A DNA stretch of 56,827 bases from Prevotella sp. (lineage in GTDB: Bacteria > Bacteroidota > Bacteroidia > Bacteroidales > Bacteroidaceae): NCBI GenBank assembly GCA_017623655.1, contig JAGAON010000001.1, positions 108,233 to 165,059 of the forward strand, given 5' to 3'. Below, piece after piece: positions 1-56,827 of the stretch; position 1 is the first letter of the stretch, and the number at the start of each line of letters is the position of its first letter. A program made the position numbers and the translations under genes. The notes beneath the pieces are model-generated. The model made no database searches, was not told the DNA's origin, and worked only from the letters and a program-made list of their open reading frames with translations.

Positions 1-1
1 C

Positions 2-586
2 GCACTCGTAGTGACAGCTGCCAAGCCTGTATATTACATGACACCTGACGACGCTGCCGGCTACATCGCCAACAAGTGGTTTACTGTCGAGAACGGCGGC
101 ACGCCTGCTTCCATAACGAAGAAGGGTACCATTGACCCGGAGACCGACGCTACCATCTCCGCAAAGAACTTTGCCGGTATCACAATCAAGAACAACAACG
201 GCAAGATTCACTACATGAAGGTTACAAGCGCAACCGCCGCCAAGTTCTATGTATGTACCGACAAGGACAAGCAGCGTGAGGCAACGTTCTCCATCTACGG
301 CACGACACAGAGCAAGGGCACAGGTCTCGTAGCCAAAAACAGCAGTGGTGTCGTAGAGTTCACAGGCCTTAACCCTGCACAGACATACGTCTTCAAGGCA
401 GAGGCTACCGGTGACATGGTCTTCTATGCGGCCAAGTTCACCTACGGTGATCCGACAGGTGTTGCAGAGGTTGAGAACGCTGACGCCGCCAATGCGTCCA
501 AGGTGTTCAAGACATTTAAGAACGGCAGTGTGATAATCGTCAAGGGTGACGCTGAATATTCAGCTACCGGCGCACAGATGAAGTAA
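2..586 (+). CDS. C-terminal part of a secreted or surface protein (5' end outside window)
   Basis: The reading frame is open to the left edge, so the gene starts upstream. A GTG at 11 is probably internal. The visible 190 or so residues look like beta-rich extracellular modules (many Thr, Gly, Asn and Tyr). They end in a short tail, SVIIVKGDAEYSATGAQMK, that resembles the C-terminal tails of secreted Prevotella proteins. Two other proteins in this window (32095-33087 and 33126-34232) end in related tails. The substrate and role cannot be told from this piece. A strong hairpin terminator follows at 645-681. Confidence 0.75.
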   Translation, partial: ALVVTAAKPVYYMTPDDAAGYIANKWFTVENGGTPASITKKGTIDPETDATISAKNFAGITIKNNNGKIHYMKVTSATAAKFYVCTDKDKQREATFSIYGTTQSKGTGLVAKNSSGVVEFTGLNPAQTYVFKAEATGDMVFYAAKFTYGDPTGVAEVENADAANASKVFKTFKNGSVIIVKGDAEYSATGAQMK

Positions 587-644
587 GCATAAGCGGCGCA
601 TAACCCCATCCTTACGGACGGGCAGATGCCGATAATGACAACAG

Positions 645-681
645 GCCCCGCATTCCATTCCGGAATGTGGGGCTTTCGTTT
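645..681 (+). terminator. Intrinsic terminator after the partial secreted protein
   Basis: Twelve-bp stem (GCCCCGCATTCC with GGAATGTGGGGC, one G-U pair), 5-nt loop, then a T-rich run. Confidence 0.75.
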
Positions 682-722
682 GTGCGGCAATTTCCGCGCA
701 GATAGACAAGAATCCGGTGCAG

Positions 723-1185
723 GAAGTCCTGTGAGGGTGGCATTAATGCGTTTTGACCACGATGATAAAGTCCTGTAAGGACGACATATTACAGCACAGG
801 GTGTTAACCCTGTGTTATGATCGGGCAATGCGCAAGACCTATTGGAACCCCGTAATCGGCTTGCCGCTTGCCAAAGCAAGGTATCTTGCGGGCAAGAAGC
901 CGGAGGCGAGGAGCACAACGTGCGACGAGGGGTTATTGCCTTTATCGTTTTTATTTACGGTGAGTGTCGTTTTTATTTGTGGCGAATGGCGTTTTAATTT
1001 ACGGCGAGTTGTGTTTTTACCCCTCGTCGCACCTTGTGCTCCTCGCCTCCGGCTGCGGGGTTCCAATACCTTTTTCTCCGTACGCAATCAATTCACAGGG
1101 TTGACACCCTGTGCTGTAATATGCCGTCCTTACAGGACTTCATTGTCGTGACCAAAACGCATTAATGTCGTCCTTACAGGACTTC
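723..1185. repeat. Family A large nested palindrome, full copy
   Basis: The two ends are inverted copies of each other. The outer arms share GCATTAATGCGTTTTG, and the inner arms (768-1140) start with AAGTCCTGTAAGGACG and contain ATTACAGCACAGGG followed by its own small hairpin. Further in, both arms carry GGAACCCC and GCCGG..GGCGAGG. The left arm alone carries an extra roughly 44-bp module (about 851-894). The centre (945-1010) is a 22-bp tandem repeat. ORFs predicted here are by-products of the palindrome. No transposase is present. This element fills most of the 587-1475 gap. Confidence 0.85.
945..1010 (+). repeat. Three tandem 22-bp repeats at the centre of the family A palindrome
   Basis: Three contiguous units of exactly 22 bp, each of the form CGTTTTTATTTACGG plus a short variable end, followed by a partial fourth. 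The sequence is unrelated to the R22 arrays but the period is the same. Confidence 0.75.
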
Positions 1186-1214
1186 ATTTCTGCACTTAAC
1201 AACTCACCCCTCCG

Positions 1215-1302
1215 TAATCAGGTGCTGATTATGCGGTAAACAGGTGCTGATTACCATGTAATCGGCGGCCTTTTGCAGGGTAATCGGCACCTGATTGCGA
1301 CG
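1215..1302. repeat. R22 array a: four 22-bp units
   Basis: Four contiguous 22-bp units. Each has an arm AATCAG or a variant, a core (GTG, CGG or CAC), an arm CTGATT or CCTTTT, and a 6-bp linker ending in G. It lies between family A and the GH3 promoter. Confidence 0.9.
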
Positions 1303-1408
1303 GCGGCCGATACGCCCGTTTTTCAGAATCTGCAATCCCCTGCCATCGCCGGACGGGGCTTTTTTGTTTCATACAAGTGGTAAATTCGGAGAAATAAGAG
1401 GCGGAAAG

Positions 1409-1439
1409 TTGCAAATGTCAGATAGTTTCGTTAACTTTG
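1409..1439 (+). promoter_or_regulatory. Bacteroidetes promoter for the GH3 gene
   Basis: TTG at 1409-1411, then 20 bp, then TAACTTTG at 1432-1439, matching the -33/-7 consensus. The start codon is 36 bp downstream. Confidence 0.75.
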
Positions 1440-1475
1440 CACAATGACTAACTGTAACTAACACATTAATATTAT

Positions 1476-4067
1476 ATGACGCGAATCAAACACTTTGTCG
1501 CCGCTCTCGCCCTTTTCTCAGGCACGGCGGCGCAGGCGCAACAGCCTATTCCCTATCAAGTATCAAAGGCGGAGATGCTGCCTTACCAGAATCCCGCGCT
1601 CTCTTCACGCCAGAGGGCGGAAGACCTTTGCCGGCGGCTGACGCTGGAAGAGAAGGCGCGCATAATGATGAACGGCAGCGGAGCCGTCGAGCGCCTCCAC
1701 GTTCCGATGTATGAATGGTGGAGCGAGGGGCTGCACGGCGTGGGACGCAACGGTTACAGCACCGTCTTCCCCATCACGATGATGATGGCGGCGACATGGA
1801 ATGACGCTCTTGTGCATGACGTGTTCGACAAGGTTTCGGACGAGATGCGCGTCAAGAACACGCAGGCCCGCCACGCCGGCGTGGTGAAACGCTATCAGGG
1901 TACCAGCGTGTGGACACCCAACATCAACATCTTCCGTGACCCGCGTTGGGGCAGGGGACAGGAGACTTACGGCGAGGACCCGTACCTCACGGAGCGCATG
2001 GGACTTGCCGTAGTGAGCGGATTGCAGGGCACTGACCTTGCCACCGGCCGCCTCGTGGGACACAAATACTACAAGCTCCTTGCCTGCGCCAAGCACTTTG
2101 CGGTGCACAGCGGCCCAGAATGGAACCGTCATACCTTCGACATACAGCAGCTTCCGGAGCGTGACCTGTGGGAGACGTATCTCCCGGCGTTCAAGTCTCT
2201 TGTGCAGAAAGGCAACGTGCGCGAGGTGATGTGCGCCTACCAGCGCATCGACGGCGACCCGTGCTGCGGCTCGAACCGCTATTTGCAGCAGATACTCCGT
2301 GACGAATGGAAGTTCGACGGCCTTGTGGTCTCGGACTGCGGCGCCATCGGCGACTTCTGGAAGAAGGGTCACCATGAGGTCAGCCCCGACCCCAAGGCGG
2401 CGTCGGCAAAGGCCGTTCTCAGCGGTACCGACGTGGAGTGCGGCGGAGAATACAAGAGTCTGCCGGAGGCCGTGAAGGCGGGACAGATAACGGAGGAGCA
2501 GATAAACACCAGCGTGATACGCCTGCTGGAGGCGCGTTTTGACGTTGGCGACTTCGACAGTGACGACCTTGTTGACTGGACAGGCATCCCCGCGTCGTGC
2601 GTAGCGTCCAAGGAACACAAGGCTCTCGCCCTTGAAGCGGCGCGCCAGGGCGTGGTGCTGCTTCAGAACCGCAACAATATCCTGCCGCTGCAAAAGTCTG
2701 CCCGCATCGCCGTTGTAGGCCCTAACGCCACCGATTCGCTGATGCTGTGGGGCAACTATACGGGCTATGCCACCAAGACCGTCAGCATACTGGAGGGCAT
2801 AAAGAGCCTTGCCGCCGACGTGAAGTATGTGGAGGGCTGCGGATTCACGCGCAACGAACAGCTCGTAAGCCGCTTCGGCAACTTCCGCACGAGTGACGGC
2901 AAGCCCGGAATGACGGCCACATACTGGAACAATACAGAGATGAAGGGCGAGCCGTGTGCCACCGCCCTCTGCACCGCCCCGCTCAATTTCTCCAACGGAG
3001 GAGCCACGGTCTTCGCGCCGGGCGTTAACCTTTACGACTTCACCGCACGCTATGAGGGCGTGTATAAGGCCGACAGGACGGAGAAACTGCTCTTCACCAT
3101 CGCCGCGGACGACCGTATGCGCATCATAATCGGCACCGACACCCTCGTCGATGTGTGGAAAAGCCGTGCGCGGGTGCAGACGTCCGCCAAGGAATATAAG
3201 GTGGAGGCAGGCAGGGAGTACCCCGTCATCGTGGAGTATATGCAGGGCGATGCCGCCGCGGCATTGAAGTTTGACGTGGGCGTAATGGCCACCGTCACGC
3301 CGGAAAACCTTGTCAACAACCTTGCGGACCGTGACGTGGTGGTCTTCGTCGGAGGCATTTCCCCGGCCTTGGAAGGCGAGGAGATGAAGGTCAGCGACCC
3401 CGGGTTCAAGGGCGGAGACCGCACCAGCATAGAGTTGCCGCAGTCGCAGCGTGACATAGTAAAGGCTCTTGCCGAGGCTGGAAAGAAGATAGTCTTCATC
3501 AATTGTTCGGGCGGTGCCATGGCACTTGCGCCCGAGGCGCGGCGTTGCGACGGCATCATGCAGGCGTGGTATGCCGGCGAACAGGGCGGAACGGCCATCG
3601 CCGAGGTGCTCTTCGGCGACGTGAACCCGTCGGGAAAACTGCCCGTCACCTTCTACAAGGACGACTCGCAGCTGCCCGATTTCCTCGACTACACCATGAA
3701 GAACCGCACCTACCGCTACTTCAAGGGCGAGCCGCAATGGCCTTTTGGCTACGGTTTGTCATACACGACGTTCGCCAAGTCAAAGGCGAAGGTGAAGAAG
3801 TCGAAGGACGCCTGCACCGTGTCGCTCACCGTAAGCAATACCGGCAGCCGTGACGGCGACGAGGTGGTGCAGGTCTATCTGCGTAACCCCAAGGACACGG
3901 AAGGCCCAGTAAAGACCCTCCGCGCCTACCAACGCGTGTCGCTGAAGGCCGGGGAAACCAAGCCCGTGACCATCACCCTGACCGGCGACCAGCTGCTGTG
4001 GTGGGATAAGGCCAGCAACACCATGCGCCAAATGCAGCCGAAAGACTATGAGGTGACGGTGGAATAA
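1476..4067 (+). CDS. Glycoside hydrolase family 3 protein (beta-glucosidase/beta-xylosidase type) with PA14 insert
   Basis: Predicted periplasmic exo-glycosidase that removes terminal beta-linked sugars from oligosaccharides. An N-terminal signal peptide (about 21 residues, ending AQAQQ) is followed by the GH3 TIM barrel (about 45-330). The nucleophile Asp lies in VVSDCGAI at about residue 287. The second GH3 domain begins near 410 and is interrupted by a PA14 module at about 475-600. A fibronectin-III-like end lies at about 775-850. Length 863 aa is normal for PA14-type GH3 enzymes. The substrate cannot be fixed; beta-xylosidase or beta-glucosidase are the likeliest. The DUF1593 gene follows after 14 bp and is probably co-transcribed. 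Confidence 0.93.
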   Translation: MTRIKHFVAALALFSGTAAQAQQPIPYQVSKAEMLPYQNPALSSRQRAEDLCRRLTLEEKARIMMNGSGAVERLHVPMYEWWSEGLHGVGRNGYSTVFPITMMMAATWNDALVHDVFDKVSDEMRVKNTQARHAGVVKRYQGTSVWTPNINIFRDPRWGRGQETYGEDPYLTERMGLAVVSGLQGTDLATGRLVGHKYYKLLACAKHFAVHSGPEWNRHTFDIQQLPERDLWETYLPAFKSLVQKGNVREVMCAYQRIDGDPCCGSNRYLQQILRDEWKFDGLVVSDCGAIGDFWKKGHHEVSPDPKAASAKAVLSGTDVECGGEYKSLPEAVKAGQITEEQINTSVIRLLEARFDVGDFDSDDLVDWTGIPASCVASKEHKALALEAARQGVVLLQNRNNILPLQKSARIAVVGPNATDSLMLWGNYTGYATKTVSILEGIKSLAADVKYVEGCGFTRNEQLVSRFGNFRTSDGKPGMTATYWNNTEMKGEPCATALCTAPLNFSNGGATVFAPGVNLYDFTARYEGVYKADRTEKLLFTIAADDRMRIIIGTDTLVDVWKSRARVQTSAKEYKVEAGREYPVIVEYMQGDAAAALKFDVGVMATVTPENLVNNLADRDVVVFVGGISPALEGEEMKVSDPGFKGGDRTSIELPQSQRDIVKALAEAGKKIVFINCSGGAMALAPEARRCDGIMQAWYAGEQGGTAIAEVLFGDVNPSGKLPVTFYKDDSQLPDFLDYTMKNRTYRYFKGEPQWPFGYGLSYTTFAKSKAKVKKSKDACTVSLTVSNTGSRDGDEVVQVYLRNPKDTEGPVKTLRAYQRVSLKAGETKPVTITLTGDQLLWWDKASNTMRQMQPKDYEVTVE

Positions 4068-4081
4068 AAGAAAGAAATAAG

Positions 4082-5368
4082 ATGGGGAAGACACATATTA
4101 TATTATTATCGGCGCTTATGTCCCTTGCGATGACTTGCCGGTTGCACGCCGCCGACACCGCAAACAGGCAGCGTGTGCTGATAAGCACGGACATAGGCGG
4201 CACGGACCCTGACGACAACCAGTCGATGATTCACGCCCTGATGTACTCCGACTGCTTTGACTTGGAGGGGCTGGTGTCCTCCCCCTCTTACGGAAAAGGG
4301 AGCAAGGAGGAGATACTGCGCATGATTTCCCTGTACGAAAAGGAACTGCCGCGGCTGCGGAAGCATATCAAGGGCCTCATGAGTCCCAAGCGGTTGCGTG
4401 CCGTTACGAAGCAGGGGCGCAAGGGAGCGGCTCCCTATTGCGGTTATGACACCCTCACGGAAGGCTCGCAGTGGATAGTGAAGTGCGCGCGGCGCAAGAG
4501 CGACCGCCCGCTGTGGGTGTCGGTATGGGGCGGCTTGGAGGACGTGGCTCAGGCGCTGCATGACGCTCCTGACATAGCGGACAAGATACGTGTCTATTGG
4601 ATAGGAGGCCCGAACAAGAAGTGGAGCACCAACAGTTACGCCTACATAGTGGAGAACTTCCCCGGCCTATGGATGATAGAGGCCAACGCTTCGTACCGTG
4701 GTTTCATCACGGACAATAAGGTTAAGGACAAGTATAACTACGGTTATTACGACGCATACATGAAAGGTGCGGGGCTGATCGGCGCCGATTTCATCAACTA
4801 TTACAAGGGAGTGCCCAAGATGGGGGACACGCCGGCGCTGCTGTATGTAATGAACGGAGACCCCGACAACCCGCAGGGAGAGTCGTGGGGCGGCAGCTTT
4901 GAGCCTGCCGGACGCAGCTCGCGCCCCGTGTTCTACCGTCCCACGACGGAAAAGGACACCGTGCCCGTGTATTCAATCATGGAGTTTCACGTCAAGGGAC
5001 CGGTGAAAAACGACATCGCCCCGGACTCCGTGTGCTTCAAGTTTGAGATACGCAACCAAGTGTGGGACGGCTTCTACCTCGGCAACGGAGACTATGTTGT
5101 CCGCCATTCCACCTACAACACCGGGACACTGCCCTATAAGGTGACCTCTCACATATCCGGCTTCCCCTGTTATGAGGGTGCCATCACCGTTGAGAACCTG
5201 TGGCCGGGACGCGAGAGTTCCACCGACTACAAGGTCGGCCCGCATTGGTTTACGGACAAGAGTGACCCCTCCCTGTTCTGGCATAACCTGCAAGGAGCGC
5301 AGACAGTGTATAAATGGCGGCAGGAGGTAATGGAAGACTGGGGCAAACGGTTGGGGTATCTTAAATAG
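4082..5368 (+). CDS. DUF1593 (nucleoside-hydrolase-like) secreted protein
   Basis: 428 aa. A signal peptide (ends near LHAADT) is followed by a nucleoside-hydrolase-like fold. The Asp-rich motif STDIGGTDPDD near residues 35-45 resembles the calcium-binding DxDxxxDD loop of nucleoside hydrolases. The DUF1593/Sde182 family often lies near polysaccharide-degradation genes, and the GH3 gene directly upstream fits that. The actual substrate is unknown; an N- or O-glycoside hydrolase is plausible. It ends before a 380-bp spacer that holds a degenerate R22 pair and the next gene's promoter. Confidence 0.85.
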   Translation: MGKTHIILLSALMSLAMTCRLHAADTANRQRVLISTDIGGTDPDDNQSMIHALMYSDCFDLEGLVSSPSYGKGSKEEILRMISLYEKELPRLRKHIKGLMSPKRLRAVTKQGRKGAAPYCGYDTLTEGSQWIVKCARRKSDRPLWVSVWGGLEDVAQALHDAPDIADKIRVYWIGGPNKKWSTNSYAYIVENFPGLWMIEANASYRGFITDNKVKDKYNYGYYDAYMKGAGLIGADFINYYKGVPKMGDTPALLYVMNGDPDNPQGESWGGSFEPAGRSSRPVFYRPTTEKDTVPVYSIMEFHVKGPVKNDIAPDSVCFKFEIRNQVWDGFYLGNGDYVVRHSTYNTGTLPYKVTSHISGFPCYEGAITVENLWPGRESSTDYKVGPHWFTDKSDPSLFWHNLQGAQTVYKWRQEVMEDWGKRLGYLK

Positions 5369-5478
5369 TGCGCAGCCGGCCTTTGACGCTCGTGGAAGAA
5401 GTCCCTGCCCCGTGATTGTGCCGGATATTATAACTTGTTATTATACAGTTCAATCCAGACGAGGATGCTGTGTGATTG

Positions 5479-5522
5479 TAAAAGAGTGCTGATTATACGG
5501 TATAATCGGCACCCGTTTGCGG
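5479..5522. repeat. R22 array b: degenerate two-unit copy
   Basis: Two 22-bp units (AAAAGAGTGCTGATT, then a shifted AATCGGCACCCGTTT). It is the weakest of the eleven R22 loci. The rest of the 5369-5747 gap shows nothing except the promoter at 5685-5715. Confidence 0.6.
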
Positions 5523-5684
5523 AGCGTCCTCACCGCGTCAGGTGACGGATGTTCGTTACACGGCAGGATACCGTTCTCGCTTTTGGAGGCAAAGACAATG
5601 CTTCCATGACTTGCAAAAAGTGAGAAAACAGGCGGATTTACCGGAATAAAAAGTGAGAAAACGTACATAAATCCGGAAATAAAT

Positions 5685-5715
5685 TTTGAGATTTCGATAT
5701 AAATGGTTATCTTTG
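5685..5715 (+). promoter_or_regulatory. Bacteroidetes promoter for the AAA+/DUF4143 gene
   Basis: TTTG at 5685-5688, 19 bp, TATCTTTG at 5708-5715; start codon 32 bp further on. Confidence 0.75.
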
Positions 5716-5747
5716 CACTCAATATCAATATGTTATAATGGAACTGT

Positions 5748-7088
5748 ATGGACAGAATCTTTCAACGGAAAATATATGACCGGTTACTTGATTGGAAAAA
5801 AAGTCAGGATGGTAACACTGCGCTGTTGATAAAAGGTGCCAGGCGTGTAGGCAAATCTACTATTGCGGAGGAGTTTGCGAAGAATGAATATACCAGCTAT
5901 ATAGTAGTGGATTTTGCGGACGCTCCTGTCGCTGTGTGGGATGCGGTAGGCAACATATCCGACCGTGACAGCTTTTTCATGCAGCTGCAATTTATATATG
6001 GTGTCAGATTGTATGAGCGGAAGTCTGTCATTATATTTGACGAGATACAGAAATGTCCGACTGTACGGCAGGCTATCAAATATCTTGTCAAGGACCATCG
6101 CTACGACTACATAGAGACAGGTTCACTTCTCTCCATCAAGAAAAATACGAAAGATATTGTTATACCGAGTGAGGAGACACGTATAACCATGTATCCTATG
6201 GACTATGAGGAGTTCCGGTGGGCTTTGGGCGATACTGCCACCATACCGCTCTTAAAGGCTTGCTTTGAGGAAAATCGCCCGTTGGGCGATGCTGTCGTCA
6301 GGAAACTTCTGAGAGATTTTAGGCTATACATGCTGGTGGGGGGGATGCCCCAAGCCATAGAAACATACCTCATGACGAACAATCTGACCGATGTAGATAA
6401 CAGGAAGCGTGAGATTATAGAGCTGTATCTTGATGATTTCCAGAAAATAGACCCTACGGGCAAGGCTTCAAGGATGTTTAAGGCAATACCCTCACAGTTG
6501 ACGGGAAACGCGTCACGCTATAAGACTGCCAGCGTACTTGGCAGAAGTGGGGACAAGGATGCAATGGCCATATTGCTTAAAGAGATGGAGGACAGCATGA
6601 CGGTGAACATCTCGCATCATGCCAATGACCCGAATGTAGGGTTGGCAATGCATGCAGATTATGACGAGTATAAGATGTATCTTGGCGATACCGGACTGTT
6701 CATTACATTAGCATTTTGGGACAAGAGCGTTACCGACAATATTATATATCAGAAATTATTGGCAGACAAACTTTCGGCGGACATGGGTTATGTTTACGAG
6801 AATGTGGTGGCGCAGATGTTGACAGCGGCTGGTGACAACCTGTTTTATTATACATGGCCTACCGAAAATGGCAAGCATAATTATGAGATAGATTTTATAT
6901 TGTCAAGAGGAAACAAAATCTGCCCGGTGGAGGTGAAGTCTTCGGGCTATAATACTCATGCCTCACTTGATGCATTCAAGCGGAAATTCTCCGGCAGGAT
7001 TTTGGATAAGTATCTTGTTTATACAAAGGATTTGAGGAAAGACGGGGATATACGGCTCGTTCCTGTATTCATGACAGCGTTTCTCTGA
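5748..7088 (+). CDS. AAA+ ATPase with DUF4143 / nuclease-like C-terminus
   Basis: 446 aa. The N-terminal P-loop domain (AAA_14 type) has Walker A GARRVGKST at about residues 30-38 and a Walker B-like IIFDEIQ near 93-99. The C-terminal part matches DUF4143 proteins and has a PD-(D/E)XK-like signature: EIDFIL, then VEVKSSG, near residues 380-405. The family is widespread, often patchily distributed, and mostly of unknown function. The gene is visibly more A+T-rich than its neighbours and has its own promoter, which suggests acquisition by transfer. Whether the nuclease-like motif is active is unknown. Confidence 0.88.
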   Translation: MDRIFQRKIYDRLLDWKKSQDGNTALLIKGARRVGKSTIAEEFAKNEYTSYIVVDFADAPVAVWDAVGNISDRDSFFMQLQFIYGVRLYERKSVIIFDEIQKCPTVRQAIKYLVKDHRYDYIETGSLLSIKKNTKDIVIPSEETRITMYPMDYEEFRWALGDTATIPLLKACFEENRPLGDAVVRKLLRDFRLYMLVGGMPQAIETYLMTNNLTDVDNRKREIIELYLDDFQKIDPTGKASRMFKAIPSQLTGNASRYKTASVLGRSGDKDAMAILLKEMEDSMTVNISHHANDPNVGLAMHADYDEYKMYLGDTGLFITLAFWDKSVTDNIIYQKLLADKLSADMGYVYENVVAQMLTAAGDNLFYYTWPTENGKHNYEIDFILSRGNKICPVEVKSSGYNTHASLDAFKRKFSGRILDKYLVYTKDLRKDGDIRLVPVFMTAFL

Positions 7089-7118
7089 CAAGGTGAATAA
7101 CCTTGGGCAGTGAATATA

Positions 7119-7173
7119 ACGTATTACAGCGCAGAGTGTTTTTTTATGAAACATCTCTGCGCTGTAATACGTT
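7119..7173. terminator. Bidirectional hairpin between convergent genes, related to family A
   Basis: Perfect 19-bp inverted repeat (AACGTATTACAGCGCAGAG and its complement) with a 17-bp loop that starts with a T run. It ends both the plus-strand ATPase gene and the minus-strand trpB2. The stem resembles the ATTACAGCACAGGG core of family A. Confidence 0.7.
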
Positions 7174-7215
7174 ATTTCTGCATTGGTGCAGATTTTCTCT
7201 GTTATGTCCGGTTTG

Positions 7216-8583
7216 TTATATTATCTTTTCCAGTTCATGTATATTCTTTGTCACCTCTTCATCGGTTACCTCGTAGTCCTGCAATGAGCCTGAGAGGTAC
7301 TGGTCGTAGGCTGCCATGTCGATGAGTCCGTGGCCTGAGAGGTTGAACAGTATCACCTTTTCCTCGCCGGTCTCCTTGCATTTGAGAGCCTCGCGTATGG
7401 CTACCGCTATGGCGTGGTTTGACTCCGGGGCGGGGATTATGCCCTCGCACTTTGAGAACAGTAAGCCGGCCTTGAATGTCTCTGTCTGCTTCACGTCCGC
7501 GGCTTCCATGTAGCCGTCCTTCAATAGCTGTGATATAATCATGCCCGCACCGTGGTAACGCAGTCCTCCGGCGTGTATGTTTGCCGGCATGAAGTTGTGT
7601 CCCAATGTGTACATCGGCAGCAGCGGGGTCAGTCCTGACAGGTCTCCGAAGTCGTACTGGAATACTCCGTGTGTCAGCTTCGGGCATGATGCCGGCTCTG
7701 CGGCGATGAAGCGGGTCTTCTTTCCGTCCTTGATGTTGTGGCGCATGAAGGGGAAGCTGATGCCGCCGAAGTTGGAACCGCCGCCGAAGCAGCCTATCAC
7801 GATGTCGGGATATTCGCCGGCTTTCTCCATCTGTTTCTCCGCTTCCAGGCCTATTATGGTCTGGTGCAGTGCCACATGATTGAGTACCGAGCCGAGGACG
7901 TACTTGCAGTTAGGTGTCGTCATGGCCAGTTCCACGGCCTCTGATATGGCTGTTCCCAGTGAGCCTTGGTTGTTGGGGTCTTTTGTCAGCACGTCTTTTC
8001 CCGCGCGTGTTGACATTGATGGCGAGGCTGTCACCTGCGCACCGTATGACTGCATGATGGAACGGCGGTAAGGCTTTTGCTCGTATGATATTTTCACCTG
8101 ATATACGGCGGCTTCCAGTCCGAATACCTTTGCGGCGTATGACAGTGCGCATCCCCACTGTCCGGCACCCGTTTCGGTGGTCACGTTGGTCACTCCCTCC
8201 TTCTTGCAGTAGTATGCCTGCGGCAGTGCGGAGTTGAGCTTGTGCGACCCTACGGGGCTTACCGATTCGTTCTTGAAATATATGTGTGCCGGAGTGCCGA
8301 GCGCTTTCTCCAGTCCGTAGGCACGGACGAGAGGTGTGGAGCGGTAGTATTTATACATGTCCCTTACCTCTTCCGGGATGTCTATCCATGAGTCCGTGGT
8401 GTTCAGCTCTTGGTGGCACAGTTCTTTCGCGAATATGGGATACAGGTCCTCGGCCGCCATCGGCTGCTTGGTCTTTGGGTTCAGTGGCGGCAAGGGCTTG
8501 TTTGGCATGTCAGCCTGTATGTTGTACCACTGTGTAGGGATTTCTTCTTCCGTGAGGAAAAAGCGCTTTTGCTTGTTGCTCAT
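7216..8583 (-). CDS. trpB: Tryptophan synthase beta chain, TrpB2 type
   Basis: 455 aa. Catalyses the PLP-dependent joining of indole and serine to give tryptophan. The PLP lysine is in GSHKLN at about residue 115, and the glycine-rich phosphate-binding loop is GCFGGGSNFGG. The long N-terminus and overall length are those of the stand-alone TrpB2 group, not TrpB1 that pairs with TrpA. No other trp gene is near, which fits a solitary, perhaps indole-salvaging enzyme. It converges with the ATPase gene across a shared hairpin. Confidence 0.93.
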   Translation of the reverse strand: MSNKQKRFFLTEEEIPTQWYNIQADMPNKPLPPLNPKTKQPMAAEDLYPIFAKELCHQELNTTDSWIDIPEEVRDMYKYYRSTPLVRAYGLEKALGTPAHIYFKNESVSPVGSHKLNSALPQAYYCKKEGVTNVTTETGAGQWGCALSYAAKVFGLEAAVYQVKISYEQKPYRRSIMQSYGAQVTASPSMSTRAGKDVLTKDPNNQGSLGTAISEAVELAMTTPNCKYVLGSVLNHVALHQTIIGLEAEKQMEKAGEYPDIVIGCFGGGSNFGGISFPFMRHNIKDGKKTRFIAAEPASCPKLTHGVFQYDFGDLSGLTPLLPMYTLGHNFMPANIHAGGLRYHGAGMIISQLLKDGYMEAADVKQTETFKAGLLFSKCEGIIPAPESNHAIAVAIREALKCKETGEEKVILFNLSGHGLIDMAAYDQYLSGSLQDYEVTDEEVTKNIHELEKII

Positions 8584-8717
8584 AGTGTTGTGATATGTTT
8601 TTTTGTTGTTTTTGTTTTCTCCTTGCGGTATGTTTAGTGCGGGTAATAGCTCTGCAATGCCTTTGCGGCAAATACCCGTGATGTTTGTCTTGCCTGCGGA
8701 AGGCCGCGTCCTGACAG

Positions 8718-9072
8718 AACCCTGAAAGGGTGAAAGAGTTTAGCCCGGGGTGCAAACCCCGGGAAATCGTTGTGTGCCTCGGCAGAAGGTATTGGAACCC
8801 CGTAATCGGCTTGCCGCTTGCCAAAGCAAGGTATCTTGCGGGCAAGAAGCCGGAAGGCGAGGTGGCCGGAGGACACCGAGGGGTTATCACCATCGTGTCC
8901 GTCTGTAATATTGCCCGGTTTCCGTCAAAAGGCATTGCCTGTTATTGGAAGACCCCTCGTCGTGCTTAGCACTCCTCGCCTGCCGGCTTTGGGGTTCCAA
9001 TACGTTTTGTCCGCCTGCTTCTGAACCCCGGGGTTTGCACCCCGGGCTAAGTTCTGTCACCCTTTCAGGGTT
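8718..9072. repeat. Family A large nested palindrome, second full copy
   Basis: Inverted arms start with AACCCTGAAAGGGT and contain AGCCCGGGGTGCAAACCCCGG. The inner part again holds GGAACCCC, GCCGG and GGCGAGG. The left arm carries the same extra module as the copy at 723-1185, and a stretch of about 64 nt around it is identical in the two copies. The outer sequences differ between the copies, so the parts look modular. It fills most of the 8584-9264 gap. Confidence 0.85.
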
Positions 9073-9183
9073 CTTGCGGCACGACACGGCGGTTACTCCT
9101 GCAAAGTTAGCAAAAGTTTCCGGTGTGACAAAACCGTGATGCCGTTTCCTTATTATATTTATGTTATTTTTTATTTAATTCCA

Positions 9184-9213
9184 TTGCTTTGTAAGTTTTT
9201 CTTTGTACCTTTG
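9184..9213 (+). promoter_or_regulatory. Bacteroidetes promoter that fixes the start of the next gene
   Basis: TTG at 9184-9186, 19 bp, TACCTTTG at 9206-9213. It lies inside the longest possible ORF (from 9136), so translation must start later, at 9265 or 9274. Confidence 0.75.
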
Positions 9214-9264
9214 TACTTTGAAAGAGTGTCCTCCCTGCGCTATGGCTTGGCGGACGCCGGAAAA

Positions 9265-10425
9265 ATGACTGTAATGATAGAGATACGCACCATTTCGACG
9301 CCTAAGGAGATAGGACGCTTTATTGATTTCCGTACCGAGTTGTATAAGGATGACCCTTATGCCGTGCCATATCTGTTTTCGGACGAGAAGAATACGCTGC
9401 TGCCCGGCAGCAATCCCGCCTTTGATTTCTGCGAGGCGGAGTATTACATGGCTTTCCGCGACGGCTGTCCCGTGGGCAGGGTTGCGGCTATCATCAACCG
9501 CCACGCCAACGAGAAATGGGGCAGGAAGAACGTGCGTTTCGGCTATTTTGACTTTGTTGACGACATGGAAGTGTCCGCCGCGCTCATAGAGAAGGTCAGG
9601 GAATACGGCCGCAGGCGCGGCATGGACACCATAATAGGCCCCATGGGCTTTACCGACCTCGACCGGGAGGGTATGCTGGTGGAGGGCTTTGACGTGATGG
9701 CCACCATGCACGCCAACCATAACTACGCCTATTACCAGAGGCACATCGAGGCGCTAGGATTCACGAAGGACAACGACTGGGTGCAGCAGCTGGTGAAAGT
9801 TCCGGAGCAAGTGCCTGAGAAGTTCGCGAAGATAACGTCGCTGATAGCCAAGAGATACCGCATAGTGCCGCGTAAACTCACAAAGCGCGACTTGCTGAAA
9901 GGCGGATACGGCAGGCGGTTCTTCCACATATTGAACGAGTGTTACAAGAATCTCTATGAGTTTTCGGAACTCTCCGAGGCGCAGATAGACAAGCTGATAA
10001 AGGAGTATCTGGGCATGGCCGACCTGAACCTCGTAACGTTTATCTTTGACGAGAGCGTCGTCTCATCCGACCCTACGGAGCAGATGGTGGGCTTCGGCGT
10101 AAGTTTCCCCTCGTTCTCCAAGGCTTTGCGCCGCACGGGTAATGGCAAGATGCTGCCTTTCGGGTGGCTGCACATGCTGCGGACGCTGCTGTTCCATGAC
10201 ACGGACACGGTGGATCTGCTGCTTATCGGCGTGCTGCCGGAGTACAGGGCGAAGGGTGCCAACGCCCTTGCGTTTGACGATTTGATAAGATGGTACCACA
10301 AGTACAAGTTCCGGTATGCCCTGACGCTCGCCATGATGGAGACAAACGACGGTGTGCTCTCGGCCTGGCAGCACTTTGACGCGCGTACCGTCAAGCGGCT
10401 GAGAAGCTATAAGGCCGCCCTGTAA
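9265..10425 (+). CDS. GNAT-fold acyltransferase-like protein
   Basis: About 386 aa from the ATG at 9265. The longer ORF from 9136 is rejected because a clear promoter lies within it, and its extra N-terminus is a low-quality hydrophobic stretch. The N-terminal half (EIRTISTPKEIGRFIDF onward) and the C-terminal half (LLLIGVLPEYRAKGAN, a GNAT-like acyl-CoA-binding pattern) fit a large Bacteroidetes family annotated as N-acetyltransferase-like. Substrate unknown. It is followed by parE after a 114-bp heptad-hairpin spacer. Confidence 0.75.
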   Translation: MTVMIEIRTISTPKEIGRFIDFRTELYKDDPYAVPYLFSDEKNTLLPGSNPAFDFCEAEYYMAFRDGCPVGRVAAIINRHANEKWGRKNVRFGYFDFVDDMEVSAALIEKVREYGRRRGMDTIIGPMGFTDLDREGMLVEGFDVMATMHANHNYAYYQRHIEALGFTKDNDWVQQLVKVPEQVPEKFAKITSLIAKRYRIVPRKLTKRDLLKGGYGRRFFHILNECYKNLYEFSELSEAQIDKLIKEYLGMADLNLVTFIFDESVVSSDPTEQMVGFGVSFPSFSKALRRTGNGKMLPFGWLHMLRTLLFHDTDTVDLLLIGVLPEYRAKGANALAFDDLIRWYHKYKFRYALTLAMMETNDGVLSAWQHFDARTVKRLRSYKAAL

Positions 10426-10440
10426 GGAATGACGGCTTGA

Positions 10441-10533
10441 GGTTGCCGGTTTAAGGTGGAAGGCCACCTTGCTTGTAACCGGACTCCAAAACGAAAGACC
10501 CATAACCCCGAACCAACAACCTTCAACCTTGAA
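10441..10533 (+). repeat. Heptad hairpin before parE
   Basis: Three G-strand heptads (GGTTGCC, GGTTTAA, GGTGGAA) at 10441-10461, then five contiguous C-strand heptads of the form CCNNNAA at 10499-10533. The last heptad ends 6 nt before the parE ATG. The two sides can pair imperfectly in RNA. Confidence 0.7.
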
Positions 10534-10539
10534 AAAACA

Positions 10540-12495
10540 ATGGCAGAGGAAACAACAGACAACATACAGCAGGTGGAATACACCGATGACAACATACGGA
10601 AGCTGTCGGACGTGGAGCATATACGTACCCGCCCCGGTATGTATATAGGCCGTCTGGGCGACGGCTCGCACGCCGAAGACGGCATATATGTGCTGCTGAA
10701 GGAGGCGATAGACAACTCCATAGACGAGTTCCGCATGAATGCCGGCAAGCGGATAGAGATAGAACTGACGGAGAACAGGGCCGTATCGCTGCGTGACTAC
10801 GGCCGCGGCATACCGCAGGGAAAGATGATAGAGGCGGTGAGCCAGCTCAATACGGGTGGCAAGTACGACTCAAAGGCGTTCAAGAAGTCCGTGGGCATGA
10901 ACGGCGTCGGCATCAAGGCGGTCAACTTCCTGTCGCGGAGATTCGAGGTAAGGTCATACCGTGACGGCATGGTGAGGACGGCAGTGTTCGAGTGCGGCAA
11001 CCTCATTGCCGACACGACAGAGCCTACCGGCGACGAGACGGGCACATACATTTTCTTTGAACCGGACCCCACGCTGTTCAGGAACTACGCCTTTCAGGCC
11101 GACATAGTGGAGACGATGCTCCGCAACTACACTTACCTCAACACGGGACTGGCCATCATGTTCAACGGCCGCCGCATCATTTCCCGCAACGGTTTGCAGG
11201 ACTTGTTGAAAGACCAGATGACTTCCGAACCGCTATACCCTATCGTTCACATGGCGGGTGAGGACATAGAGATAGCCTTTACGCACACCAACCAGAACGG
11301 AGAGGAATACGATTCCTTCGTCAACGGCCAGCATACGACGCAGGGAGGTACGCACCAGTCGGCGTTCAAGGAACACATCGCCAAGACAATCAAGGAGTAC
11401 TTCGGCAAATATGAGTACGGAGACATACGCAACGGGCTTGTGGCGGCGATAGCGGTGAATGTGGAGGAACCGATATTCGAGTCCCAGACGAAAATCAAAC
11501 TCGGCTCGCTCACCATGTCACCGGAAGGCGTTTCCGTAAACAAATACGTGGGTGACTTCGTGAAAACGGAGGTAGATAACTTCCTGCACCGTAACCTTGA
11601 CGTGGCAAACGTGATAGAAGAGAAGGTGAAAACGTCCGAACGGGAGCGCAAAGCCATGGCGGGCGTGGCGAAACTGGCACGTGAACGCGCCAAGAAGGCA
11701 AACCTGCACAACCGCAAGCTGCGCGACTGCCGTGTGCATTATTCCGACCCCAAGGGCGACAGAAGGGAGGAGTCGTGCATCTTTATCACCGAGGGCGACT
11801 CGGCAAGCGGCAGCATCACGAAGAGCCGCGACGTCAATACGCAGGCCGTTTTCTCGCTGCGCGGCAAGCCGTTGAACTGCTACGGCCTGACGAAGAAGGT
11901 AGTCTATGAGAACGAAGAGTTCAACCTCTTGCAGGCAGCGCTTGACATTGAGGACGGACTTGACAACCTCCGGTACAACAAAGTCATTGTGGCTACGGAC
12001 GCGGATGTCGATGGAATGCACATCCGTCTGCTTACCATCACCTTCTTCCTGCAATTCTTTCCCGAACTGATAAAGAAGGGACACGTCTTCGTTTTGCAGA
12101 CACCACTGTTCCGGGTGCGTAACAAACGCACCAAGGTAAAGAACAAGAAGGTAGTCGCCGAGGAGGACATAAAGCTGAAAGAGCGTGGCGAGAAGCCCAA
12201 GGACTTCATCACACGCTACTGCTATTCCGATGAGGAAAGACAGGCGGCGATAGCGGAATTGGGTCCCGACCCGGAGATAACGCGCTTCAAAGGGCTTGGG
12301 GAAATATCGCCGGATGAGTTCGCCGGCTTCATAGGGCCGGACATACGGCTGGAACAAGTGAAGCTGCACAAGAGCGACGAGGTGGAGAAACTGCTGGCAT
12401 ATTACATGGGTAAGAACAGCATGGAGCGCCAGAACTTCATCATCGACAACCTTGTCATAGAGGAAGACATACCTGAGGAGGACGTGTATGAGTAA
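10540..12495 (+). CDS. parE: DNA topoisomerase IV subunit B
   Basis: About 651 aa from the ATG at 10540; the upstream ORF extension runs through the heptad repeat and is not protein-like. The N-terminal GHKL ATPase domain has [12 protein letters not shown] and the GVGIKAVN loop. The TOPRIM part has EGDSASGS, and [10 protein letters not shown] binds Mg. The [12 protein letters not shown] start and missing GyrB-type insert point to ParE, not GyrB. With ParC it unlinks daughter chromosomes. parC is not in the window. Confidence 0.93.
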
Positions 12496-12496
12496 A

Positions 12497-12597
12497 GGTT
12501 TTAGGTTTATGGTTATGGGTTGTGGGTTTTAGGCCATGCCGCCAACAGCACAATCTGAAAGACCTTAAACCGTCAACCGATAACCTTCAACCTGTAA
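12497..12597 (+). repeat. Heptad hairpin before the dihydrouridine synthase gene
   Basis: Five contiguous GGTTNNN heptads at 12497-12531, a 31-bp loop, then five contiguous CCNNNAA heptads at 12563-12597, ending 5 nt before the ATG. The two sides pair over about 31 bp with some mismatches. Same design as at 10441-10533. Confidence 0.75.
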
Positions 12598-12602
12598 GAA
12601 CA

Positions 12603-13589
12603 ATGACAATCGGCAACATAGACTTAGGAGACAGGCCGCTGTTCCTTGCTCCCATGGAGGATGTCACGGACATAGGCTTCCGCAAACTTTGCAAACGCTT
12701 TGGCGCGGCGATGGTATATACCGAGTTCGTGGCGGCCGAGGCGTTGGTGCGTTCGGTAAAGGCTACGGTGCGGAAACTGGCCATCAGCGATGAGGAACGC
12801 CCCGTGGGAATACAAATTTACGGCCGTACCACGGCGGACGTGGTGGAGGCCGCCCGCATTGTTGAGGCCGAGGCGCATCCCGATGTCATAGACCTTAACT
12901 TCGGATGTCCGGTAAAGAAAGTCGCCGGAAAGGGCGCGGGAGCGGGGATGTTGCAGAACATACCGCTCATGCTTGACATGACCGCGGAGGTGGTCAAGGC
13001 CGTAAACACGCCTGTCACGGTAAAGACCAGGCTGGGATGGAACAGTGACAGCCTTGTCATCACCACCCTTGCGGAGCAGCTTCAGGACTGCGGCATACAG
13101 GCGTTGACCATACATGGCCGCACAAGGGCGCAGATGTACACCGGTGAGGCGGACTGGACGCTTATCGGGGAAGTGAAGAACAATCCGCGGATTACCATCC
13201 CCGTCATCGGCAACGGCGACATAACATCCCTTGAACAGGCCGACATGGCTTTCGACAAGTACGGCGTTGACGCTGTGATGATAGGCCGCGCCACATTCGG
13301 GCAGCCGTGGATATTCTCCCGTTCCGCCACCTGCGGCGAGGGAGGTGAGGCTCTTACGCCGCAGCAGAAGATCGACATCCTGCTGGAACTGCTGCAAATC
13401 AACCGCCAGTATATAGGCGATGACTACCGCGCCATACTCCACACGCGGCGTCATCTCGCCTCCACTCCCGTGTTCAAAGGCATCCCCGACTTTCGCCAGA
13501 CACGCATAAAGATGCTCCGTGCCGACACGGTTGAGGAACTGGAAGGCATATTGGAGGGACTGAAAAACGGCCCGTTACTGGGAAGATAA
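12603..13589 (+). CDS. dusB: tRNA-dihydrouridine synthase, DusB-like
   Basis: About 328 aa from the ATG at 12603. FMN-dependent reduction of uridine in tRNA D-loops. TIM-barrel motifs: APMEDVTDIGFR at the N-terminus, DLNFGCPVKKVAGKGAGAGM (with the catalytic Cys), TVKTRLGW, and IHGRTRAQMYTG. The subgroup (DusB) is inferred. The longer ORF from 12522 runs through the heptad repeat and is rejected. It is probably transcribed with parE and ends at a perfect 17-bp hairpin. Confidence 0.92.
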   Translation: MTIGNIDLGDRPLFLAPMEDVTDIGFRKLCKRFGAAMVYTEFVAAEALVRSVKATVRKLAISDEERPVGIQIYGRTTADVVEAARIVEAEAHPDVIDLNFGCPVKKVAGKGAGAGMLQNIPLMLDMTAEVVKAVNTPVTVKTRLGWNSDSLVITTLAEQLQDCGIQALTIHGRTRAQMYTGEADWTLIGEVKNNPRITIPVIGNGDITSLEQADMAFDKYGVDAVMIGRATFGQPWIFSRSATCGEGGEALTPQQKIDILLELLQINRQYIGDDYRAILHTRRHLASTPVFKGIPDFRQTRIKMLRADTVEELEGILEGLKNGPLLGR

Positions 13590-13592
13590 TAA

Positions 13593-13629
13593 TCTCCGGG
13601 TTATCCGGAAATTCCGGATAACCCGGAGA
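13593..13629 (+). terminator. Perfect hairpin after the dus gene
   Basis: A 17-bp perfect stem (TCTCCGGGTTATCCGGA) with a 3-nt loop. There is no long T run, and argB starts 12 bp later, so it could also act as an RNA processing or stability site. Confidence 0.6.
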
Positions 13630-13641
13630 AACGTTATTAAT

Positions 13642-14442
13642 ATGAAAGAAACACTTACCATAGTAAAAGTCGGCGGTGCCGTGGTTGAAGACCCGGAGCA
13701 GCTCGCCGCACTCCTTGAAAACTTCTCCGCCATCAGCGGAAAGAAACTGCTTGTGCACGGCGGAGGACGCCGCGCCACCAAGATAGCCGCCAGTCTCGGC
13801 ATTGAAAGCCACATGATTGGCGGGCGACGCATAACCGACGTCGATATGCTCTCTGTCGTAACGATGGTCTATGGAGGCCTTGTCAACAAGAACATAGTGG
13901 CCAAACTGCAAGCAATCGGCGTCAACGCCCTCGGACTTACAGGCGCGGACATGAATGTAATACGCTCACACAAGCGGCCGTTGAAGAAAGTACGCATGGA
14001 CGACGGCACAGAGCAGATGGTCGATTTCGGCTTCGTGGGCGACGTGGACAGTGCCGACGGCGACCGTCTCGCCCTGCTCATAGACAGCGGGATAGTGCCT
14101 GTCGTGGCTCCTCTGACACATGACGGCGAGGGGAACATACTCAACACCAACGCCGACACCATGGCCTCCACGGTGGCGAAGGCATTGGCCGGCAAGTACG
14201 ACGTGACCCTTATCTTCTCCTTCGAGAAACAGGGCGTGCTGTCAAATCCCGACGATGACAACAGCGTAATACCCGCCATCACGCGCGAGTCATATATAAA
14301 GTATGTGGAAGACGGCGTGATTTCCGGCGGAATGATGCCCAAGATAGAAAACTCCCTCGAAGCAGTCGAGGCGGGAGTGAAACGTGTCATCATCACCCTC
14401 GCCACCAAGATAGACGGCAAACACGGGACGGTTATAAATTAA
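13642..14442 (+). CDS. argB: Acetylglutamate (or succinylglutamate) kinase
   Basis: 266 aa, amino-acid kinase fold. Phosphorylates the gamma-carboxyl of N-acylglutamate, the second step of arginine synthesis. Motifs: KVGGAVVEDP, the glycine-rich VHGGGRR, and NTNADTMAS near the nucleotide site. In Bacteroides the pathway uses N-succinyl rather than N-acetyl intermediates, so the substrate may be N-succinylglutamate; the sequence alone does not decide. No other arg biosynthesis gene is adjacent. The ORF-less inverted-repeat element begins 3 bp after its stop codon. Confidence 0.93.
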   Translation: MKETLTIVKVGGAVVEDPEQLAALLENFSAISGKKLLVHGGGRRATKIAASLGIESHMIGGRRITDVDMLSVVTMVYGGLVNKNIVAKLQAIGVNALGLTGADMNVIRSHKRPLKKVRMDDGTEQMVDFGFVGDVDSADGDRLALLIDSGIVPVVAPLTHDGEGNILNTNADTMASTVAKALAGKYDVTLIFSFEKQGVLSNPDDDNSVIPAITRESYIKYVEDGVISGGMMPKIENSLEAVEAGVKRVIITLATKIDGKHGTVIN

Positions 14443-14444
14443 GG

Positions 14445-14567
14445 AATTAAAAATTAAGAGTTGAAAATTAAAAATTGTGATTACCATACAAGCCATAAAC
14501 AAGAAGCGGGCGCAAGGTATAAGCACTCCGTCATGTAATCACAATTTTTAATTTTCAACTCTTAATT
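14445..14567. mobile_element. ORF-less 123-bp inverted-repeat element, relative of the four-helix-bundle element
   Basis: A perfect 33-bp inverted repeat (14452-14484 with 14535-14567) around a 50-bp unique core. The left arm over 40 bp (14445-14484) matches the right arm of the element at 38826-39342 at about 33 of 40 positions. Both families end inward in TGATTAC. It sits tightly between argB and the sigma-factor gene. It may also act as a terminator. Confidence 0.7.
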
Positions 14568-14583
14568 GTTAAGTATAAGTGGA

Positions 14584-15066
14584 ATGCTCGACGTGAAGCG
14601 TGACATATTGCCCCTCAAGAACGCCATGTACCGCATGGCGCTACGCATCACGTCCGGCAGTCATGAGGCGGAAGACGTCGTGCAGGACGTGATAATCAAG
14701 CTGTGGAATATGCGTGACCGCCTTGACGATGTCGATAACCTCGAAGCCTTTGCCATGCGCATGACACGCAACCTTGCCATCGACCGCCGGCGTATGCAGG
14801 CCAACCGTACCGAGTCGCTCGACGCGGCGATGGAGCAACCGCAGGCCGACAACGGAGACAGTGAGGCGCGGGAGCAGGTGGAAAGCATAAGGAAGATAAT
14901 GCAGCTGTTGCCGGAGAAGCAACGCTCCGCCATGCATTTGCGTGACTTTGAGGGGTACAGCTACAAGGAGATAGCCGACATCCTCACCATGACGGAAGAC
15001 CAGGTGAAGGTAAACATCTTCCGGGCAAGACAATTCATAAAATCAAAGTTAACACCTTTTAACTGA
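14584..15066 (+). CDS. ECF-type RNA polymerase sigma factor
   Basis: About 160 aa from the ATG at 14584; an upstream TTG at 14566 lies at the end of the inverted repeat and is less likely. Sigma region 2 (AEDVVQDVIIKLWNMRDRL) and region 4 helix-turn-helix (EGYSYKEIADILTMTEDQVKVN) are clear. The next gene encodes a small protein with one membrane segment, a usual arrangement for a sigma factor and its membrane regulator. Target genes are unknown. Confidence 0.92.
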   Translation: MLDVKRDILPLKNAMYRMALRITSGSHEAEDVVQDVIIKLWNMRDRLDDVDNLEAFAMRMTRNLAIDRRRMQANRTESLDAAMEQPQADNGDSEAREQVESIRKIMQLLPEKQRSAMHLRDFEGYSYKEIADILTMTEDQVKVNIFRARQFIKSKLTPFN

Positions 15067-15163
15067 TAATGCTGTAACTTTTTGCCCCTCCCATCCGTCT
15101 CTGAATATAGAAGCAGGCGCAAAAGGTCGTTTGCAAAGCAACAGAGAAAGAACCGCAAAAACA

Positions 15164-15655
15164 ATGACAATGGACTATACATACATAGAACAACTGCTTG
15201 AAAAGTACTTCGAGTGCGAGACGTCACTCGGTGAAGAGCAGGTGCTCCGTGCGTTTTTCGCGCAGGAGGACGTTCCGGTACGCCTGTTGCCATACCGCCG
15301 GCTCTTTGTGGAGGCGGCGCAAAATGTTGCAGGGGAGACGCTCGGCAGTGCGTTTGACGAGAAAATCCTCAGCCTTATCAGCGAGCAGGAGGCAATGCAG
15401 CCCCTTCGCGTAAAAGCCCGTGTGGTGACCATGCAGCGCCGTTTGAGACCGCTTTACAAGGCTGCGGCCTGCGTAGCCGTGGTGCTTGCGCTCGGTCAGG
15501 CGGCGCAGATGCCTTACAGCGGGGGTGCGGCTGAGCAGGAGAACATAGCCGGCGTCATTAAGAATCCTGACATAAAGCAGGGACAGAATGCCGTGGCCAA
15601 GACAGATTCCGCTGCCACAGCCGACAAGGTCACGCCGCTCCCGGTGGCTAACTGA
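15164..15655 (+). CDS. Small single-span membrane protein, likely sigma-factor partner
   Basis: About 163 aa from the ATG at 15164 (another at 15170). The N-terminal cytosolic part has a short helical start (YIEQLLEKYFECETSLGEEQ) that is common in Bacteroidetes genes downstream of ECF factors. A single membrane helix lies near LYKAAACVAVVLALGQAA, and the tail is short and Ala/Lys-rich. Role as anti-sigma or regulator is inferred from position. A second pair of the same layout lies at 51776-52989. Confidence 0.7.
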   Translation: MTMDYTYIEQLLEKYFECETSLGEEQVLRAFFAQEDVPVRLLPYRRLFVEAAQNVAGETLGSAFDEKILSLISEQEAMQPLRVKARVVTMQRRLRPLYKAAACVAVVLALGQAAQMPYSGGAAEQENIAGVIKNPDIKQGQNAVAKTDSAATADKVTPLPVAN

Positions 15656-15829
15656 CGCGCCGGCAACGGGGAAAGGAAAACCCGGTTGCGGCGTCAACAG
15701 ATGAAGACAATATTTTTCTATGCTTAATACCTATACAAAAAACAAATCTTAAAAGCAATTATTAAAACACTTTCTGCCGTAAACCCGTGACGGGTGAGTG
15801 GGCAGTTGCAATCTTTTTATGACGATATT

Positions 15830-15870
15830 GGAAGGCTTTTGGTAGGAATACCGATGCCTTCCTTTATTTT
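15830..15870 (+). terminator. Intrinsic terminator downstream of the sigma-factor pair
   Basis: GGAAGGC pairs with GCCTTCC across a 19-nt loop, followed by a run of T. A weaker hairpin (near 15653-15700) directly follows the stop codon. Nothing else is seen in 15656-15956. Confidence 0.6.
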
Positions 15871-15956
15871 TTTGCCCGTTTCCCCGGGCGTTTTTCTCTT
15901 TCTTTCTTACCGCCAAAAATACCCGGCAGTTTTTTCGCCGTGCCCCCGCGGTGTGG

Positions 15957-16044
15957 TGAAAGAGGCCTTTTTACAGTGTGAACAGGTGCTGATTACACTG
16001 TAAAAGGGCCTCTTTTGCAAGGTAATCAGCACCCTTTTGCAAGA
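15957..16044. repeat. R22 array c: four 22-bp units
   Basis: Four units, including AAAGAGGCCTTTTT and AAAAGGGCCTCTTTT types that carry the A/G-rich arm on both sides. It lies between the terminator and the pnp promoter. Confidence 0.88.
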
Positions 16045-16163
16045 TGTTGGCAATGACGGCGTTATGTGGCGTCGTGCGGCTCGCTCCTGCGGCGTGTCCG
16101 TATGCGCCGGTGAACGGCGGAAACTCAAAAAACGCCCGAAGTGCATAAATAATGTTAAAAACG

Positions 16164-16194
16164 TTGCGCAATCCGCTGAAATTCCGTATCTTTG
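16164..16194 (+). promoter_or_regulatory. Bacteroidetes promoter for pnp
   Basis: TTG at 16164-16166, 20 bp, TATCTTTG at 16187-16194; leaves an 80-nt leader before pnp. Confidence 0.75.
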
Positions 16195-16281
16195 TACGGA
16201 TAAACAAGATTTTTATGCCGGCGTGGCGTTGCCGCGCCAACAGATGTAAGTTAAAACAATAAAGATTTTCAAAACGATTCG

Positions 16282-18510
16282 ATGAATGTAATTACGAAGA
16301 CCGTCTCCCTGCCTGATGGACGCACCATCACCATCGAGACCGGAAAGCTGGCCAAGCAGGCTGACGGCTCATGCACGTTGCGCATGGGCAACACCATGCT
16401 CCTTGCCACCGTATGTGCCGCAAAAGACGCAGTGCCGGGCACAGACTTTATGCCACTGCAGGTAGAGTACCGCGAGCAGTATGCCGCAGCAGGCCGTTTC
16501 CCCGGTGGCTTCACCAAGAGGGAGGGAAAGGCCAATGACGATGAGATTCTCACCTGCCGTCTTGTGGATCGCGCCTTGCGTCCGCTCTTCCCCGGTGACT
16601 ATCATGCCGAGGTTTATGTTAACGTGATACTCTTCAGCGCCGACGGCGTTGACCAGCCCGATGCGCTTGCCGGTTTCGCCGCTTCTTGCGCCCTGGCTTG
16701 CTCTGACATACCTTTTGAATGCCCTATTTCCGAAGTCCGCGTGGCGAGAATAGGCGGCGAATACGTCATAAACCCGACCAAGGAGCAGATGGCTGAGGCC
16801 GATATGGACCTCATGGTGGGCGCGACCGCCGAGAATATCATGATGGTTGAGGGCGAGATGAAGGAGGTTCAGGAGGTTGACCTGCTCAATGCACTCAAGG
16901 CGGCGCATGAGGCTATCAAGCCGATGTGCCAGCTGCAGGTGGAGCTTATGAAGGAACTCGGCACCGACGTGAAGCGTGAATACTGCCACGAGGTGAACGA
17001 CGACGAGCTGAAAGAGCAGGTGAAGGCCGAGTGCTACCAGAAGGCTTACGACGTGGTGAAGCAGGCTTTGGAGAAGCACGCACGCGCAGAGGCCTTCGAG
17101 GCGATAATAACCGAGTTCAAGGAGAAGTACGCCGCAGCCCACAGCGAGCTGACGGAAGACGAGCTGGAAGAGAAGAATGCCCTCGCCGACAAGTACTACC
17201 ACGACGTGGAGCGTGACGCAATGCGCCGCTGCATACTTGACGAAGGCGTGCGCCTTGACGGCCGTAAGACAACGGACATACGCCCGATATGGTGCGAGGT
17301 GTCGCCGTTGCCGATGCCGCACGGAAGCTCTATCTTCACCCGCGGCGAGACACAGTCGCTCACAACGTGTACACTCGGAACGAAACTGGACGAGAAACTC
17401 GTTGACGATGTGCTGGAACGTTCATACCAGCGCTTCCTCCTTCACTATAACTTCCCGCCGTTCTGCACCGGCGAAGCCAAGGCACAGCGCGGCGTGGGAC
17501 GCCGTGAGATAGGCCACGGACACCTCGCATGGCGCGGACTGAAAGGCCAGATACCCGCCGACTTCCCTTACACCGTGCGTCTGGTGAGCCAGATACTGGA
17601 GTCAAACGGCTCTTCCTCAATGGCTACCGTGTGCGCAGGCACACTGGCACTGATGGACGCCGGCGTTCCGATGAAGAAGCCTGTCAGCGGCATTGCGATG
17701 GGACTTATAAAGAACCCCGGCGAGGATAAGTACGCCGTCCTGTCGGACATCCTCGGCGATGAGGACCACTTGGGCGACATGGACTTCAAGACTACCGGCA
17801 CGAAGGACGGCCTTACAGCCACCCAGATGGACATAAAGTGCGACGGACTGTCATACGAAATCCTTGAGAAGGCGTTGATGCAGGCCAAGGCCGGACGTGA
17901 GCACATCCTCGGATGTATCACCGATACCATAGCCGAGCCGCGTCCGGAGCTCAAGCCGCACGTACCGCGCATCGTGCAGATAGAGATACCTAAGGAGTTC
18001 ATCGGCGCGATAATCGGCCCCGGAGGCAAGATTATACAGCAGATGCAGGAGGACACCGGCGCCACAATCACCATCGACGAGGAAGACGGTGTGGGCAAGG
18101 TACAGGTGTCAGGACCTGACAAGGCGTCCATCGACGCGGCTCTCGGAAAGATCAAGACCATTGTGGCCGTGCCGGAGATAGGCGAGGTTTATGACGGCGT
18201 GGTACGCTCGGTAATGCCTTACGGATGCTTCGTCGAGATACTGCCGGGCAAGGATGGCCTGCTGCACATATCCGAAATAGACTGGAAGAGGCTTGAAACC
18301 GTTGAGGAGGCAGGCATCAAGGAGGGTGACACTTTGCAGGTCAAGCTGCTTGACATCGACCAGAAGACGGGCAAATACAAGCTCTCCCGCAAGGTGCTCC
18401 TTGACAAGCCGGAGGGTTATGTGGAGCGCGAGAGACGCCCAAGACCCGAGCGCAGGCCCCGTCCTGACCGCGGTGACCGCGACCATAACCGTCACAACGG
18501 ACAGGAATAA
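16282..18510 (+). CDS. pnp: Polyribonucleotide nucleotidyltransferase (PNPase)
   Basis: 742 aa. A 3'-to-5' phosphorolytic exoribonuclease for RNA turnover. Two RNase PH domains (about 10-230 and 325-555) flank an all-helical linker. A KH domain with the [10 protein letters not shown] loop (about 565-630) and an S1 domain (about 640-705) bind RNA. The tail is a short Arg/Pro/Asp-rich stretch. Catalytic-site residues of the second PH domain fall in the region of [15 protein letters not shown]. Own promoter and terminator suggest single-gene transcription. Its leader could carry autoregulation by cleavage, but no obvious stem is seen. Confidence 0.96.
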
Positions 18511-18531
18511 GGCGCGGAAAACATAATGATT

Positions 18532-18586
18532 AGCCCCACCCCCAGCCTCTACATCAACAAGAGAGGGCGGGGGAGGGGCTTTTTTA
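18532..18586 (+). terminator. Intrinsic terminator after pnp
   Basis: Long G+C-rich stem: AGCCCCACCCCCAGCCTCT pairs with AGAGAGGGCGGGGGAGGGGCT, then TTTTTT. Confidence 0.85.
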
Positions 18587-18605
18587 ATGCGACAATCTTT
18601 ACATT

Positions 18606-20117
18606 ATGGCATCAATGAAATCACTGGCCAAGGACACGGCCATATACGGACTCAGCAGCATTGTGGGCAGGTTCCTGAACTATTTGCTCGTCCCTCTCTA
18701 CACACATGTAATCTCCGCGGCCGGCGGAGGGTACGGGGTTGTGACCAATCTGTACGCGTATGTCGCGCTGATACTGGTCATATTGACCTTCGGAATGGAG
18801 ACGACCTTCTTCCGCTTTGCCAACAAGGAGGGTGAGAACCCGCACTGTGTGTTCTCCACAAGCGTGGTGACGGTTGGCACACTGGCGGCAGTCTTCATGG
18901 CGGCGGTATGCCTTTTCATCCGTCCTGTGGCCATGACGCTGGGCTATGTAGGGCACGAGGACTACATACTCATGATGGCTTGCGTGGTGGCTTTGGACGC
19001 AATACAGGCCATACCGTTCTCTTATCTCAGGTACAAGAAGAAGGCTTTGAAGTTCGCTTCGCTCAAGATGCTGTTCATTACGCTCAACATCGGGCTGAAC
19101 CTTGTCTATTTCCTGTGGCTGGGCAAGGACGACGTGTTCTACGTTTTCGCGCTGAATCTGGTTTGCACGGGGCTTATAACCTTCTTCTTCATACCCGAGT
19201 TTGCCCATGAACACGTGGCGGCGAGGGAGTACTGCAAGGCCAACGGCATTCCGTTCCGCATCGTTGACTTTGCGCTTCTGCGCCGTATGCTGGGGTATTC
19301 GTGGCCTGTTCTCGTGCTCGGCATAGCCGGAATCCTCAACCAGACGGCCGACAAGATACTCTTCCCGCTGGTCTATCCCGACGCGAAGGAGGCTCAGGTG
19401 CAGCTCGGCATCTACGGGGCCTGCGTGAAGATAGCCATGATTATGGCGATGATAACGCAGGCTTTCCGCTACGCCTACGAGCCGATAGTCTTCGCGAAGG
19501 CCAAGGACGGCGACAAGAAGGAGTACTATGCGCAGGCCATGAAGTACTTTGTCATCTTCACCCTGTTCGCCTTTCTCTGCGTGGTCGGCTATATGCCGCT
19601 CCTCCAACGCATACTCGGCGTAGAGTACAGGGCGGGTCTTCGCGTCGTGCCGATAGTCATGGCGGCGGAGATTATGATGGGCATCTACTTCAACCTGTCC
19701 TTCTGGTACAAGCTAATCGACAAGACAATATGGGGCGCGTGGTTCTCCGCCGCCGGCTGTGCGGCGCTTGTCGCGGTCAACGTGGCGTTCATTCCGCAGT
19801 ACAGTTACATGGCCTGCGCATGGGGAGGAGTGGCCGGTTACGGCACGGCCATGCTGCTTTCATACTTTGTAGGGCAGCGCAAATACCCCATCCGCTATGA
19901 CATCAGAGGCATGGCGGAGTACGTCGTGATAACGGCGGGAATGTATCTCGCCATGGACTACATAGCCTCCTCACCGTCACTGCACCGCATGAGCTGCGGC
20001 ACCGCGCTGCAACTCGTTGCCAATACGTGCATGATAGTGGTCTATTTAGCGGTTGTCGTGCGCAGGGACGTGCCCCTGTCGTCGCTTCCGGTGATAGGAA
20101 AGAAATTCAGAAAGTAA
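18606..20117 (+). CDS. Polysaccharide flippase of the MOP/Wzx type
   Basis: 503 aa, highly hydrophobic, with about 12-14 predicted membrane helices. The start, KDTAIYGLSSIVGRFLNYLL, and FGMETTFFRFA are typical of Bacteroidetes lipopolysaccharide/O-unit flippases of the MOP superfamily. It probably moves lipid-linked glycans across the inner membrane. There are no glycosyltransferases nearby, so the substrate is unknown; a MurJ-like role in lipid II export is possible. The DPP gene follows after 9 bp. Confidence 0.85.
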   Translation: MASMKSLAKDTAIYGLSSIVGRFLNYLLVPLYTHVISAAGGGYGVVTNLYAYVALILVILTFGMETTFFRFANKEGENPHCVFSTSVVTVGTLAAVFMAAVCLFIRPVAMTLGYVGHEDYILMMACVVALDAIQAIPFSYLRYKKKALKFASLKMLFITLNIGLNLVYFLWLGKDDVFYVFALNLVCTGLITFFFIPEFAHEHVAAREYCKANGIPFRIVDFALLRRMLGYSWPVLVLGIAGILNQTADKILFPLVYPDAKEAQVQLGIYGACVKIAMIMAMITQAFRYAYEPIVFAKAKDGDKKEYYAQAMKYFVIFTLFAFLCVVGYMPLLQRILGVEYRAGLRVVPIVMAAEIMMGIYFNLSFWYKLIDKTIWGAWFSAAGCAALVAVNVAFIPQYSYMACAWGGVAGYGTAMLLSYFVGQRKYPIRYDIRGMAEYVVITAGMYLAMDYIASSPSLHRMSCGTALQLVANTCMIVVYLAVVVRRDVPLSSLPVIGKKFRK

Positions 20118-20126
20118 CACACCGAC

Positions 20127-22268
20127 ATGAAGAAAACACTTTTCCCGTTATACCTTCTCCTGACGTTCCTCACCCCGTCGGCCATGTATGCCGACGAGGG
20201 TATGTGGACATTGTATAACCTTCCCGACGCTGTCTATGGGCAGATGCGTGCCGAGGGCTTCGCCTTGCCCAAGTCATCGCTCTATGAGGACAGCCTTGCC
20301 CTGAAGAACAGCGTGGTCAGTTTCTGCGGATACTGCACCGGCGCCGTTGTATCTCCCATGGGACTGGTGCTCACCAACCACCATTGCGGCTTCGAGGCGA
20401 TACGCAGTCACTCCACCGTCGAGCATGACTATATGCTCAACGGCTTCTGCGCCGACTCGCTCGGGGCTGAGCTTCCCAACGAAGGCACGTTCGTCTCGTT
20501 CATGCGTTCGCAGCGTGACGTGACGCCGCTGATGGGCTCTCTCGGCGTCGATACGCTCGACTCCTACGGCAGGGCGATGCTCGTGGATTCCATACAGACG
20601 CTGCTTACCGCCGAGGCGAGAGCCGGGGACAGTACCCTTTATGTGATAATCGACGCCTTTTATGAGGGCAACGCCTATTACGCCACCACCTACCAGCGTT
20701 ACGAGGACGTGCGCCTTGTCTTCGCATTGCCCAAGAGCATGGGCAAGTTCGGCGGCGAGACGGACAACTGGATGTGGCCGAGACAGACGTGTGACGTGTC
20801 CGTTTTCCGCATATACGTTGACCCGAAGACCGGCGGTCCGGCCAAATACAGCCCCGACAACGTGCCGATGAGGCCGAAGACGTGGCTGCCCGTCAGCACG
20901 GAAGGCTACCGTGACGGCAGCTTTGCCATGGCGATGGGCTTTCCGGGGTCCACGAAACGCTACCTCAGCAGTTTCGGAATACAGGAGATACGCGACTGCG
21001 TGAACGACCCTATGCAGCAGGTGCGCGGCGTGAAGCAGGCGGTGATGAAACGCCACATGGACGCTTCGGAGGAGGTGAGGATAAAGTATGACTCGAAATA
21101 TGCGCAGAGTTCCAACTACTGGAAGAACTCCATCGGCATGAACAAGTGCATCGACTCCGTGGGCATAGTGCGCATGAAGCAGGCTTACGAGAGCCGCATC
21201 AAGGCTTGGGCGGACACCGCCAAGGCGGCACCGGAAGGGCTTGACCTCGCGCTCCTGTCGCGTCTCTACGGCAAACGCAGGGAGGCCATGAGGGCGTTTA
21301 CATTCTTTGCCGAGACGTTCACGCGCCGCAGCAACAACGAACTGGCCGTGAGGGCGTCGAAATACTATAACGGGATGCCCGTATATGGCCCTGCCGACAA
21401 GCCGGGGAGGCAGTATGTGCAGTTTGCGGACAACCGCAAGAACTGGGACAGGGAACTGGACATCGAGGCGATGGCCGTGCTGCTGCGCAACTACCGCGGG
21501 CAGACGCCGGAGAAGTACCATCCCTCTTTCTATAAAAAGATAGACGATGAGTGCGGCGGGGACTATGAGGCATACGTGCGCAGGGTGTGGGACGAGTCAG
21601 TGCTGATGCGTCCGGATGCGAAGATACCCGTGCGCATGACGCGGCGGATGAAGAAGGATTGGGGCATAGAGATGAGCCTCTCGCTGGTGGAGACGCTGTC
21701 GGACATAAAGCTGGTGCTTGACGAACTGGGCGACAGCATAGCCCGTCAGGAGCGTTACCTGTGCCTTGCCAAGCTGCGGATGGAGCAGGATATGCCGCTA
21801 TACAGCGACGCCAACCTCACCATGCGCATGACATACGGACAGGTGGGGGGCTATAACCTCGGCGGATATGATTCGGGTTACTACACCACGGCGCAGTCCA
21901 TGGTCGATAAGATAGCCCTTGCCGACAAGGTGGAGGACTACTTCGCCGAGCCGGAGATGTGCCGCCTGCTCTCTGCGGAAGACTTCGGCGTGTTCACGGA
22001 CAGTGTGTCCCGTACGCTGAACCTGTGTTTCCTGACCAACAATGACATCACGGGCGGCAACAGCGGTTCGCCTGTAATCGACGCGAAAGGCCGCCTGCTC
22101 GGTCTCGCCTTCGACGGAAACTGGGACAGCCTGTCGGCCGACATCTTCTTCGACAGCACCCTCGCGCGCTGCATCAGCGTCGATATTCGCTACATACTTT
22201 ACATGATGAGCCGCTGGGGCAACGCCTCACGTCTCGTGAAAGAGATGGGGGTGGGAGAGGGCAGGTAA
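20127..22268 (+). CDS. S46-family dipeptidyl-peptidase, DPP7-like
   Basis: 713 aa. Periplasmic serine exopeptidase that removes N-terminal dipeptides, for growth on peptides. Signal peptide of about 22 residues (ends MYADE). Chymotrypsin-like triad: His in TNHHCGF (83-89), Asp in the DAFYEGNAYY region, Ser646 in GGNSGSP. The specificity position in FDGNW is Gly (about 664). The known DPP7 group has Gly there and DPP11 has Arg, so hydrophobic rather than acidic second residues are expected. It is probably co-transcribed with the flippase. Confidence 0.93.
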   Translation: MKKTLFPLYLLLTFLTPSAMYADEGMWTLYNLPDAVYGQMRAEGFALPKSSLYEDSLALKNSVVSFCGYCTGAVVSPMGLVLTNHHCGFEAIRSHSTVEHDYMLNGFCADSLGAELPNEGTFVSFMRSQRDVTPLMGSLGVDTLDSYGRAMLVDSIQTLLTAEARAGDSTLYVIIDAFYEGNAYYATTYQRYEDVRLVFALPKSMGKFGGETDNWMWPRQTCDVSVFRIYVDPKTGGPAKYSPDNVPMRPKTWLPVSTEGYRDGSFAMAMGFPGSTKRYLSSFGIQEIRDCVNDPMQQVRGVKQAVMKRHMDASEEVRIKYDSKYAQSSNYWKNSIGMNKCIDSVGIVRMKQAYESRIKAWADTAKAAPEGLDLALLSRLYGKRREAMRAFTFFAETFTRRSNNELAVRASKYYNGMPVYGPADKPGRQYVQFADNRKNWDRELDIEAMAVLLRNYRGQTPEKYHPSFYKKIDDECGGDYEAYVRRVWDESVLMRPDAKIPVRMTRRMKKDWGIEMSLSLVETLSDIKLVLDELGDSIARQERYLCLAKLRMEQDMPLYSDANLTMRMTYGQVGGYNLGGYDSGYYTTAQSMVDKIALADKVEDYFAEPEMCRLLSAEDFGVFTDSVSRTLNLCFLTNNDITGGNSGSPVIDAKGRLLGLAFDGNWDSLSADIFFDSTLARCISVDIRYILYMMSRWGNASRLVKEMGVGEGR

Positions 22269-22344
22269 CCCCGTGGCCCGCCAGTGCAATGGTGTCGGGA
22301 CGATAAGACAATAGCGGCAGGCGTTTGCCGCGCCGGTGACGCCG

Positions 22345-22370
22345 TTTGTAGGGATGCACCTTGGTGCGCC
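22345..22370. repeat. GTAGGGACGCACC-type hairpin, left member of a pair
   Basis: GTAGGGATGCACCTTGGTGCG, with one base change from the usual form. It faces the copy at 22528-22555 in inverted orientation, and a family A hairpin lies between them. Confidence 0.75.
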
Positions 22371-22396
22371 AGAAATCACGGACAGACATTAGGAAG

Positions 22397-22470
22397 AAGC
22401 CCTGAAAGGGCGGAATAACACAGCACAGGGCTTACACCCTGTGCTGTGTTATTCCGCCCTTTCAGGGCTT
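22397..22470. repeat. Family A core hairpin, 34-bp perfect stem
   Basis: Perfect 34-bp inverted repeat with a 6-nt loop. The outer part is AAGCCCTGAAAGGGC and the inner part ACAGCACAGGG, so it joins motifs from both full-length family A copies. It lies between convergent genes and could also terminate transcription. Confidence 0.85.
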
Positions 22471-22527
22471 TTGTTTAGTATCTTGCGCAAGAACCACCGT
22501 ATATCCGGAGGCTCAGACAAACGAAAA

Positions 22528-22555
22528 CGGACGCACCAAGGTGCGTCCCTACAAA
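22528..22555. repeat. GTAGGGACGCACC-type hairpin, right member of a pair
   Basis: CGGACGCACCAAGGTGCG followed by TCCCTAC. The CCCTAC end faces R22 array d, which starts 33 bp away. Confidence 0.8.
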
Positions 22556-22588
22556 GCGTTGAAATCTAATGTGTTGTAAACAGCACGG

Positions 22589-22676
22589 TAAAAGGGTGCC
22601 GATTATATGGTAATCAGGCCTCTTTTGCATTGTAATCAGGTGCTGATTGTCTGGTAATCAGCACCTGATTACTTTG
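22589..22676. repeat. R22 array d: four 22-bp units
   Basis: Units in order: AAAAGG-GTG-CCGATT, AATCAG-GCC-TCTTTT, AATCAG-GTG-CTGATT, AATCAG-CAC-CTGATT, with linkers ATATGG, GCATTG, GTCTGG and ACTTTG. It lies between the convergent DPP gene and the toxin gene. Confidence 0.9.
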
Positions 22677-22715
22677 CGCTGTGATATAGACGCTATTTCA
22701 CTTTATATGCAATAG

Positions 22716-22768
22716 AAAAAATATATGGATTATTTACGAAACTTGTCAGTTTGAAAATAATCCATATA
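22716..22768 (-). terminator. Terminator of the toxin-antitoxin operon
   Basis: A 14-bp perfect outer stem (TATATGGATTATTT) continues into an inner AAACT/AGTTT stem. On the minus strand it is followed by TTTTTT. Confidence 0.8.
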
Positions 22769-22774
22769 AAGTAG

Positions 22775-23050
22775 TTAGAATAAATCTGCATGAGTGCCGG
22801 TTGCAAGCATAAGCAATGTTAGTTCACCTTCGTGTACATTCCATGTTATTAGCCAATCGCCTTTTATGTGCGCTTCCCATTCACCGGAATGATTGCCTAC
22901 AAGTATGTGTGGACGATATTTTGCGGGAAGAGTTCCTGTCTCGGCCAGCTGCGCCAAAACCTCTCGTAGTAGGTGCATAGGATAACTTCTGCGCTTACAA
23001 CGGGCAACATCTTTTTCGAACCGCTTTGTGGTTTTAATGTTATAAGGCAT
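22775..23050 (-). CDS. YafQ/RelE-family mRNA interferase toxin
   Basis: 91 aa. The start, YNIKTTKRFEKDVARCKRR, and the end, LLMLATGTHADLF, match YafQ-like RelE-superfamily toxins that cut mRNA on the ribosome. GEWEAHIKGDWLITW is the conserved strand pair. The His near the C-terminus (THADLF) is in the place of the catalytic His of YafQ. The start overlaps the antitoxin stop by one base. The pair is A+T-rich relative to its neighbours, which fits horizontal spread. Confidence 0.9.
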   Translation of the reverse strand: MPYNIKTTKRFEKDVARCKRRSYPMHLLREVLAQLAETGTLPAKYRPHILVGNHSGEWEAHIKGDWLITWNVHEGELTLLMLATGTHADLF

Positions 23051-23253
23051 TATATCCCAAGCTTATCAAACAATTCCTCTACACTATTGTATTCTGTGAC
23101 CCGGCCGTTTACCACGTCTTCACGAGCCAACTCTATTCCGCTTTTCCGCTTTTTCTTTTGCGGGATTATAGATACACCATCCAGTCTGCTAAGTATTTTC
23201 TTTAAGCTTGGTATTATAGTGGAATCTTTTATGTCTAATACTATTGTGCTCAT
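23050..23253 (-). CDS. Antitoxin of the YafQ-type pair
   Basis: 67 aa. Short, charged protein (KKKRKSGIE in the middle, VEELFDKLGI at the end) immediately upstream of and overlapping the toxin. An N-terminal strand with helix (STIVLDIKDSTIIPSLKKIL) would serve for DNA binding or dimerization, and the C-terminal part would wrap the toxin. I assign it by position and size, not by a clear family motif. Such antitoxins usually repress their own promoter. Confidence 0.8.
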   Translation of the reverse strand: MSTIVLDIKDSTIIPSLKKILSRLDGVSIIPQKKKRKSGIELAREDVVNGRVTEYNSVEELFDKLGI

Positions 23254-23284
23254 AAAAAGAAAATGTTATTAATTGTGATGTTTG

Positions 23285-23315
23285 CAAATGTACGGAATAT
23301 TTTTATCTTATGCAA
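23285..23315 (-). promoter_or_regulatory. Bacteroidetes promoter of the toxin-antitoxin operon
   Basis: On the minus strand TTG (23313-23315), 20 bp, TACATTTG (23285-23292). Confidence 0.7.
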
Positions 23316-23379
23316 TTATTTCTTGGAAAAAATTGCGAAAAGTGAAGTATTGCCTGTTTTTTTGCCTTTCTTTCCATCC

Positions 23380-24822
23380 CTACTTTATGTCATCCACGAA
23401 GCGGAAGAGGCGTGACCAGCGTATCGCGTCGAAGCCCTTTCTGTCCGGATTGCTTGACCACCAGATGAAGATGGGCTTTCCCACGATGTGGTCTTCGGGC
23501 ACAAAGCCCCAGTAACGGGAGTCGGCGCTGTTGTGGCGGTTGTCACCCTGCATCCAGTAGTAGTCCATCCTGAAGGTGTATTCCTTCGCCTCCTTGCCGT
23601 TGATGAGTATCTTCCCGCCGTCGGTGACGGTGAGGTCGTTGCCCTCATATACGCGGATGGGACGCTCATATATGGGCAGGTTCTCCGGCGTCAGCTTCAC
23701 GCTCTTGCCCTTTTGGGGTATCCATACGGGGCCGTAGTTGTCACGTGTCCAGCCGTACCGGGCGTTGAGGGGATATACGTCGCCCACTACCTGCTCTTGG
23801 TTGATGGCGATGGACTTCACGAGGTCCTTGCGCGATTTCAGCACTTGGGCCGCGTGTGCGGTGAGAGGCATATAGCCGTAGGTGTTGTACTGCTGTATGT
23901 CCTCCTGCGATATGCCCAGTTCGTCGATGAGCTCCTGCGGCAATGGCTCGAGGAGCTTTATGTGATAGGTATATTGCACGTTGTCAGGCTCCTTGTCGGG
24001 CTTGCCGTCAAGATACACTATGCGGTTCTTTATCTGCAACGTCTGGCCGGGAAGTCCCACGCAACGCTTGACGTAATTTTCCCTGCGATCGACCGGTCTG
24101 CTGATCAGTCTGCCGAAGTCGTTGGGGTTCTGGAGTATGTATCGCCGTCCGGCGGCGTATGCCGTGGCGTAGTATTTGCGCAGCGTCATGGGCGGAAGGC
24201 TGTCCAGCTGCGGCGTGATGCCGTTCTGTTGCAGTATCTGCTGGCCGTAACCATAGACCATCTGGTAGTAGTCCGTGGCCTGATATGCCGGTTCCGCCAC
24301 CACGGTGTCGCCCGCGGGGTAGTTGAACACCACTATGTCGTTGAGCTGTATCTTGCCCAGTCCCGGAGCACGGCGGTAGTCCCACTGCGGCCACTCGATG
24401 TATGACTTGGTGCCGATGACGGGCATCGTGTGCTGCGTCAGCGGCATGGTGAGCGGTGTCTGCGGTATGCGCGGGCCGTAGCTGGCCTTTGACACGAAGA
24501 GGTAATCGCCCGTAAGGAGCGACTTCTCCAGCGAACTTGACGGGATAACGTAGTTCTGGAAGAAGAAGAGGTTGATGAAATAGACGGCTACAAGTGCGAA
24601 GACAAGGGCGTCAACCCATGACATTATCATGCGCATGGGGTTCTCAAGGTCTTTCCACCAGTCCCACCTTATCTTGCGGGAGATGTAGGCATCGTATATG
24701 AACGGCAGCACAATGAGCCCCAACCAGCTCCTTAACCATAGCAGGAAGAGCAGGTAAAGCGCCGTGACCACAATGAACTTGGTCCATTGCACCTTCATGT
24801 TTGGCTGATTTTTTTTCTTCAT
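23380..24822 (-). CDS. lepB: Signal peptidase I
   Basis: 480 aa. Inner-membrane protease that cuts signal peptides from secreted proteins. Two N-terminal membrane segments are followed by the periplasmic catalytic part. The catalytic Ser is in IPSSSLEKSL and the Lys general base is in VKRCVGLPGQ. The C-terminal MQGDNRHNSADSRYWG box is intact. The large middle insert (about residues 150-240) is usual in Bacteroidetes LepB. Last gene of the probable acpP-fabF-rnc-dapB-lepB run. Confidence 0.94.
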   Translation of the reverse strand: MKKKNQPNMKVQWTKFIVVTALYLLFLLWLRSWLGLIVLPFIYDAYISRKIRWDWWKDLENPMRMIMSWVDALVFALVAVYFINLFFFQNYVIPSSSLEKSLLTGDYLFVSKASYGPRIPQTPLTMPLTQHTMPVIGTKSYIEWPQWDYRRAPGLGKIQLNDIVVFNYPAGDTVVAEPAYQATDYYQMVYGYGQQILQQNGITPQLDSLPPMTLRKYYATAYAAGRRYILQNPNDFGRLISRPVDRRENYVKRCVGLPGQTLQIKNRIVYLDGKPDKEPDNVQYTYHIKLLEPLPQELIDELGISQEDIQQYNTYGYMPLTAHAAQVLKSRKDLVKSIAINQEQVVGDVYPLNARYGWTRDNYGPVWIPQKGKSVKLTPENLPIYERPIRVYEGNDLTVTDGGKILINGKEAKEYTFRMDYYWMQGDNRHNSADSRYWGFVPEDHIVGKPIFIWWSSNPDRKGFDAIRWSRLFRFVDDIK

Positions 24823-24840
24823 CGGTTGCTTGGTGGTTCA

Positions 24841-25596
24841 CTAAAACTTGAACATATCGTCGATGGTCAGCAGGCCGTTGTGCTGTGCCGTATATTCGGC
24901 GGCGAGCACTGCGCCCAGCGCGAAGCCCTGACGTGAGTGCGCATCGTGGGTTATCGTTATCCTGTCCGCCTCCGAATCCCACGTGATGGAGTGTATCCCC
25001 GGCACCTCGTCACGGCGTATCGAGTTGATGGTCACCTTGTCCTTGTCCTCGCTTTCGGCCGGTACCACGGTGCCGTCGGGCTGCGTCAGCGAGCCCGTCT
25101 GCCAGTCTTTCTTGCGGTCAAGGTTGGCGACTATCTGCTCGGCGAGCGTTATTCCCGTTCCTGACGGGTGGTCGAGCTTGTGTATGTGGTGCACCTCCGT
25201 CTCCTCGACGTCGTACTGCGCAAAGCCGTTCATTATCTTTGCGAGGTACTTGTTGACCGCCGCGAAGATGGCGACGCCTATCGAATAGTTTGAAGCCCAG
25301 AAGAGAGTCTTGCCCTCTTCGGTGCAGGCGCGGCGCACATCGTCACCGTGTTCTTTCAGCCATCCGGTCGAACCGCTCACCACTTTCACGCCTTTCTCCC
25401 ATGCGCGGAGGTAGTTTCCGTAGGCAACGTGCGGTGCCGTGAACTCTATCGCTACCTCTGCGGAGGCGAAAGCGGGGCTGTCGAAGTCGTCCTGATTGTC
25501 TATGTCTATGATACTTACTATCTCATGGCCGCGTGACAGTGCTATCTGCTCTATCATCTTGCCCATCTTCCCGTATCCTATAAGTGCTATTTTCAT
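24841..25596 (-). CDS. dapB: 4-hydroxy-tetrahydrodipicolinate reductase
   Basis: 251 aa. NAD(P)H-dependent step of the lysine/diaminopimelate pathway. Rossmann motif GYGKMGKMIE at the N-terminus, catalytic HHIHKLDHPSGT segment, and a C-terminal domain with HDAHSRQGFALGA. It lies 18 bp after rnc and 18 bp before lepB, so all three are probably co-transcribed. Confidence 0.95.
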   Translation of the reverse strand: MKIALIGYGKMGKMIEQIALSRGHEIVSIIDIDNQDDFDSPAFASAEVAIEFTAPHVAYGNYLRAWEKGVKVVSGSTGWLKEHGDDVRRACTEEGKTLFWASNYSIGVAIFAAVNKYLAKIMNGFAQYDVEETEVHHIHKLDHPSGTGITLAEQIVANLDRKKDWQTGSLTQPDGTVVPAESEDKDKVTINSIRRDEVPGIHSITWDSEADRITITHDAHSRQGFALGAVLAAEYTAQHNGLLTIDDMFKF

Positions 25597-25614
25597 TGCT
25601 TTGACTATGTTGTT

Positions 25615-26787
25615 TTATGCGTTTCTATATGCTTCCGCCTCGGCTTTGGCTATGATGTCCTCGGCGGAAACGTCCTTCGGCGATGTCTCTATGTCGTCCA
25701 GCGTCAGCTTATCTACCGCCTGTTCCGCCTCCGTCACGTAGCCTGCGCTGTCTGTTCCGGTGCCGTTCCCTGCGGTTTCCGCCTTCTGGCTTACGAAGAA
25801 GTCGTTGTCTTTCCGTTCCTCTATGACGGGAACGGACATGGTAGGCATCTCCTCCATCTGTGTCCTCTCGGCCTTTGCGGCGAACACTTTGTCGAGGAAC
25901 TTGCTGTCGGAACGCAGCCTTTTGAGCGTGATCTCACACGCTTTCTGCTGGCTTTCCTTCTTGGTGAAGCCCTCGGCGGTACCGCCTTCAAGGCCTTCCA
26001 GCGTCAGTGTATAGACGAACTTGGGCGAACCGTGGTTGTCCGAGGACTGTTCCTCGAGGCGGAACTCCATGTTTACGCGGTTTTTCTGCGCCCATTCCAG
26101 CGTCTTTGACTTGAAGTTCATCTCCTTGTAGGCCATCTTCTCCACGTTGAGGTACCGCTTCATGACTTGTCTTGTCCAGAAGTCGTAGCAGGCTTTGTAG
26201 CCCCTGTCGAGATAAACGGCTCCCACGAGTGCCTCGAAAGCGTTGCCTCCGATGTAGCTGTTGTGCGTTGCCGTGCGGCTGCTTGACAGTATCAGCTTGC
26301 AGACTCCCATCTCCTTTGCCAGCCGTCCGAGCGTTTCCCGCTGCACAAGTTTGGATCTTGTGTTGGTGAGGAAGCCCTCAGGCTTGCCGGGGAAGTAGTT
26401 ATATACCATGTCACCCACTACCGCGTCGAGTATGGCGTCACCCAGAAACTCAAGCCTTTCGTTGTTAAGCTGTCTGCCGAGCCTGCCTTTCCTGTTGCCG
26501 TTCCCGTTGTCCTCACGCTGTTTCCGGTATTTACCCTTGCGGCGGTTGAACTGTCCGTAGCGGCTTTCCTCGTCCTTTTTGCCGTCCTTTCCCTTCTTGC
26601 TTTTCTTGCCTTCCAGCACTTTCAGCTCTTCGGGAGTGGCCCGGTGCCCGATGCTTTTGTGCATCAGCGCGACCTTATAGTAAGTGATGTTGTGCGGATA
26701 GAAGCCGAGAATGTTGTATAAAGCAAAATAAAACTCCTTGTCCTTGCGGAAAGGGAGTTTTATTCTATCAATGAGATTACTCAGCAT
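25615..26787 (-). CDS. rnc: Ribonuclease III with an unusual basic insertion
   Basis: About 390 aa from the ATG at 26787, which overlaps the fabF stop by 11 bp; an ATG at 26811 would overlap more. Cleaves double-stranded RNA in rRNA and mRNA processing. The catalytic signature NERLEFLGDAILD is intact and the C-terminal dsRNA-binding domain has the KKESQQKACEITL helix. Between the ALMHKS helix and the signature there is an insertion of about 45 residues, very rich in Lys, Arg, Gly and Asp. The C-terminal tail of about 100 residues is also longer than usual and acidic. Confidence 0.93.
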   Translation of the reverse strand: MLSNLIDRIKLPFRKDKEFYFALYNILGFYPHNITYYKVALMHKSIGHRATPEELKVLEGKKSKKGKDGKKDEESRYGQFNRRKGKYRKQREDNGNGNRKGRLGRQLNNERLEFLGDAILDAVVGDMVYNYFPGKPEGFLTNTRSKLVQRETLGRLAKEMGVCKLILSSSRTATHNSYIGGNAFEALVGAVYLDRGYKACYDFWTRQVMKRYLNVEKMAYKEMNFKSKTLEWAQKNRVNMEFRLEEQSSDNHGSPKFVYTLTLEGLEGGTAEGFTKKESQQKACEITLKRLRSDSKFLDKVFAAKAERTQMEEMPTMSVPVIEERKDNDFFVSQKAETAGNGTGTDSAGYVTEAEQAVDKLTLDDIETSPKDVSAEDIIAKAEAEAYRNA

Positions 26788-28036
26788 ACTTCTTGAAAAT
26801 GACGCACGCATTGTGGCCTCCGAAGCCGAAAGTGTTGCTCAGTGCCGCGCGCACCTCGCGCTTTTGCGCCTTGTTGAAGGTGAAGTTCATGTTGTAGTCT
26901 ATCTCCGGATCGTCGTCTCCCTCCTCGTGATTGATTGTGGGTGGTATGATGTCGTTGTGCACAGAGAGGGCGCACGCCATGGCTTCCACTGCTCCCGCCG
27001 CTCCGAGCAGGTGTCCTGTCATTGACTTTGTGGATGAGATGTTGAGCTTGTATGCCCAGTCTCCGAAGAGTTCCTTTATGGCTTTGGCCTCTGATATGTC
27101 ACCGACCGGCGTTGAAGTGCCGTGAACGTTGATGTAGTCGATGTCCTCCGGCTTCATGTTCGCGTCTTTCAGAGCCTCTTCCATCACTATCTTCGCGCCG
27201 AGACCCTCCGGGTGTGACGCCGTGATGTGGTATGCGTCGGCGGACATTCCCTCGCCCACCATCTCGCAGTATATCTTCGCTCCGCGTGCTTTGGCGTGCT
27301 CCAGTTCCTCCAGAATGAGGCAGGCTGCGCCTTCACCCATTACGAATCCGTCTCTTGAAGCGGAGAACGGGCGGCTTGCTTTCTGCGGTTCGTCATTGCG
27401 GGTAGATAGTGCGTGCATAGAGGTGAAGCCTCCCAGACCCGGGTCTGTGATGACAGCCTCTGCGCCGCCGCTTACTATTATGTTGGCTTTTCCGAGGCGG
27501 ATGAGGTTGAATGCGTCCGCCAATGCGTTGGTGGAAGAGGCGCACGCGCTTGTGGTGGCGTAGTTGGGGCCGTGGAATCCGTAGCGTATAGAAATCTGTC
27601 CCGGTGCTATGTCACCTATCATCTTCGGTATGAAGAAGGGGTTGAACTTGGGAGTCTCCTGACGTGCGGCATAATCTACTATCTCGTCCTGCATGGTTCT
27701 GAGGCCGCCTATGCCCACGCCGTATATCACGCCGATGCGGTTTTTGTCAACGGTTTCGAGGTTAATGCCCGCGTCCTCGATGCCCATTGCCGCGCTGGCG
27801 ATGGCGAACTGGCAGAACTTGTCCATCTTCCGCGCCTCTTTCCGGTCTATCCACTTTGATGCGTCAAAGCCTTTTACCTCGCAGGCGAAGTGTGTCTTGT
27901 ATCTTGTAGCGTCAAACTGCTTTATGTCATCGGCGCCGCTGACGCCGTTAAGCATGTTTTCCCATGTCTCCTCTGCTGTGAGACCAAGTGGTGTAACGGC
28001 ACCGATGCCTGTTACCACAACTCTTTTTAGTTCCAT
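26777..28036 (-). CDS. fabF: Beta-ketoacyl-ACP synthase II
   Basis: 419 aa from the ATG at 28036; the longer ORF from 28114 is not protein-like at its start. Condenses malonyl-ACP with acyl-ACP in fatty-acid elongation. Catalytic Cys in TSACASSTNA, His residues in VHGTSTPVGD and MTGHLLGAAG. acpP lies upstream and rnc overlaps its 3' end. The 291-bp gap to acpP holds a 17-bp inverted repeat. Confidence 0.96.
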   Translation of the reverse strand: MELKRVVVTGIGAVTPLGLTAEETWENMLNGVSGADDIKQFDATRYKTHFACEVKGFDASKWIDRKEARKMDKFCQFAIASAAMGIEDAGINLETVDKNRIGVIYGVGIGGLRTMQDEIVDYAARQETPKFNPFFIPKMIGDIAPGQISIRYGFHGPNYATTSACASSTNALADAFNLIRLGKANIIVSGGAEAVITDPGLGGFTSMHALSTRNDEPQKASRPFSASRDGFVMGEGAACLILEELEHAKARGAKIYCEMVGEGMSADAYHITASHPEGLGAKIVMEEALKDANMKPEDIDYINVHGTSTPVGDISEAKAIKELFGDWAYKLNISSTKSMTGHLLGAAGAVEAMACALSVHNDIIPPTINHEEGDDDPEIDYNMNFTFNKAQKREVRAALSNTFGFGGHNACVIFKKYAE

Positions 28037-28119
28037 TGTTATATGTATTGGTTGTCGTTTCTTGGTTATGTCTTTCTCCGTATTCCCGTCTTCCGTCCGC
28101 CTTGGTGCGGGCAAACCGT

Positions 28120-28180
28120 AAGTTATAAGTTATAAGTCTGCGTAGCTTTCTGTCGTTGAATGGCTTATAACTTATAACTT
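28120..28180. repeat. 17-bp perfect inverted repeat between acpP and fabF
   Basis: AAGTTATAAGTTATAAG and its complement with a 27-bp loop, inside the fabF leader. It could fold in the operon mRNA. A short G+C-rich hairpin (near 28213-28235) and a fragment resembling the GGACGCACC hairpin (near 28094-28112) are also in this gap. Confidence 0.7.
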
Positions 28181-28327
28181 CCCTGATGCCAATTCCGTGG
28201 TTTGCGCCGTTGTCACCGGCCGTCCGGCCGTCTTGACTAACATGAAAGGGTGATGACGGGGAGATTAGTATCACCCGGCCACCACCCATGTTATCGTACG
28301 GATTATAGCACGCAAGCAGTGTTTGTT

Positions 28328-28564
28328 TTACTTGCTGGCGTTCTCTATGTAAGCGACAGCGTCGCCGACAGTCTGTATTTTCTCTGCGTCAGAGTCAGGA
28401 ATTGTAACGCCAAATTCCTTCTCAAGCTCCATGATGAGCTCTACGGTGTCCAGTGAATCAGCGCCAAGATCGTTAGTGAAGCTTGCTTCCGGCTTAACTT
28501 CGTCCTTATCTACACCCAGCTTGTCAACGATAATGTCCTTTACTTTTGATTCGATTTCGTTCAT
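28328..28564 (-). CDS. acpP: Acyl carrier protein
   Basis: 78 aa. Carries growing acyl chains on a phosphopantetheine attached to Ser37 in [12 protein letters not shown]. Acidic four-helix protein of standard length. First gene of the fatty-acid run, with a clear promoter upstream. Confidence 0.97.
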
Positions 28565-28629
28565 GATTTGATTTCTTTAATTAATATTTCGTTTGCTTTG
28601 TAATAATTTTCCTTGTTTGAATTTGGGTG

Positions 28630-28660
28630 CAAAATTACACATTTTCTTCTTGATAGCCAA
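28630..28660 (-). promoter_or_regulatory. Bacteroidetes promoter of acpP
   Basis: On the minus strand TTG (28658-28660), 20 bp, TAATTTTG (28630-28637). Confidence 0.7.
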
Positions 28661-28892
28661 ATATTTTCACGAAAAAGTGCGTTTTATTGCACACTTATAT
28701 ATGGTTTGTGCAGTAAAAGTTTTAATTTTTTAATGAATATTTGATTTATAATATGTTATCCGTACAGGGTGAAGGCGTAAGGTTGGAGGCCGCGGGTTGC
28801 AATGTGGCAGGAAAGTCCTGTATTGGGCATGACCGCACGGTTATGCCGCATATTGTTATTGTCGTTATGTGCAGGAAAAACAGGCCGTTCCG

Positions 28893-28980
28893 CAATCAGC
28901 ACCTGATTACCCTGTAAAAGGGTGCTGTTCACAATGTAATATGGTGCTGATTACACTGTAATCAGCACCATATTACAAAG
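28893..28980. repeat. R22 array e: four 22-bp units
   Basis: Two units carry an ATATG/CATAT arm in place of the usual arms, and the third and fourth units are mirror images (AATATGGTGCTGATT and AATCAGCACCATATT), a compensating change. Confidence 0.9.
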
Positions 28981-29008
28981 ACATCCGTTTTTCGTGTCTG
29001 CGGCATCG

Positions 29009-29087
29009 TTTGTAGGGACGCACCTTGGTGCGTCCGGATGGCGTGCAGGCCGGTTGCGGCGGACGCACCAAGGTGCGTCCCTACAAA
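29009..29087. repeat. Pair of GTAGGGACGCACC hairpins as a 79-bp inverted repeat
   Basis: Two hairpins (TAGGGACGCACCTTGGTGCG and its mirror) with perfect 28-bp outer arms around a short core. The GTAGGG end of the left one faces R22 array e, 28 bp away. Together with the array it fills most of the 28661-29127 gap. Confidence 0.85.
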
Positions 29088-29127
29088 TGGCGTTCGTGCG
29101 TTGGCCTGCAATGCGGTACGGCGTCGC

Positions 29128-30768
29128 TCACCTTGCCGCGTCCAGCCGTTCGAGCGCGCACTTGATGAAGTCGTTGCTTTCGTTGGTCACCCGGAAGTAC
29201 TCAGTCATGGTCCACAGGTCGCGCGCCACGAGTGCCTTCATCTGCATGGAGACCATCTTCACGGTCTGTTCCCGCTCCGCTTCGTCCTTCGGCTTCAAGC
29301 CTTGTTTGCCGGCTTCCTCCATTATTCCGTCCATCACCTCCTGCGGAATGGTGTAGTCCCGCATGAAGGCCGCAAAGCCCTTCTTGGCCTTGTTGTCCTC
29401 GCCGATGCAGTTCACGCCGTCGGGGTAGGGGTCTTTGCCGTAGCGTTTGAGCAGGTCTTTGCGCGCGCTCTCGGCGTATCTCAGGTTCGCGTTGAGTATG
29501 ATGCTCTTGGCGGACAGTTCCCTGTGGAACTTGGTATATCGCGTAGTGTCGAGCGGCACGAAGTAGTCGGGCATCACGCCGCCGCCCCCATAGACGGTGC
29601 GGTGCAGCTTCAGCGTCTCGTATTTCAGCGAGTCAGCGAAGTGTATGCTGTCACTGCTGGTAAATTCCCCGTGCTTGTAACGCTCTTCCAGTTCGTGCTG
29701 GTAGTCCTTGCGGCCGCCTTTCACGTACGGCTTCTGTATGCACCGCCCCGAGGGAGTGAAGTAGTGCGCCACCGTGAGGCGTATCATCGAGCCGTCGGGC
29801 AGGTCTATCGGCCGCTGCACCAGTCCCTTTCCGTAGGTGCGTCTGCCCACCACCGTTCCGCGGTCCTGGTCCTGTATGGCGCCGGACACTATCTCGGCCG
29901 CCGAGGCGGAGAACTCGTTTACGAGCACCACCACGCGCCCTTTGCGGAAGAGGCCGTTGCCTTTGGCGCGGAACTCCTGCCTGCGCACGGTGCGTCCCTC
30001 TGTATATACCAGCAGGTCACCGGCTTCCAGCAACTCGTTGAGCACGTCGGCAGCGGCTTGCAGATAGCCGCCACCGTTGTCTTGCAGGTCTATGACGAGG
30101 TCTTTCATGCCCTGTTTGTCCAGTTGCCTGATGCAGTTGACAAACTCGTCATGGGTCGTCGCGCCGAAGGAAGAGAGGCGTATGTAGCCTATTCCGGGGC
30201 GAAGCATATAGGAAGCGTCAACGGTGTTGAGCGGTATCTTGTCCCTTGTGACGGTGAAGTGGATGACGTCGGCTATCCCGCCGCGCTTCACACCTATCCT
30301 TACCTTTGTGCCTTTCGGCCCCCGCAGGCGGCGCATTATGTCCTCTTTCGACATCTTCACGCCGGCGATGGCGGTGTCGTTGACAGACACGAAGCGGTCT
30401 CCGGCGAGTATTCCGACCTTTTCCGACGGGCCGCCGTTTACCGTCTGCACCACGAGCAGCGTGTCTTCAAGCATGTTGAACTGCACTCCCACACCCTCGA
30501 AGTTGCCTTTCAGCGGTTCGGTCAGCGCCTTCACCTCCTTCGGTGTGGAGTAGCTGGAGTGGGGGTCGAGGTTTTCCAGCATCCCGCGTATGGCGTCCTC
30601 GGCGAGTTTCTTGTCGTCAACGCTGTCAACGTAGAGGCTGTTTATGGCCATGGTAGCTATGGCAAGCTTGCGCAGGCTGTTCTCTTCCGCGCTGCCGCTG
30701 CGCTTCTGCGCGCCGGCGTTGAGCAGCGCCATACAGAGGAGAAGCGGTAGGATTATGTTATGTTTCAT
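29128..30768 (-). CDS. S41-family C-terminal processing peptidase
   Basis: 546 aa. Periplasmic Ser/Lys protease that trims proteins at their C-termini. Signal peptide of about 20 residues (ends NAGAQ), N-terminal helical domain, PDZ domain (about 90-165: EGVGVQFN to VRIGVKRGG), then the catalytic core with Ser in VNEFSASAAEI and Lys in YGKGLVQ. The C-terminal extension of about 150 residues is common in Bacteroidetes Ctp. The specific target is unknown. It is transcribed away from cysK. Confidence 0.93.
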   Translation of the reverse strand: MKHNIILPLLLCMALLNAGAQKRSGSAEENSLRKLAIATMAINSLYVDSVDDKKLAEDAIRGMLENLDPHSSYSTPKEVKALTEPLKGNFEGVGVQFNMLEDTLLVVQTVNGGPSEKVGILAGDRFVSVNDTAIAGVKMSKEDIMRRLRGPKGTKVRIGVKRGGIADVIHFTVTRDKIPLNTVDASYMLRPGIGYIRLSSFGATTHDEFVNCIRQLDKQGMKDLVIDLQDNGGGYLQAAADVLNELLEAGDLLVYTEGRTVRRQEFRAKGNGLFRKGRVVVLVNEFSASAAEIVSGAIQDQDRGTVVGRRTYGKGLVQRPIDLPDGSMIRLTVAHYFTPSGRCIQKPYVKGGRKDYQHELEERYKHGEFTSSDSIHFADSLKYETLKLHRTVYGGGGVMPDYFVPLDTTRYTKFHRELSAKSIILNANLRYAESARKDLLKRYGKDPYPDGVNCIGEDNKAKKGFAAFMRDYTIPQEVMDGIMEEAGKQGLKPKDEAEREQTVKMVSMQMKALVARDLWTMTEYFRVTNESNDFIKCALERLDAAR

Positions 30769-30805
30769 AGTCCGGTAGTTTATTGTTTAGTGTGAAAACC
30801 GGGTA

Positions 30806-30835
30806 CAAAGGTAGTAAAAAATATCCATATACCAA
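30806..30835 (-). promoter_or_regulatory. Promoter of the S41 protease gene
   Basis: On the minus strand TTG (30833-30835), 19 bp, TACCTTTG (30806-30813). Its -33 element is 10 bp from that of the cysK promoter. Confidence 0.75.
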
Positions 30836-30845
30836 GCGTATGCTA

Positions 30846-30876
30846 TTGCGAGTTAGGGAAAAAGTCCGTAATTTTG
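30846..30876 (+). promoter_or_regulatory. Promoter of cysK
   Basis: TTG at 30846-30848, 20 bp, TAATTTTG at 30869-30876. Back-to-back with the S41 promoter. Confidence 0.75.
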
Positions 30877-30913
30877 CATACGGAAAACATTACAACATAT
30901 AAAATACAATGTT

Positions 30914-31858
30914 ATGGCAATAGCAAAATCACTGACCGAGCTTATAGGCAATGCGCCGTTGCTCGAACTTGACAGGTTTTCCGCCGTGAACGGACTGGAC
31001 ACTCCCATCATGGCGAAAGTGGAGTTTTTCAATCCCGGCGGCAGTGTGAAAGACCGCGTCGCGCTGGCGATGATAGAGGATGCGGAGGAGAAAGGCGTGC
31101 TGAAGCCGGGTGCAACGATAATAGAACCCACCTCCGGCAACACCGGTGTGGGGCTGGCTTTGGTAAGCGCGGTGAAGGGGTATCACCTCATCCTCACCAT
31201 GCCGGAGACCATGTCGGTGGAGCGCCGCAATCTCGTGAAGGCGTATGGCGCCGAGGTTCGCCTGACGAGCGGCGCCGAGGGAATGGCCGGGGCGATAGCC
31301 ATGGCTGAGCGGTTGCGTGACGAGATACCCGGCTCCGTGATACTTCAGCAGTTTGAGAACCCCGCTAATCCGGCGTGCCACTACGCCACTACCGGGCCGG
31401 AGATATGGCGGCAGACGGACGGCAAGGTTGACATATTCGTGGCCTGTGTGGGTACGGGCGGCACGGTGTCGGGCATAGCGAGATACCTTAAAGAGCGGAA
31501 TGCGGACATAAAGGTGTATGGAGTGGAGCCTGCCACGTCGGCTGTGCTGAACGGCCGGCCTGCCGGCCCGCACAAGATACAGGGCATCGGCGCGGGATTT
31601 GTGCCCGCGACGTATGACGGCTCGGTGGTTGACGAGGTGCTTGCCGTGGCCGATGACGACGCCATACGCACCGGCCGGGAGCTTGCCGTGCGTGAAGGAC
31701 TGCTGGTAGGCATAAGTTCCGGTGCGGCGGTGTGTGCCGCAACGCTTCTCGCCAAGCGTCCGGAGAACAGCGGCAAGCGCATCGTGACGCTGCTGCCTGA
31801 CACCGGCGAGCGGTATCTCTCGACCGTTCTCTACGACTTTGACGGCTATCCGCTTTGA
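30914..31858 (+). CDS. cysK: Cysteine synthase A
   Basis: 314 aa. PLP enzyme that makes cysteine from O-acetylserine and sulfide. PLP Lys46 in PGGSVKDRVA, the TSGNTGVGLA loop, and GTGGTVSG for phosphate binding. Standard length. Monocistronic: it is followed by a repeat-filled convergent gap. Confidence 0.95.
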   Translation: MAIAKSLTELIGNAPLLELDRFSAVNGLDTPIMAKVEFFNPGGSVKDRVALAMIEDAEEKGVLKPGATIIEPTSGNTGVGLALVSAVKGYHLILTMPETMSVERRNLVKAYGAEVRLTSGAEGMAGAIAMAERLRDEIPGSVILQQFENPANPACHYATTGPEIWRQTDGKVDIFVACVGTGGTVSGIARYLKERNADIKVYGVEPATSAVLNGRPAGPHKIQGIGAGFVPATYDGSVVDEVLAVADDDAIRTGRELAVREGLLVGISSGAAVCAATLLAKRPENSGKRIVTLLPDTGERYLSTVLYDFDGYPL

Positions 31859-31878
31859 CGGTTTGTTACAATTCGCCG

Positions 31879-31910
31879 TTGTAGGGACGCACCAAGGTGC
31901 GTCCCTACAA
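31879..31910. repeat. GTAGGGACGCACC hairpin, fully symmetric copy
   Basis: Perfect 16-bp stem starting TTGTAGGGACGCACC with no loop. Followed by a 34-bp linker to R22 array f, and that linker is similar to those at arrays g and k. It may also terminate cysK. Confidence 0.85.
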
Positions 31911-31944
31911 CACGTTGCTTTTCAGAGTATTACAAAAACCGTTG

Positions 31945-32032
31945 CAAAAGGGTGCTGATTACCCGGTGATCAGCACCTGATTATACAGTGAAAGGGTGCT
32001 GATTGCAGTGTAATCAGCACCCTTTCACAATG
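31945..32032. repeat. R22 array f: four 22-bp units
   Basis: Units: AAAAGG-GTG-CTGATT, GATCAG-CAC-CTGATT, GAAAGG-GTG-CTGATT, AATCAG-CAC-CCTTTC. An A+T-rich stretch (32040-32094) of unclear origin follows. Confidence 0.9.
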
Positions 32033-32094
32033 GGGATAGTTATAAGTGCAATTTACAACGGATAAATTGTACATTATAAATTATCAATTATACA

Positions 32095-33087
32095 TTACTT
32101 CAAGACCTTCTTTCCGTTTATGATGAATATGCCGTGCTGCGGGTTGGCGACGTAGCGTCCGCCGAGATCGTATGCCTTTCCGTCACCCCTTGCGGCCTCT
32201 TTGCCCACGCTGTTCACGTCGCTGGCGAGGGGGAAGCGCACCGCTACGTCATCGTATGCGAAGTACGCCGGCTGTGAGAAGCCGTAACCGTTGTCGGAAG
32301 AGCCTGTCAAGTTGAATGTGACCTTTGTCACCTCGCCAAGCACGGAGAGGTCGAACTTGGTCCAGTCCATGATGATTTCCTCCGGACCGTTGCACAGATA
32401 TATTTCCGCCGTGCCGGTCTTCTCGTTGTTGTTGTATCCCGTCGCCACGATTTTCACCCAGTCGTCAGGGCCTATGTTGGCCGTCAGGGAGTTGCCGTTT
32501 ACGTAACAGTTCAGGGCGTAAGTGGAGTTGTTGACGTACATGTGGTCGATGACGCGAGCCGTGTTGTCGGCGAAGCGCAGCGTAGGCAGCGCGTCTTCGC
32601 CCAGTCCCCAGCCTGAGTTGTCGGAGTATCCGTAGTGCATCGCGAAGTTGTTGGAACCGTTATGCCCGTTGCCTGTCTGTGAAACGTCGTCGCCGGCGGC
32701 CTTGTTGAACACCGTAAGCTGGCTTTCGAAGCCGCCGAAAGCCTCTATGTTGCTTGTGCCATAGTTGGAAATGGCGTGTCCTCCGGACCAATAGCACCAT
32801 GTGCCGTAGCCCTCTGAGAGGATGTTTGACAGCCATGTGTTGTTGTCGTCGCTCCATTTGTAAGCCTCCTCCACGGACGATACGCCAATGCCTGACTCGC
32901 CATAGAGCAACGGACCGCCATACTGCGGGTCGCTGATGAGTGAAGACCAGTCGCTGCCTCCGGCGAAGTTGGCGCCGCCTTTGTAGTCCGCATCCTCGAA
33001 AGTGAGTACGCGCAGTTCGTAACCTTGTTGTGCGCCGGCGCACAAAGACGTTGCCGCCAGCATGATGGAAAGTAGAGATTTTCTCAT
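32095..33087 (-). CDS. DUF4465 secreted protein of the B12-riboswitch operon
   Basis: About 330 aa from the ATG at 33087. Signal peptide (MRKSLLSIMLAATS), no convincing lipobox. The body (FEDADYKGGANFAGGSDWSSL to YFAYDDVAVRF) is the DUF4465 fold. It ends with a tail of the form NPQHGIFIINGKK, like that of the next gene. DUF4465 genes are known near cobalamin-uptake loci of Bacteroidetes; a role in holding or handing over B12 is an inference. Third gene of the operon, 38 bp after the second. Confidence 0.85.
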   Translation of the reverse strand: MRKSLLSIMLAATSLCAGAQQGYELRVLTFEDADYKGGANFAGGSDWSSLISDPQYGGPLLYGESGIGVSSVEEAYKWSDDNNTWLSNILSEGYGTWCYWSGGHAISNYGTSNIEAFGGFESQLTVFNKAAGDDVSQTGNGHNGSNNFAMHYGYSDNSGWGLGEDALPTLRFADNTARVIDHMYVNNSTYALNCYVNGNSLTANIGPDDWVKIVATGYNNNEKTGTAEIYLCNGPEEIIMDWTKFDLSVLGEVTKVTFNLTGSSDNGYGFSQPAYFAYDDVAVRFPLASDVNSVGKEAARGDGKAYDLGGRYVANPQHGIFIINGKKVLK

Positions 33088-33125
33088 AATTGTTATTGTT
33101 TTGTTATACATTTGTGTTCATATCT

Positions 33126-34232
33126 TCACTTGACGAATATCTTTTTCCCGTTACATATATATATGCCGTGCGTGGGATTGCTTACCTTTCGCCCCGTAAG
33201 GTCATAGCAGGCGTCCGGCTGTCTGCCGCCGCTGACGGCTGCATTTATGCCCGTCGGCTTGCGGGGTGTTATCACAATGGGGTTCTCGTCATAGCCTTCC
33301 ACAAGGTGAAGGTCTTGGAATCCCGCCACTTCGGTCGATGTTTCGCCGAGCCATCCGCAGTATTGGAATATGCCGCACACCACCTTTATGAAGTTTATCT
33401 CCTCCAGATCGACGTGCCTTCCCTCGTCATCCACCGCCCAGTCAATGTCAAACGTGGAGTAGTCATCGGTGTTAAGAGACGCGTCAACGTAGCCGTAGGC
33501 ATCGGGAGCGTAACGGTACAGCACCCAGTATGTGCCCTTTCCGGACTGCTCTATGGCGTTGTTCGGCAGCTTGCCTCCGCTGAATGTCAGCGTCTCCCCG
33601 TCCTCCCAAAGCGGCCAGTAGGTCTGCTTGTGAAAGGAATTCTTTATATGATAGCCCGCGGAATCGCGCCGTTCGCCGTGCTCTGTCCATGTAGCCTCCC
33701 AGCGGATGTAGTCGTCATAGACCGAGCTGAACTGCGAATGCTCTCCCGTTTCGGCCGTAGGCTTGTGGTAAGTGATGGTGAAGTCGTGGATTTCCGTGGT
33801 GTAATACTCCGAGCCTGCCAGCTCATACCACTGTGCGTCATCCACATTTTCCCCTACGCCTACATACACAATGCCCGGCTCGAAGGAGCCTCCTATGGTC
33901 TCGCTGCCATATACCGGGTCGGCGTTCGCATAGAAACCGTTGCCGAGAATGCGCAGGTCAGAGCCCCGGAGGTTCTTCACGGGGTGGTCAAACCGTACTG
34001 TTACATATCCGCCGTATGTGCCGAGGTGTATCAGTTCGCCGTTGCGCAGGCTCTCGGTAGCCTTCCGGCACATCTCATTGTGCGTGGATCCGGCCGTGGC
34101 CTCGGGCAGAGTGTTCACGAACTGGCCCGGTGCCGGGTGGAGTTGCAGCACCGTTACGTCCTGCGTCTGCGCCTGTGTGCCGAGTGACAGGCACGTCATG
34201 GCGGCAAGAATTGTGGTCTTTGTCTTATTCAT
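33126..34232 (-). CDS. Secreted protein of unknown function, second gene of the B12-riboswitch operon
   Basis: 368 aa. Signal peptide (MNKTKTTILAAMTCLSLGTQAQ). I recognise no named domain with certainty. The body is beta-rich and aromatic-rich, with GGYVTVRFDHPVKNLRGSDL early and LEEINFIKVVCGIFQYCGW later. It resembles the PKD-like surface-layer proteins annotated beside btuG in Bacteroides B12 loci. The C-terminal tail (NPTHGIYICNGKK) suggests export or sorting. Its ATG lies inside the end of btuG (8-bp overlap), so translation is probably coupled. Confidence 0.75.
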   Translation of the reverse strand: MNKTKTTILAAMTCLSLGTQAQTQDVTVLQLHPAPGQFVNTLPEATAGSTHNEMCRKATESLRNGELIHLGTYGGYVTVRFDHPVKNLRGSDLRILGNGFYANADPVYGSETIGGSFEPGIVYVGVGENVDDAQWYELAGSEYYTTEIHDFTITYHKPTAETGEHSQFSSVYDDYIRWEATWTEHGERRDSAGYHIKNSFHKQTYWPLWEDGETLTFSGGKLPNNAIEQSGKGTYWVLYRYAPDAYGYVDASLNTDDYSTFDIDWAVDDEGRHVDLEEINFIKVVCGIFQYCGWLGETSTEVAGFQDLHLVEGYDENPIVITPRKPTGINAAVSGGRQPDACYDLTGRKVSNPTHGIYICNGKKIFVK

Positions 34233-35418
34233 TTGCTCTTCTATAATTAGGTATGGCCAGTATATGGGCCGGGTTTATGTATGTCTTCTGCGGGCGGAAC
34301 AGTTCCTCTCCCGTGTCGGAATACCCGTAAAGGTATCCGGCTGTGGCGTAACTCTTCGCGTCGGTGAAGTATATGTTGCCCGTATATGGCGACACATACA
34401 CCTCGTATGGCGACTGCAACTCTTTCAGTTTCTGGGTTACCGCGTCGCCATATATGCCGTATGTGGCCTGCATTGTGGCCGGGTCGATGGTGTAGATGTG
34501 ATAGACATACTCGTAGGTGTTGTATGAAAACTCGCTCCCTACGGTGTAGAACAGCCTGCCGTCGGTGGTGTTGTACGTGCAAGGGAAGTCGAAGACGCGG
34601 AACTGTTCCGTGCGACAGTTCAGGATGACGGTTCTCGGCGGCACGTCGTAATAGTCCCCGCAAGAGTTGATGCAGAGGTATTCCCCGGCCTGCGAGACCT
34701 CCCCGTAGAGGTTGATGCACCCCGTGTCGATGGTGCGCAGCGTGCGCATTGTCGCGGCATCCACCACCTGTACGGTGGTCTCATAGCCGTGATTTTCCGA
34801 GAAGGAGTAGCCGCCGGTGTTGGCGATGTACAGCCGTCCGTCATATATGCGCACCCCCTCAGGCTCCCATCCCGTCTCGCACGTGGCCACCACTTCCTTT
34901 GTCCGCAGGTCGATTTTCGCCACATAACCCTTGGTGAAGGCCTGGCTGCCGCACTGGTGGGCGTATGACGTGACGTACAGATAATCCTTGTCGCAGCACA
35001 TACGGCGGTTGTTCGGCACGTTCTCCGTGGCTCCGCAGGCGGTGCCGTCGGGGTGAATGTACTGTATTATGTTCGACCAGTTCACGGCAATGGCTATCAG
35101 CGTGTCGTTGACGTGCAGTATGTCGTTCGGCGTGTCGCCGAGTTTTGTGCCGTTAATCTTCCTGAACCACTGGTTGGTAAGCTCTCCCGTGGCGCCGTCA
35201 TAGTACGACAGCTGGCCGTTGTCGGACTGCCAGTTGCCCTCGTTGCAGATGATAAGATTCTCGCTTTCCACCTCCGCGGCAGGCTTGTCGGGAGGCGTTT
35301 CCGCCGGTTTCTCCTCGGGAATGTCCGTCTTCTCGTCAGGAAACGGCGACGTGTTGTCGCAGCCCGTGGCGCATAACGCCACCACCGCCGACATGATGAT
35401 AAACAGGTAATGCCTCAT
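34225..35418 (-). CDS. btuG: BtuG-like cobalamin-binding surface lipoprotein (DUF5074 beta-propeller)
   Basis: About 397 aa from the ATG at 35418; the upstream ORF extension covers the riboswitch leader. Lipoprotein signal with the mature Cys in ALCATGC, followed by DN and an acidic/Pro-rich tether, as in surface-exposed Bacteroidetes lipoproteins. The rest is a YncE/DUF5074-like seven-bladed propeller (NLIICNEGNW, GYVAKIDLRTKEVV, PEGVRIYDGRLYIANTGG). BtuG binds B12 at the cell surface and passes it to BtuB. The upstream cobalamin riboswitch supports the call. No btuB is next to it. Confidence 0.88.
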   Translation of the reverse strand: MRHYLFIIMSAVVALCATGCDNTSPFPDEKTDIPEEKPAETPPDKPAAEVESENLIICNEGNWQSDNGQLSYYDGATGELTNQWFRKINGTKLGDTPNDILHVNDTLIAIAVNWSNIIQYIHPDGTACGATENVPNNRRMCCDKDYLYVTSYAHQCGSQAFTKGYVAKIDLRTKEVVATCETGWEPEGVRIYDGRLYIANTGGYSFSENHGYETTVQVVDAATMRTLRTIDTGCINLYGEVSQAGEYLCINSCGDYYDVPPRTVILNCRTEQFRVFDFPCTYNTTDGRLFYTVGSEFSYNTYEYVYHIYTIDPATMQATYGIYGDAVTQKLKELQSPYEVYVSPYTGNIYFTDAKSYATAGYLYGYSDTGEELFRPQKTYINPAHILAIPNYRRANE

Positions 35419-35604
35419 AGTCGTTATGTTTATGCAGTGCCACGGTGCCGTCCCGATGCAGGCCGGCGCCGCGCCACTTGGTGTCTGATGTGCAGGCATA
35501 CGGGCAAAGACAGGACCTGCCGCACGGCATCCGTCTTCTGTTGCGTATATATACAAAGGTATTTCCGCGTCCATAATCCCGTGGGCGCATCTTACTTTCG
35601 GCAA

Positions 35605-35808
35605 ATGGCAGGTCTTCTGACTTCATCCTTGACAGACGGCTCGGCCTTCCCGGACTATCAGCGCCGACGGATAACAAGCACCGTCGGCCATCCAGTGACC
35701 ATTGTCGGCCGTCCTTGAAAAAAGGACTCACAGCATCGGGTAATGTCGCAGAGTCACACTGCGTTCCCATCTTAGTCCGGCCTCGATTGTGTATGGGCCA
35801 GAAACCAA
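35605..35808 (-). promoter_or_regulatory. Cobalamin riboswitch in the btuG leader
   Basis: Read on the minus strand: a GGTTTC start (35801-35806), GATGGGAACGCAG at about 35756-35770, CCCGATGCTGTGAGTCC, and at the 3' side the B12 box AAGTCAGAAGACCTGCC (35607-35623). The order and spacing match adenosylcobalamin-type aptamers. It begins right at the expected transcription start. About 185 nt separate it from the btuG start. That stretch has no clear terminator, so the switch mechanism is not visible. Confidence 0.93.
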
Positions 35809-35816
35809 ATGCGGTG

Positions 35817-35846
35817 CAAAGTTACAAAATAATCGTTAACCGGCAA
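35817..35846 (-). promoter_or_regulatory. Promoter of the B12-riboswitch operon
   Basis: On the minus strand TTG (35844-35846), 19 bp, TAACTTTG (35817-35824); predicted start close to 35810. Confidence 0.78.
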
Positions 35847-35904
35847 AATAAAACAGCGGAATTTTTGTTTTGCATCTCCATATCCGCCGCTTTTGCCGCA
35901 AATT

Positions 35905-35931
35905 CGGACGCACCTTGGTGCGTCCCTACAA
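35905..35931. repeat. GTAGGGACGCACC hairpin beside array g
   Basis: CGGACGCACCTTGGTGCG then TCCCTAC; the CCCTAC end faces array g, and the 34-bp linker resembles that of array f. Confidence 0.8.
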
Positions 35932-35965
35932 CGCATTGCTTTTCAAAGTATTACGAAAGTCATGG

Positions 35966-36075
35966 CAAAAGGGTGCTGATTACACTGTAATCAGCACCCT
36001 TTCGTATGGTAATCAGCACCCTTTCGTATGGTAATCAGCACCTGATTGCAAGGTAATCGGCACCCTTTTGTTTTT
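35966..36075. repeat. R22 array g: five 22-bp units
   Basis: Units: AAAAGG-GTG-CTGATT, two identical AATCAG-CAC-CCTTTC units with linker GTATGG, AATCAG-CAC-CTGATT, AATCGG-CAC-CCTTTT. The two identical neighbours look like a recent unit duplication. The only five-unit array in the window. Confidence 0.92.
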
Positions 36076-36150
36076 GTGTTGCCGTATGATGGATTTTCCG
36101 TGTGTTGCGTAATGTGCGGCGTAATGCACGGAATATGCCGCCCTGCGGTG

Positions 36151-36177
36151 TAGAGACGATGTATCACATCGTCTCAT
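36151..36177. repeat. GAGACGATGT short hairpin
   Basis: GAGACGATGTATCACATCGTCTC, written as arm GAGACGATGT and its complement, overlaps the stop of the small ORF. A second copy lies at 42214-42238. It may terminate the speA transcript. Confidence 0.6.
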
Positions 36178-36353
36178 ATTACATACATTACATCTTTTCG
36201 CCCAATGCCATATTGCGTTTCATCCGGTCTATTGCGCTCTGTTGCTCTTCGTATGTCATTGGCAATGCGAGCCAGTTCTGTATTCTTTTCAGACAGCGTT
36301 CCGTCTTTTGTTTGTGAAATTGATTCAAGTATCTCATATCTATTCATTGCCAT
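36174..36353 (-). CDS. Small hydrophilic protein downstream of speA
   Basis: 59 codons starting MAMNRYEILESISQ and ending GRKDVMYVI, 14 bp after the speA stop in the same direction. The composition is charged and helical (SEKNTELARIANDIRRATE), unlike random repeat sequence. No family recognised. It may be a real small gene of the speA transcript or the remnant of a longer one. Confidence 0.4.
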   Translation of the reverse strand: MAMNRYEILESISQTKDGTLSEKNTELARIANDIRRATERNRPDETQYGIGRKDVMYVI

Positions 36354-36367
36354 ATATGTGATTACTG

Positions 36368-38260
36368 TTATTCAAGATACGTGTAACCGTACAGCCCGGA
36401 GCGGTAGTTTGACAGGAACTCCTTGCCCTCCTCAAGGCTTATCTTTCCCTCTTTCACGCTCTTCGTCACCCATATCTCAAGCTGGCGCACCAGTTTCTTG
36501 GGGTTGTACTGCACGTAGTCGAGCACTTCCTCCACCGTCTCGCCGTCGAATACCTGGTCGATGTGGTACTTCCCGTCGCGCATTGAGATGTGGACGGCGT
36601 TGGTATCGCCGAACAGGTTGTGCATATCCCCGAGTATTTCCTGATACGCCCCGACGAGGAACACGCCGATATAGTAAGGCTCGTTCTTCCTGAGAGGGTG
36701 CACGGGCAGGGCGGACGAGAGGTGGTTTGAGGTCACGAAGTGGGCTATCTTGCCGTCGCTGTCGCAGGTGACGTCCTGTAATGTGGCCAGACGCGTGGGG
36801 CGTTCGTTGAGCCTCTGGATGGGAACGATGGGGAATACCTGGTCGATGGCCCATGAATCGGGCAGTGACTGGAACAGGGAGAAGTTGCAGAAGTATTTGT
36901 CCGCCAGCAGTTTCTCCATGCCCCTGAGCTCTTCCGGCACATGCTTCATCGTCTTGGTGAGCGTCAGCACCTCCCGGCATACGCTCCAGTACATGGACTC
37001 TATCTCCGCCCTTGTCTTCAGGTTTACCATTCCCATGGCGAAGAGGTTGAGCGCCTCCTCGCGTATCTGCTCCGCGTCGTGCCAGTATTCGAGCAGCGAG
37101 CGCGAGTCGATGTTGCACCAGATGTCGTACAAGTCCTTTACGAGCTGGTGGTCATTGTCCTTCGGTTCGAACTCTTCCCGCATCTCCGGAAGCGACGCTG
37201 TCTCCAAGACGTCGATGACAAGGACGCTGTGGTGCGCCGAGAGCGAGCGTCCCGACTCGGTTATGAGGTTAGGGTGCGGCAGGCCGTTCTTGTCCGATGC
37301 CTCCACGAAGGTGTATATACAGTCGTTCACATACTCCTGTATGCTGTAGTTGACGCTGCTCTCCGAGCTGCTGGAGCGTGTGCCGTCGTAATCCACTCCC
37401 AGCCCGCCGCCGCAGTCGATGTACTCCACCTTGTAGCCCAGTTGGTGCAGGTTGATGTAGAATTGCGCCGCCTCTCTCAGGGCGTTCTGTATTCTTCTTA
37501 TCTTGGTTATCTGGCTTCCGATGTGGAAGTGTATCAGCTTCACGCAGTCGTGCATGCCGATTGAGTCGAGCTTTGCCAGTGCCGCAAGCAGTTCTGACGC
37601 CGTAAGGCCGAACTTTGAGGCGTCTCCCCCGCTCTCCTCCCATTTCCCCGAGCCAGAGGAAGCGAGCTTGATGCGTATTCCGAGGTTGGGCTTCACGTTG
37701 AGTTTCCTTGCCGCCTTGGCTATGATGTCTATCTCGTTGAGTTTCTCCACCACGATGAATATGCGCTTGCCCATCTTCTGTGCCAGCAGCGCCAGCTCTA
37801 TATAGGCCTGGTCTTTGTAGCCGTTGCAGATGATGAGCGAGTCACTTTGGCACTGCACCGCTATCACCGCGTGCAGTTCCGGCTTTGACCCCGCCTCCAG
37901 TCCGAGGTTGAACTTGCGCCCGTGTGATATTATCTCCTCGACCACGGGCTGCATCTGGTTCACCTTTATGGGGTAAATCACGAAGCTCTCGCCCTTGTAT
38001 CCGTACTCGTCCGCCGCCTTCTTGAAGCACGATGCGGTCTTTTCGATGCGGTTGTCGAGTATGTCCGGGAACCTGAGTAGCACCGGGGTGGATATGTCGC
38101 GCAGCTGAAGCTCGTCGATAATGTCGCGCAAGTCGGCCTCGCTCCCGTCCTTCAGCGGCGATACACAGGCGTTGCCTTTCTCGTTGATACTGAAATAGGA
38201 CGTTCCCCATCCTTTCATGTTATACAGCTCCTTGGAGTCTTCAATGGTCCACTTCTTCAT
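36368..38260 (-). CDS. speA: Biosynthetic arginine decarboxylase
   Basis: 630 aa. PLP enzyme of the alanine-racemase fold that makes agmatine from arginine, the first step to putrescine and spermidine. PLP Lys in FVIYPIKVNQ (near residue 100), IHFHIGSQI, and ECGGGLGVDYDG-like YIDCGGGLGVDYDGT. Length and order match SpeA. It follows aroK by 25 bp. No agmatine-processing gene is next to it. Confidence 0.96.
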   Translation of the reverse strand: MKKWTIEDSKELYNMKGWGTSYFSINEKGNACVSPLKDGSEADLRDIIDELQLRDISTPVLLRFPDILDNRIEKTASCFKKAADEYGYKGESFVIYPIKVNQMQPVVEEIISHGRKFNLGLEAGSKPELHAVIAVQCQSDSLIICNGYKDQAYIELALLAQKMGKRIFIVVEKLNEIDIIAKAARKLNVKPNLGIRIKLASSGSGKWEESGGDASKFGLTASELLAALAKLDSIGMHDCVKLIHFHIGSQITKIRRIQNALREAAQFYINLHQLGYKVEYIDCGGGLGVDYDGTRSSSSESSVNYSIQEYVNDCIYTFVEASDKNGLPHPNLITESGRSLSAHHSVLVIDVLETASLPEMREEFEPKDNDHQLVKDLYDIWCNIDSRSLLEYWHDAEQIREEALNLFAMGMVNLKTRAEIESMYWSVCREVLTLTKTMKHVPEELRGMEKLLADKYFCNFSLFQSLPDSWAIDQVFPIVPIQRLNERPTRLATLQDVTCDSDGKIAHFVTSNHLSSALPVHPLRKNEPYYIGVFLVGAYQEILGDMHNLFGDTNAVHISMRDGKYHIDQVFDGETVEEVLDYVQYNPKKLVRQLEIWVTKSVKEGKISLEEGKEFLSNYRSGLYGYTYLE

Positions 38261-38285
38261 CGATAGTGCAGTTTGTTGTATTGTT

Positions 38286-38819
38286 TTATTGTTCGCGTTT
38301 TGCTATTTCTTTCACTTTGTTTACGGTTATCGCTATCTTGTCGGGGCTTTCCATCAGCGTCACGTCAACGATGTTGTCTGCTTTCATGTAGTACTTCTCC
38401 CGCCTTTCCAGCTGTTCTCTTATGAAGGCCATCAGCTCTTCGTCGTTCTTTCCCAGCAGCAGCGGCCTTACGCCCTTGCCCATTTTCAGATGGTGGAACA
38501 GCACCTCGGGCGAGCATTTGAGGTAGATTACGGTGCCTTGGCCGTTCATGTACTCCATGTTGTCGAAGAAACACGGTGTCCCTCCGCCGCAGCTGAGCAC
38601 CACATTCTCAAATTCCGCCACCTCGTGCAGCATGTTCCGCTCTATCTTCCTGAACCCTTCCTCGCCCTGTTCGTCGAAGATTTCCTTCACTTTCTTGTGC
38701 ATTCTCGTCTCTATATACCAGTCGAGGTCGTAGAAAGGCAGGTCGAGTTCCTTGGCGAGAGCCTTCCCGACGGTGGTCTTTCCGGCTCCCATATAGCCGA
38801 TTAAGATTATTCTTGTCAC
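38286..38819 (-). CDS. aroK: Shikimate kinase
   Basis: 177 aa from a GTG start at 38819, the only start that keeps the normal IILIGYMGAGKTT beginning. Phosphorylates shikimate in aromatic amino-acid synthesis. P-loop GYMGAGKTT (8-16), shikimate-binding Asp in DLDWYIE, and CGGGTPCF. The four-helix-bundle element ends only 6 bp before its start, so the element may supply its leader or promoter. Confidence 0.95.
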   Translation of the reverse strand: MTRIILIGYMGAGKTTVGKALAKELDLPFYDLDWYIETRMHKKVKEIFDEQGEEGFRKIERNMLHEVAEFENVVLSCGGGTPCFFDNMEYMNGQGTVIYLKCSPEVLFHHLKMGKGVRPLLLGKNDEELMAFIREQLERREKYYMKADNIVDVTLMESPDKIAITVNKVKEIAKREQ

Positions 38820-38825
38820 TTTTTT

Positions 38826-39342
38826 AATTAATAATTAAGAGATAATAATTAATAATTATGATTACTTTTTACGGTTGATTATAAGGTGGTCAATGTCTGC
38901 TTCCCTTTTATTTTGTGTTTTTTCGCGTGCTTATAATCCGTTCCTCTTGGTCGTGTTTATTATCGCCACAAGGATCTTTATTATTTCTTCCGCATCATTA
39001 TTCATGGAGTTGTATTCCGTATCGGTCAGACTTTTCGCCGTGTATAGCTTTCTTAACCAATAGTCTGTCTCGTTGGCTTCTTTCAAAGCGATACTAAGTT
39101 TATGCACAAAATCAGCCCTGCTTTGCGCATATTTGCTTTCGCATACGTTAGCTCCGATACTTGTTCTAGATCTGAATATTTGCTTTAAGATGTTATTGTC
39201 AGCCCCCTTGTGCCGCAAGTAGGCAGACATTCTTATTATTCTATCTGTGAATGCCTCAGACTTTTGTACTAATATGTTTTCTTTTCGTACAAGCATATAG
39301 AGGTAATCATAATTATTAATTCTTATTTTTTAATTTTTAATT
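38826..39342. mobile_element. 517-bp element with 40-bp terminal inverted repeats carrying a four-helix-bundle gene
   Basis: The ends 38826-38865 and 39303-39342 are inverted copies, identical at 36 of 40 positions, both ending inward in TTATGATTAC. The only ORF inside is the S23-like protein. The right repeat supplies the stop codon of topA, and the left repeat stops 6 bp before the aroK start. The layout (inverted arms around one four-helix-bundle gene) is like 23S rRNA intervening sequences, but here it is between protein genes. No transposase. Confidence 0.78.
38931..39296 (-). CDS. Four-helix-bundle protein of the S23 / rRNA intervening-sequence family
   Basis: 121 aa. Family signature: SRTSIGANVCESKYAQSRADFVHKL (shown here only in part: SIGANVCE, SRADFVHKL) and IALKEANETDYWLRKLY. 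Known members are encoded in 23S rRNA intervening sequences of spirochaetes and others, and the fold is shared with Avd of diversity-generating retroelements. The biochemical function is unknown; nucleic-acid binding is plausible. A+T-rich compared with topA and aroK around it, and enclosed by inverted repeats. Confidence 0.92.
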   Translation of the reverse strand: MLVRKENILVQKSEAFTDRIIRMSAYLRHKGADNNILKQIFRSRTSIGANVCESKYAQSRADFVHKLSIALKEANETDYWLRKLYTAKSLTDTEYNSMNNDAEEIIKILVAIINTTKRNGL

Positions 39343-41627
39343 CGAATAATCTCCATGCACTCGTCATACGTAAGCTCCGCCGCTTTGTCGTGAAGGGCTT
39401 TCGGCAGGCGGTAGTTCTTGCCGTCATACACGATGTACGGGCCGTATCTTCCGTTCATGACCTCCATCTTCGGGTCTTCGGCGAAGGCCTTTATGTGGCG
39501 CTTCTGCTCCGTCTTGCGGTTTTCGTTTATAAGCTCCACCGCCTCTTCCAGCGTGATGGTGAGCGGATCCTTGCCCTTGGGTATGGAGACATACTTCTTG
39601 TTGTGCAGCACATACGGGCCGAAACGGCCTGCTCCTATGATTACGTCCGTGCCCTCAAAGCTGCCCGCCGTGCGCGGCAGGCGGAACAGTTCCAGCGCCT
39701 CTTCCAGCGTTATCGTCTCGATGGAGTACTCCTTCGGCAGTTGCGCGAACCGCGGCTTGTCCTTGTCATCCGCCGTTCCTATCTGCACCACCGGGCCGTA
39801 GCGGCCTATCTTTACCGACACGGTCTTGCCGCTCTTCGGCTCCTCTCCCAGTATGCGTTCGCCCGCCTTGTGCTCGCTTCTCGACTTCAGCGTGCTCTCA
39901 ACCGTCGGCTCGAAGTCCTTGTAGAAGTCGCGAAGCATCCGGTGCCAGTCCTCCGTTCCGTCCGCTATGGCGTCAAACTTCTTCTCCACGTTGGCCGTGA
40001 AGTTGTAGTCCATGATACCGGGGAAGAACTCCATGAGGAAGTCATTGACCACCATTCCGATGTCGGTAGGCAGCAGTTTGCCTTTCTCGTTGCCCGCCAT
40101 CTCCTTCTTTGTCTTCGTGGATATGCCCTTGTCTGTCAGCGTGTCTATGGTGTATGTGCGCTCCTCACCCTTCTTGTCGCCCTTCATCACGTACTCTCGC
40201 TGCTGTATGGTGGATATGGTCGGGGCGTAGGTTGACGGTCTTCCTATGCCCAGTTCCTCCATTTTGTGCACCAATGAGGCCTCGGTGTATCTCAGAGGGC
40301 CTTGCGAATAGCGCTCGGTGGCGGTTATCTCCTTTCGCGAAAGCGTGTTGCCCTCCTTCATTGTGGCCGGCATCAGCGTTCCGTTCTCGTCCTTCTCGCC
40401 GCTGTTGTCATTGTCTCCGTCGCTCTCGCGATATACTTTCAGGAAGCCGTCAAACGTCACTACCTCTCCGGTTGCGACGAATATCTCCTCGCATCCTGAC
40501 ACGTTGATTTCCACAACCGTCTTCTCCAGCTCCGCGTCCGCCATCTGTGTGGCGGCCGTGCGCTTCCATATCAGGTCGTAGAGCCTGCGCTCCTGCTGCG
40601 TGCCTTCCACCTCCTGCTTGTCCATGTATGTGGGTCTTATGGCCTCGTGAGCCTCCTGTGCCCCCTTTGAGTGGGTGGTGTAGTTGCGTGACTTGCTGTA
40701 TTTTTCGCCGTAAAGAGCCGTCACCGCCTCCTTGGCCGTGCCTATGCAGAGGCTGGAAAGGTTCACGGAGTCGGTACGCATATATGTTATGTAACCGTTC
40801 TCATACAGCCTTTGCGCCACCATCATGGTCTGCGACACGGTGAATCCGAGCTTTCTTGCGGCCTCCTGTTGCAGTGTCGAGGTTGTGAACGGCGGTGCCG
40901 GCGTGCGTTTCAGCGGCCTTTTCTGTATGCTGCCGATGGTGAACAGCGCGCCCTTGCACTTCTCGAGGAACGCCAAAGCCTCCTCGCGTGTGGTGAAACG
41001 GCGGTTCAGTTCCGCCTTGATGTCGGTGCCGTCGGCGTTGAACACGGCCGCCACACGGAAGTAAGGCTCAGCCTTGAAGGCCTGAATCTCACGTTCCCGC
41101 TCCACTATCAGCCTTACCGCCACCGACTGTACGCGGCCTGCGGAGAGTGAAGGCTTTACCTTGCGCCACAGTACGGGCGAGAGGTTGAAGCCCACAAGGC
41201 GGTCAAGCATACGGCGTGCCTGCTGCGCATTGGCAAGGTTCATGTCCAGATGTCGCGGTGTCTCGATGGCTTTCAGTATGGCGTTCTTCGTGATTTCGTG
41301 GAACACTATGCGGTTGGTGTTCTTCTCGTCCAGTCCGAGCACCTCGCACAGATGCCATGATATGGCCTCTCCCTCGCGGTCTTCATCGGAAGCCAGCCAT
41401 ACCTTCTTCGCCTTCTTCGCGTTGCTTTTCAGCTCGGCCACGAGCTTGCGCTTCTCCTCCGGAATCTCATATTCCGGCTCCAGCGTATCTATGTCGATGC
41501 TTATTTCCTTCTTCTTCAAGTCACGGATATGTCCGTAGCTTGACATTACCTTGAAGTCCTTGCCAAGGAACTTCTCAATGGTCTTGGCCTTGGCGGGGCT
41601 CTCTACGATAACTAAGTTGTCTTGCAT
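39330..41627 (-). CDS. topA: DNA topoisomerase I
   Basis: 765 aa. Relaxes negative supercoils by single-strand passage. N-terminal TOPRIM domain (VESPAKAKTIEKFLG, SDEDREGEAISWH), catalytic Tyr in GYITYMRTDSVNLS, and three C-terminal repeats with RYGPVVQIG, RFGPYVLHN and RYGPYIVYD. The last codons (IKN and stop) fall within the terminal repeat of the adjacent element. A -7-like TACTTTTG lies upstream at 41661-41668 but a matching -33 element is unclear. Confidence 0.95.
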   Translation of the reverse strand: MQDNLVIVESPAKAKTIEKFLGKDFKVMSSYGHIRDLKKKEISIDIDTLEPEYEIPEEKRKLVAELKSNAKKAKKVWLASDEDREGEAISWHLCEVLGLDEKNTNRIVFHEITKNAILKAIETPRHLDMNLANAQQARRMLDRLVGFNLSPVLWRKVKPSLSAGRVQSVAVRLIVEREREIQAFKAEPYFRVAAVFNADGTDIKAELNRRFTTREEALAFLEKCKGALFTIGSIQKRPLKRTPAPPFTTSTLQQEAARKLGFTVSQTMMVAQRLYENGYITYMRTDSVNLSSLCIGTAKEAVTALYGEKYSKSRNYTTHSKGAQEAHEAIRPTYMDKQEVEGTQQERRLYDLIWKRTAATQMADAELEKTVVEINVSGCEEIFVATGEVVTFDGFLKVYRESDGDNDNSGEKDENGTLMPATMKEGNTLSRKEITATERYSQGPLRYTEASLVHKMEELGIGRPSTYAPTISTIQQREYVMKGDKKGEERTYTIDTLTDKGISTKTKKEMAGNEKGKLLPTDIGMVVNDFLMEFFPGIMDYNFTANVEKKFDAIADGTEDWHRMLRDFYKDFEPTVESTLKSRSEHKAGERILGEEPKSGKTVSVKIGRYGPVVQIGTADDKDKPRFAQLPKEYSIETITLEEALELFRLPRTAGSFEGTDVIIGAGRFGPYVLHNKKYVSIPKGKDPLTITLEEAVELINENRKTEQKRHIKAFAEDPKMEVMNGRYGPYIVYDGKNYRLPKALHDKAAELTYDECMEIIRIKN

Positions 41628-41760
41628 ATTGTGTAAGTATGTTTATTTTCAATTTGGATGCAAAAGTACAAATATTTTTCTTCACACCTTATTATATATA
41701 TCTGATTTTGTTTTTTTTAACTAATCGGCGGTCTGTTGGGGCGGCGGTCGCTTGCTTTTA

Positions 41761-41837
41761 TGTAGGAACGCACCTTGGTGCGTCCGGATATGCTGTGCTG
41801 ATGGAATCGGCGGGCGCACCAAGGTGCGTCCCTACAA
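41761..41837. repeat. Pair of GTAGGGACGCACC hairpins beside array h
   Basis: Two hairpins in inverted arrangement (left GTAGGAACGCACC, right GGCGCACCAAGGTGCG then TCCCTAC) with a short core between. The CCCTAC end faces array h, 60 bp away. Confidence 0.8.
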
Positions 41838-41897
41838 CAGCTATCTTCTTGCGTGCATTATAACCGCTTGAAAACCAACGGGAACAGAGTGACGTTG

Positions 41898-41985
41898 CAA
41901 TCAGCACCTGATTAGGTTGTAATCAGGTGCTGATCACTCGGTAATCAGGTGCTGATTGCAATGTAATTAGGTGCTGATTGCGGAG
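41898..41985. repeat. R22 array h: four 22-bp units
   Basis: All four units are of the symmetric AATCAG/CTGATT type (cores CAC, GTG, GTG, GTG). It lies between the divergent topA and dsbD-like genes, so a terminator role is unlikely here. Confidence 0.9.
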
Positions 41986-42008
41986 GGGGTGTTTGTCCGC
42001 AGTTGTAG

Positions 42009-42184
42009 GAGGTGTATAAAAATGTGGAAGTTAACGGGAGTTACAGCTATGCCGTGGAGTTACAGGGAGTTAGCGGACAAATGATTTTACCTTGACATTC
42101 AGGCTATTGTCCGTTAACTTCATGCGGCACAAGCCGCATAACTTCCGTTAACTCCAGCTAACTTCTACATCTTGACACGCCCTC
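42009..42184. mobile_element. Family C MITE-like element, copy 1
   Basis: 176 bp. Ends GAGGTGTATAAAAATG and, inverted, GAGGGCGTGTCAAGATG. Inside are several GAAGTTAACGG-type repeats and a GCGGCTTGTGCCGC hairpin. Almost the same sequence occurs in opposite orientation at 53212-53385. The ends resemble those of some Bacteroidetes insertion sequences; no ORF or target duplication is evident. Confidence 0.8.
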
Positions 42185-42213
42185 ACGCGCCTTTCTTCCG
42201 CCCCTTATGTCAT

Positions 42214-42238
42214 TGAGACGATGTGGTACATCGTCTCT
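42214..42238. repeat. GAGACGATGT short hairpin, second copy
   Basis: GAGACGATGTGGTACATCGTCTC arms with a tight loop, like 36151-36177. Confidence 0.6.
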
Positions 42239-42359
42239 ACCGCGTCGCATATATACCGTGACCGCCCGCCCGTTAATATTATTTATGCCGGCAATGGCGG
42301 CGTAATCCGGGGGAAATGCTTATCTTTGCAAGCGGAAATAAAAAAACAATGATTAAGAG

Positions 42360-44324
42360 ATGAAGATAAGACACTTTTTTGTTCTGGTGCTCTCCCTGTT
42401 GTGCTGCATGACTTACGGACAGGCTACTTTTACGTGGGACGTCACGAAAACGGGTGCGAAGGAGGTGACACTCACCGTCTCCGGCACCCTTGCGGACGGC
42501 TGGCACGTCAGCGACCGCACGCTGACGCTTGAGGCGCATGACGGCTTGCAGCCCTCGGGTGGCCTGTCCGAGAGCGGTGACGGGGTGGGGCAGGACGCCG
42601 ACGGCGGTGCCGCGGTCTATAAGCAGCGGTTCACCGTGACGCGTGACGACTGGCACCTTAAAGGCTATCTGCAATACGTGCTGTGTACGGACAAGGCTTG
42701 TCTTGCCCCGCAGACGGTGGAGTTTGAACGTAAGGGAACGCCCGCCTCCGCCGCGGAAAAGGTGGCGGCGAAAGCGGAAAGTGCCGCCGGAACCGGGGAG
42801 AATGTGGCGGACGTTGACGGAAAGGCTGTGGCTTCGGACAGTGACGGTGCTGTTTCCGCAGTGCAGGAAGACAGCTCGGGAGTGGCGGACTTCACCGGTT
42901 CGCCCGCTTGGCAGCCGGTGGTTGACAAGCTGAAGGCCTTTGGCGGAGTCTCGCCTGTGGTCGCTCCGCAGACGAAACAGGATGGTGGCGTCTCGCTGCT
43001 CGCCTTCTTCTTCCTCGCCTTTGCCGGCGGACTGCTCGCCCTGCTGACGCCCTGCGTGTGGCCGATGATACCGCTTACGGTATCGTTCTTCATGAAGCGT
43101 GGCGGGAAGGACGGCAAGCCGGGCGGCGACGTGAAGGGGGCGGTGCTCTTCGGGGTCTGCATCGTTGTGATATTCCTTGCGCTGGGATTTCTGCTTACCA
43201 TACTGTTTGGGGCGGATGCGCTTAACAAATTATCTACGGACGCGGTGTTCAACGTGGCCTGTTTCGTGCTGCTGACGGTCTTCGGACTGTCGCTTCTCGG
43301 TCTGTTCGAGCTGCGTCTGCCGTCGTCATGGGCCGATTCTCTTGACCGCAGGAGCAGTGCCACCACGGGCATAGTGAGCATATTCCTTATGGCACTGACC
43401 ATGGTGGTGGTGAGTTTCTCATGCACAGCGCCGATAATGGGGCTGCTGTTGGTCGAGATTGCCACGGTGACCACAGGCGGAGGGGGGATGGAACAGTTGC
43501 TGATGCCGGTGGTGGGAATGACCGGCTTCGCCCTTGCGCTGGCGCTGCCGTTCACGTTTTTCGCCCTGTTCCCAAAACTGTTGCAGCGCGTTCCGAGGTC
43601 GGGCCGGTGGATGACAAGCGTCCGTGTGACGCTGGGTTTCGTGGAGTTGGCCTTCGCCTTGAAGTTCCTCAGCGTGGCGGACCTTGCCTACGGATGGCAC
43701 ATACTGCCCCGCGAGGTGTTCATCGGGGTGTGGATTGTCCTGGCCTTTGCCTGCGGCGTCTATCACACCGTTGACTGGTCGCGCGGCAGAATCAATCCCC
43801 TGCGCCGCCAGAAGGTGGCGGTGGTGTGCTATGCGTTTGTGTTTTACCTCATACCGGGGCTGAAAGGTGCGCCGTGTACGCTGGTGTCCGCCTTTCTGCC
43901 GCCTGCCGCCGAGGCGGAGGAAGTGGTGTTCACGGACTATGAGGAGGCTCTTGCCGAGGCGCGGAAGCAGCGCAAGCCGGTGTTCATAGACTTCACGGGA
44001 TACGGTTGCGTGAACTGCCGCAAGATGGAGGCGGCGGTGTTTACCGACTCGCGTGTGCGCGATATATTAAGGAATGAGTTTGTGGTCGCGCGGCTGTATG
44101 TGGATGACCGCACGCCGTTGCCGCGGAAACAGACTGCGGACGGCCGCGTGTTACGCACCGTAGGCGACAAGTGGGCGTTGCTGGAAAGCCACAAGTTCGG
44201 CAATGCGGCGCAGCCTTTCTATGTTATTGTCGATGCGGACGGCGAGCCGCTGACGGGCAGCTACGCCTACGACGAGAGCGTGGAGAGGTTCGTCGGGTGG
44301 CTGACCGGTTGGAGAAATCATTGA
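42360..44324 (+). CDS. dsbD: DsbD-like thiol:disulfide interchange protein
   Basis: 654 aa. Moves electrons from the cytoplasm to periplasmic thiols. Signal peptide (ends MTYGQ), N-terminal alpha domain (FTWDVTKTGAKEVTLTV), an Ala/Glu-rich linker, eight or so membrane helices starting LLAFFFLAFAGGLLALLTPCVWPMI (key Cys in TPCVWP), and a C-terminal thioredoxin domain with the redox pair in GYGCVNCRKME. All domains of DsbD are present. A TATCTTTG at 42321-42328 fits a -7 element, but the -33 is weak. Possible partners are periplasmic thiol proteins or cytochrome c maturation. Confidence 0.92.
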   Translation: MKIRHFFVLVLSLLCCMTYGQATFTWDVTKTGAKEVTLTVSGTLADGWHVSDRTLTLEAHDGLQPSGGLSESGDGVGQDADGGAAVYKQRFTVTRDDWHLKGYLQYVLCTDKACLAPQTVEFERKGTPASAAEKVAAKAESAAGTGENVADVDGKAVASDSDGAVSAVQEDSSGVADFTGSPAWQPVVDKLKAFGGVSPVVAPQTKQDGGVSLLAFFFLAFAGGLLALLTPCVWPMIPLTVSFFMKRGGKDGKPGGDVKGAVLFGVCIVVIFLALGFLLTILFGADALNKLSTDAVFNVACFVLLTVFGLSLLGLFELRLPSSWADSLDRRSSATTGIVSIFLMALTMVVVSFSCTAPIMGLLLVEIATVTTGGGGMEQLLMPVVGMTGFALALALPFTFFALFPKLLQRVPRSGRWMTSVRVTLGFVELAFALKFLSVADLAYGWHILPREVFIGVWIVLAFACGVYHTVDWSRGRINPLRRQKVAVVCYAFVFYLIPGLKGAPCTLVSAFLPPAAEAEEVVFTDYEEALAEARKQRKPVFIDFTGYGCVNCRKMEAAVFTDSRVRDILRNEFVVARLYVDDRTPLPRKQTADGRVLRTVGDKWALLESHKFGNAAQPFYVIVDADGEPLTGSYAYDESVERFVGWLTGWRNH

Positions 44325-44345
44325 CAGCGGCGCATACCCCGCCTC

Positions 44346-44528
44346 ATGTAGGGACGTACCTTGGTGCGTCCGAAATATAGCTTTCCTTTTAATAAACAAA
44401 CCCATCGTCCGTTAACTTCCGGCGGTGTAAACCGCATAACTCCCCCTTAACACCTTATAACTCCCACCCTTTGGTGCGTCCGCCAAGACAGCCCGCCTCA
44501 TGTAGGGACGTACCTTGGTGCGTCCGCC
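44346..44528. repeat. Cluster of GTAGGGACGTACC hairpins around a family C fragment
   Basis: Two direct copies of GCCTCATGTAGGGACGTACC followed by TTGGTGCGTCC (44341-44370 and 44496-44526), the right half of a third (44466-44483), and between them a family C fragment (about 44408-44465, with CGTCCGTTAACTTCC and GCATAACTCC). The copies share a GTACC variant, which suggests local duplication. Confidence 0.75.
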
Positions 44529-44542
44529 AAAACGAAAATAAC

Positions 44543-44580
44543 GGAAAAAGCGTGGAAAGGCTTTGCAGCCCTTCCACGCT
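44543..44580 (-). terminator. Terminator of the rimP-nusA-infB operon
   Basis: A 14-bp stem (AGCGTGGAAAGGCT with AGCCCTTCCACGCT, one G-U pair), 4-nt loop and, on the minus strand, TTTTT. Confidence 0.85.
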
Positions 44581-44598
44581 TTGCTGTATGTGAGGATG

Positions 44599-47409
44599 TT
44601 ACAGTTTCTGTTCCACCTCTATCTCTGTGAATGTCTCGATGATGTCTCCTGCCTGAATGTCGTTGAAGTTGACAAGTGAGATACCACATTCCAGTCCGTT
44701 CGCCACGTCCTTCACGTCGTCCTTGTAACGCTTCAGGGCGTTGATGGCGCCGGTGTGTATCACGATGCCGTCGCGTACCAGACGCGCCTTGTCGCTGCGG
44801 TGCACTTTGCCTTCCGTGACAAAGGCACCCGCCACCGTTCCGACCTTGGATATCTTGAATACCTCCTTGACCTCGACCTGTCCGGTGGAAACCTCCTTTT
44901 TGATTTTGTCAAGCATGCCTTCCATGGCGGCCTTGATGTCGTCCATGGCGTCATAGATGACGGAGTAGGTGTTTATCTCCACGCCTTCCTGCTCTGCCAA
45001 GCGCTTTGCGGGAACGGAAGGACGTACTTGGAAGCCCACGATCATGCCGTTGGCGGCGGTTGAGGCCAGCATGACGTCGTTCTCGGAAATCTGTCCCACG
45101 CCCTTCATTATGACGTTTACCTGCACCTTTTCGGTTGACATCTTGATGAAAGAGTCGCTCAACGCCTCCACGGAACCCTGTGTGTCGGCCTTGACAACGA
45201 GGTTAAGCTCGTGGAATTCACCAAGTGCTACGCGGTGAGCTATCTCCTCAAGAGAGAGCGTCTTGGTGGTGCGCAGGCTCTGTTCGCGTTGCAGTTGCAG
45301 TCGCTTGTTGGCTATTTCCTTCGCCTCCTGCTCGGTCTCCATGATGTGGAAAGAGTCTCCCGCCTGCGGTGCTCCGTTGAGACCGAGGATGATGACAGGC
45401 TCTGCCGGCCCTGCTTTCTCGACGCGTTGGTTACGCTCGTTGAACATGGCCTTGACGCGACCCCATGCCGTTCCCGCAATGACTATGTCGCCCTGCTTCA
45501 GCGTTCCGTTGCTTACCAGCACCGTAGAGACGTAACCGCGGCCCTTGTCGAGTGACGATTCTATCACGGAACCGGTGGCCTTGCGGTTCGGGTTGGCCTT
45601 AAGGTCGAGCATTTCAGCTTCAAGGAGCACCTTCTCCATCAGCTCTTCGACGCCCAATCCCTTCTTGGCCGAGATTTCCTGACACTGGTATTTGCCGCCC
45701 CATTCCTCCACAAGGAGGTTCATTGCGGACAGATCCTGACGTATCTTGTCAGGGTTTGCGCCCGGTTTGTCTATCTTGTTGATGGCGAAGACCATCGGAA
45801 CGTTCGCCGCCTGTGCGTGTGCTATCGCCTCTTTTGTAGTCGGCATGACCGAGTCATCGGCCGCTATTATGATGATGGCGATGTCGGTTACCTGTGTACC
45901 GCGGGCTCGCATGGCGGTGAATGCCTCGTGACCCGGGGTGTCAAGGAACGTTATACGCCGTCCGTCGGAGAGCTTTACGTTGTACGCTCCGATGTGCTGC
46001 GTGATGCCGCCGGCCTCACCTGCTATGACGTTGGTGTTGCGAACGTAGTCGAGCAGCGACGTCTTACCGTGGTCAACGTGTCCCATTACCGTTACGATCG
46101 GCGGCCTGTGGGTCAGGTCATTCTCGTCATCCTCGGCTTCTTGGATTGCCTCGCTGACCTCAGCGCTTACATATTCCGTCGTGAAGCCGAACTCATCGGC
46201 TACAAGGTTGATGGTTTCCGCGTCGAGACGCTGGTTTATTGACACCATGAGACCTACCGACATGAGTGTTCCTATGAGCTTTGTCACGGGAATATCCATC
46301 ATTGTCGCCAGCTCACTGACGGTCACGAACTCCGTGAGCTTGAGCACTTTGTTCTCCGCTGCCTCCGCTGCCATTGCGGCATCACGCTGCTCTGCCGCCG
46401 CGTCACGCTTCTCCTTACGGTATTTCGCGCCCTTCTTGTTCTGGTTACCCTTGCTTGTCAGTCTTGCAAGAGTCTCCTTTACCTGACGTGCTACGTCCTC
46501 TTCGCTAACCTCCTGCGGCTGCTGTCTGCCCCTCTGGCGGTTGTTCTTCTTGCCCGAGTTGCCGCCGTTCTGGTTGCCTCCGTTGCCTTGGCCGTTAGCT
46601 CCCGGCCGTCCGTTCTTCCCGTTTTTGGTGTTCTTCCCGGGCTGGTTTGCCGCGTCGTTAATATCGACACGCTCCTTTCCGATGCGTGTACGCTTCTTCT
46701 TCTCGGTACTGTTCTGCGCCGCTTTGTCGTCCCTTTCCCTTCTTCTCTCTTCCTTGGACTTCTTCTTCGGACGGGTGTTCTGGTTGATGGCCGACAGGTC
46801 TATGGTGCCTATCACGTTCGGTCTTACCACTGTTTTCCTGTCGCTCCGTAGCGTGAACAGTTCCGTTTTGCTCTCTGTTGCGGCTGTCTGTGGCTTCTCC
46901 GGCTCGGCGGCAGTGGCTTCCGGTGCCTTGGCTGGCTCTTCAACCGGCTTCGGTGCGGGTGTCTCCACAGGCTTTTCCGCCTCTTTCTTCACCTCTTCCT
47001 TCGGCTGTTTGGTCTCTGCCGGCTTTGCCTCCGGCGTCTGTTGCGCCGCTTTTTCCTCTTTTGCGGCAGGCGCATTCTTTCCCTTTGCGGGCAGTTCTAT
47101 CTTGCCGAGCGGCTTGATTTCCTTCTTCGCTATTATGCTGTCACCGGGTGTTACGGCCTGTGTCGGTTTCTTCGCGGCAGCCTTTTCCTGCTTTTTCTTT
47201 TCAGGTTTCCTCAGCAGTTTCTCTGCCTGCGTGCGGACTTCCTTGTCCCCCTTGAATGCGGAAACGAGCGCATTGTACTGTTCTTCCTTTAACTTGAAAG
47301 ACAGTTCGTTCTTCACCTCGCCCAGTTCGGGTCTCTTTTCAAGGAAGTCAACAGCCGTTTGCAGACCGATGTTGAGTTCTGATATTGCTTTGTTTAGTCT
47401 TATACTCAT
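44599..47409 (-). CDS. infB: Translation initiation factor IF-2
   Basis: 936 aa. GTPase that brings initiator tRNA to the ribosome. A long N-terminal region (about 1-370) is rich in Lys, Glu, Pro, Ala and Gly/Asn and probably disordered. The G domain starts near residue 435 with [24 protein letters not shown] and NKIDKPG follow. The C-terminal domains bind fMet-tRNA. Third gene of rimP-nusA-infB, 50 bp after nusA. Confidence 0.96.
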
Positions 47410-47459
47410 CTTGCTTGTTTAGTCTTTTACTTGGTTTGGCGTGCTGTGCGCCATGTGGT

Positions 47460-48728
47460 TTACTGCTGTTCGAACTCCGCTTTCAGCACATTGAGCAGGT
47501 GATCCACCGTTTCTTCCTCGAGGTCAGCCTTGGTGATGAGCATCTCGCGCGGTGCGTTTATTACCTGCTTGGCCGTATCCAGTCCGATGGCCTTTACCGC
47601 GTCTATCACCCATTGGTCTATCTCGTCGTTGAATTGGTCAAGATATATGTCCTCTTCATCCACGCTGTCGTTCTCCAGTTCGCGGAATACGTCGATGGTA
47701 TATTCGGTCAGCATGCTCGCGAGCTTGATGTTCTGTCCGCCCCTTCCTATTGCGAGCGACACCTCTTCCGGTCTCAGATACACCTCAGCCTTGCGCTCTT
47801 CCTCGTTGAGCACGATGCTGTTTATCTGCGCCGGAGCCAGCGCGCGCTGTATGAACAGCTTGGTGTTCTGCGTGTAGTTGAGCACGTCGAGGTTCTCGTT
47901 GCACAGTTCCCTTACTATACCGTGCACCCTTGCGCCCTTCACGCCTACGCACGCTCCGACAGGGTCGATGCGGTCGTCGAAACTCTCTACGGCTATCTTC
48001 GCGCGCTCTCCCGGTATTCTGGCAATCTTGCGTATGGCCACCAGACCGTCGGCAATCTCCGGTACCTCCGCCTCGAGCAGTCTCTGGAGGAACAATGTGG
48101 ATGTGCGCGAGAGTATGATCTTTGGATTGTTGTTCTCGTTCGTCACGCGTTCTATCACGGCCTTCACCGCTTCGTTCTTGCGGTACTGGTCGTTAGGTAT
48201 CTGCTCGGCGCGCGGCAGCGTCAGCTCATTGCCCTCGTCGTCGATTACGAGCACCTCTCTCTTCCATATCTGATAGACCTCTCCCGTTATAATCTCGCCC
48301 ACGCGATCCTTATATTTATTATAGAGCGTGTCGTGTTCCAGTTCCAGTATCTTGCTGGAAAGCGTCTGCCGCAGGTTGAGTATGGCGCGTCTGCCGAACT
48401 GCGCGAAGTTAACGCGCTCGCTGACGTCCTCTCCCACCTCGTAGTCACTTTCTATCTTCTGCGCCTCTGACAGCGCTATCTCCTTGTTCTCGTCCGCCAC
48501 CTCGCCGTCGGGAACCACCACTCTGTTGCGGTAAATCTCGAAGTCACCCTTGTCAGGGTTTACGATAACGTCGAAATTGGCATCGCTGCCGAACAGTTTT
48601 GCTATTACATTGCGGAAACTCTCCTCCAATACGCTGACGAGAGTAGTGCGGTCGATGTTCTTGGTGTCCTTAAACTCCTTGAACGTCTCAATCATGTTTG
48701 GTACTTGTTCTGTAGTCTTTGTTGCCAT
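47460..48728 (-). CDS. nusA: Transcription termination/antitermination factor NusA
   Basis: 422 aa. Binds RNA polymerase and nascent RNA and promotes pausing and hairpin termination. N-terminal polymerase-binding domain, S1 domain (GEIITGEVYQIWKRE), two KH domains (GACVGVKGARVHGIV; LAIGRGGQNIKLAS). It lacks the C-terminal acidic repeats of E. coli NusA, as is usual outside Proteobacteria. Operon second gene; it could act on the leader hairpin upstream of rimP. Confidence 0.96.
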   Translation of the reverse strand: MATKTTEQVPNMIETFKEFKDTKNIDRTTLVSVLEESFRNVIAKLFGSDANFDVIVNPDKGDFEIYRNRVVVPDGEVADENKEIALSEAQKIESDYEVGEDVSERVNFAQFGRRAILNLRQTLSSKILELEHDTLYNKYKDRVGEIITGEVYQIWKREVLVIDDEGNELTLPRAEQIPNDQYRKNEAVKAVIERVTNENNNPKIILSRTSTLFLQRLLEAEVPEIADGLVAIRKIARIPGERAKIAVESFDDRIDPVGACVGVKGARVHGIVRELCNENLDVLNYTQNTKLFIQRALAPAQINSIVLNEEERKAEVYLRPEEVSLAIGRGGQNIKLASMLTEYTIDVFRELENDSVDEEDIYLDQFNDEIDQWVIDAVKAIGLDTAKQVINAPREMLITKADLEEETVDHLLNVLKAEFEQQ

Positions 48729-48790
48729 GTTTGCTTTTATATTGTTTTTTGTTTGTCAGTGATTGTTACAGGGCGTCAGCCCGTATATGT

Positions 48791-49255
48791 TCAGAATTTG
48801 ATGATGTACTTGCAGTATTTCACGCCGTCCGTCCGGAAGGTACGCTCCACGTCCTTCACCACGGGGCGTTTCTTGCCCTCTTCCTTCACCTTCTCCTGCG
48901 TGGCGATGGTGAACTCCCCGTTCTCCACCCTGCGCATCTCTCCCTTATACTTCTTTCCGTCGGCACTGAGCACCTCCACCTGTTTGCCCACGCTGGCCAT
49001 GTACTGCTGCTCCACCCTGAACGGCTGTCCGATGCCCGCGCTGCCCACTTCCAGCTCATAGTCCTCTTCGTCGCGGCTCAACCGCTCCTCTATGTAGCGG
49101 CTCAGCGTCACGCAGTCCTCTATCCACACGCCGTCAGCGTGGTCTATCTCCACCACTATGCGGTCGTCAGGTGTCACATCCACGTCAACGAGGAAGTACT
49201 CTTTGTCGCTGAGCCATTCCTCCACAATCTCTTGAACTTTCTTCTTTTCGATCAT
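48791..49255 (-). CDS. rimP: Ribosome maturation factor RimP
   Basis: 154 aa. Needed for 30S subunit assembly. N-terminal alpha/beta domain (EIVEEWLSDKEYFLVDVDV, CVTLSRYIEERL) and the YELEVGSAGIGQPF motif before a small Sm-like C-terminal domain. First gene of the conserved rimP-nusA-infB cluster. Confidence 0.94.
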   Translation of the reverse strand: MIEKKKVQEIVEEWLSDKEYFLVDVDVTPDDRIVVEIDHADGVWIEDCVTLSRYIEERLSRDEEDYELEVGSAGIGQPFRVEQQYMASVGKQVEVLSADGKKYKGEMRRVENGEFTIATQEKVKEEGKKRPVVKDVERTFRTDGVKYCKYIIKF

Positions 49256-49335
49256 TGTCAGTCTCTTATGTTACGGAAATCTCCTGTCCAGTCCTTTCTC
49301 CGCCGCCACCCCACAGTGCGGAATGCCGCGGCTAC

Positions 49336-49375
49336 GAAAAAACGAATGAGGGACTCTTGCGTGAGCCCCTCATTC
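49336..49375 (-). promoter_or_regulatory. Terminator-like hairpin at the start of the rimP-nusA-infB leader
   Basis: On the minus strand GAATGAGGGGCTC, loop ACGCAA, GAGTCCCTCATTC (13-bp stem, one G-U pair), then GTTTTTTCG. It starts a few nt after the predicted transcription start and lies 81 nt or more before rimP. Its form is that of an intrinsic terminator, which would give an RNA of about 45 nt unless read through. Confidence 0.75.
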
Positions 49376-49387
49376 CTCTGAACGCTG

Positions 49388-49418
49388 CAAAGGTACGCAA
49401 AATAATCCGTCCCCGCAA
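49388..49418 (-). promoter_or_regulatory. Promoter of the rimP-nusA-infB operon
   Basis: On the minus strand TTG (49416-49418), 20 bp, TACCTTTG (49388-49395); start expected near 49381. Confidence 0.78.
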
Positions 49419-49541
49419 ATATTTTCGCCATTTTTTGTGGAAAAACATTATAACAATGTCTTTTTACCCGTTTCCCCGGTTGTTTTAAGCCATGCCGGGA
49501 CTTGCGGCGGATGAAAAAGACAGCCTTTTCCGCCCGTAAAG

Positions 49542-49629
49542 TAAAAGGGTGCTGATTGCAGTGTAATCAGGTGCTAATTACAATGTAATCAGGCCTCTTT
49601 TACCGTGTAATCAGGTGCTGATTACACGG
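49542..49629. repeat. R22 array i: four 22-bp units
   Basis: Units: AAAAGG-GTG-CTGATT, AATCAG-GTG-CTAATT, AATCAG-GCC-TCTTTT, AATCAG-GTG-CTGATT. No GTAGGGACGC hairpin nearby. It lies between the rimP promoter and the TlpA-like gene terminator; nothing else is seen in 49419-49660. Confidence 0.9.
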
Positions 49630-49667
49630 CGGTCTGTTCTCACCCCTGTTTTGCGGGCATAAAAAAT

Positions 49668-49701
49668 GTGGGGCAAACGGACTTGCCTGTCCGTCTGCCC
49701 C
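49668..49701 (-). terminator. Terminator of the sigma/TlpA-like operon
   Basis: GGGGCAAACGGAC pairs with GTCCGTCTGCCCC (one mismatch), 6-nt loop, and TTTTTT on the minus strand. Confidence 0.82.
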
Positions 49702-49726
49702 GCTTCCACTAACAAATTTTATTTTA

Positions 49727-51760
49727 TCATTTCACAACGATATCCGGTATAAATTCTTTCAGTTTTCCGGCCAGATTCTCATGCTGCACACCCTGCATCA
49801 CTATCGTGCCGTCGGGCGATATGAGCACCGTCATGGGCATGGAGATGACGCCGTATGCCCTTGCCGCCTCGCTGTCGAACGACTTGCCGTTGGTCAGGTG
49901 AGTCCATTTCAGGCCGCGGGCCTTGATGTAGTTCTTCCAGTCCCGCGTGTCTTGGTTGAGCGATATGCCTATCACCGTCAGCGGCTTGTCCATGTTATTC
50001 CTCACGATGTCCTTGATATTCTTCAGTTCTCCGCGTGAACTGCCGTCCCAAGTGCTCCAGAAGTGCAGCAGCACATAGTTGCCCTTGCACACAAATTCGC
50101 TGAGGCGGCGGGTGTTGCCGAGTGTGTCCTGCAACTCAACGTCGTGGTATTGCTGCCCCGGCAGGCGCTTCTTCTGCCCTTCGTAGAAGTCCCACGCCGG
50201 CTGCATCGCCACGTGGTCGGAGTAGGCGTAGCCGCGTTTCATGACGCTGTCGAGCTGTTCCGGCGGCATCAGCGTGCACAGGTCTTTCAGGTAGAAGGCG
50301 GGGATTATGTTGTCCTTGTTCCCGGTTATCGCCTCATACTGTATCTTCCGCACCGAATCCACCACCGAATTGTAGCCTTCCTCGTCCAGTACCACCTTGT
50401 AACCGCACACTATCGCGCTGTATTTCTTCGTCTCCTCCGCCATGTTGCGTATGCGTTGCTGGTATGACATGAAGCGTTTGTTGAGGTCAGAGCCTTCTAT
50501 CGTGCCGTCGTTGAGGTCTATGCGGACGGGCAGGGAGTCGTTGATTACCCACCAGTAGTTCGCGTTGCTGTCGTCAGAGACGGACACAAACTGCCCCCGT
50601 TGCAGGCGGCTCCTGAAGCTGAATGCACCGTCTTTCACCCTGCGCACATAATCCTTGCCGTTGAAAGTCTCCGGATTTATATTCACAAAACGGCTGCCTT
50701 TGCCGGCAGTGCCGGTCAGTTCCCACGGGTAAGGGTCGCCATAGTCGCCGGGATTATAGGAAAAACGCTTTCCGAATATCCTCGATTCCACCCCTTTCCT
50801 TAGGTTGGTACGAAAGAAATCATACGAGTATGTATCAAGTTTGTATTCCTCCCTTTCTCCGGAGACAGACTGCATCTTCTCCGCAAGCTGCCCCATCACC
50901 TTGGCGGTTTGCAGGGATATGTAGGAATCCGTCGTGCTTTTCATCCATTTCCGCAGCATGCTTTCTATCTGGGTAACCTGCTGCATTGTCATTTTCTCCT
51001 TGTAGTTGTCCAGCTGTTTGCCCGCAACATACACGGTAGCGTTCTGCTTTTGCAGGTCTTTCACGCGTATTGCCTCGGTAAACAGCTTGTCCAGCTCTTC
51101 CATCTTGGCCGCAAACACGGAGAAATCAAACTGCTCCTGCCGCTCGGGCGGCGTCTCCTTGTCCGCTTTTCGCTGCCAGAAGTCGTCGCCATACACATAC
51201 TTGTAGCTCGCGAGGTCATAGTCCCAGTGGTTGCCGGTGAGCGTCATTATGTAGCCGTCGAAGCACCGGTACGGCGTTCCCGCATGGTCATTGAAGCGCG
51301 TTTCGTTCCATACCAAGGCGTAACAGGCACGTATCGAGTCGGGGGCGGCGTATGTCGTGAAGTAATAGGTGGCCTCATCGGTAAGGTCAAAGTTAAAACT
51401 TACACTGCCGCGGTAGCTGTTCGGCCACCGGAAACCGATGACCTTCATCGGCGACTTGCCGTCTCCGGCGCTGTGGGCAAAGTTTGACTGCGCCGTGGCG
51501 GTGTTGTACTTGAACGCCTGTTCGAGGCGCAGCAGCTCGGAAGGACGGAACGACGGGTCGTTAACCTCGTCGCCCTTGCAGGTGTATTTGAAGTAATACT
51601 CATAGATACCCTGTCCGTTGTGTACCGTGGACTGCATCAGTCTCCCGGACGAACGGAACAACGCTATTTCCCTTTCAAGCGTCTCACGCTCCGCGTTCCG
51701 CCACGCCCCGCAGGGCAGTGCGGTGAGTATTGTGACTAAAAGAAGTAAGACTTTATCCAT
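49727..51760 (-). CDS. TlpA-like secreted protein with a thioredoxin fold that lacks the CXXC pair
   Basis: 677 aa. Signal peptide (MDKVLLLLVTILTALPCGA). The first 500 or so residues form an unrecognised helical/beta region. The last 140 residues are a thioredoxin-like domain: NYVLLHFWSTWDGSSRGELKNI, GISLNQDTRDWKNYI, VISMPMTVLISPDG (cis-Pro loop). Where TlpA has WCxPC it has TWDGSS, so both redox cysteines are gone. A binding or structural role seems likelier than thiol chemistry. It follows the sigma and anti-sigma-like genes by 15 bp. Confidence 0.82.
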   Translation of the reverse strand: MDKVLLLLVTILTALPCGAWRNAERETLEREIALFRSSGRLMQSTVHNGQGIYEYYFKYTCKGDEVNDPSFRPSELLRLEQAFKYNTATAQSNFAHSAGDGKSPMKVIGFRWPNSYRGSVSFNFDLTDEATYYFTTYAAPDSIRACYALVWNETRFNDHAGTPYRCFDGYIMTLTGNHWDYDLASYKYVYGDDFWQRKADKETPPERQEQFDFSVFAAKMEELDKLFTEAIRVKDLQKQNATVYVAGKQLDNYKEKMTMQQVTQIESMLRKWMKSTTDSYISLQTAKVMGQLAEKMQSVSGEREEYKLDTYSYDFFRTNLRKGVESRIFGKRFSYNPGDYGDPYPWELTGTAGKGSRFVNINPETFNGKDYVRRVKDGAFSFRSRLQRGQFVSVSDDSNANYWWVINDSLPVRIDLNDGTIEGSDLNKRFMSYQQRIRNMAEETKKYSAIVCGYKVVLDEEGYNSVVDSVRKIQYEAITGNKDNIIPAFYLKDLCTLMPPEQLDSVMKRGYAYSDHVAMQPAWDFYEGQKKRLPGQQYHDVELQDTLGNTRRLSEFVCKGNYVLLHFWSTWDGSSRGELKNIKDIVRNNMDKPLTVIGISLNQDTRDWKNYIKARGLKWTHLTNGKSFDSEAARAYGVISMPMTVLISPDGTIVMQGVQHENLAGKLKEFIPDIVVK

Positions 51761-51775
51761 AATTCGGTTACATTT

Positions 51776-52426
51776 TTACTGGGGGGGGATTTGCTCTGTA
51801 CTGTAAGCGAGCCTTGACAGCTGTGCGTCAGTGGCTATCATCTGCTCTGCCTGTGCCTGTGCCACGCTGTCAACCACGGCATCCAGCCGTGCTTCTATGT
51901 AGGCTATGGCATCGTGAAAGTCGTCTGTCACGCTCGTCTTCGGTTTCTTTGTCCCGGCAACGTCGGCCTCGGCAACGAGTTTCTTGGGCTTCAGCTGCCG
52001 CACGTCGGACACGGAATCGCACGGGACGGCCGGCACATCGCCCGGCCTTATGGTCGTGTCGTCGCCGGCAGAGGGCTGCTCCTGCATCGCCGTCGGCATC
52101 ATGCCGTCCCTGTCTTGGGGAAGGTTGAGCCACAGGCTGAGGCCGACGATGGCGGCTACCGAGGCCGCGGCAGCCCATTTCACCATGCCCTTGCGGCGTT
52201 GGCGGCGTGCCACCATGCTGTCATATACCGCCGTCTCGTCCTCGGCGAGCCATTGTTCCATCTCCTCCTCACTGTGTGTCACGCCCTGACGGAGCATCAG
52301 CGCTATGGCCTTCTGCTCTTCCGTAGCGTGCGGACAGTTGTCGATCAGCTCCGCCAGACGTCTCTCCTCTTGCAGGGAAGTGGCGCCGTCAAGGTAACGT
52401 TGCGTCAAGATGTCAATGTCATTCAT
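51776..52426 (-). CDS. Anti-sigma-like single-span membrane protein
   Basis: 216 aa. Cytosolic N-terminal part of about 80 residues (DIDILTQRYLDGATSLQEERRL), a basic stop (RRQRRKG), one membrane helix (AAAASVAAIVGLSLWLNL), and a periplasmic tail of about 110 residues. The start overlaps the sigma-factor stop by 4 bp (ATGA type). This order is standard for an ECF sigma factor and its membrane regulator, though no known anti-sigma motif is certain. Confidence 0.78.
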   Translation of the reverse strand: MNDIDILTQRYLDGATSLQEERRLAELIDNCPHATEEQKAIALMLRQGVTHSEEEMEQWLAEDETAVYDSMVARRQRRKGMVKWAAAASVAAIVGLSLWLNLPQDRDGMMPTAMQEQPSAGDDTTIRPGDVPAVPCDSVSDVRQLKPKKLVAEADVAGTKKPKTSVTDDFHDAIAYIEARLDAVVDSVAQAQAEQMIATDAQLSRLAYSTEQIPPQ

Positions 52427-52989
52427 AGGTGACCTCCTTTCTTTAATGCTTCAATGATTTTGTGTCTTGCCCTGCTCAGCATCACGCTCACGGAACGCGG
52501 GGCTATTCCTGTGACCGCCGTTATCTGGCCGATGTCCATGTTTTCCTCGTTTCTCAGCCTCATCAGCCGCTGCTCTCCGGCCGTAAGCCTGTCCATGGCG
52601 AGGGTCAGCAGGCGCGCGTTGTCGCTGTCTTCCATGCCTGACGCGGCTTCCGCCGTCTTGCCGCCGACATCGTCTTCCGCCGCACCGTGCACCGTTTTCC
52701 GCTCGTGCCGCCACATACTGATGCAGATGTTCTTGGCCATTCTCACGGCAAGCGGGCGTACCGGCACCGCGGGGTCTATCCTGTCACGCATCACCCACAG
52801 CCTCATCAGCGTCTCCTGAGCCACGTCCTCCGCCCTGTCGGCATCGCCGAAGAAGTCACGTCCGATGCCGACAAGGCAGGGACGTAGGGCGAGAAGCGAA
52901 GCCTCGAAGGCGGGGGAAGCCCCTCCGCCGCTCCCTTCCCCGCCCGGGGCGGAAAGGGATAAGTGGCTGTCGTGCTGTGGTTTAGTCAT
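52423..52989 (-). CDS. ECF-type RNA polymerase sigma factor
   Basis: 188 aa. Region 2: GDADRAEDVAQETLMRLWVMRD. Region 4: ENMDIGQITAVTGIAPRSVSVMLSRARHK (read as QITAVTGIAPRSV and MLSRARHKI). The N-terminus has about 25 extra residues rich in Ser and Gly, so a later start is possible, but no internal Met fits well. Leads a three-gene operon with the anti-sigma-like and TlpA-like genes. No consensus promoter was found upstream, as expected if it drives itself. Confidence 0.9.
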   Translation of the reverse strand: MTKPQHDSHLSLSAPGGEGSGGGASPAFEASLLALRPCLVGIGRDFFGDADRAEDVAQETLMRLWVMRDRIDPAVPVRPLAVRMAKNICISMWRHERKTVHGAAEDDVGGKTAEAASGMEDSDNARLLTLAMDRLTAGEQRLMRLRNEENMDIGQITAVTGIAPRSVSVMLSRARHKIIEALKKGGHL

Positions 52990-53055
52990 TATATCATTAA
53001 TCGTTTTTACGCTGAAAGGCGTGCATCCTGCCTGCCTCTCTACATACTCGTTTTG

Positions 53056-53143
53056 TAAAAGGGTGCTGATTGCATCGTAATCAGGTGCTGATTGTGGTGT
53101 AATCAGGTGCTGTTTACAGTGTAATCAGCACCCTTTTGCAACG
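53056..53143. repeat. R22 array j: four 22-bp units
   Basis: Units: AAAAGG-GTG-CTGATT, two AATCAG-GTG-CTGATT type (the second with CTGTTT), AATCAG-CAC-CCTTTT. First and last units are mirror images, so the whole array is an imperfect inverted repeat. Confidence 0.9.
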
Positions 53144-53160
53144 GAGGCCGTTTGCCCTCA

Positions 53161-53185
53161 TGTAGGGACGCACCTTGGTGCATCC
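53161..53185. repeat. GTAGGGACGCACC hairpin beside array j
   Basis: TGTAGGGACGCACCTTGGTG then CATCC. The GTAGGG end faces array j, 17 bp away. Confidence 0.78.
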
Positions 53186-53211
53186 GTATTTCGTGTGTCG
53201 GCGGTATCGGC

Positions 53212-53385
53212 GAGGGTGTGTCAAAATATGGAAGTTAGCGGGAGTTAACGGAAGTTATGCGGCTTGTGCCGCATGAAGTTAACGGACAATAGCCTGAATG
53301 TCAAGGTAAAATCATTTGTCCGCTAACTCCCTGTAACTCCTGAGCGGAGCGATAACTCCTGTTTACTTCATTTTGATACACCCTC
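53212..53385. mobile_element. Family C MITE-like element, copy 2
   Basis: 174 bp. Left end GAGGGTGTGTCAAAATATGG, right end (inverted) GAGGGTGTATCAAAATG. About 90 bp in the middle is identical or nearly so to the copy at 42009-42184, in inverse orientation. Contains no ORF. Confidence 0.82.
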
Positions 53386-53406
53386 TTACACGAGGCGGGC
53401 AGTTCC

Positions 53407-56244
53407 TCAATCCTTCTTCGGTTTCTTGCTGAACTTGTACGCAAGGCTGCACATTACATACCTCGGTATGCAGTTGTTCCACGTCTCCGTGCGTCCCTGT
53501 GCGTTGACACTGTAACGCGTGGAGCTGAGGTTCTGCAACAGGTCGAACGCCTGTACCTTCGCCGTCAGCGCGCCCTTGCAGAAGGAACGGGTCAGCTGTG
53601 CGTTCCATATCAGCTCGTCCGTGTTCATCACGCTGCTCTCATAGCCGCGGCGGGAGAACATGGTCATATCGGTGGCGACGGTCAGGTTGAGCACGGGGAT
53701 GGTGTAGGTGGCGTTCCACCCGTACTGGAAGTCGTTGGCGTCGATGCTCCTCACGATGTCGAGCTTGCCCCGCGTGTGGCGCGATGTTATCTTGCCGATG
53801 ATGCCGGCGGACAGGTCTCCCAGTTTGTATGTGAGCTTGATGTGGCCTATGAGGTTCACGTTATCCACCTTTGAGAGGGGCGATTCCATCAGCATGCCGC
53901 CGTCATCGCCTGCCGCCTGTGTGGTGACCGTGGCGAAATCGACGCTTCGTTGGTACTCCGCCTTGCCGTAAAGGTCTATGCGGAAACGCTTTTTCGCGTC
54001 GAGAGGCTGCTGCCATCCGCTGTTGACGAACGTCGTCCAGTTGCCGTCAACGTTGTCGCGCATCCTTGTGTAAGCACCCGTCTGCGGGTTGTATGTGGTG
54101 CGTGTGCCCTGTGCGTTGGCCGTGGCCTTCAGCTCAAAGCCTATGTAAAGGTTGCGGCCTATGCTGTCATTGCGGAACGTGAAGCGTGTCTTCAGGTGGT
54201 GCAGCACGCTGGATTTTATGTCAGGATTGCTCACTCTCGTCGAAAGTGGGTTGGAAGTGTCGGTCATTGGCATGAGGCTCGCGAAGTCGGGGGTGGTTAT
54301 CCGCGTGCGGTATTCCAGCAGGACGGGACGCTGTGTCTTGCCCCTTGTCTTGAAGGAGATGGCCGGCGAGAACTTCCTGTATGACCTTCTGGCCACGGTG
54401 TCGAGCGAATGGCCGCGGTAGTGCATCCTCTCCGACACGAAACTGTACGGCATACGCACGAAGAACCTCATCGTTTTGGTGGATTTTTGTAGGTATAGCT
54501 GTCCGGTATGCGTGCGTTCCGTCAGGTTATACTGTCGGCTGTTGTCGGTGTCGTAGGCCTCCATCATGTCCTCGCGGAGCGTCGGCAGCCATCCCAGCTC
54601 TTCCTCCTCGTTTCCCGGAAGACGCTCAAGGTTGAACAGGTCGGAATGAGTGCTCGTGTAACGTTGGTTATATTCGTATGACGCCGCGGCCATGAACTCC
54701 TTGGGCAACATAAGGAAATACCCCGGTCTCACGGTGTAATTGTGGGACGAGTTGTGCGAGTCGTTGTAACGGTTGCGCACATCCGTCGCCCCGGTAGCGG
54801 CATAGTAGGTGCGCTCGCGGTAGAAGTAGTCGGACGGGCTGGTGCTGTTGTAGCCCACACCAAGGTCCAAATCGATGTAGTCACCGGACTTTAACGGCTG
54901 GTTCCAGTTGACGGACTGGGAGAAGGTAAGATACTTCCGCAGGCTTCTTCCGATGTTTTCGCTGCGGTTTGTCAGCGTGGCGGCATACGTGGAGTCGGCC
55001 GATGCCGACCGGTTCTTGTTGTTGGTGTAGTACAGGTAGCTGAATATGCTGAGGTGAGCCTTGGTTATATACAGCGAGTTCCATGTGTTGACATTGAACT
55101 GCTTGTTCCTGTTCATCGCCCAACTGTTGCTGAATATGCTGCCGTTGTCGCTGAAAGTCTCGCGGAACTGGCGTGTCTCGTCGTCGGAATCGCTCCACGT
55201 CAGCCTCACGCTTAGATTCTCGTCTATGCGTTTTTCCTTGTCCTCCGTGTTGAGGTTCATTCCCAGTTGCCTTGTAGCCTGTACTCCGTTCGGTATCTTC
55301 TTGGGGTCCCATTCGCCGTCACTGCCGGGCGTCCGGTCCTCGTTCACGTTGTTTGCGCTGCCGTACATCGACACCCTTGTGTGGTCGGTGTAGAGCAGTC
55401 CGAAAGCCTTTGACATCCATCGGTTCTCCGTTCCCGCGCCGACCTCGGCGTTGGCGATATATCCCCGCGAGTACTCCCGCTTCAAGGTAACGTCCATTAC
55501 GTAGTCCTGCTCCTCCACCTGACGGCCGAGCATCTCGCTCTTCTTCGTGTCCTTGTAGAACACCTTGAGGTTCTTTACCGTGAAATAGGGCAGGTTGTCG
55601 AGCATGACCTTGTTGTCCCCCTTGAAGAAGTCCTTGCCGTTGAGCGTGAGATAGTCTATCTTCACACCGTTTATATATATGTCGCCGTTGTCCTTCAGCT
55701 CCGCTCCCGGCAGCTGACGGATAAGCCCGTCGAGCATGGAACCCTCCGGAAGCTTGAACGCCGAGGCGTCATACACGATGGTATCGCCCTTGTATGCCAC
55801 CTGTATGCGTGTGCCCTTGACCACCACGCCGTCCAGATCCACGTCCTTATACACGTCGTCCTGCTTCTTCTTCATCAGTATGGTGGGTACTTCCTTGTAG
55901 CGGTTGCGGCTGAGATTGGTCAGCTCATAGTTCACGCAAGTATCGCGGTAGCCGTCGGCGGTGGCGCGGATTATGTATTTTTTTTCCTCGCGCGGAACCT
56001 GAAACTGATACCATGACCATGTGCCCGTCTCGCGGGTGTGGCACGTCATGGTATCTACCACGGTGGAGTCGGTGTTCATCAGCGTGATAAACGCCTTAAC
56101 CTTACCGCGGGTGAAGGAGTCAAACACGTCGCCGGAAAGGTATATCTTCTCGGAACTTTTCTTGTCTTTCTTTGTCTTTTCCGCCGCATTCAGCGCGGAA
56201 ACGGCCACAAGCAGCGTGGCGGCAATGATGGTTATTAATCGCAT
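53407..56244 (-). CDS. Outer-membrane beta-barrel protein with TonB-receptor-like plug
   Basis: About 945 aa from the ATG at 56244 (MRLITIIAATLLVAVSA signal peptide); the longer ORF from 56325 is not signal-like. Order: a carboxypeptidase-regulatory-like beta domain (about 45-125), a plug-like part (VVVKGTRIQVAYKGDTIVYDA; LIRQLPGAELKDNGDIYINGV), then a long barrel of alternating aromatic strands, ending KFSKKPKKD. It fits the outer-membrane barrel family related to TonB-dependent receptors. No SusD partner and no B12 signature. The substrate is unknown. Confidence 0.85.
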   Translation of the reverse strand: MRLITIIAATLLVAVSALNAAEKTKKDKKSSEKIYLSGDVFDSFTRGKVKAFITLMNTDSTVVDTMTCHTRETGTWSWYQFQVPREEKKYIIRATADGYRDTCVNYELTNLSRNRYKEVPTILMKKKQDDVYKDVDLDGVVVKGTRIQVAYKGDTIVYDASAFKLPEGSMLDGLIRQLPGAELKDNGDIYINGVKIDYLTLNGKDFFKGDNKVMLDNLPYFTVKNLKVFYKDTKKSEMLGRQVEEQDYVMDVTLKREYSRGYIANAEVGAGTENRWMSKAFGLLYTDHTRVSMYGSANNVNEDRTPGSDGEWDPKKIPNGVQATRQLGMNLNTEDKEKRIDENLSVRLTWSDSDDETRQFRETFSDNGSIFSNSWAMNRNKQFNVNTWNSLYITKAHLSIFSYLYYTNNKNRSASADSTYAATLTNRSENIGRSLRKYLTFSQSVNWNQPLKSGDYIDLDLGVGYNSTSPSDYFYRERTYYAATGATDVRNRYNDSHNSSHNYTVRPGYFLMLPKEFMAAASYEYNQRYTSTHSDLFNLERLPGNEEEELGWLPTLREDMMEAYDTDNSRQYNLTERTHTGQLYLQKSTKTMRFFVRMPYSFVSERMHYRGHSLDTVARRSYRKFSPAISFKTRGKTQRPVLLEYRTRITTPDFASLMPMTDTSNPLSTRVSNPDIKSSVLHHLKTRFTFRNDSIGRNLYIGFELKATANAQGTRTTYNPQTGAYTRMRDNVDGNWTTFVNSGWQQPLDAKKRFRIDLYGKAEYQRSVDFATVTTQAAGDDGGMLMESPLSKVDNVNLIGHIKLTYKLGDLSAGIIGKITSRHTRGKLDIVRSIDANDFQYGWNATYTIPVLNLTVATDMTMFSRRGYESSVMNTDELIWNAQLTRSFCKGALTAKVQAFDLLQNLSSTRYSVNAQGRTETWNNCIPRYVMCSLAYKFSKKPKKD

Positions 56245-56372
56245 ATTCCTTGTCTTTATTGCGTTTTTTTGACTATAATACGCACCAGCCAGCGTGATGT
56301 TAACAATCTTTTCCGCTTTTTTCAAAAAAAATCTTCACGCCATGAAAATCCCGTCCGCAGTAACGCGCAAAA

Positions 56373-56460
56373 CAAACAGGTGCTGATTACCTTGTAAACA
56401 GCACCTGATTACACTGCAATCAGGCCTCTTTTGCAAGGTAATCAGCACCATTTTACAATG
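56373..56460. repeat. R22 array k: four 22-bp units
   Basis: Units: AAACAG-GTG-CTGATT, AAACAG-CAC-CTGATT, AATCAG-GCC-TCTTTT, AATCAG-CAC-CATTTT. Confidence 0.9.
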
Positions 56461-56489
56461 GTATTTGTAATATACTGGCTTATAGCGTG

Positions 56490-56611
56490 TTGTAGGGACG
56501 CACCTTCTTGCCGCCGGCATAAAGCCTATGGCAAGCGGCAAAGCCGAGCGGGTGCGTCCGGATTGGCGTGTTTTTTCATATTGGCGGACGCACCAAGGTG
56601 CGTCCCTACAC
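56490..56611. repeat. Pair of GTAGGGACGCACC hairpins, one interrupted by a roughly 45-bp insert
   Basis: Left hairpin: TGTAGGGACGCACC (56491-56504), an insert at about 56505-56550, then GGTGCGTCCG. Right hairpin intact, inverted (GGACGCACCAAGGTGCGTCC). The insert resembles, in reverse, the extra module in the left arms of family A (CGGCTT..GCCGCTTGCC..GGCAAGAAG). The GTAGGG end faces array k. Confidence 0.82.
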
Positions 56612-56692
56612 CGTCGTTTGTAATTATCGTGTCAGGATATGGGCGTGATTTGCGGTATTATCGGTATTTATTTGTAATATCGTTTCATGCCG

Positions 56693-56827
56693 GCGTCGAA
56701 CCCCGAAGGGGTGACATATTACAGCACAGGGTGTAAACCCTGTGTTAAGATGGCATACCCGCAAAACGTATCGGGAACCCCGAAGCCGGCAGGCGAGGAG
56801 CACAACGTGCGACGAGGGGTGATATAT
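56693..56827. repeat. Family A palindrome, left half, cut by the window edge
   Basis: Contains GAACCCCGAAGGGGT, ATTACAGCACAGGG with its small hairpin, GGGAACCCCGAAGCCGG, and GGCGAGGAGCACAACGTGCG. It lacks the 44-bp extra module found at the same place in the copies at 723 and 8718, so it shows the empty site. Confidence 0.8.

What the first reader, a model, noticed from the sequence alone, without database searches (positions are those of the whole stretch)
1215..56460. R22: 22-bp modular palindrome arrays at eleven intergenic sites, almost always four units
Eleven intergenic loci (1215, 5479, 15957, 22589, 28893, 31945, 35966, 41898, 49542, 53056, 56373) hold contiguous 22-bp units. Nine have exactly four units (88 bp), one has five, one is a two-unit relic. 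Each unit is: T, arm AATCAG or AAAAGG, 3-bp core (GTG, CAC or GCC), arm CTGATT or CCTTTT, then a linker of form RCNNKG with two freely varying bases. There are two dyad axes per unit: one at the core and one at the linker, because CTGATTAC-NN-GTAATCAG also pairs. The half-site GTAATCAG therefore recurs every 11 bp on alternating strands, on one face of the helix. The arrays occur between convergent, divergent and codirectional genes, so terminator function alone does not explain them. Unit order differs at every locus, as if units are exchanged or converted separately. Candidate roles: binding array for a chromosome-organising or recombination protein, or traces of an unknown repeat-spreading machine.
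Basis: seen in the sequence. Interest (0 to 1): 0.88.

Follow-up and report, generated by a model that had tools for sequence, protein, structure and literature searches.

The report
Evenly spaced four-unit palindrome arrays
Between the genes of a Prevotella-like bacterium there are, every few kilobases and unusually evenly spaced, arrays of mostly exactly four 22-base palindromes; some relatives have the same design written in different letters, which suggests docking platforms for an unknown chromosome-organising protein, although a mobile element is not excluded.

Summary
In 40 further stretches of the same genome plus the window, 98 of 127 unit clusters have exactly four 22-bp units; at a strict score reversed sequence gives 0 units against 398. 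The arrays sit inside an element of about 165 bp with degenerate inverted arms. A profile-free period test finds 22-bp arrays in five further genomes, with lineage-specific letters. Four units dominate in own, G422, G004 and G077; G016 has mostly four to six, G001 about five. In five genomes short gaps between neighbouring arrays are rarer than chance. Seven orthologous pairs keep place, count and framework while other bases turned over; of ten pairs from array-selected loci, five differ in count. Natural arrays fold less stably than permuted ones, though outer unit pairs are more complementary than expected. Best reading: docking platforms for four protein dimers, dispersed like a small mobile element and kept by selection, probably organising the chromosome. 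Main rival: a mobile element spaced by target immunity. The protein is unknown.

The parts
1214..1298 (.). four-unit 22-bp array
5478..5520 (.). two-unit relic, 24-bp step
15956..16040 (.). four-unit array
22588..22672 (.). four-unit array
28892..28976 (.). four-unit array; units 3 and 4 form a perfect inverted pair (read by eye)
31944..32028 (.). four-unit array; units 3 and 4 form a perfect inverted pair (read by eye)
31905..31943 (.). left degenerate arm region of the element at 31944 (31-bp dyad plus 8 bp)
   Evidence: sequence read by eye against the flank profile
35965..36071 (.). five-unit array
41897..41981 (.). four-unit array between divergent genes
49541..49625 (.). four-unit array
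53055..53139 (.). four-unit array
56372..56456 (.). four-unit array
56457..56495 (.). right degenerate arm region of the element at 56372
   Evidence: sequence read by eye against the flank profile

Best explanation
Each array is a double-stranded DNA docking platform of eight alternating half-sites (GYAA.../...TTRC, 11 bp apart), that is, four dyads two helical turns apart. It is read by four dimers, possibly one octamer, of a still unidentified protein. The platforms were dispersed as the core of a small (about 165 bp) mobile-element-like unit. Selection on the half-sites, on the size of the platform and on the distance to the next one (a few kb) then kept them. The likely role is chromosome organisation, for example pinning or wrapping DNA at fairly regular intervals. 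Shown: period, dominant count, half-site conservation, scarcity of short gaps, persistence at orthologous places in one species pair, lineage-specific sequences. Inferred: the selection, the protein, its stoichiometry and the chromosomal role.
For: Four-unit count: own 94 of 101, G422 39 of 46, G004 27 of 31, G077 25 of 35. The mean in-phase unit score is +12.8 to +23.5 inside the four units and -9.9 to -38.0 one step outside in these four genomes (reversed controls 0, 0, 0 and 2 arrays). A census from single units gives the same: own 98 of 127, G422 41 of 61 clusters. Outer half-sites are about as conserved as inner ones (own 11.0 and 10.7 bits against 10.3-13.4). Spacing, fraction of gaps under 2.5 kb, observed/null: own 0.036/0.179, G422 0.056/0.277, G004 0.100/0.335, G016 0/0.126, G077 0.118/0.230; CV of the lowest 90% of gaps is below null in all five (P 0.005 or less). 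Orthology: 7 of 9 own arrays with syntenic flanks have an array there in G422, four-unit on both sides in all seven; the gaps without one measure 1 and 41 bp between genes, so they are empty and not decayed. Those seven pairs keep 31.3 and 29.7 of 32 framework bases on average but share only 60 of 85 bases, against 56 +/- 5 for random pairs. Units within G422 four-unit arrays are more alike than chance, which suggests local unit duplication under a kept count.
Against: No binding protein was found; AsnC/Lrp, the family I thought of, is in 12 of 12 genomes tested, including G069 and G043 where no arrays showed. Four is not universal: G016 has 4:10, 5:13, 6:5, 7:1 with a soft outer edge, and G001 about five and about 25 kb apart. 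Count is not fixed at every orthologous place: of ten array pairs from G021/G422 loci chosen for carrying the pattern, four are 4/4, one 3/3 and five differ; of five G004/G077 pairs only two are 4/4. Across lineages with different letters 0 of 10 comparisons (7 distinct arrays) share an array, so places are not ancient. Untrimmed spacing CV is not below null in G016 (1.28 against 0.89; one 88-kb gap) or G077 (0.68 against 0.71). The unrelated GTAGGGACG repeat in own also has few short gaps (0.089 under 2.5 kb) although its CV is 1.00. Arrays were found by their framework bases, so framework conservation is partly ascertainment. Position against origin or terminus was not mapped.
Confidence: 0.45

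Rival explanations
1. The array is the transposase-binding core of a small non-autonomous mobile element; the scarcity of short gaps comes from target immunity around existing copies (as in Tn7 and Mu), and the units matter only for moving.
For: Degenerate inverted arms at fixed distance; empty sites in relatives, one of which, read by eye, is an insertion inside the loop of a hairpin (L139:3648 against L095:17160-17259); lineages with different letters share no place, 0 of 10 comparisons. Multiple 22-bp TnsB sites form the ends of Tn7/CAST elements (PMC9371665, passages).
Against: Seven orthologous copies keep about 93-98% of framework bases while the rest is near random. Units carry about 11 bits per 8-bp half against 6.3 bits over 40 arm positions. 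No gene-bearing copy was seen with the one arm pattern tried on 44% of the genome bin; no target duplication was readable at this divergence. Units are palindromic and in mixed orientation; that TnsB sites are not is recalled.
Confidence: 0.29
2. Operator array for a global transcription regulator.
For: Palindromic half-sites in phase; Lrp-type dimers bind sites two or three turns apart on one face and can wrap about 100 bp (PMC2995911, passages). G077 has arrays in divergent gaps more than expected (7 of 34 arrays, P 0.03).
Against: In codirectional gaps arrays lie nearer the upstream stop than the next start in four of five genomes; divergent (promoter) gaps are avoided in own and G422; ten array-flanking genes in the window are functionally mixed.
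Confidence: 0.1
3. Structured RNA, cruciform or intrinsic terminator.
For: Palindromes, often 3' of genes; stable predicted folds (mean -39 kcal/mol). Unit pairs 1-2, 3-4 and 1-4 are near-complementary more often than expected (9 against 3.7, 10 against 5.4, 29 against 19.8 of 98).
Against: Units 2-3 are never near-complementary (0 against 4.8); 97 natural arrays fold less stably than slot-permuted ones (-38.95 against -41.2 to -43.0). Edge T-runs in own are at background (T5 right 4 of 100, A5 left 6 of 100, background 0.04 per side; G016 has 3 of 29 on the right). No terminator-like call lies on the four arrays scanned. Arrays occupy divergent gaps too.
Confidence: 0.07
4. REP/REPIN repeats mobilised by a RAYT.
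For: Intergenic, palindromic, many copies per genome.
Against: No GTAG or CGTC foot in the unit consensus. Y1/RAYT domain: one in G000, one in G004, none in G422 or G021 (bins), two in G010 where arrays are sparse.
Confidence: 0.04

Closest known systems
BrickBuilt MITE of Porphyromonas gingivalis (PMC4596501; outline with abstract, and one results section)
   Same: Bacteroidales; intergenic; tandem 22/23-bp units between leader and tail arms
   Different: 19 copies; 23-nt direct repeats numbering 1 to 22.8; here 22-bp palindromes, mostly four in the window's genome, about one per 7 kb
REP/BIME/REPIN repeats
   Same: intergenic palindromic repeats in high copy; REP dimers prefer unlike partners (PMC3733652, passages), compare the weaker folding here
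   Different: no GTAG/CGTC foot, no tracking RAYT, dominant four-unit size, scarcity of short gaps
Tn7/CAST transposon ends with multiple 22-bp TnsB sites (PMC9371665, passages)
   Same: 22-bp sites in small sets; target immunity would space copies
   Different: no transposase or cargo found here; units palindromic
Lrp/AsnC wrapping sites (PMC2995911, passages)
   Same: dimer sites two helical turns apart on one face; octamer = four dimers
   Different: no binding shown; family present in genomes where no arrays showed
Palindromic candidate structured RNAs of human microbiomes (PMC8040213, passages)
   Same: 250 palindromic candidates, some Bacteroidetes-only, most predicted terminators
   Different: sequences are in supplements I did not see, so overlap cannot be excluded; no four-unit arrays or spacing mentioned in the passages
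Uptake signal sequences, parS, matS and other chromosome-wide sites (recalled, no call)
   Same: lineage-specific, genome-wide
   Different: single short sites, not 88-bp multi-unit arrays

Membership tests
BrickBuilt | 23-nt direct repeat, variable copy number 1-22.8, different leader and tail | tested here: not met
   22-bp palindromic units; 98 of 127 clusters exactly four; left flank and reverse complement of right flank share one profile
REP/REPIN | GTAG or CGTC tetranucleotide at the foot | tested here: not met
   unit consensus starts GTAA or GCAA in the five genomes profiled
REP/REPIN | RAYT (Y1 transposase) in the genome | tested here: inconclusive
   6 of 10 genomes; 1 in G000, 0 in G422 and G021, 1 in G004
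Tn7/Mu-like element end | 22-bp transposase-binding units | tested here: inconclusive
   period 22 met; binding not testable
Tn7/Mu-like element end | autonomous transposase-bearing copy with the same ends | tested here: inconclusive
   one arm pattern with up to 5 substitutions: 14 hits in 853 kb, 13 at arrays, 1 solo arm
Tn7/Mu-like element end | target-site duplication | tested here: inconclusive
   empty sites too diverged to read one
CRISPR array | unique spacers of about 30 bp between repeats | tested here: not met
   3-nt linkers
Intrinsic terminator | stem followed by T-run | tested here: not met
   four arrays; own, G422, G004, G077 at or near background; G016 3 of 29
Lrp-like wrapping platform | dyad sites spaced two helical turns | tested here: met
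   22-bp step in 329 of 331
Lrp-like wrapping platform | binding by an Lrp/AsnC octamer | not testable with these tools
   family present in 12 of 12 genomes, no discrimination
Known RNA family | match to an Rfam model at gathering score | tested here: not met
   no match on any array in the window or in seven relative stretches

The most novel reading that the evidence does not exclude
A new kind of bacterial chromosome architecture: nucleosome-like stations, each typically four dimer sites (88 bp) long, placed every 5-8 kb. The DNA code of the stations is rewritten lineage by lineage, perhaps through coevolution with an unknown binding protein, while station size and spacing are broadly preserved.
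Probability: 0.28. Interest if true: 0.95.

Novelty: new variant of a known kind. Interest (0 to 1): 0.8.

Why it matters
Intergenic repeats are usually seen as selfish debris or terminators. Here platform size, framework bases and distance between copies look constrained in several genomes although letters and places change. That hints at function and gives a concrete bait (an 88-bp array) for finding a protein that organises the chromosome of an important animal-gut genus, or a mobile element with an unusual spacing rule.

Tried and rejected
RNA/ssDNA structure as the selected feature: strongest column coupling lies within units, with a same-orientation (not complementary) link between the cores of units 2 and 3; folding is weaker than in slot-permuted arrays; outer unit pairs do show excess complementarity, so it is disfavoured, not excluded. 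Terminators. RAYT: no tracking. Lrp/AsnC presence: uninformative. Phage and plasmid collections: no match for the one stretch tried (window:31900-32075); viral contigs: 0 for one pattern in this lineage's letters. Divergent-gap avoidance as a general rule: true in own and G422, not in G016 or G004, opposite in G077, so dropped. Unit exchange between arrays in own: no sign.

In print: looked for such repeats. Searches returned nothing; one search listed 10 of 41 papers; what I saw in the listings described nothing like this. The library holds open-access papers only, and the supplements of PMC8040213 were not seen.

Weak points: gene calls are my own codon-usage caller. Searches seed on four-unit windows and under-detect shorter arrays; searches do not. 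G001 counts are partly inflated by hits in the other register (21 steps of 11 bp), and its reversed control is not clean (17 against 82 units). One search left out the tenth G004 stretch (L222) and dropped seeds with a poor framework score. Gene-context sets differ slightly between (codirectional 71, convergent 25, divergent 9; 68, 26, 7). Spacing nulls allow one array per gap, placed at its middle; gaps of 250 bp or less were dropped on both sides.
Full report
OBSERVATION. The window lies in a 1.93-Mb, 60% complete genome bin. The eleven sites were found as described. A unit profile seeded from the window and refined on 40 stretches of the same genome (796.5 kb) finds 398 units at score 12, against 0 in reversed sequence (406 against 4 at score 8). 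Grouping gives 127 clusters, window included: 98 with four units, 3 with five, 8 with three, 9 with two, 9 with one; 329 of 331 steps are 22 bp. Two of the two-unit clusters are one array cut by a stretch border.

ANATOMY. A unit is GYAA N4 - 3 bp - N4 TTRC plus a 3-bp linker, so half-sites alternate every 11 bp. The half-site next to the CAC/GTG core is 'strong' (AATCAG in 288 of 392 units), the other 'weak' (AAAAGG 149, AATCAG 117, AAACAG 47 and others). Core orientation is monotone in 80 of 98 four-unit arrays (GGGG 11, GGGC 22, GGCC 18, GCCC 20, CCCC 9), about 60 expected, but in only 23 of 40 in G422. Of 157 outermost units with the weak half facing outwards, 117 have AAAAGG there. The eight half-sites carry 10.3-13.4 bits each in own and 9.0-11.5 in G422, the outer ones within that range. 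Mean in-phase unit score in own is +22 to +24 in the four units and -36 to -38 one step outside. Flanks carry a degenerate arm, inverted on the two sides (a 31-bp dyad plus 8 bp), making an element of about 163 bp. Arm scores exceed background in own and, weakly, in G422 (P about 1e-19).

STRUCTURE. The strongest column coupling is within units; the cores of units 2 and 3 tend to point the same way. Units 2 and 3 are never near-complementary (0 of 98 against 4.8 expected) and halves facing each other across the central linker match less than expected (17 against 31). Units 1-2, 3-4 and 1-4 are near-complementary more than expected (9 against 3.7, 10 against 5.4, 29 against 19.8). Natural arrays fold at -38.95 kcal/mol on average against -41.2 to -43.0 for slot-permuted ones (97 arrays, five permutations). 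Runs of five T or A at array edges are near background (own 4 and 6 of 100; G016 3 and 1 of 29), and no terminator-like site falls on the four arrays scanned. I read this as no selection for one long hairpin, with local inverted pairs unexplained.

SPACING. 111 gaps in own have median 6.1 kb and 4 under 2.5 kb (first seen). Against random choice among intergenic gaps, weighted by length, the fraction under 2.5 kb is lower than null in five of five genomes: own 0.036/0.179, G422 0.056/0.277, G016 0/0.126 (P 0.014), G077 0.118/0.230 (P 0.037), G004 0.100/0.335. The CV of the lowest 90% of gaps is lower in all five (P 0.005 or less). The untrimmed CV is lower in own, G422 and G004 but not in G016 (1.28 against 0.89, one 88-kb gap) or G077 (0.68 against 0.71). 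The unrelated GTAGGGACG palindrome of the same genome (65 clusters, 56 gaps) has CV 1.00 and 0.089 of gaps under 2.5 kb, so part of the scarcity of short gaps is not special to these arrays. G001 has 13 gaps, mean 24.6 kb, not tested against a null.

SPREAD. A sequence model from 53 own and G422 arrays hits 7 of 100 genomes searched, own included. Weak hits in G004, G016, G071 and G077 turned out to be 22-bp arrays with other letters. A profile-free scan for four mutually similar palindromic units counts, at period 22 / largest count at any other period from 18 to 26: own 104/5, G422 46/3, G001 15/9, G016 30/3, G077 43/5, G004 36/3; G024 4/4, G069 0/3 and G043 0/2 are negative or unclear, and G010 2/2 with one clear four-unit array in 80 kb. 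Unit consensus differs: GTAATCAG..CTGATTAC, GCAAAAGG..CCTTTTGC, GTAATTTG..CAAATTAC. Counts: own 94 of 101 four, G422 39 of 46, G004 27 of 31, G077 25 of 35 (2 arrays in its reversed control), but G016 10 four, 13 five, 5 six, 1 seven (a looser cut gave 3:2, 4:9, 5:12, 6:6), and G001 raw counts 3:1, 4:2, 5:6, 6:5, 7:1, 8:1.

EVOLUTION. Own and G422 (median 84% protein identity over 87 reciprocal pairs): 7 of 9 own arrays with syntenic flanks have an array in the same place, four-unit on both sides in all seven; reciprocally 6 of 7. By gene neighbours it is 6 of 8 and 5 of 7, one miss of the latter being a gene call over the own array. The seven pairs keep 31.3 and 29.7 of 32 framework bases but share 60 of 85 bases, where random pairs share 56 +/- 5; two of the seven (68 of 85) exceed the random 97.5% point. 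Count is not always kept: in ten pairs from G021/G422 loci that were fetched because they carry the pattern, four are 4/4, one 3/3 and five differ (5/4, 4/5, 2/4, 5/4, 2/4) (one of the ten, L103:15436, is also among the seven). G004 and G077 share 5 of 5 places (4 of 5 the other way, one lost to a gene call), but only two pairs are 4/4. Between lineages of different letters 0 of 10 comparisons (7 distinct arrays) share an array; nine of the ten gaps are about 100 bp or less. In G422, units within an array resemble each other more than chance (3.94 against null minimum 4.26) and 5 of 40 arrays hold two identical units (expected 0.9); own shows neither. Empty sites exist; at one, read by eye, the G422 element sits in the loop of a long hairpin that is uninterrupted in own (L139:3648 against L095:17160-17259).

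GENE CONTEXT. Arrays are almost always intergenic: overlap of more than 30 bp with a called gene in 2 of 112 (own), 0 of 46 (G422), 0 of 29 (G016), 4 of 35 (G077), 1 of 31 (G004). Own: 68 codirectional, 26 convergent, 7 divergent. Divergent gaps are avoided in own and G422, not in G016 or G004; G077 has an excess. Ten array-flanking genes in the window are mixed (glycosyl hydrolase 3, an RNase PH/KH/S1 protein that looks like PNPase, peptidase S46, a topoisomerase and others).

MECHANISM. Eight conserved half-sites in fixed register and a dominant size of four units with the rest free to change point to a protein assembly of fixed size on double-stranded DNA, most simply four dimers. Lrp-type octamers are the nearest structural analogue known to me: dimer sites two or three turns apart on one face, wrapping of about 100 bp (PMC2995911, passages). 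The family is in 12 of 12 genomes tested, so this is an analogy and not an identification. Scarcity of short gaps suggests chromosome organisation; target immunity of a mobile element is the main alternative, and the count differences at orthologous places made me lower the odds slightly while checking this report.

KNOWN OR NEW. No Rfam match, no phage or plasmid match to the one array tried, and nothing like it in the listings. BrickBuilt is nearest in layout but fails on unit type and count. Palindromic Bacteroidetes RNA candidates in PMC8040213 (passages) could overlap; their sequences were not seen. I file it as a new variant of dispersed intergenic repeats whose dominant size and spacing set it apart.

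Noticed in passing
window 769-814, 1094-1139, 8718-8763, 9027-9072, 22398-22469, 56699-56744: Matches to Rfam Acido-Lenti-1, which I take to be the GTAGGGACGCACC...GGTGCGTCCCTAC palindromes; some abut the arms of the R22 elements; spacing CV 1.00.
   Followed up: partly
G000:C3:292123-292467: Single Y1 (RAYT-like) transposase in the genome; it may belong to the GTAGGGACG repeats.
   Followed up: no
window 35590-35824 (-): Cobalamin riboswitch close to the five-unit array at 35965.
   Followed up: no
L095:17160-17259 and L139:3648: A long hairpin between genes in own; in G422 the R22 element sits in its loop (read by eye).
   Followed up: partly
window 945-1019: Unrelated 22-bp tandem repeat TCGTTTTTATTTACGGCGAGTG, 3.4 copies.
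   Followed up: no
L106-L125 except L123 (G001): Related arrays with more varied cores, about five units, about 25 kb apart.
   Followed up: partly
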